The notes beneath the pieces are model-generated. The model did no database searches and was not told where the DNA came from. It was given only the letters and a program-made list of their open reading frames with translations. Shown here in pieces: positions 1 to 35,084 of a stretch of DNA of 35,084 nucleotides (positions are counted from its first letter, which is position 1; every line of letters begins with the position of its first letter). Source of the DNA: Lachnospiraceae bacterium (GTDB lineage: Bacteria > Bacillota > Clostridia > Lachnospirales > Lachnospiraceae); assembly GCA_022781925.1 (NCBI GenBank), contig JALESO010000029.1, positions 1 to 35,084 on the forward strand, read 5' to 3'. Both the position numbers and the translations under genes were made by a program.

Positions 1-21
1 AAAAGATAAAAGATAAAAGAT
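1..21. repeat. Three tandem copies of a 7-bp AT-rich unit
   Basis: The window opens with three consecutive copies of AAAAGAT, followed by a fourth partial copy that merges into the tetR terminator stem. On the minus strand it reads as repeated ATCTTTT, so it supplies T-runs downstream of the terminator hairpin. It may extend left beyond the window edge. It is probably a simple-sequence expansion of the terminator tail; no other function is visible. Confidence 0.7.
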
Positions 22-50
22 AAAAGAAAGCCGTTCAGCGGCTTTCTTTT
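22..50 (-). terminator. Intrinsic terminator of the tetR-type gene
   Basis: A perfect 12-bp stem pairs positions 22-33 with 39-50 around a 5-nt loop. On the minus strand it is followed by repeated ATCTTTT runs. The stop codon of the leftward regulator (35-37) lies in the loop, so the terminator overlaps the end of the coding region. Confidence 0.8.
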
Positions 51-622
51 AATGTCGGAATCGTTCCGTAGAGCATATGGCGTTCCATCATGGTTGTGAT
101 CTGGCTGGCAGAAACAGTATCACTGTGGGAAAACCACCAGCGGACGGTGACGAGAAAGTTGTTCACCAGCAATTTCGCATACCAGTCGGCAAGCTGTTTC
201 TTCTCCGGTGAGATCGTCGGATGATTCAGAATCTCAGCCTCCACTTTGCGGGCTCCGGCATTCATCATCTCATCGAAGACGTTTCGACCAAGCAGGTTCT
301 GGTTCCAGAGGATCTCCAGTCTGTGTTTCTGCGTGCACAGACGGCTCAGTCCGTCCTGCAGGGAGCGGGTGTGCACTTCATCCTGGATATCCATATGAAG
401 AAAATCTACTTCCATGTGTTCTGCAAAATCCCGGACAATCTCGTCGACAATCTCATCCCTCAGTGCATATTTATCAGGAAAATAGCGATAGAACGTAGAG
501 CGGTTGATTAGAGCCTGTTCTGCAATCTGCCCTACGGTTACCTGTGAAAAATCTTCTTTTTCCAGACAGTCAAAAAAAGTCTGGATAATCAGTGATTTCA
601 TTCTTTCTGCGCGATGATCCAT
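35..622 (-). CDS. TetR/AcrR-family transcriptional regulator
   Basis: A 195-residue protein with a TetR-type DNA-binding domain in the first 55 residues. The recognition helix region reads ALINRSTFYRYFPDKYAL, typical of the family, and the remaining roughly 140 residues fit a helical ligand-binding and dimerisation domain. The ATG start is preceded by a strong AGGGGG ribosome site about 10 bases upstream. The gene is divergent from the flavin oxidoreductase at 933, with 310 bases between them, the classic arrangement for a TetR repressor controlling its neighbour and itself. Palindromes in the intergenic region are candidate operators. The inducer cannot be told from sequence; a substrate of the neighbouring oxidoreductase is an inference. 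Confidence 0.88.
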   Translation of the reverse strand: MDHRAERMKSLIIQTFFDCLEKEDFSQVTVGQIAEQALINRSTFYRYFPDKYALRDEIVDEIVRDFAEHMEVDFLHMDIQDEVHTRSLQDGLSRLCTQKHRLEILWNQNLLGRNVFDEMMNAGARKVEAEILNHPTISPEKKQLADWYAKLLVNNFLVTVRWWFSHSDTVSASQITTMMERHMLYGTIPTLKESR

Positions 623-647
623 AGCTTTGTTACCCCCTTTTTATAAG

Positions 648-692
648 TCTGAATATAACAGAATCATAGCATAATTTCCTGTACTTATACAG
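648..692. promoter_or_regulatory. Candidate operator region in the tetR/oxidoreductase intergenic space
   Basis: Positions 679-692 form a perfect inverted repeat, CTGTA-CTTA-TACAG. About 30 bases away, 648-662 gives a related TCTG-N7-CAGA palindrome. Both lie just upstream of the tetR-type start, where its promoter is expected, for example a TATGCT-like -10 on the minus strand between them. TetR regulators commonly bind such short palindromes near their own promoter. Binding is inferred. The rest of the intergenic space (about 700-932) shows only a TTGACA at 844-849 without a convincing -10, and an AAAGGATAAGG ribosome site before 933. Confidence 0.45.
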
Positions 693-932
693 ATGCAATG
701 CAACAAAAACAAGTAAAATGTCGCAAAATAGAACAGTGAAAAATAAGCTGGTGTTTGAAGAACAGGGGGGAATTCTGATACAGTCTAGGTAACAGAAAAC
801 CGTTTGTATTCACAGAAAAAGTTTCGCAAAGAGAGGGGAATTTTTGACAGCGAATACGGATGGAAACCATTGTTTGATATTTTTGTTAGGTAGTTATATC
901 AGGTATTTTCAGAAAGGATAAGGTAAGAGATT

Positions 933-2969
933 ATGGCAGAAAAAAATCAGTATTTTCCACATTTGTTTGAGCCGTTAAAAATTGGTTCAAAGACAATCAA
1001 AAACCGTATTGAGGCAGCTCCGGCTTTATTTGCATTCGATCATTATATTGAGATGGATCCGGATCCATTTGGTTACACCACACCGGTTCCAGAGCGTGCG
1101 TTCCGTATGCTGGAGGCAAAGGCAAAAGGCGGTGCAGGTATTGTCTGTCTGGGAGAGTTAAGCCCGAATCATGAGTATGACAAACGTTTCCCGTTCGAGC
1201 CGTACCTTGATTTTACATCCAGATCTGATAAGCAGTTTAACATCATTAAGGAAACTGCAGAGATGATCAAAAGCTACGGTGCATTTCCGATGGGTGAGCT
1301 GCTTTCCTGTGGTGAGATCAAGACAAATATCGGTGATGGCATCAACCCGAAAGGACCGTCTGAGAAAGATCTTCCGGATGGCACACATGTGGATGCATTT
1401 ACAAAAGAAGAGATCTTAAGCTGTTATCAGGATTATGTCACTGCATGTAAATGGTTCCAGGCAGCAGGCTGGGAAGGTATCATGATCCACTGCGGACATG
1501 GCTGGCTTCCGGCACAGTTCCTTTCTCCGCAGTACAACAAACGTACCGATGAGTACGGCGGATCTTTTGAGAACAGAGCAAGATTTACTGTGGAGCTGTT
1601 AAAAACCGTTCGTGAAGCGATGGGACCGGACTTCGTGATCGAGATCCGTGTCAGCAGTTCCGAACATCTGCCGGGCGGCTTAGAGCTGGAAGACGCTGTA
1701 AAATACTGCAAACTTTGTGAGCCATACATTGATCTGATCCATGTATCCTGTGGCCATTACCTGAGTTCTTCCAGAAGCTGGGAGTTCACAACTGCTTATG
1801 CACCACACGGTCCGAATATCGAGCCGGCAGCAGTGATTAAGCAGAACGTATCCATCCCGGTTGCAGTAGTCGGTGGTATCAACTCTCCAGAGCAGGCAGA
1901 AGAAGCAATCGCAGCAGGAAAAGTCGATATGGTATCCATGGGACGTCAGTTCTTTGCAGATCCGGCCTTCCCGAACAAAGCAAAAAAGGGTCATGCAGAT
2001 GAAATCCGTCGCTGCCTGCGCTGCGGAAGATGTTATCCGGGTCCGTCCGGCGAGCATGAGACAGAGATCTGGACGGTAAAATTCCCACCTCTTGATTCCT
2101 GTACCATCAACCCATACGACGTATGGCCGGCTTCCCACCATAAAGTTCTTCCGGATCGTATGCCAAAACCGGAGGCAAGCCGTAAAGTGCTGGTAGTAGG
2201 CGGCGGCTGTGGTGGTCTGCAGACAGCGATCACAGCAGCAGACAGAGGACACCAGGTAATCCTGTGCGAGAGATCTGACGTATTAGGCGGTCTGATCAAC
2301 TTTACCGATCACACAGACCATAAAGTAGATATCAGAAACTACAAAGATCTGCTGATCCGTGACGTGGAAAAACGTCCGATCGAAGTGAGATTAAACTGTG
2401 AAGTAACACCGGAACTCATCAAAGAGATTGCTCCGGAAGCAGTGGTACTGGCCGTTGGATCCGATGATCTGATCCTCCCAATCGAAGGAATTGAAAATGC
2501 GGTAACAGCAATGGACGTATACTACAATGATTTTGCAGGTCTTGGAAAGAGCACCATCGTACTCGGTGGCGGTCTGGTAGGATGTGAGGCAGCAGCAGAT
2601 TACATCGATCATGGTGTAGAGACAACCATCGTAGAGATGAAAGGTGCTCTGATGCCGGAAACAACCGGTCTGTACAGAACCGCTGTCCATGATTTCATCG
2701 ACAAAAACGGTGGCAAATACGAAGTAAATGCAAAAGTTATCAAAGTCGGCAAAGATTTTGTCGTAGCTGAGCAGGATGGCAAAGAGATCACCATCAAAGC
2801 AGATTCCGTTGTCAACGCAATGGGACGCCGCGCACATGCGACAGAAGCACTTGAGACAGCCATCAAAGAAGCTGGTATTCCGGTATGGAAGATCGGTGAC
2901 TGTGTCCGCGCCCGCCAGATCGGTGATGCGGTAAGAGAAGGCTGGACCGCAGCAATGGAAATTATCTAA
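933..2969 (+). CDS. Old-yellow-enzyme / FAD fusion oxidoreductase (2,4-dienoyl-CoA reductase, BaiCD/BaiH-type architecture)
   Basis: A 678-residue protein. Residues 1 to about 355 form an FMN-binding OYE barrel with the paired active-site histidines H186 and H189 (IHCGHGW) and a following AQFLSP segment typical of the family. A four-cysteine Fe-S site follows: C361, C364, C367 and C390. A C-terminal FAD/NAD(P) disulfide-reductase-like half begins near residue 419 (VLVVGGGCGG), with a second Rossmann glycine motif near 540 (IVLGGGLVG). Relatives reduce C=C bonds conjugated to carbonyls, including dienoyl-CoA, bile-acid and steroid intermediates. The Fe-S spacing C-x2-C-x2-C-x22-C is unusual: family members normally have C-x2-C-x3-C-x11/12-C. 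The substrate is unknown. It is monocistronic, ends in a strong terminator and is probably controlled by the divergent TetR regulator. Confidence 0.88.
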   Translation: MAEKNQYFPHLFEPLKIGSKTIKNRIEAAPALFAFDHYIEMDPDPFGYTTPVPERAFRMLEAKAKGGAGIVCLGELSPNHEYDKRFPFEPYLDFTSRSDKQFNIIKETAEMIKSYGAFPMGELLSCGEIKTNIGDGINPKGPSEKDLPDGTHVDAFTKEEILSCYQDYVTACKWFQAAGWEGIMIHCGHGWLPAQFLSPQYNKRTDEYGGSFENRARFTVELLKTVREAMGPDFVIEIRVSSSEHLPGGLELEDAVKYCKLCEPYIDLIHVSCGHYLSSSRSWEFTTAYAPHGPNIEPAAVIKQNVSIPVAVVGGINSPEQAEEAIAAGKVDMVSMGRQFFADPAFPNKAKKGHADEIRRCLRCGRCYPGPSGEHETEIWTVKFPPLDSCTINPYDVWPASHHKVLPDRMPKPEASRKVLVVGGGCGGLQTAITAADRGHQVILCERSDVLGGLINFTDHTDHKVDIRNYKDLLIRDVEKRPIEVRLNCEVTPELIKEIAPEAVVLAVGSDDLILPIEGIENAVTAMDVYYNDFAGLGKSTIVLGGGLVGCEAAADYIDHGVETTIVEMKGALMPETTGLYRTAVHDFIDKNGGKYEVNAKVIKVGKDFVVAEQDGKEITIKADSVVNAMGRRAHATEALETAIKEAGIPVWKIGDCVRARQIGDAVREGWTAAMEII

Positions 2970-3026
2970 AAATCATCTAATACACACATAAAACAAAAGC
3001 TCTCATACCCAACTTTCGTGAGAGGG

Positions 3027-3062
3027 AAACTCCCGTGTTGAATGTTTCAATGCGGGAGTTTT
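3027..3062 (+). terminator. Intrinsic terminator after the flavin oxidoreductase
   Basis: AAACTCCCG at 3027-3035 pairs with CGGGAGTTT at 3053-3061. An inner TTGAA/TTCAA stem extends the hairpin, and a T-run follows. It is the only clear terminator for the 933-2969 gene. Confidence 0.88.
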
Positions 3063-3117
3063 TTCAAACAAATAAAGTAGTTGAAAAATAGAAAGAAGTA
3101 TGATATCTTAAAACCAC

Positions 3118-3140
3118 GCAATTACAGTTCTTGTAATTGC
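3118..3140. repeat. Perfect 9-bp palindrome upstream of the broken Rpn gene
   Basis: GCAATTACA and TGTAATTGC flank a 5-nt loop. No T-run follows, so it is not a standard terminator. It sits in the 340-base gap between the oxidoreductase terminator and the Rpn-type gene, where no other feature stands out. Possible roles are a protein-binding site or a 5'-leader hairpin; nothing here decides between them. Confidence 0.4.
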
Positions 3141-3311
3141 ACAAATTTCTTTATATTAACCAAATGGTTTCTGAATTTCGGACGCTCATATTTTTCGGGC
3201 ATTTTCCAAATGAAGAAAGACAAATCAAGAGCAGGCAGAAAAGGAAAATGTATAGGCATATCCGTTCCTTTTTGTCATGTTATGTATGCAAAAGAGAATG
3301 GAGGAATGTGA

Positions 3312-4381
3312 TTGGATACAGAATTAAAAAACGTGATCAGGGTAACCGGAAATGAAGCAAGATATGATGAATATGCAAACGTTTATTGAGTGAAAAAATC
3401 GTATTGGCATATATCCTGGTGAAAGTAATCGATGAGTTTCGAGGGATGAAACCACAGGAAGTAGTTCAGTATATTGAAGGAGATGTGCTGATCAATAAAG
3501 TGCCGGTAGATCCTGGATTTACAAATAACAGAACCAAAAGCCGGGAGAAAGCAGATACTGAAGCAGAAGGAGCGGATTTATCAGATGAATTGAATTTCTC
3601 ACAAGTAGAGGTTATATCCAGCCAAGGAACTCGAGTTGCAGGATTAAATACAGTTTACCAGGAATTGAATGAAGGAATAAATATTTTTGATATTATTTTT
3701 TATGTGAGAATCAAAAATGGGATTGCGAGGATTATTATTAACATAGAAATTCAAAAGGATGAACCTACAAAATATCATATTTTAAATCGAATCGTATTTT
3801 ATGTAAGCAGAATGATTTCATCAGAGAAGCAACGGGATTTTGTACATTCTAATTACAATGATATGAAGGAAGTATATTCTATCTGGCTTTGTACGGGTGA
3901 AAAAGAAAACACTTTGAACTATATTCGATTATCAGATGAAAAACTTATTGGATCTAAAAAATGGAAAGGAAATCTGAATTTATTCAATGCGGTAATTATC
4001 GGGTTGAGTGATGAATTACCAGAGTATGATGAAACATATGATTTGCATCGGTTACTGGGGGTGATACTGTCAGATTGTTTAACTTATCGTGAAAGGGTTG
4101 AAATTATAGAAAAAGACTATGAACTGGAATTGCCAGATAAGTTGAAAGAGGAGGTTAAAACGATGTATAGTTTAGGAGCAGAAATCAGAAGAAAAGCAGA
4201 GCGGGAGGGAGAATCAAGAGGCAGAGTAGAAGGTCGGGAACAAAGCACACGATTGATATCTGTAAATTTGTTCAAATCCGGAATGTCAATCAACCAGATT
4301 GCGCAAATAGTGGAAGTAAATATAGAAAAATTACAAGAATGGTTTCAGGATGTAAAAATAAATGATAATGAATTAGATTAG
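3312..4381 (+). pseudogene. Rpn-family PD-(D/E)XK nuclease / putative transposase, broken by one frameshift
   Basis: The intact part (3386-4381, 331 codons from a TTG) carries Rpn-family features: a catalytic-type Asp in FDIIFYV, the NIEIQKD motif, and a charged C-terminal tail. The true start is a TTG at 3312, six bases after a GGAGGA ribosome site at 3300-3305. That frame reads RYDEYA and then runs into a TGA at 3384. One extra A in the A-run at 3377-3379 would give YDEYAKRLLSEKIVLAYIL, joining both frames into 356 residues with the N-terminal phrase expected for this family. So one base is missing. Rpn proteins are DNA endonucleases linked to recombination and phage defence. Reinitiation at TTG 3386 might still yield a shortened protein. 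A second, intact family member lies at 27045-27983. Confidence 0.82.
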
Positions 4382-4410
4382 GAAAGCAGACAAGCCACTG
4401 GGTAAATAAA

Positions 4411-4480
4411 GGGAGCAGAGAAAACTTATCCAAGCAGGCGATCGTTAGCCTACAAGGTAAGTTTTTCTGCTCCCTTCTTT
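4411..4480 (+). terminator. Long-stem terminator after the broken Rpn gene
   Basis: The stem pairs GGGAGCAGAGAAAACTTATCC (4411-4431, near-perfect) with 4455-4473, with an internal loop of about 23 nt and a TTCTTTT run after it. It separates the Rpn-type gene from the ispE promoter. The rest of the 4382-4672 gap is AT-rich and holds that promoter. Confidence 0.75.
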
Positions 4481-4548
4481 TATGCAAACTGAAGCCCGAA
4501 CCTTACTTCATATATGCCGCACAGAATCCGCAGACTTGTGAAAATTTA

Positions 4549-4577
4549 TTGACAGAAAAACAAATTGTATATAAAAT
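4549..4577 (+). promoter_or_regulatory. Sigma-A-type promoter for ispE-gntR
   Basis: A consensus -35 TTGACA (4549-4554), a 17-base spacer and a -10 TAAAAT (4572-4577). Transcription would start near 4584, leaving a leader of about 90 nt before ispE. This is one of the best promoter matches in the window. Confidence 0.75.
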
Positions 4578-4672
4578 AATACATAAGAATGTATACAAAA
4601 TACGATATAAAATAAAAATCGTTTTTTATATGAAAATGTTCATGAAAAAGAGACAGAAACGAGGGATGAAAA

Positions 4673-5545
4673 ATGGACGAGATAAGTTTGAAAGCACTTG
4701 CCAAAATCAATCTTGGACTGGATGTGCTTGGAAAACGCGAAGACGGATATCATGAGGTGCGCATGATCATGCAGACCATTCATCTGTATGACCGCGTAGA
4801 GATCAAGAAGACACGTTCTCCGCACATTCATGTAGAGACAAATCTGTATTATCTGCCGGTAAATGAGGACAATCTGGTATACCGTGCAGCGAAACTGATG
4901 AAGGATGAATTCCAGATCAAAGAAGGTGTCCGCATCGTGCTGCAGAAGTTTATTCCGGTGGCAGCCGGTCTGGCAGGGGGAAGTTCCGATGCGGCAGCCG
5001 TTCTGGTGGGAATGAACCGTATCTTTAATTTGGGACTGAAGCAGAATAAACTGATGGAACTCGGATTGAAGATCGGTGCAGACGTACCGTTCTGCATCAT
5101 GCGTGGTACTGCTCTGGCAGAAGGAATCGGTGAGAAGCTGACGGCATTGCCGCCGATGCCGAAATGCCCGGTACTGATCGCAAAACCGGCGATCTCCGTA
5201 TCCACCAAGACTGTTTACGAAGGACTGAAGCTGTATGACGGTATGGAGCATCCGGATATCGACGGCGTGATGGAGAGTATTCAGCAGAAAGATTTAAAAG
5301 GTGTGGCTTCTCATATGGGCAACATTCTTGAGACAGTGACCATTCCGATGTATCCGGTGATCAAAGATATCAAGAAACTCATGATGGACAACGGCGCACT
5401 GAATGCCATGATGAGCGGAAGCGGTCCGACCGTATTCGGCTTATTCCCGAATGAGAAGGAAATCCGCCGGGCATATGATGCATTAAAGCAGTCCGGACTG
5501 GCAAAAAATGTATATACATCCGACATTCATAACAACCGAAGATAA
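4673..5545 (+). CDS. ispE: 4-diphosphocytidyl-2-C-methyl-D-erythritol kinase
   Basis: This GHMP kinase phosphorylates CDP-ME with ATP in the non-mevalonate (MEP) isoprenoid pathway; it is cytosolic. The 290 residues match the usual family length. Visible motifs are an N-terminal KINLGLDVLGKREDGYHEV, the glycine-serine ATP loop GLAGGSSDAAA near residues 99-109, and a C-terminal MSGSGPTVFG motif. The ATG follows a GAGGG ribosome site. The GntR-type gene starts 27 bases after the stop with no terminator between, so the two are probably cotranscribed from the 4549 promoter. Confidence 0.97.
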   Translation: MDEISLKALAKINLGLDVLGKREDGYHEVRMIMQTIHLYDRVEIKKTRSPHIHVETNLYYLPVNEDNLVYRAAKLMKDEFQIKEGVRIVLQKFIPVAAGLAGGSSDAAAVLVGMNRIFNLGLKQNKLMELGLKIGADVPFCIMRGTALAEGIGEKLTALPPMPKCPVLIAKPAISVSTKTVYEGLKLYDGMEHPDIDGVMESIQQKDLKGVASHMGNILETVTIPMYPVIKDIKKLMMDNGALNAMMSGSGPTVFGLFPNEKEIRRAYDALKQSGLAKNVYTSDIHNNRR

Positions 5546-5572
5546 ACACGAAAAAGAGGGGGGAAACAGACT

Positions 5573-6247
5573 ATGACAGACAATTTGGAATTACAGATGG
5601 ATGCCTATCTGCCGCTTCGTGATGTCGTGTTCCAGACATTGCGCGGGGCTATTTTGAAAGGTGATCTCAAACCGGGCGAGCGTCTGATGGAATTACAGCT
5701 TGCATCCAAGCTGGGCGTAAGCCGTACACCGATCCGTGAGGCGATCCGTATGCTGGAGCAGGAAGGTCTCGCAGTGACGATTCCGAGAAAAGGTGCGGAA
5801 GTGGCGAAGATGACAGAGAAAGATATGGAGGATGTACTGGAGATCCGTCTTTCCCTGGAGGGACTGGCAGTGCGCCTTTCCTGTGAGAAGATCACACCGG
5901 CAGCATTGCAGGAACTGAAAGTAGCCATGGAAGATTTTGAAGAAAAGACAAAGAGCGGACAGTTTGTAGAGATGGCAAAAGCAGATGTGAAGTTCCACGA
6001 GATTCTGTACAAAGCATCCAACAATCCGAAGCTGCAGCAGCTGCTGAGCAATCTGAGAGAGCAGATGTACCGTTACCGTGTAGAATATCTGAAAGATGAT
6101 TCCATTTATCCGAGACTGATCGAGGAGCATCAGAAAATGTATGAGGCACTGAAAGCGAAGGATTCCAAGCTGGCGGTATCCTATGTGGAGCGCCACCTGC
6201 ATAATCAGGCAGAGTCGGTAAAGAAGATCATCCGCGAGCAGGAGTAA
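5573..6247 (+). CDS. GntR-family regulator, FCD (FadR-like) subfamily
   Basis: A 224-residue protein with an N-terminal winged helix-turn-helix (about residues 10-75; core LGVSRTPIREAIRMLEQEGL) and a C-terminal all-helical FCD ligand-binding domain. The domain includes a KFHEILYKASNNPKLQQLL segment and a histidine-rich end (YVERHLHNQ) typical of the metal- and acid-binding pocket. FCD regulators usually sense small organic acids. It follows ispE with a GAGGGGGG ribosome site and ends at a terminator. The target cannot be read from the window; pairing with ispE may reflect cotranscription only. Confidence 0.93.
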   Translation: MTDNLELQMDAYLPLRDVVFQTLRGAILKGDLKPGERLMELQLASKLGVSRTPIREAIRMLEQEGLAVTIPRKGAEVAKMTEKDMEDVLEIRLSLEGLAVRLSCEKITPAALQELKVAMEDFEEKTKSGQFVEMAKADVKFHEILYKASNNPKLQQLLSNLREQMYRYRVEYLKDDSIYPRLIEEHQKMYEALKAKDSKLAVSYVERHLHNQAESVKKIIREQE

Positions 6248-6282
6248 AGAACAGGAATAAAAATCAAAAATATGAGCATAGT

Positions 6283-6310
6283 AAAGGGCAGACGGGCGTC
6301 TGTCCTTTTA
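6283..6310 (+). terminator. Intrinsic terminator after the GntR regulator
   Basis: A 12-bp stem (6283-6294 with 6297-6308, one G-T pair) with a very short loop and trailing T residues. It closes the ispE-gntR unit before the germination cluster. Confidence 0.82.
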
Positions 6311-6453
6311 TTATGCGCATTCACACGAGAAGAAATGATTGCTTCGCAAACGTGTTCGGCGCGGACAGGAAAAATGTGCTTTTCCCTAAGTGTCAAACGA
6401 TGCTCCGGGATAAAAAATCAATATGCTGATAAGCGGATAAACGAGGTGATGGT

Positions 6454-7950
6454 ATGCAGGATCAGGCCGTTTCGAAAAAACTGGATGAAAATATCGCATG
6501 GTGGAAGCAGCAGTTTTCCGACTGCGCGGATATCAAGATGTGCCCTATGTGTCTGGGGCGGGACATGAACATCCGGGCATTCTTAAGCTATATCGAAGTG
6601 ACCGGTGGGAAAAATATGATGGAGGATTCCGTGCTGGGCAAAATGCTGAACCGGCTGGATACCATGGAACCACAGCAAGTGTACGAAGCGCTGCAGGAAA
6701 ACGGTCTGGGTGTTTCTGATGCCACACCTTTTGCACAGATGTCGGAGGCGGCAGGCGGAATGCTCACCGGTGATTCCATTCTGTTTGTGGATGGATTTGA
6801 CCGGGCACTGAAAATCCCGGACAAGGGTTATCCGGGGATGTCCCTGCAGGAGACAGAGTCGGAAAAAGCAATCCGTGGAAGCAACGAAGGGTTTGGCGGT
6901 TTCATCAAGCAGAATACCGCATTGATCCGGAAGCGGCTGCGTTCCGTAGATCTGAAGGTGGCAGAGTGCAAATGCGGCAGACGCACCGGCACGAATGTGG
7001 ATGTGATGTATCTGGATGGAATCGTGCGTCCACAGGTGGTGACGGAGATGCAGCAGCGGCTGGCGGAATTTGACATTGACGGCATCGGGGACAGCGGTGT
7101 CATCGAACAGCTGACGGAGACGCAGTGGTTTTCCCCGTTTCCACAGTATCAGACCACACGGCGTCCGGACCGGGCAGTGATGGCACTGCTGGAGGGCCGG
7201 GCGGTTCTGCTGGCAGATAACTCTCCGGAGGCATTGATTTTTCCCACGGATTACAATTCCTTTATCAAGACGACGGACGACTATTATACGAGATGGGAAA
7301 TCGCGACATTTACCAGAACGCTGCGGTATGTGGCGGCATTTCTGTCCATGATCCTGCCGGGGTTATATCTGGCGATGACAAATTTTCACACGCAGCTGCT
7401 GCCTACCAAGCTGCTGCTTTCCTTTGCAGCGGCCAGGCAGGGTGTGCCGTTCCCGGGGGTGGTGGAAGTGCTGCTGATGGAACTGTCCTTTGAACTGCTG
7501 CGGGAGGCCGGGGTGCGGCTGCCCGGAGCCATGGGAAATACTATCGGCATCGTGGGTGGTCTGATCATCGGACAGGCGGCGGTGGATGCCAATATCGTCA
7601 GTCCTATGGTGGTGATCGTGGTGGCATTTACGGCACTGTGTTCCTTTGCAATCCCGAATGAGGATTTTGCCACGGCATTCCGCCTGCTGAAGTTTGCTTT
7701 TATCGGATTGTCGGCGGCACTTGGTTTTTATGGATTCCTGCTCGGACTGCTGATCCTGCTCATTCATCTGGCGCAGCTGGAGAACTTTGGCATGCCGTAT
7801 CTGATGCCATTTGTGGGAGCAGATCTGAATGATTATCAGGACGAACGTGACACTTTTGTGCGGCCGCCGCTGCAGACGCTGACGCACAGACCTTTTTATG
7901 CGGATCCGAAAAACCGTGTGCGGTTGCGGATGAAGCATAAAAACAGATAG
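6454..7950 (+). CDS. GerA-family spore germination receptor, A subunit
   Basis: A 498-residue A subunit of a germinant receptor in the inner spore membrane. A soluble N-terminal half of about 280 residues includes the family segment DSILFVDGFDRALKI, the ETESEKAIRGSNEGF motif and a PRPQYQTTRRPDR-like PFPQYQTTRRPDR loop. Four to five membrane segments follow from about residue 290 (TLRYVAAFLSMILPGLYLA, then a GAMGNTIGIVGGLIIGQAAV motif). The ATG follows GAGGTG with 5 bases spacing. It is the first gene of an A-B-C cluster; gerAB follows after 77 bases. Receptor subunits are normally forespore-expressed under sigma-G; no confident sigma-G promoter was recognised in 6311-6453. The germinant is not predictable. 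Confidence 0.93.
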   Translation: MQDQAVSKKLDENIAWWKQQFSDCADIKMCPMCLGRDMNIRAFLSYIEVTGGKNMMEDSVLGKMLNRLDTMEPQQVYEALQENGLGVSDATPFAQMSEAAGGMLTGDSILFVDGFDRALKIPDKGYPGMSLQETESEKAIRGSNEGFGGFIKQNTALIRKRLRSVDLKVAECKCGRRTGTNVDVMYLDGIVRPQVVTEMQQRLAEFDIDGIGDSGVIEQLTETQWFSPFPQYQTTRRPDRAVMALLEGRAVLLADNSPEALIFPTDYNSFIKTTDDYYTRWEIATFTRTLRYVAAFLSMILPGLYLAMTNFHTQLLPTKLLLSFAAARQGVPFPGVVEVLLMELSFELLREAGVRLPGAMGNTIGIVGGLIIGQAAVDANIVSPMVVIVVAFTALCSFAIPNEDFATAFRLLKFAFIGLSAALGFYGFLLGLLILLIHLAQLENFGMPYLMPFVGADLNDYQDERDTFVRPPLQTLTHRPFYADPKNRVRLRMKHKNR

Positions 7951-8027
7951 AAAAATGAGAAGTACAACTCAGGCTGAGATAAAAATGCAGATGGATACAG
8001 AGATAAATATAGAAAGGGAGTCGGAGG

Positions 8028-9218
8028 ATGCAGGAACCACATTTTATGAACAATCAGAAAATATCTGCCCGGCAGGTAAAACGCACGCTTACGCTGGAAC
8101 TGCTTGGCATCAGTACGCTGTTGCTCCCGTCGTTTGTGGCGGCATGCAGTGGTGTGGATGGATTTTTTGCACTGGCAGCGGGCGGTGGCTGTGCGTGGCT
8201 GCTGCTGAAATTCTGGCAGAAGTATTTTCGGCAGCAGGATTTCTCTCAGCGGCTGGAACAGATGGCAGGCGGTGTGCGTGGATGTATACAGGTGATTTAT
8301 GGTGTGGGATTTCTGGGGCTTGCAGGGTATGTGTTTTTTGTTATGACAGCCCTGGTGGAGCAGCAATTACTGGGGGCTGCCTGGGAGCCGGTGATCGTGC
8401 TTTCACTGGCGGCAGTGGCATTTTTCGGACTGGTGCGTGGCCTGGAAAGCCGGGTGCGGGTGTATGAAGTGCTGTATTGGTTTCTTCTGGTTCCGCTGCC
8501 TGTGATCCTCCTCATTGCATGTGCGGGTATTGATACTAATGCCTGGACACCGGTGGCGGCATCCTCTTTTCCGAATTTTATAAAAAGCAGCTATGTGAGC
8601 TTTCTGTTTTTCTCCGGAGCGTCACTGTATGTATTTTTCCTGAAAAGCTGTCAGAAAAAAGAGGCGGCATATGCGGGCACGCGGCATGCGCTGCTTGTGG
8701 TACTGGGGCTGAATCTGGTGATCTATCTGATCCTGCTCGGGGTATTTCACAGCGAACTGCTGGCGCACCGCAGATGGCCGGTTATTGATCTGATGGCGGT
8801 GGTGAAACTGCCGGGAAACTTTCTGGAGCGGCAGGATGCGCTGATGGTGGGAATCTGGTTTTTCTGCTTGTTCGCATTTCTGGATTCCATGCTGTACTAT
8901 GCGGTGGATTTTTTTGCGGGAATCTTCTGCTCTCAGAGCGGCAAAGCCTTGCAGACAGAACAAAATGCTTCGGAAACCGAGAGCAAAAAGCAAAAACGTA
9001 AAAGTCAGAAGGAGCCGAAAAATGAGAAAGTAACAACAGAACATAAGACAGATAAGAGAAAAATCGTGCTCACGGCAGTGCTGGTGGCGGCGGCAGGAGG
9101 TATCGGATGTTTCCTGCTGCATCGGGAAGTGGCTGCGGAGCGGATGTTTTACAGTTATCTGTATGGCATACTTCCATTGATGCTGCTTCTTCCGGTGCTT
9201 TGCAGAGACAGAAGGTAA
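8028..9218 (+). CDS. GerB-family spore germination permease (B subunit)
   Basis: A 396-residue integral membrane protein with about ten hydrophobic segments, related to amino-acid transporters of the APC fold. In GerA-type receptors the B subunit binds the germinant. The N-terminus (SARQVKRTLTLELLGISTLL) and its place between the A and C genes support the call. A charged loop rich in Lys/Glu (about residues 310-345) before the last membrane segments is longer than usual and reads as low-complexity sequence. The ATG at 8028 has a GGAG/GGAGG ribosome region; an internal Met at residue 7 is an alternative start. It is 77 bases downstream of the A subunit. Confidence 0.88.
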   Translation: MQEPHFMNNQKISARQVKRTLTLELLGISTLLLPSFVAACSGVDGFFALAAGGGCAWLLLKFWQKYFRQQDFSQRLEQMAGGVRGCIQVIYGVGFLGLAGYVFFVMTALVEQQLLGAAWEPVIVLSLAAVAFFGLVRGLESRVRVYEVLYWFLLVPLPVILLIACAGIDTNAWTPVAASSFPNFIKSSYVSFLFFSGASLYVFFLKSCQKKEAAYAGTRHALLVVLGLNLVIYLILLGVFHSELLAHRRWPVIDLMAVVKLPGNFLERQDALMVGIWFFCLFAFLDSMLYYAVDFFAGIFCSQSGKALQTEQNASETESKKQKRKSQKEPKNEKVTTEHKTDKRKIVLTAVLVAAAGGIGCFLLHREVAAERMFYSYLYGILPLMLLLPVLCRDRR

Positions 9219-9347
9219 AGACAGGAGCAAACTGGAGAAAACCACGAAAATAGAAACTAGCCGCAGACCGGGAAAAATGGAAGAATGATTTTTTATGACA
9301 GATCATAAAAGACAGCTAAGAAAAGGATAGAATAGCATAGATGGATA

Positions 9348-9370
9348 ATTCCTTACTGGATGTAAGGAAT
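9348..9370. promoter_or_regulatory. Perfect 9-bp hairpin in the 196-base gap before the gerC-type gene
   Basis: ATTCCTTAC pairs with GTAAGGAAT around a 5-nt loop, 45 bases before the lipoprotein start. It is followed by ATTATATTAACC rather than a T-run, so it is a weak terminator at best. It could be an attenuator, a processing or stability hairpin tuning the C subunit, or an operator. The role is not established. Confidence 0.4.
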
Positions 9371-9414
9371 ATTATATTAACCATAAATATATTGTAGAAA
9401 GGCGGGGATATCGG

Positions 9415-10512
9415 ATGGAGCAGAAAAAGGAGAAACTGTATCGGGGAAAACGAACGATTTTGCTGGCGGGAATGATTTCCTGTATCCTGTTTTTCCTGAT
9501 CTGCCTGTGCGGCTGCGGTGTCAACGAACTGGAAAATCAGGCATTCCCGCTGACCATGGGCGTGGAGGCGAAAGAGGATGGCAGTTTTCAGCTTTATCTG
9601 GCTTATCCGAACCTGCAGGACGAGAATGCTTCCGAAAATGCACTTTCCTCGGATGTGTACTGGGAGGGAACGGTGCCGGATCTTTTTACAGGAATGCGGC
9701 AGATGTCGGAGAACAGCAGTAAAAATCCGGATCTGAATCATCTGAAAGTGTTGCTGCTGAATCCGCAGATGTTTGCCTCCGATGCGGCGATGGAAGCGTT
9801 GCTTTCCTTTTTTGAAAAAGAAACCGATGCGGCATGGAATACCTATGTACTGCTGACGGAGGAGCCGATGCAGGAACTTTTTACCGAGGAACTTCAGCTG
9901 CCGGAATGCATGGGAATCTATCTGGAAGATCTGCTGGAAGAGTGGGAACATGTGAAGCACGATTCCTTTGTGACAGTGGGAACGCTGATGCGGCAGTTTT
10001 ATGAGCAGAAAGGAACGGTGTGTATACCAAGAGTCGTCCGGCAGGAAGAAAAACTGACCATAGGAGGATTTGCGGTGCTGGAGCAGCTGCATCTTGCAGG
10101 AAATCTGTCACTGGAAGAGGGATACGAGGCACTTTTGCTGCAAAATAATCTGAAAGAATATACGTTTTCCCTGGCAGACGGAACCGGCGTCACGCTGGAA
10201 CAGCTTCAGGTGCAGCGCAGTGTGGTGTCAGAACAGATGAATGAAATGGTGGTACAGATTGTCATAAACGGAACGTTTGGTATCACGAACAGGCTGGAAG
10301 GAAGCACACAGAGACAACAGCTGGAGACTGCGGCGAAGCAGGAACTGGAAGCGCGGCTGCAGGAATTTGCAGAAAAGTGGCAGCAGGCAGGGTACGATGT
10401 GACGGATTCCTACGCATTACTGCCGGGAAGTGACCGTGCACTGTGGGAACAGTATCAGGACAATGAGAAACAGTATGTGGCGGATCTTATTTATCAGGTG
10501 CAGATCAGATAA
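9415..10512 (+). CDS. GerC-family spore germination lipoprotein (C subunit)
   Basis: A 365-residue Ger(x)C-type lipoprotein, the third part of the germinant receptor. The N-terminus has a signal peptide ending in a lipobox (LICLCGC), with the lipidated Cys expected near residue 33. The mature start NELENQAFPLTMGVE matches the family opening (domain 1), followed by the TGMRQMSENSSKNPDLNHLKVLLLNPQMF region. The C-terminal third (domain 3) runs to VADLIYQVQIR. The ATG follows AAAGGCGGGG. It completes the A-B-C set after a 196-base gap containing a hairpin; no terminator separates it from spoIIR 169 bases on. Confidence 0.9.
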   Translation: MEQKKEKLYRGKRTILLAGMISCILFFLICLCGCGVNELENQAFPLTMGVEAKEDGSFQLYLAYPNLQDENASENALSSDVYWEGTVPDLFTGMRQMSENSSKNPDLNHLKVLLLNPQMFASDAAMEALLSFFEKETDAAWNTYVLLTEEPMQELFTEELQLPECMGIYLEDLLEEWEHVKHDSFVTVGTLMRQFYEQKGTVCIPRVVRQEEKLTIGGFAVLEQLHLAGNLSLEEGYEALLLQNNLKEYTFSLADGTGVTLEQLQVQRSVVSEQMNEMVVQIVINGTFGITNRLEGSTQRQQLETAAKQELEARLQEFAEKWQQAGYDVTDSYALLPGSDRALWEQYQDNEKQYVADLIYQVQIR

Positions 10513-10681
10513 AAAAAGTATTGCTGTATAATCTGGAAAAAGATGGAAACACTCTGAACATAGGAAAATGAGTATAATCAAATTAAGAAAAGCCAGGGTT
10601 CCCATTGTGGAGAGACCGGTACAGAACCGATATCTGGTGATTCATTTGATCAGGATAATATAGGATGTGAGGAGTGCAGAG

Positions 10682-11290
10682 ATGAAAAAGAAAATTCTGG
10701 CGGTATGTCTGGCGGCAGCAGCCTGCGTACTGCTTTCCACAACGATACAGACAAAGAGCATGCAGCAGAATATGGCGCAGAAGGTATTGCGGTTTCATGT
10801 GCTGGCAAACAGCGACAGCCGGGAGGATCAGGCATTAAAACTGAAGGTGCGTGACCAGGTAGGCACACTGATGGCGGAAAAATTAAAAGATGCGGATTCC
10901 CTAAAGGATAGTGAGCAGATCGTAAAAGCGAATCTGAATGTCATCGAGGACTGTGCCGCCAAGGTGATTTCAGCGGAAGGTTATGATTATTCCGTATCGG
11001 CGGCACTGGAGAACTGTATGTTTCCGGAGAAAACCTACGGAGCGTATACATTTCCGGGCGGAGATTATGAGGCTCTGCGGGTGGTGATCGGATCCGGGGA
11101 AGGGCACAACTGGTGGTGTGTCATGTATCCGAATCTCTGCTTTGCAAACAGCATGTATGAGGTGGACGATTCCACCGGTGAAAAACTGCGGGAAGTATTG
11201 GATCCGCAGGAGTATGCTTCTGTTTTGCGGCAGGGGAATTATCAGGTGTGCTTCAAATTACTGGATTTTCTGAATCATGTGCTTGAATAA
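10682..11290 (+). CDS. spoIIR: Stage II sporulation protein R
   Basis: SpoIIR is made in the forespore, exported across the forespore membrane and triggers SpoIIGA-mediated activation of pro-sigma-E in the mother cell. The 202-residue protein has an N-terminal hydrophobic export segment (ILAVCLAAAACVLLSTTIQT) and the family hallmarks VLRFHVLANSDSREDQALK, ALKLKVRD and GEGHNWWCVMYPNLCF. I start it at ATG 10682 because a GAGGAG ribosome site lies 7 bases upstream; an upstream GTG at 10667 overlaps that site. A sigma-F promoter is expected from family knowledge but none was recognised. Confidence 0.95.
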   Translation: MKKKILAVCLAAAACVLLSTTIQTKSMQQNMAQKVLRFHVLANSDSREDQALKLKVRDQVGTLMAEKLKDADSLKDSEQIVKANLNVIEDCAAKVISAEGYDYSVSAALENCMFPEKTYGAYTFPGGDYEALRVVIGSGEGHNWWCVMYPNLCFANSMYEVDDSTGEKLREVLDPQEYASVLRQGNYQVCFKLLDFLNHVLE

Positions 11291-11382
11291 TTGAGAAAAA
11301 ACCTTTACAATGTGTGGGTATTACAAAAAATATTATTTTTAAAGCAAAATAATTGACAGATAGAAATATGTGAGGTCACAAT

Positions 11383-11835
11383 ATGACAAAAGATGTATTG
11401 ATCACCATCAGCGGCGTACAGAAGATAGACGGAGAATTACATGATCCCATTGAGACAGTCACACCGGGAGAATATTATTTCCGAAACGGCAAGCATTATA
11501 TCTTGTACGATGAAGTACAGGAAGGCGTGCCGGGTGTGACAAAGTGCATGATTAAAATAGGAGAAGACATGGTGGATCTCTCCAAAAAGGGAGCCGCCGG
11601 GGTACATATGAGTTTTCAGAAGGACAAGAAGACACGGACTTCCTACCAGACACCATACGGAAGCATGATGCTTGGTTTTGATTCCCGGACAATCCGGTTG
11701 ATGGAGACGGAGGATATGCTCCACCTGAAACTGGAGTATGACATGGAAGTGGAAGAGGAGCATCTGGCAGAATGTACCCTGACCATGAAAGTCAGATCAA
11801 AAGGAACGAAAGGAACAAAGGGGAATGACAGATAA
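11383..11835 (+). CDS. DUF1934-family small beta-barrel protein (YwiB-like)
   Basis: A 150-residue cytosolic protein with no signal peptide. The opening VLITISGVQKIDGELHDPIETVTPGEYYF and the TPYGSMMLGFDSRTIRL segment are typical of DUF1934 (YwiB-like, lipocalin-like barrel), whose function is unknown. The C-terminus is Lys/Thr-rich (KGTKGTKGNDR). The ATG follows a GAGGT ribosome site. It overlaps the racemase gene by 11 bases, so the two are translationally coupled. Confidence 0.88.
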   Translation: MTKDVLITISGVQKIDGELHDPIETVTPGEYYFRNGKHYILYDEVQEGVPGVTKCMIKIGEDMVDLSKKGAAGVHMSFQKDKKTRTSYQTPYGSMMLGFDSRTIRLMETEDMLHLKLEYDMEVEEEHLAECTLTMKVRSKGTKGTKGNDR

Positions 11836-12670
11836 ATTAAAAGAAAAAGACGAGTTTCGCTATGCACCCATCGGTGTATTTGATTCCGGTGTGGGAGGAC
11901 TGACTGTGGCCAGAGAGATCATGCGTCAGATTCCAAATGAGCGGATCATTTATTTTGGCGATACCGCGCGCGTACCGTATGGAAGTAAATCCAAAGAGAC
12001 GATTATTCGTTTCTCCAGACAGATCATCCGTTTTTTACAGTCAAAAGGCGTAAAGGCGATCGTCATCGCATGCAATACAGCCAGTGCACTGGCACTGGAG
12101 ACGGTACAGCCGGAATTTGACATCCCGATCCTGGGTGTGGTCAAGGCAGGCGCAAAGGAAGCTGCAAGAGTGACAAAAAACGGAAAAATCGGTGTTATCG
12201 CCACAGAGAGTACCATTGAGAGTCAGCTGTATACACAGGAAATTCATTCACACAAACCAAATGCACAGGTGCTCGGCAAGCCATGTCCGTTGTTTGTACC
12301 GCTGGTGGAAGAGGGCTGGCTGAAGGATCCTGTGACGGTGGAAGTGGCAAACCGCTATCTGGAGCCATTGCTGGAGTCTGGCATCGACACGCTGATCATG
12401 GGCTGTACCCATTATCCGCTGCTTCGATCCACCCTGCGTCAGATCATGGGTGAAAAAGTAAATCTGGTAAATCCGGCTTATGAGACGGCGCGGGAACTGA
12501 AATCCCTGCTGGAGCGGGATGGGCTGAATAATGACGGAAAGCAGAGTTATGAGGGCGCGATGCACGAGTTCTATGTCAGTGATGCAGCAAACAAGTTCAA
12601 AAATTTTGCCAACTCCATTCTGCCATATGGCGTGGATACCACACAACTGATACATATCGAGGATTATTGA
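11825..12670 (+). CDS. murI: Glutamate racemase
   Basis: It interconverts L- and D-glutamate to supply D-Glu for peptidoglycan stem peptides; it is cytosolic and cofactor-independent. The 281 residues include the opening IGVFDSGVGGLTVAREI, the first catalytic cysteine C83 in ACNTASA and the second C194 in GCTHYPLL, which form the two-base mechanism. The ATG lies inside the end of the DUF1934 gene behind an AAAGGGG ribosome site. Transcription ends at the bidirectional terminator near 12787 after a pair of 30-bp repeats. Confidence 0.97.
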   Translation: MTDKLKEKDEFRYAPIGVFDSGVGGLTVAREIMRQIPNERIIYFGDTARVPYGSKSKETIIRFSRQIIRFLQSKGVKAIVIACNTASALALETVQPEFDIPILGVVKAGAKEAARVTKNGKIGVIATESTIESQLYTQEIHSHKPNAQVLGKPCPLFVPLVEEGWLKDPVTVEVANRYLEPLLESGIDTLIMGCTHYPLLRSTLRQIMGEKVNLVNPAYETARELKSLLERDGLNNDGKQSYEGAMHEFYVSDAANKFKNFANSILPYGVDTTQLIHIEDY

Positions 12671-12703
12671 TAACGGTATGAAATAATTCTGCCGGCATTC
12701 CTG

Positions 12704-12763
12704 AAATAGGAAACGATTTCAAAAATCATTCGCAAATAGTAAACAGTTTCAAGAATCATTTGT
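12704..12763. repeat. Two tandem 30-bp repeats downstream of murI
   Basis: Units at 12704-12733 and 12734-12763 match at 24 of 30 positions. Each holds an AAATAGKAAAC block followed by TTTCAARAATCATT, and the first contains a GAAA-CGA-TTTC palindrome. The second unit runs directly into a TATAAT at 12763-12768, but no rightward gene lies before the terminator at 12787. It could be a tandem protein-binding site, a decayed promoter region, or a simple duplication. Confidence 0.6.
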
Positions 12764-12786
12764 ATAATTATCATACAGATAAAAAA

Positions 12787-12830
12787 CGAGCGTGATGAAA
12801 AGCAACATTCATCACGCTCGACGTTTTTCT
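12787..12830. terminator. Bidirectional terminator between murI and the convergent membrane protein gene
   Basis: A perfect 13-bp stem pairs 12787-12799 with 12808-12820 around an 8-nt loop. It is flanked by an A-run on the left and a long T-run on the right, so it can terminate both murI (+) and the gene at 12865-13311 (-). Confidence 0.92.
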
Positions 12831-12864
12831 TTTTTTATGATGTAAACTTACCTGTTTGTCTGAT

Positions 12865-13311
12865 TTATTTCTGACCAGTAAGTTTTGCGAAGAAACCGCG
12901 TTTCTTTTTCTCCGGTTTCTCTAATGGTCCACGAAGACCGCGAACATCAGAAATAAAGAGACCGCTGACGGAAGCTTTTACTTCTTTTTTCACCGGAATC
13001 TGATCGTAAATCTGGTTATCTGCGATCAGAACCATGATCTGTGGTCCGACTTTGGCTTTGACAACCGGTACTTTTGCCAGTCTTGCAAACTTCGGTGTCT
13101 GGTCAATGACCTGCTGTGGCAGACCGGACTCTTTCATGCGAAGTTTTTTCTTGTCGATGATCAGCATGTTGACCCACTGTGCTGCTTCATCAATGGCAGC
13201 CTGCTGTTCGTCACGCTTTTTCATGTTTCGTTTACCCATGAAGTAGAGTATGATAAGAGCGGCAGCACAAGCAGCAAGAACAATGATAAGTGTAATGATC
13301 TGTGGTGACAC
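12865..13311 (-). CDS. Small single-pass membrane protein of unknown function
   Basis: A 148-residue protein with one N-terminal membrane segment (about residues 4-24, IITLIIVLAACAAALIILYFMG), then a charged stretch (KRNMKKRDEQQ) and a soluble domain including VGPQIMVLIADNQIYDQIPV and a Lys-rich tail (PEKKKRGFFAKLTGQK). It is predicted to be anchored with the bulk in the cytoplasm. The start is a GTG at 13311, supported by AAAGGAGG about 10 bases upstream. I do not recognise a named family. It is transcribed alone, convergent with murI. Confidence 0.82.
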   Translation of the reverse strand: MSPQIITLIIVLAACAAALIILYFMGKRNMKKRDEQQAAIDEAAQWVNMLIIDKKKLRMKESGLPQQVIDQTPKFARLAKVPVVKAKVGPQIMVLIADNQIYDQIPVKKEVKASVSGLFISDVRGLRGPLEKPEKKKRGFFAKLTGQK

Positions 13312-13534
13312 GGATATATTTCCTCCTTTATCGGTATTTTGTTCATAGTAAAACTAAGTCTACGAGATATTGTATCATTGATTATACGAAAACTCAAGAA
13401 AAAAATAGAAGAATCACTTTTCATTTATAGGAAAATATGGTATCTTTAAAGACAGTGATGCCTTTTGAGAGAAGCGCAGACAAGGGGATGAATTATGGGG
13501 AAAAGATTCATTCAAAGAAAGGAATATTAAAAAA

Positions 13535-14719
13535 ATGAAAAAGAAACTCGTAATAGTATTAATGGCAGTGATGGTTGCAACAGCAGCACTGGGCGGCTGT
13601 GGCCAGAAAGGTGCATCCACAGACAGCAGCGTATCCGCAGAGGAAGAAGCAGATGTGGAATATTCTGCCAAGGAATTATTGAAAGCTACCGATTATGATG
13701 TAGCGAAATATGTAAAGTTAAATGACTACATGAATATGACCGTAGAACTTTCTCAGGACTATTCTGTCGGCGACGAGGATATCCAGTCTTATATCGAGTA
13801 TCTGATGTCCATGTATCCGTCTTATGAAGTCAGTGACAAGCAGACCGTAGAGAGCGGAGATGTTGTAAACATTGATTATGTGGGAACCATCGATGGAGAG
13901 GAGTTCTCCGGCGGAAGTGCCACAGAGCAGCATCTGGAGATCGGATCCGGTTCCTTTATTGATGGATTTGAGGATGGGCTGATCGGCAAAAATGTCGGCG
14001 AGACCGTAGAACTGAACCTGACATTCCCGGAGAATTATACAAACAACACCGATCTGGCTGGCAAAGATGCAGTATTTACTGTAACCATCAACAGCATCGA
14101 TACAGAAAAAGAAATGGTATATGATGATCTGACGGATGAATATGTCAGCGAGAACTTCGGAAGCAGTGGAATCACAACTGTGGATGACCTGAAATCACAG
14201 GTAAGCAACGTACTGGAGAACCGTAATTACTCCAATAAAATGACAGAGATCCAGAGCGGAGTTCTGGAGAAACTGATGGATGAGTGTGAGGTAACACTTC
14301 CGGACGGACTGTTAGATCAGAGAATTGCAGAGTACAAAGAGCGTGTCAACAAAGCCGTAGAAGAAAGTGGACAGAGCTTTGAAGATTATATGGGTATGAC
14401 TGAGGATGATTTCAATGATCAGGTAAGTGACTACATCGAAGAGAGTCTGAAACAGGAGCTGATCCTGGAGGCTGTTGTAAAAGATATGAAACTGTCTGTG
14501 TCCCAGAAAAGCTTTGAGGAATTTGTAGACAGTTATGTATCCAGCTACAATATCGCAGACCGTGATACTTTCTATGAGGAGTACGGCGGAGAGGATTATG
14601 TAAGACTGAGCTACGCAGAGAATCAGGCATTATCCAAGATCATGGACAGCGTAAAGACAAAAGTTGCTGACAATACCGATTCTTCTGACGATGCAGACAG
14701 TTCTGCAGATGCTGAATAA
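13535..14719 (+). CDS. Secreted FKBP / trigger-factor-like peptidyl-prolyl isomerase lipoprotein
   Basis: A 394-residue lipoprotein with signal peptide and lipobox ending at C22 (AALGGC). A Ser/Glu-rich linker precedes an FKBP-type PPIase domain (about residues 95-190; GDVVNIDYVGTIDGEEFSGG, IGSGSFIDGFEDGLIGKNVG). The C-terminal helical region, about residues 200-375, resembles the trigger-factor C domain (TLPDGLLDQRIAEYKERV). The tail is Asp/Ser/Ala-rich. The protein probably assists folding outside the membrane. The ATG follows AAAGGA. It lacks the ribosome-binding domain of cytosolic trigger factor, so I do not use the symbol tig. No clear terminator follows it; asnS has its own promoter. 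Confidence 0.88.
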   Translation: MKKKLVIVLMAVMVATAALGGCGQKGASTDSSVSAEEEADVEYSAKELLKATDYDVAKYVKLNDYMNMTVELSQDYSVGDEDIQSYIEYLMSMYPSYEVSDKQTVESGDVVNIDYVGTIDGEEFSGGSATEQHLEIGSGSFIDGFEDGLIGKNVGETVELNLTFPENYTNNTDLAGKDAVFTVTINSIDTEKEMVYDDLTDEYVSENFGSSGITTVDDLKSQVSNVLENRNYSNKMTEIQSGVLEKLMDECEVTLPDGLLDQRIAEYKERVNKAVEESGQSFEDYMGMTEDDFNDQVSDYIEESLKQELILEAVVKDMKLSVSQKSFEEFVDSYVSSYNIADRDTFYEEYGGEDYVRLSYAENQALSKIMDSVKTKVADNTDSSDDADSSADAE

Positions 14720-14735
14720 TCAGCGCATGATCTTC

Positions 14736-14763
14736 TTGATTGAAAAAACGTGATGTTTATAAA
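14736..14763 (+). promoter_or_regulatory. Candidate promoter for asnS
   Basis: A -35 TTGATT (14736-14741), a 16-base spacer and a -10 TATAAA (14758-14763). Transcription from about 14770 would leave a leader of about 50 nt, too short for a T-box. Confidence 0.5.
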
Positions 14764-14819
14764 GTGATTTTATTTTGATGTAAAAACAGCTGAGGGGCTG
14801 AGATTTGGGAGGCAATCAC

Positions 14820-16211
14820 ATGGAGTTGACAAACATCCGGGAATTATTCCGGGACAAAGAAACGTATCTTGACAAAGAGATATCCATCGGCGGATGGGTT
14901 CGTTCCGTTCGCGGATCCAAGAAATTTGGATTTATCGTAGTAAATGACGGTACTTTTTTTGAACCGTTACAGGTCGTTTACGGTGACCATCTGGAGAATT
15001 TTGCGGAGATCTCAAAATTAAACGTAGGTGCTGCGATCATTGTAACCGGTAAGCTGGTAGCTACACCGGAAGCAAAACAGCCATTTGAGATCCAGGCAGA
15101 CAAAGTAGAGATCGAGGGCGCATCCGCACCGGATTATCCGCTGCAGAAAAAGCGTCACAGCTTTGAGTATCTGAGAACAATTTCTCATTTACGTCCGCGT
15201 ACCAATACTTTTGAGGCAGTGTTCCGTGTACGTTCTCTGATCGCATATGCAATCCACAAATTTTTCCAGGAGCGCGATTTCGTCTATGTACACACACCAC
15301 TGATCACAGGAAGTGACTGTGAGGGAGCCGGTGAAATGTTCCAGGTTACGACTATGGATCTGAACAATGTGCCGAAAAAAGACGACGGAAGCGTTGATTT
15401 CACACAGGATTTCTTCGGAAAACCAACCAATCTGACCGTAAGCGGACAGTTAAACGGTGAGACTTATGCCATGGCATTCAAGAACATCTACACCTTTGGA
15501 CCGACATTCCGTGCAGAAAACTCCAATACGACACGTCATGCAGCAGAGTTCTGGATGATCGAGCCGGAGATTGCTTTCGCAGATTTGAAAGATGATATGG
15601 TTCTTGCAGAGAGCATGCTGAAATATGTTATCCGCTACGTGCTGGAGCACGCACCGGAAGAGATGGAATTCTTCAACAAATTTGTAGACAAAGGATTACT
15701 GGATCGTCTGAACCACGTATTAAATTCCGATTTCGGACATGTTACTTATACCGAAGCCATTGAGATTCTTGAGAAAAACAATGACAAGTTTGATTATAAA
15801 GTATTCTGGGGTGCAGACCTGCAGACAGAGCATGAGCGTTACCTGACAGAGGAAATCTTCAAACGCCCGGTATTTGTAACCGATTATCCGAAGGAGATCA
15901 AAGCATTCTACATGAAACTCAACGAGGACGGCAAGACAGTAGCCGCTATGGACTGTCTGGTTCCGGGCATTGGAGAGATCATCGGCGGAAGCCAGCGTGA
16001 GGATGACTACGACAAGCTTCTGGCAAGAATGAAAGAACTCGGACTCAAAGAAGAAGACTATGACTTCTATCTGGATCTGAGAAAATACGGTTCTGCAAGA
16101 CATGCAGGATTTGGTCTGGGATTTGAGCGCTGCGTCATGTACCTGACAGGTATGGGAAATATCCGTGACGTAATCCCATTCCCAAGAACAGTTAATAACT
16201 GCGAGTTGTAA
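14820..16211 (+). CDS. asnS: Asparagine--tRNA ligase
   Basis: A class IIb aminoacyl-tRNA synthetase charging tRNA-Asn in the cytosol. An N-terminal OB-fold anticodon-binding domain ([24 protein letters not shown]) precedes the catalytic domain, with motif 2 ([24 protein letters not shown]) and motif 3 ([15 protein letters not shown]). The terminal [13 protein letters not shown] is typical of AsnRS rather than AspRS. I choose ATG 14820 (463 residues, the usual length), since GGGAGG lies just upstream; a TTG at 14805 would precede that site. The stop codon's last base is the first base of a structured element (16211-16359). Confidence 0.97.
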
Positions 16212-16359
16212 TCATTCAGAGCCAAGGCAATTTTCAGTAAATATGTGAGTCATGCTTGCATGAGTGAGCATATTTATGAAAATTTCTTTGGCGAGAAGCC
16301 AAACATGAGCAAAAGGAAAGCTTTGGAAAAGCGATTTTGCGAATGTGGCTCTGAATGAT
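16211..16359 (+). ncRNA. Structured 3'-UTR element, copy A (after asnS)
   Basis: A 149-bp element closed by a perfect 14-bp inverted repeat (16211-16224 with 16346-16359), starting on the last base of the asnS stop codon and followed by a terminator. Inside are a hairpin TTTGGC-GAGAA-GCCAAA near 16287-16303, a GCTTT/AAAGC hairpin near 16320-16332, and an inserted hairpin of about 37 nt near 16239-16275 absent from copy B. It matches copy B at 33130-33241 across the stems and the block GGCGAGAAGCCAA...CATGAGCAAA. A 17-codon reading frame, MSKRKALEKRFCECGSE, spans 16305-16358. It may be a structured RNA, a MITE-like insertion or a mini-gene. I do not recognise a named family. Confidence 0.6.
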
Positions 16360-16376
16360 AGAAAGTGTAAAAAATA

Positions 16377-16414
16377 AAAGGGGAGGTTTGGTCTGCACCG
16401 AACTTCCCCTTTAT
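16377..16414 (+). terminator. Terminator following asnS and element A
   Basis: A stem of about 16 bp with wobble pairs (16377-16392 with 16397-16412) around a CTGC loop. Only a short T-run trails it (CCCTTTAT), and it sits 17 bases before truA. It ends the asnS transcript and may attenuate read-through into truA. Confidence 0.78.
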
Positions 16415-16430
16415 CAAACAGGAAAAATAT

Positions 16431-17192
16431 ATGGCAAATTATAAAATAATCATTCAATACGATGGAACCCGCTACAAAGGCTGGCAGCGTCAGAAGACCA
16501 CGGACCAGACCATTCAGGGGAAGATCGAAGCGATTTTAAGCAGACAATATGGACGTACCATAGAGATTGACGGCTCCGGGCGCACGGATGCCGGTGTGCA
16601 TGCCCATGGACAGGTGGCGAATTTCCGGATTCCGGATGCCTGCTGTGAAGGAAAGGCACCGGAGGAGATGTGTGAGGAACTGAGGCAGATGTTTGTACAG
16701 TATCTGCCGGAAGATATTGCCGTGACTGAGGTGCGGGTGGCATCCGAACGTTTTCACAGCCGTCTGAATGTGGTGAAAAAGACTTATGTGTACCGCATCT
16801 GGGACGCAGATTATCCGAATGTATTTGAGCGTAAATACATGCTGCATGATAACCGGGCGATGGATGTGGAAGCCATGCAGCAGGCGGCGCAGTATCTGCT
16901 TGGCAAACATGATTTTGCGGCATTTTGCGGAAATGCCAGGATGAAAAAATCTACGGTGCGTACCATTCATGAGATCGACATCAGACGGATCGGTGAAGAA
17001 ATCCGTTTTACATATACCGGAAACGGATTTTTGCAGAATATGATCCGTATCGTGACAGGAACTCTGGTGGATGTGGGCTGCGGTGTCTATCCGCCGGAAC
17101 ATGTGGCAGAGATTCTGGAGTCAAAAGTACGGGCAGAGGCAGGGCCGACCATGCCGGCTCAGGGGCTGACCTTATGGGAAGTAACCTATTAA
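16431..17192 (+). CDS. truA: tRNA pseudouridine(38-40) synthase
   Basis: It isomerises uridines 38-40 of tRNA anticodon arms to pseudouridine. The 253 residues are of family length. The opening YKIIIQYDGTRYKGWQRQ and the catalytic aspartate D53 within GSGRTDAGVHAHGQVANF are diagnostic; the C-terminal FLQNMIRIVTGTLVDVG segment also matches. The ATG follows a CAGGAAA site directly after the terminator. recJ starts 29 bases downstream without a terminator, so they form one unit. Confidence 0.97.
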   Translation: MANYKIIIQYDGTRYKGWQRQKTTDQTIQGKIEAILSRQYGRTIEIDGSGRTDAGVHAHGQVANFRIPDACCEGKAPEEMCEELRQMFVQYLPEDIAVTEVRVASERFHSRLNVVKKTYVYRIWDADYPNVFERKYMLHDNRAMDVEAMQQAAQYLLGKHDFAAFCGNARMKKSTVRTIHEIDIRRIGEEIRFTYTGNGFLQNMIRIVTGTLVDVGCGVYPPEHVAEILESKVRAEAGPTMPAQGLTLWEVTY

Positions 17193-17220
17193 TAAAAATA
17201 ATAAAAACAGGAGTGACTAC

Positions 17221-18990
17221 GTGAAAGAAAAATGGGTAGTTTCAGCGAAAAAGGCTGATTTTCAGGCAATCGGACAGCACTTCGGCATTGACCAGGTACT
17301 GGCAAGGATCATGCGGAACCGTGGACTGACCGATCTGCAGGAAATGGATCTGTATCTGCATGGTACGAGGGCTGACCTTCATGATCCGCATCTTCTGAAG
17401 GATGTGGAACCGGCAGCGAGGATCCTGAAAGAAAAAATCGAAGAAAAGAAGCATATCCGAATCATCGGAGATTATGATATAGATGGGATCCAGTCAACCT
17501 ATATCCTGTACTGTGCCCTGCGGCGTCTAGATGCAGTGGTGGATTTCGTGATCCCGGACCGGATTCTGGACGGATATGGTCTGAATGAACATCTGGTGAC
17601 CCGGGCAAATGCAGACGGTGTTGATACAATCCTGACCTGTGACAACGGAATCTCCGCCATTGACCAGATCCATCTGGCAAAGACACTGGGAATGACGGTG
17701 GTGGTCACAGATCACCATGAAGTCCCTTTTACGGAAGTGGACGGTGTCCGCAGGGAAAAAGTCTGTGAGGCAGATGCGGTAGTGAATCCAAAGCAGCAGG
17801 AATGCCGTTATCCTTTTAAGAAACTGTGCGGAGCGGCGGTTGCCTTCAAACTGGTGCAGGTACTTTACGAAGTCTTTGGACTGGATGTGTCCGAGGCAGA
17901 CTGTTTTATCGAAAATGCCGGTTTTGCCACGGTGGGGGATGTCATGGACCTGCAGGGAGAGAATCGGATTCTGGTAAAGCTGGGGCTGGAGATGCTGAAC
18001 CATACGACAAATATCGGAATGAAGGCACTGATCCTTCAGAACAAACTGACGATGGGCGCCATCAAATCCCATGACATCGGATTTCGCATCGGGCCCTGCC
18101 TGAATGCCAGCGGCAGACTGGACACGGCACGGCTTTCTCTAAAACTGCTGCTGTGTGAGTCCGAGACGGAGGCGGCGGTTCTGGCAGAAGAGATCGTGGA
18201 ACTGAACGAGAGCCGGAAGCTGCTGACCATGCATGCGGTGGAGCAGGCAAAGGAGATTGCGCAGCAGGAGGAATATGTCAATGACCGTGTGCTGGTGATC
18301 TTTCTGCCGGACTGTCATGAAAGTCTGGCGGGGATCGTGGCAGGGCGGATCCGGGAGGCCTATCACCGGCCGACGCTGGTGATCACCCGGAGTGAACACG
18401 GGGCAAAAGGTTCCGGCCGTTCCATTGAAAGCTATTCCATGTATGAAGAACTGTGCAAATGCGAAGAATATCTGACACAGTTTGGCGGTCATCCGATGGC
18501 GGCTGGATTTTCCTTAAAGGAAGCGGATATCGATGTATTCCGTCGGAAATTAAATGCAGTGTGCACCCTGACGGAAGAGGATCTCAGACCGAAAGTGGTC
18601 ATCGATGTGCCGATGCCCATCAGTTACATTACGGAGCGGCTGGTCAATCAGCTGACCTGTCTGGAACCTTTTGGAAAAGGAAACGAGAAACCGGTGTTTG
18701 CGGACCGGAACCTGGTGATCGAGCGCCTGCGTATCTGCGGAAAAGAAGGCCGGGTATTTCAGATGAAGGTCAGAAATGCGGCAGGTGTTTCCATGGATGC
18801 GGTATATTTTGGGGATTCGGAGGATCTGCTGTTACCATTGGAAGAAAAATATGGTAAAGTAGTGGCACAGGATACACTGGCAGGCAGATGTATCCATGAA
18901 GCAGCCCTGCATTTTACCTATTATCCGGAAATGGATCATTATTATGAGACACCACGGATAAAATTACGGTTGACAGGGGTATCTGCCTGA
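17221..18990 (+). CDS. recJ: Single-stranded-DNA-specific exonuclease
   Basis: A 5'-3' ssDNA exonuclease of the DHH phosphoesterase superfamily, used in recombination and mismatch repair. The 589 residues show motif DYDID at 84-88, CDNGIS near 140, and D164-H165-H166 (TDHHE), all metal ligands; a DHHA1-type region follows (GKGSGRS-like GAKGSGRSIESYSMYEEL, then FGGHPMAAGF). A C-terminal OB-type domain follows near residue 450. The start is a GTG supported by CAGGAG. The DUF1002 gene follows 39 bases after the stop, suggesting cotranscription from truA onward. Confidence 0.95.
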   Translation: MKEKWVVSAKKADFQAIGQHFGIDQVLARIMRNRGLTDLQEMDLYLHGTRADLHDPHLLKDVEPAARILKEKIEEKKHIRIIGDYDIDGIQSTYILYCALRRLDAVVDFVIPDRILDGYGLNEHLVTRANADGVDTILTCDNGISAIDQIHLAKTLGMTVVVTDHHEVPFTEVDGVRREKVCEADAVVNPKQQECRYPFKKLCGAAVAFKLVQVLYEVFGLDVSEADCFIENAGFATVGDVMDLQGENRILVKLGLEMLNHTTNIGMKALILQNKLTMGAIKSHDIGFRIGPCLNASGRLDTARLSLKLLLCESETEAAVLAEEIVELNESRKLLTMHAVEQAKEIAQQEEYVNDRVLVIFLPDCHESLAGIVAGRIREAYHRPTLVITRSEHGAKGSGRSIESYSMYEELCKCEEYLTQFGGHPMAAGFSLKEADIDVFRRKLNAVCTLTEEDLRPKVVIDVPMPISYITERLVNQLTCLEPFGKGNEKPVFADRNLVIERLRICGKEGRVFQMKVRNAAGVSMDAVYFGDSEDLLLPLEEKYGKVVAQDTLAGRCIHEAALHFTYYPEMDHYYETPRIKLRLTGVSA

Positions 18991-19029
18991 AGGCATACTG
19001 GAAAGAAAGTGAATCGAAAGGAGCAGATC

Positions 19030-19956
19030 ATGAAAAAGGGATTTTTTCGAAGAGGGATTGCATTATTACTGGCAGCAGTGATGGTGGTTGGAATGAGTGT
19101 CAGCGCATTTGCCGCAGACAGCGATAATCCGACACAGGTTACGATCGCAGACGGAGATACGCCATACATTTCTTTTGGCGCGGATCTGCGTGCAGATGAA
19201 AAAGCGAAAGTATTGGAATTATTTGGTCTGACGGAAGCAGACCTGGAAAAATGTGATGTGAACACCGTGACCAATGCAGAGGAGCATCAGTATCTGGATG
19301 CGTATATCACAAATGATCACATTGGCAGCCGTGCCTTATCATCCGTAGCTGTGATGAAGGCAAAAAAGGGCAGCGGTATCACTGTGACCACAAAAAATAT
19401 CAACTACTGTACCACCAGCATGTATGAGAATGCGCTGGCAACGGCGGGGGTAACGGATGCAAATGTGGTAGTTGTCGGTCCCTTTGACATGTCCGGTACA
19501 GCGGCTCTGATCGGCGCAGTGAAAGCGTACTCCGGAATGACCGGCAAAGAGGTGGATACGGATGTCATCGACGGAGCCATCAACGAGATGGTGGTAACCG
19601 GTGAGATCGGAGATGAAACCGGCCAGACGGATGAAATCGCCGGTATGGTGGCTTATCTGAAGGATCAGGTGGGCGGCAAGGATCTCTCTGACAGTGAACT
19701 GACAGATGCTATTGATCAGGCATCGGAAAAATTTAATGTAAGTCTGACCCAGGATCAGATCGACCAGCTGAAAGAACTGCTGAAAAAACTGCAGGGGCTG
19801 GATCTGAACTGGAGCAACATCAGAGATCAGGCGGAAAATTTATATGGAAAATTAAAGGATATGGGTCTGAAGGTTGATACCTCAGCACTGACCCAGCAGG
19901 CACAGGGATTTTTTGCAAAACTGATTGCATTTATCAAGAGCCTGTTTAACCGTTAA
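19030..19956 (+). CDS. DUF1002-family secreted protein
   Basis: A 308-residue exported protein. The signal peptide runs to about residue 28 (ALLLAAVMVVGMSVSAFA, cleavage after AFA). The mature part shows DUF1002-type segments TPYISFGADLRADEKAKVLELFGL and YCTTSMYENALATAGVTDANVVVVGPF. The C-terminal third is helical, ends in a hydrophobic/basic FIAFIKSLFNR-like tail and has no lipobox. Function is unknown. I choose ATG 19030, 7-14 bases after an AAAGGAG site; the upstream GTG at 19009 precedes that site. The methyltransferase starts 10 bases after its stop. Confidence 0.88.
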   Translation: MKKGFFRRGIALLLAAVMVVGMSVSAFAADSDNPTQVTIADGDTPYISFGADLRADEKAKVLELFGLTEADLEKCDVNTVTNAEEHQYLDAYITNDHIGSRALSSVAVMKAKKGSGITVTTKNINYCTTSMYENALATAGVTDANVVVVGPFDMSGTAALIGAVKAYSGMTGKEVDTDVIDGAINEMVVTGEIGDETGQTDEIAGMVAYLKDQVGGKDLSDSELTDAIDQASEKFNVSLTQDQIDQLKELLKKLQGLDLNWSNIRDQAENLYGKLKDMGLKVDTSALTQQAQGFFAKLIAFIKSLFNR

Positions 19957-19966
19957 TGGAGGAAAC

Positions 19967-20719
19967 ATGGAAGCATATACAGAATTTGCACAGGTATACG
20001 AACAGTTCATGGACAATGTGCCTTATGAAGCGTGGTGCGAGGGCATCTGTAACATTTTGGCAGAGCATGGCATCTCAGATGGGCTGGTGTTGGATCTGGG
20101 CTGCGGCACCGGAACCATGACACGGTTGCTGCGGCAGAAAGGGTATGACATGATCGGTGTGGATGCTTCGGCAGAAATGCTGGAGATCGCCAGAAACCAT
20201 CCGGATGATGGCATCTTGTATCTGCAGCAGGATATGCGGGAGTTTGAACTGTACGGAACTGTGGCTGCGGTGGTGTGTATCTGCGATTCCCTGAACTATC
20301 TGCTGGAAGAGGAAGATCTGGCGGAGGTATTTTCCCTGGTGCATAACTATCTGGATCAGAACGGCGTATTTATTTTTGACATGAATACTATTCACAAATA
20401 CCGCGACCTGATCGGAGATTCCACGATCTGTGAAAACAGGGAAGAGGGAAGCTTTATCTGGGAAAATTATTTTGACGAGGACAGCAGCATCAATGAATAT
20501 GCACTGACGCTGTTTGTAAAACAGGAAAATGGCCTGTTTGCCCGGTATGAGGAGTTTCATTATCAGAAAGCCTATGAACTGAAGCAGGTGGCGGCACTTC
20601 TGGAGCAGGCAGGGCTGACACTGAAAGCAGTCTGCGCCGAGGGCGGTACTGAGCCTGCGGATGAAAACTGTGAACGGGCTTATTTTGTGGCAGTGAGAAC
20701 CCAGCCACACATATTTTAA
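19967..20719 (+). CDS. SAM-dependent class I methyltransferase
   Basis: A 250-residue methyltransferase with the Rossmann motif I VLDLGCGTGTMTRLL, motif II acid D in IGVDASAEMLEIAR, and QQDMREFEL plus a CICDSLNYLLEEEDL segment as motif IV. It resembles the clostridial subgroup found between recJ-type genes and hslO. The substrate is unknown. The start at ATG 19967 is chosen from GGAGG 6 bases upstream; a longer reading to 19925 would overlap the previous gene. After it, 20720-20842 contains a 6-bp TGCTTT/AAAGCA hairpin but no clear terminator. Confidence 0.88.
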   Translation: MEAYTEFAQVYEQFMDNVPYEAWCEGICNILAEHGISDGLVLDLGCGTGTMTRLLRQKGYDMIGVDASAEMLEIARNHPDDGILYLQQDMREFELYGTVAAVVCICDSLNYLLEEEDLAEVFSLVHNYLDQNGVFIFDMNTIHKYRDLIGDSTICENREEGSFIWENYFDEDSSINEYALTLFVKQENGLFARYEEFHYQKAYELKQVAALLEQAGLTLKAVCAEGGTEPADENCERAYFVAVRTQPHIF

Positions 20720-20842
20720 ACGGATCGTGCAGGTGGATTGCGAATAGCCGCCTGACCAAAATTAAGAAATGAAATTTCATGCTTTCATGATGCAAAGCAG
20801 GAAGCAGTGGAAATTTGACGATACTTTAGAAAAGGAATGAGA

Positions 20843-21718
20843 ATGATGGAAGATTATATTGTACGTGCAACTGCCGCGAACAGTTCGATTCGCGCATTTG
20901 CCATGACTTCAAAAGGAATTGTGGAGGAGGCCCGGCAGCGGCACAATACCAGTCCGGTCGTTACAGCGGCGCTCGGCCGTCTGCTCACCGGAGGCGCCAT
21001 GATGGGTGTCATGATGAAAGGGGACAAAGATCTGCTGACAGTACAGATCCAGTCCGGCGGTCCGATGAAGGGAATGACAGTGACAGCAGATTCCCAGGGA
21101 CATGTCAAAGGATATCCGGTGGTTGCGGATGTCATGCTGCCGCCGAACAAACAGCACAAACTGGATGTAGGCGGAGCCGTAGGTGTCGGCATGATGCGTG
21201 TCATCAAAGATATGGGACTGAAAGAGCCGTATGTGGGAACCACCGTGCTGCAGACCAGCGAAATCGCAGAAGATCTGACCTATTATTTTGCAACGTCTGA
21301 GCAGGTACCGTCTTCTGTGGGCCTTGGAGTTCTGATGAACAAGGACAATACGGTGCGTCAGGCCGGCGGATTTATCATCCAGCTGATGCCCTTTACCGAT
21401 GAGAAGATCATTGATGCACTGGAGAAAAAACTGTCTGAGATCACATCCGTCACAAATCTGCTGGAGCAGGGCTATACACCGGAGAGTATGCTGGAGTATA
21501 TTCTGGGGGATTTCGGTGTGGAGATCACGGACAAGATCCCGGCTTCTTTCTATTGCAACTGTTCCAAGGACCGTGTGAAAAAGGCGATCATCAGCATCGG
21601 AAAGAAAGACCTGAATGAAATGATCGCAGATGGCAAACCCATCGAGGTAAAATGCCACTTCTGTAATACGGCCTATACATTCAGCGTCGAAGAATTAAAG
21701 GAGATCGTGAAGAAATGA
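20843..21718 (+). CDS. hslO: Redox-regulated chaperone Hsp33
   Basis: A cytosolic holdase activated by oxidation. The 291 residues include the N-terminal substrate-binding domain (DYIVRATAANSSIRAFA, QSGGPMKGMTVTAD) and the C-terminal zinc switch C238-x-C240 ... C271-x2-C274, with 30 residues between pairs, as expected for the CxC-CxxC family. ATG 20843 lies 6 bases after AAAGGA; ATG 20837 would abut it and 20846 is also possible. The stop overlaps the nadE start (ATGA), so the two are coupled. Confidence 0.96.
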   Translation: MMEDYIVRATAANSSIRAFAMTSKGIVEEARQRHNTSPVVTAALGRLLTGGAMMGVMMKGDKDLLTVQIQSGGPMKGMTVTADSQGHVKGYPVVADVMLPPNKQHKLDVGGAVGVGMMRVIKDMGLKEPYVGTTVLQTSEIAEDLTYYFATSEQVPSSVGLGVLMNKDNTVRQAGGFIIQLMPFTDEKIIDALEKKLSEITSVTNLLEQGYTPESMLEYILGDFGVEITDKIPASFYCNCSKDRVKKAIISIGKKDLNEMIADGKPIEVKCHFCNTAYTFSVEELKEIVKK

Positions 21719-23706
21719 GACAGGGATTTATCAAAGTAGCGGCTCTGACACCGAAAGTTACCGTGGCGGATACCCAGGCAAACCGGGAGGAAATCTGTCG
21801 TCTGATGGATGAAGCGGAAGCAAAGGGCGCCAAGATACTGGTATTTCCGGAACTGTGCATTACCGGTTATACCTGTGGCGATCTGTTTTACCAGCAGGTG
21901 CTTCTGCGGGAGGCGAAAAAAGAACTGCTTGCTATTGCAAACTATACCCAGCGCAAGGACTATCTGGCTTTTGTAGGACTTCCGCTGGAATACAATGGAA
22001 AACTTTATAATGTGGCAGCAGCCGTGGCACAGGGAAAAGTGCTGGGTCTGGTGCCGAAGACCCACATCCCGAATTATAATGAATTTTATGAGCGTAGACA
22101 TTTTGCTCCGGGGATGAAACAGCCGGTGCCGGTAGCGTTGGATGAGGATACCGTTGTGCCCATGGGAACCAGAGTATTGTTCCAGTGCCGCCAGATGCCG
22201 GAACTGAAGATCGGTGCGGAAATCTGTGAGGATGTGTGGGCACCGAACCCACCGGGAGTGGAGCATGCCCTGGCAGGTGCGACCCTGCTGGTCAATCTTT
22301 CTGCCAGTGATGAGACAACCGGCAAAGATATGTACCGTAAGAGTCTGGTGACCGGTCAGTCCGGCCGGCTGATCTGCGGCTATGTATACTGCAGCGCCGG
22401 AGACGGGGAATCCACTCAGGATGTGGTATATTCCGGTCATAACCTGATCGCGGAGAACGGAACCCTGCTGGCTGAGTCCAGACGTTTCTGTAACGAAAGT
22501 ATCTATACAGAACTGGACATTGCCCGTCTGAATGAGGAACGCCGCCGGATGAGCACTTTTATGACTTCTGACGAGTCCTACCTTAACGTCGAGTTCAGCT
22601 TAAAAGAAGAGATGACAGAGCTGACCCGTTTTGTAGATTCTGCTCCTTTCGTGCCGGGAAACAAGGCCGATCGTGAGAAACGCTGTGAAGAGATTTTCAT
22701 GATCCAGGCCATGGGACTGAAAAAACGTCTGGAACATACCCATGCAGCTACTGCAGTGGTGGGTATTTCCGGTGGACTGGATTCCACACTGGCCCTGCTT
22801 GTCATGGTAAAAGCCTTTGATCTGATCGGAAAAGATCACAAAGATATTGTGGCTGTGACCATGCCGGGATTCGGAACCACAGACCGTACCTATGACAATG
22901 CTGTGAGCCTGATCAAGTCTCTGGGTGCTACGTTCCGGGAGGTCAGCATCGTGGATTCTGTCCGGGTGCATTTCAAGGATATCGGGCAGAATGAGGCAGT
23001 GCATGATGTGACTTACGAAAACGGACAGGCCAGAGAGCGTACCCAGATCCTGATGGATATCGCAAACAAGAGCAATGGTATGGTCATCGGAACCGGGGAT
23101 ATGTCCGAACTTGCCCTGGGATGGGCGACCTACAACGGAGATCACATGTCCATGTACGGTGTCAACGCTTCCGTGCCGAAGACACTGGTGCGTCATCTGG
23201 TGCGTTATTATGCGGACACCTGTGGGGATGAAACGCTGCAGAACGTGCTGTACGATGTGCTGGATACACCGGTTAGCCCGGAACTTCTGCCGCCGGAGGA
23301 TGGCAAGATCTCACAGAAAACAGAGGATATCGTGGGACCATACGAATTGCACGATTTCTTCCTGTATTACATTCTGCGTTTCGGATGTACACCGAAGAAG
23401 ATTTATCGTCTGGCAAAATATGCTTTTGCCGGAACTTATGATACAGAAACGATACAGAAATGGCTGAAAACTTTCTATCGCAGATTTTTCAGTCAGCAGT
23501 TCAAGCGTTCCTGTCTGCCGGATGGACCGAAAGTAGGTACGGTGGCGGTATCTCCACGCGGAGATCTGCGTATGCCGTCCGATGCCAGCGCACGTATCTG
23601 GATGGAGGAACTGGAACATCTGGAAGAGGAAGATCAACCGAAGCCACAGGGTATTCTGGGCGGAAGCTGGGAAGAATTTGCAGCACGGATGAAAGCCGGA
23701 GAGTAA
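21715..23706 (+). CDS. nadE: Glutamine-dependent NAD+ synthetase
   Basis: It amidates deamido-NAD to NAD+ using glutamine and ATP. The 663 residues contain an N-terminal nitrilase/glutaminase domain (FPELCITGYTCGD with Glu; KTHIPNYNEFYE with Lys; EICEDVWAPN with the catalytic Cys) and a C-terminal ammonia-dependent synthetase (ATP loop VGISGGLDSTLALLV, GTGDMSELALGW). The length matches two-domain synthetases. It overlaps hslO by four bases. Its stop is one base from that of the leftward gene at 23708, and no terminator is visible between them. Confidence 0.96.
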   Translation: MRQGFIKVAALTPKVTVADTQANREEICRLMDEAEAKGAKILVFPELCITGYTCGDLFYQQVLLREAKKELLAIANYTQRKDYLAFVGLPLEYNGKLYNVAAAVAQGKVLGLVPKTHIPNYNEFYERRHFAPGMKQPVPVALDEDTVVPMGTRVLFQCRQMPELKIGAEICEDVWAPNPPGVEHALAGATLLVNLSASDETTGKDMYRKSLVTGQSGRLICGYVYCSAGDGESTQDVVYSGHNLIAENGTLLAESRRFCNESIYTELDIARLNEERRRMSTFMTSDESYLNVEFSLKEEMTELTRFVDSAPFVPGNKADREKRCEEIFMIQAMGLKKRLEHTHAATAVVGISGGLDSTLALLVMVKAFDLIGKDHKDIVAVTMPGFGTTDRTYDNAVSLIKSLGATFREVSIVDSVRVHFKDIGQNEAVHDVTYENGQARERTQILMDIANKSNGMVIGTGDMSELALGWATYNGDHMSMYGVNASVPKTLVRHLVRYYADTCGDETLQNVLYDVLDTPVSPELLPPEDGKISQKTEDIVGPYELHDFFLYYILRFGCTPKKIYRLAKYAFAGTYDTETIQKWLKTFYRRFFSQQFKRSCLPDGPKVGTVAVSPRGDLRMPSDASARIWMEELEHLEEEDQPKPQGILGGSWEEFAARMKAGE

Positions 23707-23707
23707 G

Positions 23708-24292
23708 TCATCCAATTATACCGGAGCACAGCCGCATCTGATTGGAAATATCAGATTGCCGGGTAATGTCCGGATTTTGCAGCAGGAGCGTGTCATCTAA
23801 CGTATCCAGGATACGCCGGGCAGCACAGGCGAGTTCCGCCAGAAAGAGACGCTGGGTTTCTGTCGAGGAAAGATTTTGTTTGGGCTGGTTCTGCCGGAAA
23901 AAAGATTTCCCGCGGCGCAGTGTTTCCAGAAAACGGGCGTTGTAGGGAAAGCGCAGAACGGACTGTTCTGAAAGGCGGTACTGATGGCATAAGTCATCGG
24001 TTTCCTGTTGCAGACATGGAAAATAATCCAGAATCGCATAGCATACATTGGAAAAAGCAATCCAGTGTTCACAGAAAAAAGAATAAAAATAAGTAGAATC
24101 AGCAGGCAGACCGATCACAACAAGGTCTGCCTGTTGTAGTAAGTGCATGGTGCGGGCATCCCGGCGGGATTGAAAATCAATGCATTGAATATCGCCGAAT
24201 TTCTGAAAAAGCGGTATAAAATAATCCAGACAAAACTGTGGGTGAATGGTTCGAATGGGACTCCAGAAAGCGATGATGTAAGATTTATCCAT
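23708..24292 (-). CDS. Orphan protein, possibly a decayed ATPase-fold (MinD/CobQ-like) relative
   Basis: A 194-residue reading frame from an ATG at 24292 (another Met at 24331 gives 207). The opening SYIIAFWSPIRTIHPQF resembles the first strand of clostridial MinD-like proteins starting IAFWGPIHGQAGT, but the P-loop glycines and lysine are absent. HLLQQADLVVIGLPADS and RFPYNARFLETLRRGKSFF also recall that group's later segments. Family membership is my inference from remembered patterns. No clear ribosome site precedes either start, so expression is doubtful. It is convergent with nadE and its upstream flank is the MITE-like element. Confidence 0.5.
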   Translation of the reverse strand: MDKSYIIAFWSPIRTIHPQFCLDYFIPLFQKFGDIQCIDFQSRRDARTMHLLQQADLVVIGLPADSTYFYSFFCEHWIAFSNVCYAILDYFPCLQQETDDLCHQYRLSEQSVLRFPYNARFLETLRRGKSFFRQNQPKQNLSSTETQRLFLAELACAARRILDTLDDTLLLQNPDITRQSDISNQMRLCSGIIG

Positions 24293-24378
24293 GATATGTA
24301 TTTGAAAAATAAAGAATAAAGACAGTTTCATTATACGGAATGGGGGCAGTGTTGTAAAGTTTTTTTGCGTATAAAATT

Positions 24379-24633
24379 GACGAAATTGAGGAATCTTTTT
24401 TCTGGCGCTAGACGTTCGTTACCCTCATTTCACGCGGTTTCATCTCAATCTTCGATTGAGATAAACGCTTCGCGAGGATGTGCAGTAATTCTGAGAAGAA
24501 TATGTCAGCTTACGCTGACCAGAATCACGCACCAAGTCTCACCTACGTTCGACTTGAATGCGCTCATTCCAGATTCTTGAAAATCGGTCACTCACTTAAT
24601 CGCTTCCAGAAAAAAGATTCCTCAATTTCTGTC
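24379..24633. mobile_element. MITE-like element with 27-bp terminal inverted repeats
   Basis: The ends 24379-24405 and 24606-24633 are inverted copies that differ by a single inserted base. They enclose about 200 bases with no credible gene. The interior holds several hairpins (CTCAATC-TTC-GATTGAG near 24450; GTCAGC-TTAC-GCTGAC near 24504-24519). Part of it (24514-24559) recurs inverted at 25694-25739. No clear target-site duplication was identified. No transposase is encoded, so any movement would be in trans. Confidence 0.6.
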
Positions 24634-24659
24634 ATTGTATTGATTGCAGTATTGCGTCG

Positions 24660-24689
24660 TTGTACGGATTGTTTCCGACCTGCTATAAT
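24660..24689 (+). promoter_or_regulatory. Extended -10 promoter pointing into the 3' end of the amidase gene
   Basis: TTGTAC (24660-24665), an 18-base spacer and an extended -10, TGC-TATAAT (24681-24689). No convincing rightward gene follows: a reading frame at 24752-25027 mostly overlaps the amidase in antisense and has no family look. The transcript would be an antisense or orphan RNA, or the promoter is left over from a lost gene. The remaining space to 24851 shows nothing else. Confidence 0.45.
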
Positions 24690-24851
24690 GGTTCCACAGT
24701 TGAAAAGTTACTTTTGATAATAACAGGTCAGCTTTAGTAGGAGTATACTTTTTGATTGAGATAAAAGGTACAGCAAATGCATGCATTGTCTGGGAGGCAA
24801 TTACTTTTACACATCAAAATTATACGTGTACTCGATTGAAAAAAGCTGGAT

Positions 24852-25616
24852 TTACATTGACACAATTAAGGTGCTGTATCCCTTCTGGCGGAGTTCGTCC
24901 TGCAGGAGAACTGCTTCATCCAGGTTTTTCGGTTTGCCGATCCAGACACCGTAGTACGGTTCTTCGTAGTGAATGGTGCCGTCGAAACCAAGGATCTGCA
25001 GACGTTCCAACTGGTAAGCGGCATTGACGTCATATTTGAACAGGCCGGTTTGTACATAATATCGTTCCGGGATTTCCTGGGCGGAGAGAGGAATGCTTTC
25101 CTCGATACCGGCAACGATGGCATCTACAATGGCGTCAAATTTTTCATCAAAGAGTTGATTATCGATGTCACTGTTTAAAAATCCGGCTTCGACCAGAACG
25201 GCAGGCATTTCTGTTTTCCGAAGGACGATCAGCCCCGGAACTTCCTCCACACCGAGATTTTTGAAGCCAACCTGCTCCAGCTGCCGGTTGATGTTTTCAG
25301 CCAGTGTATCAACTGTCGGGTTATGTTGATAGACAAGGGTCTGCACGCCGTTGTACAGATTGTCTTCCATGCCGGAATTCCGGTGAAAGGAGATAAAATA
25401 TTTCCCTCCGGAGAGGTTGGCAAGGGCAGCTTTTTCCGTAGGTGAGTTGTACACATCCGTAGTCCGGGTGTAGTAGACATTGTACCCTGCTTCTTTCAAT
25501 TTTGCTCCGACAGCCAGTGTCAGCCGGAGTACATCATCTTTTTCCGCGCGTCCCATGTAGGATGCGCCGTTGTCAAAACCGCCGTGACCGGCATCCAGAA
25601 TGATATCTACGTCCAT
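24852..25616 (-). CDS. N-acetylmuramoyl-L-alanine amidase with SPOR domain (CwlC-like)
   Basis: A 254-residue zinc amidase cleaving the MurNAc-L-Ala bond. An Amidase_3 domain (residues 1 to about 165) shows the ligands H11 (DAGHGG), E25 and H78 (SFHRNS) and the catalytic E143 (LVEAGF). The C-terminal region (about 180-254, YYVQTGLFK ... GYSTLIVSM) is SPOR-like. There is no signal peptide. Length, domain order and lack of a signal match Bacillus CwlC, which lyses the mother cell late in sporulation, so I infer that role; a phage-type endolysin is the alternative. The ATG is preceded by AAGGGGG. Related repeat elements flank it on both sides. Confidence 0.88.
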   Translation of the reverse strand: MDVDIILDAGHGGFDNGASYMGRAEKDDVLRLTLAVGAKLKEAGYNVYYTRTTDVYNSPTEKAALANLSGGKYFISFHRNSGMEDNLYNGVQTLVYQHNPTVDTLAENINRQLEQVGFKNLGVEEVPGLIVLRKTEMPAVLVEAGFLNSDIDNQLFDEKFDAIVDAIVAGIEESIPLSAQEIPERYYVQTGLFKYDVNAAYQLERLQILGFDGTIHYEEPYYGVWIGKPKNLDEAVLLQDELRQKGYSTLIVSM

Positions 25617-25693
25617 ACGATTCTATTCCCCCTTAAAAATGATTCACAGATATGTGATAAATGATAAGCTTCAAGTACATCAGATGTACCAGT

Positions 25694-25739
25694 ATTCAAG
25701 TCGAACGCACGAGAGACTCGGTGCGTGATTCTGGTCAGC
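25694..25739. repeat. Second, inverted copy of the MITE-like element core
   Basis: These 46 bases match the reverse complement of 24514-24559 at 42 positions. The match fades on both sides, although both copies share a TTCAAG block just outside. A GTACATC/GATGTAC palindrome lies immediately upstream (about 25673-25689) and a related AGTACATCCGATGTGAT block lies near 25811. It sits in the 355-base gap between the amidase and fabH, upstream of both. Confidence 0.65.
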
Positions 25740-25898
25740 ATGAGCATCATAGGAATTTTGGTACACTGAGTCGCTACATGTAAGTAATATATGATGCAGT
25801 TTTCAAAATAGTACATCCGATGTGATATCTCGCATCTGATATGGTCTCTGGCGGACTGCAGCGAGGTTCAGAAGAATAAAAATAGAAATGGTTCAGTG

Positions 25899-25927
25899 TT
25901 GACAATAAGTATGTTTTTCTGTATACT
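25899..25927 (+). promoter_or_regulatory. Sigma-A promoter of fabH
   Basis: A consensus -35 TTGACA (25899-25904), exactly 17 bases, then -10 TATACT (25922-25927). Transcription would start near 25934, about 38 nt before fabH, just ahead of a FabT-like palindrome. Confidence 0.85.
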
Positions 25928-25942
25928 TTGAAAATAGAATGT

Positions 25943-25955
25943 TTTGATAATCAAA
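25943..25955. promoter_or_regulatory. FabT-like operator before fabH
   Basis: TTTGAT-A-ATCAAA is a perfect palindrome located about 10-22 bases after the predicted transcription start. It matches the known core of the MarR-family fatty-acid repressor FabT in streptococci (TTTGATTATCAAA) with one central change. It suggests fabH is repressed when long-chain acyl-ACP is abundant. The regulator gene is not in this window. Confidence 0.65.
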
Positions 25956-25971
25956 CTAAATGGAGGGATAG

Positions 25972-26940
25972 ATGAGAGCACAGATTATAGGAACCGGCAG
26001 CTGTCTGCCGGAAAAGATAGTAACAAATGATTTTCTTTCCACTATCGTGGATACCAGTGATGAGTGGATCAGCAGCAGAACCGGTATCCGTCAGCGTCAT
26101 ATTGCAGTGGAAGAGACTACGGCATCCATGTCCACGGAGGCTGGAAGAAGAGCTTTGGAGTCTGCAGGGGTAAAAGCAGAAGATCTGGATCTGATCATTG
26201 TGGCAACCTGTACACCGGATACGCTGGTTCCGAATACGGCATGTCTGGTACAGAGCGAGCTTGGCGCTGTGAATGCAGTTGCTTTTGATATCAGTGCTGC
26301 ATGCTCAGGTTTTGTATTTGCACTGAATATGGTGGATGCCTATATGCAGGCAGGGGTACACAAGACCGCTCTTGTCATCGGTGCAGAGACGCTGTCACGT
26401 ATTGTGGACTGGAGTGACCGTTCCACCTGCGTACTGTTTGCCGATGGAGCCGGTGCGGCAGTTGTCCGTGCGGCAGAACACGGTGTGATCGCATCTACCC
26501 AGAGAAGCGACGGAACCCGTGGCGGTGCGATCTATGTAAAAAACAGAGAAAATTATAATCCTTTTGTGACGGAACAAAAACCAATGGATTATCTGTATAT
26601 GGATGGCGGAGAAGTGTTCAAATTTGCGGTGAAAAAAGTACCGCAGTCCATTATGCAGACACTGGAAGCTGCAAACCTGACCACAGAGGACATCGACTGG
26701 TATCTGTTCCATCAGGCAAATGCCAGAATCACGGCAACCATTGCGAAACGTTTGAAAGTGCCGAATGAGAAAATCCCGATGAATGTGGACAAATGCGGAA
26801 ACACCTCCGCAGCCAGTGTGGCAATCCTTCTGGATGAGGTCAATCGTAAGGGAATGCTGAAAAAAGGCGATAAGCTGATGCTGGCCGGATTTGGTTCCGG
26901 ACTGACCTGGGGAACCATGGCAATCGAGTGGGGAATTTAA
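25972..26940 (+). CDS. fabH: Beta-ketoacyl-ACP synthase III
   Basis: It condenses acetyl- or branched acyl-CoA with malonyl-ACP to start type II fatty-acid synthesis. The 322 residues hold the catalytic triad C111 (SAACSGF), H247 (LFHQANARI) and N277 (CGNTSAAS), and the TSDEWISSRTGIRQRHI segment of the CoA site. The ATG follows TGGAGGG. It has a strong promoter and a FabT-like operator. In many Firmicutes fabH opens a cluster with acpP, fabK, fabD and fabG; here it stands alone, ending at a hairpin and facing an Rpn nuclease gene. Confidence 0.97.
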   Translation: MRAQIIGTGSCLPEKIVTNDFLSTIVDTSDEWISSRTGIRQRHIAVEETTASMSTEAGRRALESAGVKAEDLDLIIVATCTPDTLVPNTACLVQSELGAVNAVAFDISAACSGFVFALNMVDAYMQAGVHKTALVIGAETLSRIVDWSDRSTCVLFADGAGAAVVRAAEHGVIASTQRSDGTRGGAIYVKNRENYNPFVTEQKPMDYLYMDGGEVFKFAVKKVPQSIMQTLEAANLTTEDIDWYLFHQANARITATIAKRLKVPNEKIPMNVDKCGNTSAASVAILLDEVNRKGMLKKGDKLMLAGFGSGLTWGTMAIEWGI

Positions 26941-26956
26941 ATTCTTGTGTTGTAAA

Positions 26957-27027
26957 AACGCCAATCATCAATCTTACTTCTGCTACTATTAATTCACTGG
27001 CGGAGGAAAGATTGCCTGACTGGCGTT
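26957..27027. terminator. Imperfect hairpin between fabH and the convergent Rpn gene
   Basis: AACGCCA (26957-26963) pairs with TGGCGTT (27021-27027), and CAATCTT pairs with AAGATTG further in, leaving a loop of about 30 nt. CTTTAG follows on the plus strand and an A-run precedes it for the minus strand, so it may terminate both genes weakly. Confidence 0.5.
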
Positions 27028-27044
27028 CTTTAGTTCCCAGAAAA

Positions 27045-27983
27045 TTAGTTTTCGGAATTCTTTTTGTAATCGTCGACAGAAATATTAGCGGCATGGCAGG
27101 CCTGCTCGATGGAAAAACCAAAATCTTTGATTAAATTTTTCACTGTTGCAACGGCATTTGCTAATTTCCCTCTTTCTTCAATCATATCAAGTGCTTTACT
27201 TCTCATGATTACTTTCCCTCCTTCTACTGTTTCGGTCATTTTACTCCATCTTTCATCTACATAATAACTAATTGCGTCGGCAATTAACTTATCTATCGCT
27301 GTCATACCAGTAAAAATTTTTGTTAGTTCTGCCTCGTCGTCTTTGTAACGGATACTTTGTAAAAGTTTGCCAAAATCAGATTGAAATTTGTCAAAATTAT
27401 CAATTTTATTTGGTTCAATCAGATTGATCTTATAATCTGGAACACATTCTAAAATTTTTTCATCAACATCTTCCGAAAACATATCGTGTAGAGATTTTGC
27501 ACCTGTCCACTCGTCTGTTCCATAGTAAATTACAAGTGTAATGACCGGTATCAGGTTATCTGTGTATTTCCAGCCAGATAAAAATTCTGTTCGGGTCATT
27601 TTGGGGGGATTGCCATTTTTTCTCTGTTTGCGATAGTCTGCAGCAATATCTTCTGCTTGTTTTGTGTAACGAATTGCATCGTATAAAAATGAGCGTAATG
27701 GCATGGCTGTATGTATTTCTGTCTGATTTTCTACTCCGAGCAATATAAAATAATTTTTCCCATCCGTTTTAATAAGTGCTTTCTTTAATACATCTCTGTA
27801 TTTGTTAAAAAATGTATCGGTTCCCGTTTCTGGATCATCCAATTCAATCTCAGCAGGATCAATTTCTGAAAGATTAGTCGAGTCTATAAGTGTTTCCCCA
27901 CCAAATAATCCAGCATTAAATGCATCCGCAAAATATGTGTTATTACACATTAATTTTTTCCCAATAGCGTCTGATTTTCCCAT
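27045..27983 (-). CDS. Rpn-family recombination-promoting nuclease / putative transposase
   Basis: A 312-residue protein of the PD-(D/E)XK-type Rpn family. The nuclease core is in the first half: an Asp-bearing segment FFNKYRDVLKKALI, then FILLGVENQTEIHTAMPLRSF, whose E-x-Q follows the family pattern. The LIPVITLVIYYGTDEWTG segment is also typical. The C-terminal tail (FGFSIEQACHAANISVDDY) looks like a small helix-turn-helix-type tail. Escherichia coli RpnA is a calcium-stimulated DNA endonuclease; such genes are scattered, often multi-copy, and suspected in recombination or phage defence. The ATG follows AAAGGAGG. Its coding sequence is AT-richer than its neighbours, suggesting transfer. A broken relative is at 3312-4381. 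Confidence 0.87.
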   Translation of the reverse strand: MGKSDAIGKKLMCNNTYFADAFNAGLFGGETLIDSTNLSEIDPAEIELDDPETGTDTFFNKYRDVLKKALIKTDGKNYFILLGVENQTEIHTAMPLRSFLYDAIRYTKQAEDIAADYRKQRKNGNPPKMTRTEFLSGWKYTDNLIPVITLVIYYGTDEWTGAKSLHDMFSEDVDEKILECVPDYKINLIEPNKIDNFDKFQSDFGKLLQSIRYKDDEAELTKIFTGMTAIDKLIADAISYYVDERWSKMTETVEGGKVIMRSKALDMIEERGKLANAVATVKNLIKDFGFSIEQACHAANISVDDYKKNSEN

Positions 27984-28443
27984 ATTTTTTCCTCCTTGTA
28001 AAAAATTGAGAACAATCTGCGTTTGAGGTTATTCCTGCCATCACGCAAAAAATTCTCATGTAAATTTTCCATCATGTTTGAATCTCTCCGCCGATACGGC
28101 ATGAATAAAATTATGAGATATGCATTGCAGATTTTTGAGTTTGCAGAAAATGCTTGTGATAATTATATAGAACATGTAATTTTCTGAAAATGTGTTTAGA
28201 AATATACAAATCTGACATTTTGATGTTATCGTCAGTATAAGCTGAGAATTTGTTGTATGTCAACCATATTTTTTTTATGAAAAATCTCTTTGTACAATAT
28301 GACGAAAGGGATAAGAATGCTCTAAATCTATATATTTTCTGAATTTTGTGAGTTTAATGAGCACCGATGGAACTCGTTGTGTCATAAAGTTGGGGGTGAT
28401 TTTTGTTTATAATGCCGATATTGTCGCTGGACAGAAAATCATG
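27984..28443. other. AT-rich intergenic gap without recognised genes
   Basis: About 460 bases between the leftward Rpn gene and the rightward lipoprotein promoter. It presumably contains the Rpn promoter. No reading frame, RNA gene or strong repeat was found. Base composition is distinctly AT-rich. Confidence 0.6.
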
Positions 28444-28473
28444 TTGTTGTATCGTGGGAGTGTATGATATACT
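28444..28473 (+). promoter_or_regulatory. Candidate extended -10 promoter for the broken lipoprotein gene
   Basis: TTGTTG (28444-28449), an 18-base spacer, then TGA-TATACT (28465-28473), an extended -10. The start would fall near 28480, about 45 nt before the ATG at 28525. Confidence 0.5.
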
Positions 28474-28524
28474 GTTTATATGGATAAATGAAAAAATAGT
28501 TGTCGTATGATAAGGGGGGATTTT

Positions 28525-29207
28525 ATGAAACGAAAGAGCATAAAATATATTGGCCTGGTACTTCTTTGCGTGGCGGGATGTATGTTTGTGACAGCGTGTG
28601 GCCAGGATAAGGATCATACGGCTAAGAAGGATGAAAGCGTTATCAGCAGTGAAGCAGAAACCTCGGATGCGGAAAAGAGTACAGATCCGGCGGATTATGA
28701 AACAGGCACCAGGGATCATTACCTTGCTGTATGGGCACAGGAGAAGGGGTTGTCTTATGCGGCAGCAGAAAGTCAGGAACGTCTGGAAACTGACGAGATT
28801 GCACTGGGGGAAGATGAAGCGATCGGATATGCGACAGTGGACAAGGAATGTGGTTCTGTTTCGAATGGAAACGGTTGTAATGAAAAACAGCATTTTCTGC
28901 GGATGTCCGTTATATTTACCAGAAGACGGATGGCACGATCACAGCGATTGACAATCTGGCAAATGTAAAAGTATATCTCCCGGAAGTTCCGGATGCAACG
29001 GCACAGCTGTCAGATCCAAATATTTATCAGGAAGAGCATGGTTACCGCATCAGTGTGACAGGAACGTTAAGTTTTACTCTGGAAAATGCAGATGTGACGC
29101 AGGGTGGAGAATTTGCCTCTGTGGAAACTTCTGGAAATCAGAGCGACGTTATCACAACGGCGAAAACATTTGCGATTTTATTTCAGCAGAGCGATGTACA
29201 GAAATAA
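28525..29207 (+). pseudogene. Uncharacterised lipoprotein gene broken by a one-base deletion
   Basis: ATG 28525 follows an AAGGGGGGA ribosome site. The N-terminus is a signal peptide with a lipobox (FVTACGQ). The first frame reads well to NGNGCNEK and then degenerates to a stop at 28968. Adding one A to the five-A run at 28883-28887 continues the protein as TAFSADVRYIYQKTDGTITA and on to a stop at 29205-29207, giving 227 residues. The rescued C-terminal half (SVTGTLSFTLENADVTQGG) is beta-rich. I recognise no family. Either the gene is inactivated, the locus varies by slippage, or the sequence lacks a base. Confidence 0.75.
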
Positions 29208-29336
29208 TATATAGGATAAAAATTGTAAAATCATGTGGACCTTTTTAGTGTGCACATGGTTTGAAAAGAGGATACCAGATATATGATGCATATTGAGAGT
29301 AGATAGCATTTTTTATCTATTACATAGCGTAAATCA

Positions 29337-29402
29337 GAGGGCGCTGGAAATTTTTTCTCTGAACGCGATTGTTAGTGGAGGAGACAAAATTTCAGCGCCC
29401 TC
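29337..29402. repeat. 66-bp long imperfect hairpin upstream of the SleC-like gene
   Basis: A left arm of 23 bases (29337-29359, beginning GAGGGCGCTG) pairs with 29381-29402 (ending CAGCGCCCTC) with one or two mismatches, leaving a loop of about 21 nt. No T-run follows (GTTATAC), so it is not a normal terminator. It occupies the middle of the 293-base gap after the broken lipoprotein; an imperfect CATGTG/CACATG hairpin near 29233-29262 may terminate that gene. Confidence 0.6.
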
Positions 29403-29500
29403 GTTATACATAAAATGAAAAACATAAAATCAAAAGAAACAGAGACATTTTTCCGGCATCACCGCATAGATTAGTGTAAACATGATTTTGTGAGGGTTTT

Positions 29501-30772
29501 ATGCCGGACAAAGGGTTACGCGTACAACAAACAGAAAATGTGGACAGAGGAAGGCTGCAGGTCAATGTGACATCGACATTGGGACTGCAGCCTGTTGTGA
29601 ATGCACGGGTGAGCATTGCATACACAGGGGAGAGTCAGCGCCCCTTGGAAGAACTGCAGACAGATTCCTCCGGTCAGACGGAGGCAGTGACGCTGGATAC
29701 ACCGCCGGTGGAGTATTCCCAGGAGCCGAATCAGCCGCAGCCTTTTTCGGAATATACGGTGACCGTGCAGGCAGATGGCTATCGTCCTGTGGAGGTGTCC
29801 GCAATCGATGTGTTTCCGAATGAGACGGCTCTGCAGGAGATACGGATGGAGCCGCTGGATATCTCCCAGGGCGAGGGAGAGGAAAATATTGTGGTTCCGC
29901 CGAACACGCTGTGGGGAGATTTTCCACCGAAGATTCCGGAGGAAGAGGTAAAACCGGTGAATGAATCCGGGGAGATCGTTTTAAGCCGCGTGGTCATCCC
30001 GGAGTATGTGATCGTCCATGACGGGCCGCCGACGGACACCCGGGCGCAGGATTACTATGTGCGTTACCGGGATTATATCAAAAATGTGGCATCCAGTGAG
30101 ATCTATTCCACCTGGCCGGAGGCCACGCTGCGGGCCAATATTCTGGCGATCATGTCCTTTGCTTTAAATCGTGTATACACGGAGTGGTACAGAGGAAAAG
30201 GATATGACTTTACCATTACATCTTCCACTGCCTACGATCAGAAATGGTCTTTCGGCCGCACGATCTTCAGCAATATTTCCCGGATCGTGGACGAAATTTT
30301 CAATAATTATCTGTCCCGGCCGAATGTGCAGCAGCCGATCCTGACCCAGTATTGTGATGGGAAAAATGTGACATGCAGTGGATGGATGACCCAGTGGGGC
30401 TCCCGTTATCTGGGAGATCAGGGATACAGTCCCATCGAAATCCTGCGTTATTATTACGGCAGCAGTATTTACATCAATTCTGCGGAGGAGATTGCGGGGA
30501 TTCCGTCTTCCTGGCCGGGCACAGATCTGGCGGTGGGGTCTTCCGGCACAAAGGTGCGGCAGATGCAGCAGCAGCTTGCCCGGATTTCCCAGGCATATTC
30601 GGCGATTCCGACCATTACCGTAGACGGCATTTTCGGGGAGCGCACCCGAGAGGCCGTGGAAGCATTTCAGAGGATCTTTGATCTGCCAGTGTCGGGTGTG
30701 GTGGATTTTCCGACCTGGTACAAAATTTCCCAGATTTATGTGGGTGTGACGCGGATTGCGGAACTGAGTTAA
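29501..30772 (+). CDS. SleC-like spore cortex-lytic / peptidoglycan-binding protein
   Basis: A 423-residue protein with no signal peptide. The first 125 residues are beta-rich and carboxypeptidase-regulatory-like (RLQVNVTSTLGLQPVVNARV, YTVTVQADGYRPVEV). The middle is SpoIID/SleC-like, with the candidate catalytic glutamate E207 in WPEATLRANILAIMSFALN and the TSSTAYDQKWSFGRTIF segment. The C-terminus (about 345-415) is a PG_binding_1 repeat (GSSGTKVRQMQQQL, DGIFGERTREAVEAFQ). Clostridial SleC has this order and is a cortex-lytic enzyme activated by Csp proteases; no csp gene is seen here. Several paralogues per genome are common in this group, so its exact role (cortex lysis or spore-coat function) is uncertain. 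Confidence 0.8.
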   Translation: MPDKGLRVQQTENVDRGRLQVNVTSTLGLQPVVNARVSIAYTGESQRPLEELQTDSSGQTEAVTLDTPPVEYSQEPNQPQPFSEYTVTVQADGYRPVEVSAIDVFPNETALQEIRMEPLDISQGEGEENIVVPPNTLWGDFPPKIPEEEVKPVNESGEIVLSRVVIPEYVIVHDGPPTDTRAQDYYVRYRDYIKNVASSEIYSTWPEATLRANILAIMSFALNRVYTEWYRGKGYDFTITSSTAYDQKWSFGRTIFSNISRIVDEIFNNYLSRPNVQQPILTQYCDGKNVTCSGWMTQWGSRYLGDQGYSPIEILRYYYGSSIYINSAEEIAGIPSSWPGTDLAVGSSGTKVRQMQQQLARISQAYSAIPTITVDGIFGERTREAVEAFQRIFDLPVSGVVDFPTWYKISQIYVGVTRIAELS

Positions 30773-30857
30773 ATAATATAGTTTATCTATTGTTATGTAA
30801 GCAGAATCATTCCCTGAATAATATGTGATGAGTAAACTGTAAATAAAAGGTGTAAAT

Positions 30858-30894
30858 AAAATGCCGGAGAGATCATAATTCCTCTGGCATTTTT
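30858..30894 (+). terminator. Intrinsic terminator after the SleC-like gene
   Basis: AAAATGCCGGAGAG (30858-30871) pairs with CCTCTGGCATTTT (30881-30893) with wobbles around a 9-nt loop, followed by TCTTT. Confidence 0.88.
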
Positions 30895-30954
30895 CTTTGA
30901 TTTCATGTAGAATAGGGCATAAACGACAGAATATATAGAAAGATGAGAGGATAA

Positions 30955-32052
30955 ATGATGGAAGAGAAAAAAAACATTATGGATTATGACACTGTTTCCT
31001 TAGATGATGAAAACAGCGCCGTAGTTATTATCGATCAGACAAAATTACCGGGAACCACAGAGATCATTGCATTAAAGACCGCACAGGAGATCTGGGACGC
31101 AATCTATCTGCTTCAGGTGCGTGGCGCTCCGGCCATCGGTGTGGCAGCAGCTTACGGTATCTATGTACTGGCAAAAGGTATTGACACAGACAATTATGAC
31201 GAGTTTTATGCAGAGTTCAAGAAACAGAAAGAATATCTGGATTCTTCCCGTCCGACCGCAGTCAACCTTTCCTGGGCATTAAACCGTATGGAGCAGGTGG
31301 TATTAAACAATGCAGACAAGTCCGTTGCTGAGATCAAACAGCTTCTGAAAGAGGAGTCCATCGAGATCCAGGACGAGGATATCCGTGTGTGCAAAGCCAT
31401 CGGTGAGTATGGTCTGACTCTGGTAAAACCGGGTGACGGTATTCTGACACACTGCAACGCAGGAAAACTTGCAACAAGCAAATACGGTACAGCGACAGCT
31501 CCGATCTATCTGGGACAGGAGCGCGGCTACAATTTCCGTGTATTTGCAGATGAGACCAGACCGTTGCTTCAGGGCGCACGTCTGACTGCTTTCGAGCTTC
31601 AGTCATCCGGCGTTGACGTAACACTGATCTGTGATAACATGTCCGCAACTGTTATGAAAAACGGCTGGGTAGATGCAATTTTCGTAGGCTGTGACCGTGT
31701 GGCAGCAAACGGTGATACCGCAAACAAGATCGGTACTTCCGTAGTTGCAGCAGTTGCAAAACAGTACAATGTACCGATGTATATCGCAGCTCCGACTTCC
31801 ACCATCGATATGAACACACCGACCGGTGATCAGATCAAGATCGAGCAGAGAAAACCGGAAGAAGTGACAGAGATGTGGTACAAAGAGCGCATGGCTCCGG
31901 AAGGTGTCAAAGTATTCAATCCGGCATTTGACGTGACAGATCATGAGTTGATCGCAGGTATCGTAACGGAGTTCGGTATCGCGCGTCCGCCTTATACAGA
32001 ATCTTTCAAAGAGATTTTTGCAAAAAAAGAGGCAGCGCAGAAGAATAAATAA
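30955..32052 (+). CDS. mtnA: S-methyl-5-thioribose-1-phosphate isomerase
   Basis: It converts 5-methylthioribose-1-phosphate to 5-methylthioribulose-1-phosphate in methionine salvage; related enzymes also act on 5-deoxyribose-1-phosphate. The 365 residues show [13 protein letters not shown], the catalytic cysteine C167 in [10 protein letters not shown] and aspartate D247 in [10 protein letters not shown], then [15 protein letters not shown]. The start is ATG 30955 after GAGAGGA; a second Met follows at once. No other salvage genes (mtnK, mtnB, mtnN) are adjacent, so the partners must lie elsewhere or the enzyme handles deoxyribose by-products of radical-SAM reactions. Confidence 0.95.
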
Positions 32053-32114
32053 GAAAAACAGACTGTGTTGTATAAAAAACCTGTAATCCTAGTAAAATAT
32101 AGGAAAATAATCGC

Positions 32115-32143
32115 TTCACTTTTTCCATAGAGTGGGGTATAAT
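32115..32143 (+). promoter_or_regulatory. Candidate promoter of the mrp-type gene
   Basis: TTCACT (32115-32120), a 17-base spacer and TATAAT (32138-32143). The start near 32150 would leave a long leader of about 130 nt before the ATG at 32282, in which I recognise no riboswitch. Confidence 0.55.
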
Positions 32144-32281
32144 AAACAGTAATGGTTCAGCGGACATGCCCGCGTTTTTGAGGACAGAATCAGTGTCAGA
32201 CCGGGCAGTATGATCTGCATCACAGAACAGATCGGTGCTGGATCATTACAAGTTTTAACGGAAATCATAGGAGGTAGCATT

Positions 32282-33130
32282 ATGGCAGACAGTGCATGCA
32301 GCAGCTGCAGCAGTGCGGGAAGCTGTTCTTCCGAGAGCTGTGAAGGATGTCCGAGCAGCAAGCAGCCGCAGAGCTTTCAGGAAAAATTAAATGAGTATTC
32401 ATCTGTAAAAAAAGTGATCGGTGTTGTCAGTGGTAAAGGTGGTGTCGGAAAATCATTCGTAACCGCATCTTTGGCAACCGCAATGCGTAAAAAAGGATAC
32501 GAAGTAGGTATTCTGGATGCAGATATCACAGGACCGTCCATTCCGAAAATGTTCGGTGTACACGGACCGGCTATGGGCAGCGAGATGGGAATCTTACCGA
32601 TTGCGGCAGAGGACGGCACAAAGATCATGTCCATCAACTTACTGATGGAGGATGAGGAAGCTCCGGTTATCTGGAGAGGCCCGGTCATCGCAGGAACCGT
32701 AAAACAGTTCTGGAGCGATGTAGTCTGGGGGGATCTTGATTATTTATTTGTGGACATGCCGCCAGGAACCGGTGACGTTCCGCTGACTGTTTTCCAGTCT
32801 CTTCCGGTAGATGGCATTGTGATCGTGACATCCCCGCAGGAACTGGTTCAGATGATCGTAAAGAAAGCCTACAACATGGCTGGTATGATGGATATTCCGG
32901 TACTCGGTGTGGTAGAGAATTACAGCTATCTGAAATGTCCGGACTGCGGAAAAGAGATCAAACTGTTCGGTGAGAGCCACATTGATGAAGTCGCTTCTGA
33001 GCTGGCAATGCAGGTTCTTGGCAAAATGCCGCTGGATCCGGCTTACGCAGAACTGGCAGACCAGGGATTATTCTACAAAGCAGATAATCCATATCTGGAA
33101 GATGCCGTAAAGAAAATTGAAAATATGTAG
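32282..33130 (+). CDS. Mrp/NBP35-family Fe-S cluster carrier ATPase
   Basis: A 282-residue cytosolic P-loop ATPase that binds and transfers Fe-S clusters. The deviant Walker A loop KGGVGKS lies at residues 52-58, followed by GILDADITGPSIPKMFGVHG and VDMPPGTGDVPLTVFQSLP. The C-terminal cluster-ligand pair is C219-x2-C222 (KCPDCGKE). The N-terminus is unusual: five cysteines at 6, 9, 15, 20 and 23 in a Ser/Gly-rich segment, recalling the extra N-terminal cluster of NBP35. I choose ATG 32282, after TAGGAGGT; a 24-residue upstream extension to 32210 has no ribosome site. The last base of its stop is the first base of structured element B. Confidence 0.93.
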   Translation: MADSACSSCSSAGSCSSESCEGCPSSKQPQSFQEKLNEYSSVKKVIGVVSGKGGVGKSFVTASLATAMRKKGYEVGILDADITGPSIPKMFGVHGPAMGSEMGILPIAAEDGTKIMSINLLMEDEEAPVIWRGPVIAGTVKQFWSDVVWGDLDYLFVDMPPGTGDVPLTVFQSLPVDGIVIVTSPQELVQMIVKKAYNMAGMMDIPVLGVVENYSYLKCPDCGKEIKLFGESHIDEVASELAMQVLGKMPLDPAYAELADQGLFYKADNPYLEDAVKKIENM

Positions 33131-33241
33131 TAACTATTCAAAGCCAAGCAGTTTTTCCAGTAAATCTATTTGGCGAGAAGCCAACATGAGCAAACGGAAA
33201 GCCTGCAAAGGCGAGTTCGCAAATGGACTCTGAATAGTTAC
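33130..33241 (+). ncRNA. Structured 3'-UTR element, copy B (after mrp)
   Basis: A 112-bp relative of 16211-16359, starting on the last base of the mrp stop codon. The terminal stem pairs 33130-33140 with 33231-33241 perfectly and then continues with mismatches. Two outer pairs are swapped relative to copy A (C-G for T-A and the reverse), and the inner hairpin is GCCT-GCAA-AGGC where copy A has GCTTT-GGA-AAAGC, so pairing is kept while sequence changes. The hairpin TTGGC-GAGAA-GCCAA is shared. A 15-codon frame, MSKRKACKGEFANGL, spans 33186-33233. A terminator follows 26 bases on. Confidence 0.6.
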
Positions 33242-33266
33242 AATATGTAAGTGAAATTGCAGAAAT

Positions 33267-33326
33267 AAAAAGGTGTGCTATTTTCTTCTTTCATCTATAC
33301 GAAAGTAAGAATCAGCACATCTTTTT
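33267..33326 (+). terminator. Terminator following mrp and element B
   Basis: AAAAAGGTGTGCT (33267-33279) pairs with AGCACATCTTTTT (33314-33326), with an inner CTTTC/GAAAG stem. It ends in a T-run. Confidence 0.85.
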
Positions 33327-33357
33327 GATTTTCAGAAAGCGGGCACTTTCTTTTTCC

Positions 33358-33870
<513 letters not shown>

Positions 33871-33878
<8 letters not shown>

Positions 33879-34551
33879 GTCCCGCCGGAATCCGTTTCTG
33901 GCGCCGCCGTTCAATAGCTACGGAGATGGAACCATAGCACACGGAATACATAAAAGCAGCCAGTGCAAAGGCTGTCAGTACATCAAATACAGAATGTTGT
34001 TTTAAAAACATAGTGGATAAGATAATGCAGATGGTGAGAACCAGTGCTGTGTTTTTTATCCACTTTTTATTTTGCAGTTTTTTGCTGTGTGATAGTCCGA
34101 AATAAATGCCCAGGGAATTGTACACATGGATGCTTGGGAACAGGTTCGTCGGTGTATCCGTTGCGTACAACCGCTGCACGATGTGCACAAAAATATTATC
34201 CCTTGCGAATGTCTCCGGGCGGAGCAGCTGTCCGTTCGGATATACCGTCGAGATAAAGAGGAATACGGTCATGCCAGTGATCAGGAAGATGCCGAGCCGC
34301 CAGCACAGTTTTCCATCTGTAAATGCGATAAAGATAATGCCAACTGCCATGTACACGAACCACAGGTAATAGGGAATGACAAAAAATTCGCAGAATGGAA
34401 TGTAGTCATCTAAGGCCATGTGAATGACATGGAAGTTTGAATTGATAGTTACTTTTTTCTCCAGCCAGCAGAACCACGGGATATAGATCAGTGCGTACAG
34501 CAGCAGAAAAAAGTGGGTGTTGTGTCTGAGATATTCAAAAATTTTTTTCAT
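33871..34551 (-). CDS. PAP2-family membrane phosphatase
   Basis: A 226-residue integral membrane protein with about six hydrophobic segments. The phosphatase motifs are visible: NLFPSIHVYNSL (motif with the conserved PSxH) and STMFLKQHSVFDV (histidine-aspartate motif). A clear KX6RP motif is not evident, as in inositol-phosphorylceramide-synthase-like members. Likely substrates are lipid phosphates such as undecaprenyl-PP or phosphatidate; this is inference. I prefer ATG 34551, with CGGAGC about 10 bases upstream, over the TTG at 34557. It is leftward, and its 3' end overlaps the decayed MocR gene. Confidence 0.85.
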
Positions 34552-34729
34552 ACTCAATATTGCTCCGATGTAATTGTAATTTTTTTGCTCTCAAAACTGT
34601 GTGCTCTGTGTAGTTTGGACACAGTTCTTTTCTTAAAGGTTTATAGAAGAGTGTAGCACCATAGATAGAAAAAAACAACGTGGAAAAATCTTAAATTTAT
34701 GTAAAGATTGATAAAAAAATTCCGAAAAA

Positions 34730-34758
34730 TCGACGTTTTGTGCATTTTCTACTATAAC
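34730..34758 (+). promoter_or_regulatory. Possible promoter in the right-hand AT-rich region
   Basis: TCGACG (34730-34735), a 17-base spacer and TATAAC (34753-34758). A second possible box pair lies at about 34852-34880 (TTTTCA, TACAAT). Both point right toward the window edge, with no gene reached. Weak matches. Confidence 0.3.
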
Positions 34759-35084
34759 CGAAAAAAATAACTGCTATGTAAAAAAGATAGAAATGATAGG
34801 AATTATATTGTATGAAAGTCTTTCATGATATTGAGAAATTAATCCGTTTTTCAAATAGAAAAGTTCACGTTACAATAGAATCAATCCAGTTGGCCAACGG
34901 AAATAGATGATCAATCACTAATCAATAATTAATCGAAGTAATCAGATAGTGTCAAATGACCTATGAAAAAGCAGAGCCAAAGAAAAAGGCTCAATGAACC
35001 TTGAAAATTGTAGATATTTTTAGATAGTGGTGATCATCCGCCACCCTTGACAGCACGAAAAAGAACCGCTGTAGGTTTATCACC
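34759..35084. other. Gene-free right end with a small hairpin and a terminal palindrome-like block
   Basis: No complete reading frame stands out. GAGCC/GGCTC at 34974-34978 and 34988-34992 form a small hairpin which, on the minus strand, is followed by CTTTTTC and could terminate a leftward gene entering from beyond the right edge. The last 57 bases are bounded by GGTGAT (35028-35033) and ATCACC (35079-35084), with GACAGC/GCTGT inside. The phrase CCTTGAAAATTG (34999-35010) resembles sequence often found near rRNA genes. These clues are insufficient for a call. Confidence 0.3.

Follow-up and report, generated by a model that had tools for sequence, protein, structure and literature searches.

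Two related structured elements stand at gene ends in this Lachnospiraceae contig, copy A after asnS and copy B after mrp, and they raise the question of whether such elements are structured RNAs of the host or mobile DNA. Across the window (the whole analysed stretch of 35,084 nucleotides) and related copies, we observe defined ends, target duplications, presence and absence at orthologous sites, ends in common with IS66 transposons, and changes that conserve structure. Mobility of the elements is well supported, and A and B are very probably MITEs, transposons that are not autonomous, and their ends are of the IS66 type.

The stem that closes each element is a terminal inverted repeat, GTAACTATTCAG...CTGAATAGTTAC, and repeats of the form GTAAYTATTCAG/CTGAATARTTAC bound most of 37 related copies, as expected of MITEs, A's right tip being degenerate. 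Neither B (112 bp) nor A (156 bp) contains a transposase gene among its listed reading frames, again in keeping with a MITE. The limits given to B in the earlier note (33130-33241) are exact, but those given to A (16211-16359) have to be widened (Table 1). A perfect 8-bp target duplication (8/8) flanks B; none is recognisable at A. Among the 37 related copies, the duplication matches at 7 or more of 8 positions in 12 (0.77 expected) and perfectly in 5, B included (0.17 expected), while in 20 of the 37 the match is below 6/8. A genome search for additional copies, as the earlier note had proposed, recovered model matches to the A/B-type element in 12 of 20 same-genus genomes, and further A/B-type copies lie in three named MAGs.

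Table 1. Coordinates of copies A and B, their parts and the adjacent host hairpins
Feature	Position	Strand	Remark
Copy A, complete element	16208..16363	+	right end degenerate; target duplication gone (2/8)
A left terminal inverted repeat GTAATCATTCAGAGCC	16208..16223	+	upstream gene's stop TAA (16209-16211) inside
A right end GCTCTGAATGATAGAA	16348..16363	+	tip degenerate
A hairpin TTGGC-GAGAA-GCCAA	16288..16302	+	
A core ATGAGCA...TGCGAATG	16305..16345	+	common to RF01699 copies
Copy B, complete element	33130..33241	+	without long hairpin; first G completes upstream stop TAG (33128-33130)
B hairpin TTGGC-GAGAA-GCCAA	33170..33184	+	
B left target duplication AATATGTA	33122..33129	.	
B right target duplication AATATGTA	33242..33249	.	
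Terminator-like host hairpin 3' of A	16377..16412	+	outside element; z -6.5
Terminator-like host hairpin 3' of B	33266..33327	+	outside element; z -7.0

The MITE-like character suspected earlier is thus borne out by inverted repeats, target duplications and many copies, and also by orthologous sites that are empty or otherwise occupied. The mrp site is element-free in one relative (G001) and the asnS site in another (G002). Clear empty relatives exist for L165, L178, L163b and L171 among 16 orthologous sites, the rest of which share the element or carry partial or other forms, and for L313, L328 and L330 among 12 aligned sites, several of which are not interpretable. By eye, the hairpins 3' of A and B recur at the empty orthologous sites (A's in G002, B's in G001), and because similar hairpins stand where no element does, we assign them to the host. 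Of the intrinsic terminator previously placed after each copy there remains a strong hairpin, host-owned and incidental, but a strict scan found no terminator 3' of A or of B; on both grounds we reject a terminator as a component of the element.

The identity of the ends points to IS66. ISGst1, a member of the IS66 family, has A/B-type ends (GTAACTATTCA...TGAATAGTTAC) and an 8-bp target duplication, and the outer 11 bases of B are identical to its own on each side. An IS66-family transposon in a viral contig (L388) likewise combines the ends seen in A and B with a perfect 8-bp duplication, as expected if the elements are IS66-derived MITEs. Where ISGst1 carries a transposase, A and B carry a structured interior, and a search of 363 loci (about 0.8 Mb) turned up no such enzyme apart from the one in the ISGst1 record. 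In one description, IS66 ends are said to start GTAAGCG (PMC11946415); that start is absent here, A/B-type ends and ISGst1 both having GTAACTA.

The interior is strongly folded. Against dinucleotide shuffles, A has a z of -8.7 and B of -7.6, with 0 of 200 shuffles as good, and the closing stem, TTGGC-GAGAA-GCCAA hairpin and variable hairpin described before as common to the two copies are all present. We aligned 11 subfamily members, with A but without B, 6 of them from a single genome. Of 48 pairs, 22 have changed on both sides and the covariation score is 0.338 against 0.141 when shuffled, with the caution that covariation in the closing stem can arise from transposon ends. The claim that base pairing is kept over sequence stands on these pairs; the TTGGC/GCCAA hairpin is invariant in the alignment and therefore uninformative on pairing, either way. 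The 37-nt hairpin, taken earlier for an addition in A, is present in every one of the 11 aligned members; B is the copy that lacks it.

Compensatory changes in the stems could also reflect rewriting of palindromes at the DNA level by template switching, rather than selection on RNA, a reading that we regard as somewhat unlikely and that is compatible with the MITE reading. Of 121 copies of the Clostridiales-1 RNA family (RF01699), 7 have a closing stem that reaches at least 5 nt into flanking sequence specific to the site (about 0.9 expected) and 3 have one that reaches 8 nt (0.02 expected), and at L166 and L193 the left arm consists of gene sequence while the right arm is absent from element-free relatives; however, such cases are a minority of copies, and rewriting leaves the conserved unpaired bases of the core unexplained. 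The idea that each insertion copies its closing stem from the adjoining host sequence was considered and set aside, the clearest case (L313 against G000) being ambiguous in that what looks like host sequence there may be an end left behind.

Clostridiales-1 RNA is Rfam family RF01699 (Weinberg 2010, PMC2864571). The earlier note had recognised no named family, which holds for B, without any RF01699 match, but less so for A, which aligns with the family weakly over its full length (29.3 bits, E 8.7e-5), below the curated gathering cut-off of 48. Model R1 in turn picks up an RF01699 copy (G007:C213, E 2.5e-4), and 19 of the 20 genomes from the genus carry the family, at 1-60 copies each. A, aligned over the whole model, appears to share with it the closing stem, a long hairpin with a GCUUGC loop and the ATGAGCA...TGCGAATG core, whereas A and B lack its right-hand GGATTG...CAATCC hairpin. 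A large RF01699 group departs from A and B in both its ends (TGATRCC...) and the length of its duplications (5 bp), a signal that emerged only after the tail was counted in; around the closing stem alone, direct repeats of at least 6 nt are enriched (35 versus 14.7, n=121) yet out of register. Because this group has other ends and 5-bp duplications, more than one kind of transposon end may carry the RNA-like core, and these results suggest that the RF01699 family may be transposon cargo, not an ordinary bacterial RNA gene.

The bacterial MITEs NEMIS, RUP and ERIC are similar in size (about 100-200 bp), inverted repeats, copy number and intergenic location; they have TA duplications, whereas A/B-type and RF01699 copies have duplications of 8 or 5 bp, a branched RNA-like interior and a conserved core. 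Such hairpin-rich, dispersed, intergenic elements could in principle be moved by a Y1 transposase (IS200/IS605 or REP-type), of which the host genome itself has 5 matches to PF01797. Elements mobilised in that way are not known to make a target duplication, in contrast to the 8-bp and 5-bp duplications observed, and PF01797 occurs in 8 of 20 genomes and is missing from 12, including the copy-richest, G007 (60) and G015 (56). Its presence being uncorrelated with copies, a Y1 driver is largely refuted and highly improbable.

Fusion to stop codons follows from the GTAA tip, which holds the asnS TAA and completes the mrp TAG; a start on the last base of the stop, as first described, is true of B, but in A the TAA sits inside the tip. 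In 49 of the 121 RF01699 copies (about 42 distinct sites) a sense-strand stop lies no more than 12 nt away, where shifted positions give a background of 2-9; the opposite strand at the opposite end has 12 (background 4-9), and genes on both sides are same-strand in 60 cases versus antisense in 20. In the A/B model set (n=30), stops lie at one end in 6, A and B included, and at the other in 7. The proposed preference for stop codons accordingly holds for the wider RF01699 set; in the A/B set an orientation-specific 3'-UTR role is unsupported because stops are about equal at both ends. A structured 3'-UTR RNA of the host itself, with a regulatory or mRNA-stabilising role, duplicated around and maintained by selection on its structure, would account for the covarying pairs, the RF01699 copies that start at stops and the same-strand neighbours; set against target duplications, orthologous sites that are empty or differently occupied and the lack of orientation bias in the A/B set, it is improbable.

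Under the MITE reading, the closing stem is the terminal inverted repeat GTAAYTATTCAG...CTGAATARTTAC, on which an ISGst1-like transposase of the IS66 family would act in trans, and insertion would leave the 8-bp target duplication. Because the GTAA tip supplies a stop at the junction, landing at a gene end would cost little. The element would come between the stop codon and the native terminator and would presumably be transcribed as part of the 3' UTR, its interior folding like an RNA akin to Clostridiales-1 RNA. As to a role for that RNA, the likeliest account is that the host merely tolerates it; RNase III processing, which occurs in other bacterial MITEs, is possible. The conserved core and the covariation weigh against the MITE reading to the extent that they suggest an interior that matters as RNA or single-stranded DNA, neither of which a plain MITE needs. 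Also counting against it are the missing duplication at A, the poor duplication matches in 20 of the 37 copies, the different start described for IS66 ends and the lack of a matching transposase in the loci searched.

More tentatively, Clostridiales-1 RNA might be a portable structured-RNA module on differing transposon ends (IS66-type with 8-bp duplications in A/B-like copies, TGATRCC-type with 5-bp duplications in the large RF01699 group), the latter docking sense-wise on stops and giving a stop and sometimes the next gene's ribosome-binding site. Acting at the 3' ends of mRNAs, the RNA would render insertion harmless or useful and would be selected for that; we hold this possible, if short of an even chance. 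The sense-strand docking in the wider family is tight, unusual for a MITE, and needs a mechanism. If the proposal is true, an Rfam 'small RNA' family without an assigned role would have to be counted among mobile elements, and its many copies would be explained.

Among viral contigs, 57 stretches contain GTAAYTATTCAGARCC, with an inverted partner (at most 3 mismatches) at three loci, L388, L389 and L390; L388 has both duplication and transposase, and the two frames of L389 do not look transposase-like by eye. The L388 protein as query found its own contig alone among viral contigs and nothing in the phage collection. Ends of the TGATRCC group gave 2 matches in viral contigs, both apparently by chance, and those of the TGAAAGTG group none; the core pattern matched 10 stretches there, of which the 5 read all look like chance, and a search with model R1, which covered 17 of 67 viral loci, gave no match. 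With A as query, plasmids gave no match and phages gave two unannotated faecal records at 73-75% identity, one of which was inspected.

Direct reading of the two folded elements, A after asnS and B after mrp (names from the first, sequence-only reading, with which the reading frames are consistent), and fold strengths far above those of shuffled sequences bear out the earlier claim that both are structured. The same note gave a MITE-like element as one of two readings, and they are MITEs: 8-bp target duplications occur above chance and orthologous sites are found empty. The 8 bases flanking the GTAA...TTAC ends on either side were compared in 37 copies: they match at all 8 positions in 5, B among them (0.17 expected from shuffled flanks), at 7 or more in 12 (0.77 expected) and at 6 or more in 17 (2.53 expected); the flanks of A match at 2 of 8. 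The mrp site is empty in the same-genus genome G001 and the asnS-truA site in G002, while in G001 the latter holds a different element, of the Rfam family RF01699 (Clostridiales-1 RNA), right after the stop codon. Further clear empty sites correspond to copies L313, L328 and L330 and, among RF01699 copies, to L165, L178, L163b and L171; at the remaining orthologous sites compared, the element was shared, partial forms were present or the alignment was not interpretable. The empty sites carry hairpins like those 3' of A and B. Another family in the window's own genome, represented by L011 (G000:C14:110764-110917), has ends ATTACAGTTCAC / GTGAACTGTAAT with the 8-bp ATATAATG on both sides.

Elements A and B in the window, as read directly
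Feature	Position	Sequence
A, whole element	16208 to ~16363	starts GTAATCATTCAG; right tip degenerate
B, whole element	33130-33241	ends GTAACTATTCA...TGAATAGTTAC
B, target duplication	33122-33129 and 33242-33249	AATATGTA either side

In sequence, the ends of A and B are IS66-like. Among 57 viral-contig stretches containing GTAAYTATTCAGARCC, one (L388) combines an inverted partner, an 8-bp duplication and a transposase: its inverted ends enclose 1796 bp, the duplication CTATGGCA is perfect, and its 423-aa protein matches IS66 transposase models (PF03050, 135.8 bits; NF033517, 254.8 bits). Plasmid relatives of this protein comprise 50 records, all below 60% identity, including the annotated ISGst1, which has the ends GTAACTATTCA and TGAATAGTTAC and the 8-bp duplication AAAAGAAC; its outermost 11 bases at either end are the same as those of B. 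Apart from the ISGst1 record, no relative of the L388 transposase was found in 363 other loci (~0.8 Mb). Agreement with IS66 as described in PMC11946415 is limited to GTAA and the 8 bp, because the ends given there begin GTAAGCG, with 8-bp repeats.

The earlier note proposed a model search for further copies, and such copies exist. The exact hairpin-plus-core pattern of A and B recurs in 9 stretches from three MAGs (Roseburia sp. RGIG7456, 6; Lachnospiraceae RGIG4572, 2; another Lachnospiraceae, 1), and a third close copy lies on contig C18 of the window's own genome. R1, a model trained on 11 members including A and the C18 copy and excluding B, scores A at 165.6 bits by construction and B, from outside the training set, at 90.4 bits. 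Of 20 same-genus genomes, 12 have R1 matches at E<=0.001; several of the matched copies belong to related subfamilies whose core differs. Tandem or partly tandem copies were seen at L163, L142, L299 and L162. Short palindromes at L255 (G015) and L057 (G014, after asnS), with only the closing stem and long hairpin, apparently derive from the full element. By eye, L300-L302, L313 and L338 are inserted immediately 3' of T-runs that look like those of terminators, and two of them follow T-box-like leaders.

Pairing is preserved over sequence in the subfamily stems, as the earlier note held. Both sides have changed in 22 of 48 pairs of the 11-member alignment (closing stem 5/14, long hairpin 12/15, inner hairpin 4/5, core stem 1/9, TTGGC/GCCAA hairpin 0/5). 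The covariation score of 0.338, against 0.141 (sd 0.014) for shuffled alignments, was reached by 0 of 500 shuffles, and slid controls gave 0.028-0.077. Such controls are inflated here, since a single genome supplies 6 of the 11 members and the structure derives from the same alignment. Covariation alone is no proof of RNA function, because the closing stem doubles as a transposon end and DNA-level rewriting of stems is possible. By eye, the core stem in A (core at 16305-16345) and in RF01699 copies contains a symmetric GA/GA internal loop (U-GA-GC / GC-GA-A), a possible site of tandem sheared G-A pairs.

That no named family was recognised holds in part: no Rfam family matches the window at gathering thresholds and B has no RF01699 match even at relaxed ones, but A then matches the whole RF01699 model at 29.3 bits (E 8.7e-5), below the cut-off of 48. 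The own genome has 3 RF01699 matches above cut-off; a further 7, one of them A, are weaker but reach E<=0.01. At that threshold 19 of 20 same-genus genomes have matches (1 to 60 each, 414 in total), G019 being the sole exception with none, as do 0 of 14 control genomes (4 of 14 at E<=10). In the wider family, with at most 9 copies counted per genome, 156 of 299 genomes match at E<=1e-4, including 130 whose match exceeds the cut-off. The motif table of PMC2864571 lists Clostridiales-1 as probably RNA and probably not cis-regulatory; in its main text, transposon, mobile or multi-copy words yielded no passage on the motif. By title, PMC2864571 alone deals with the motif among literature naming Clostridiales-1 or RF01699, and titles and abstract openings on Lachnospiraceae/Roseburia MITEs, related RNAs and IS66 MITEs held nothing on these elements.

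In a large RF01699 subgroup, the TGATRCC group, the unit runs past the closing stem into a tail ending ATCA or ATCT, and with this tail included a duplication of 5 bp or more falls exactly at the boundaries of 12 of 120 copies (0.85 expected). The 5-bp duplication and other ends point to a different transposase from that of the 8-bp GTAA type. Cross-matches, including a G007:C213 copy found by both R1 and RF01699, and the common ATGAGCA...TGCGAATG bases suggest that the core shared with A and B is homologous; if so, an RNA-like module would have switched transposon ends.

Preference for stop codons, also claimed earlier, stands for RF01699 copies. The contact of A and B with stop codons is explained by the element's GTAA tip, and the 30 R1 copies have no orientation bias: 6 of them, counting A and B, have a long frame ending no more than 15 nt from the left end, and 7 have an opposite-strand frame ending as close to the right end. 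Of 121 RF01699 copies, 49 have a same-strand frame of at least 100 codons ending no more than 12 nt from the left end (2-9 at shifted positions), and 12 have an opposite-strand frame ending at the right end (background 4-9). The peak is narrow, with 49 stops falling in the pair of 10-nt bins at the left end and 0-7 in every other bin; opposite-strand stops number 9 in the right-end bin and 0-5 elsewhere. Flank comparison reduces the 49 to ~42 distinct sites, since several fall at the same site in related genomes (L101/L104; L112/L147; L122/L162/L185; L148/L163b; L165/L168; L174/L178). In 15 of the 49 the TGA with which the element begins serves as the stop, and in 10 a TGA lies directly before the element. 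Neighbouring genes are co-directional with the element in 60 copies, both antisense in 20 and mixed or unknown in 41. At the sites of L166 and L189, relatives (L226, L227, L242-L244) retain only the element's first 20-odd bases, which by eye comprise the stop codon and a ribosome-binding site before the next ATG. It is conceivable, at somewhat less than even chances, that Clostridiales-1 RNA is a portable structured-RNA module carried on different transposon ends, its TGATRCC copies docking on stops and the RNA being selected at mRNA 3' ends.

In five RF01699 copies (L166, L193, L185, L145 and L105) the right flank repeats, in reverse complement, 6-8 nt of upstream host sequence. Such runs of at least 5 nt occur in 7 of 121 copies against ~0.9 expected, and for L166 and L193 the right-hand reverse-complement copy is absent from element-free relatives.
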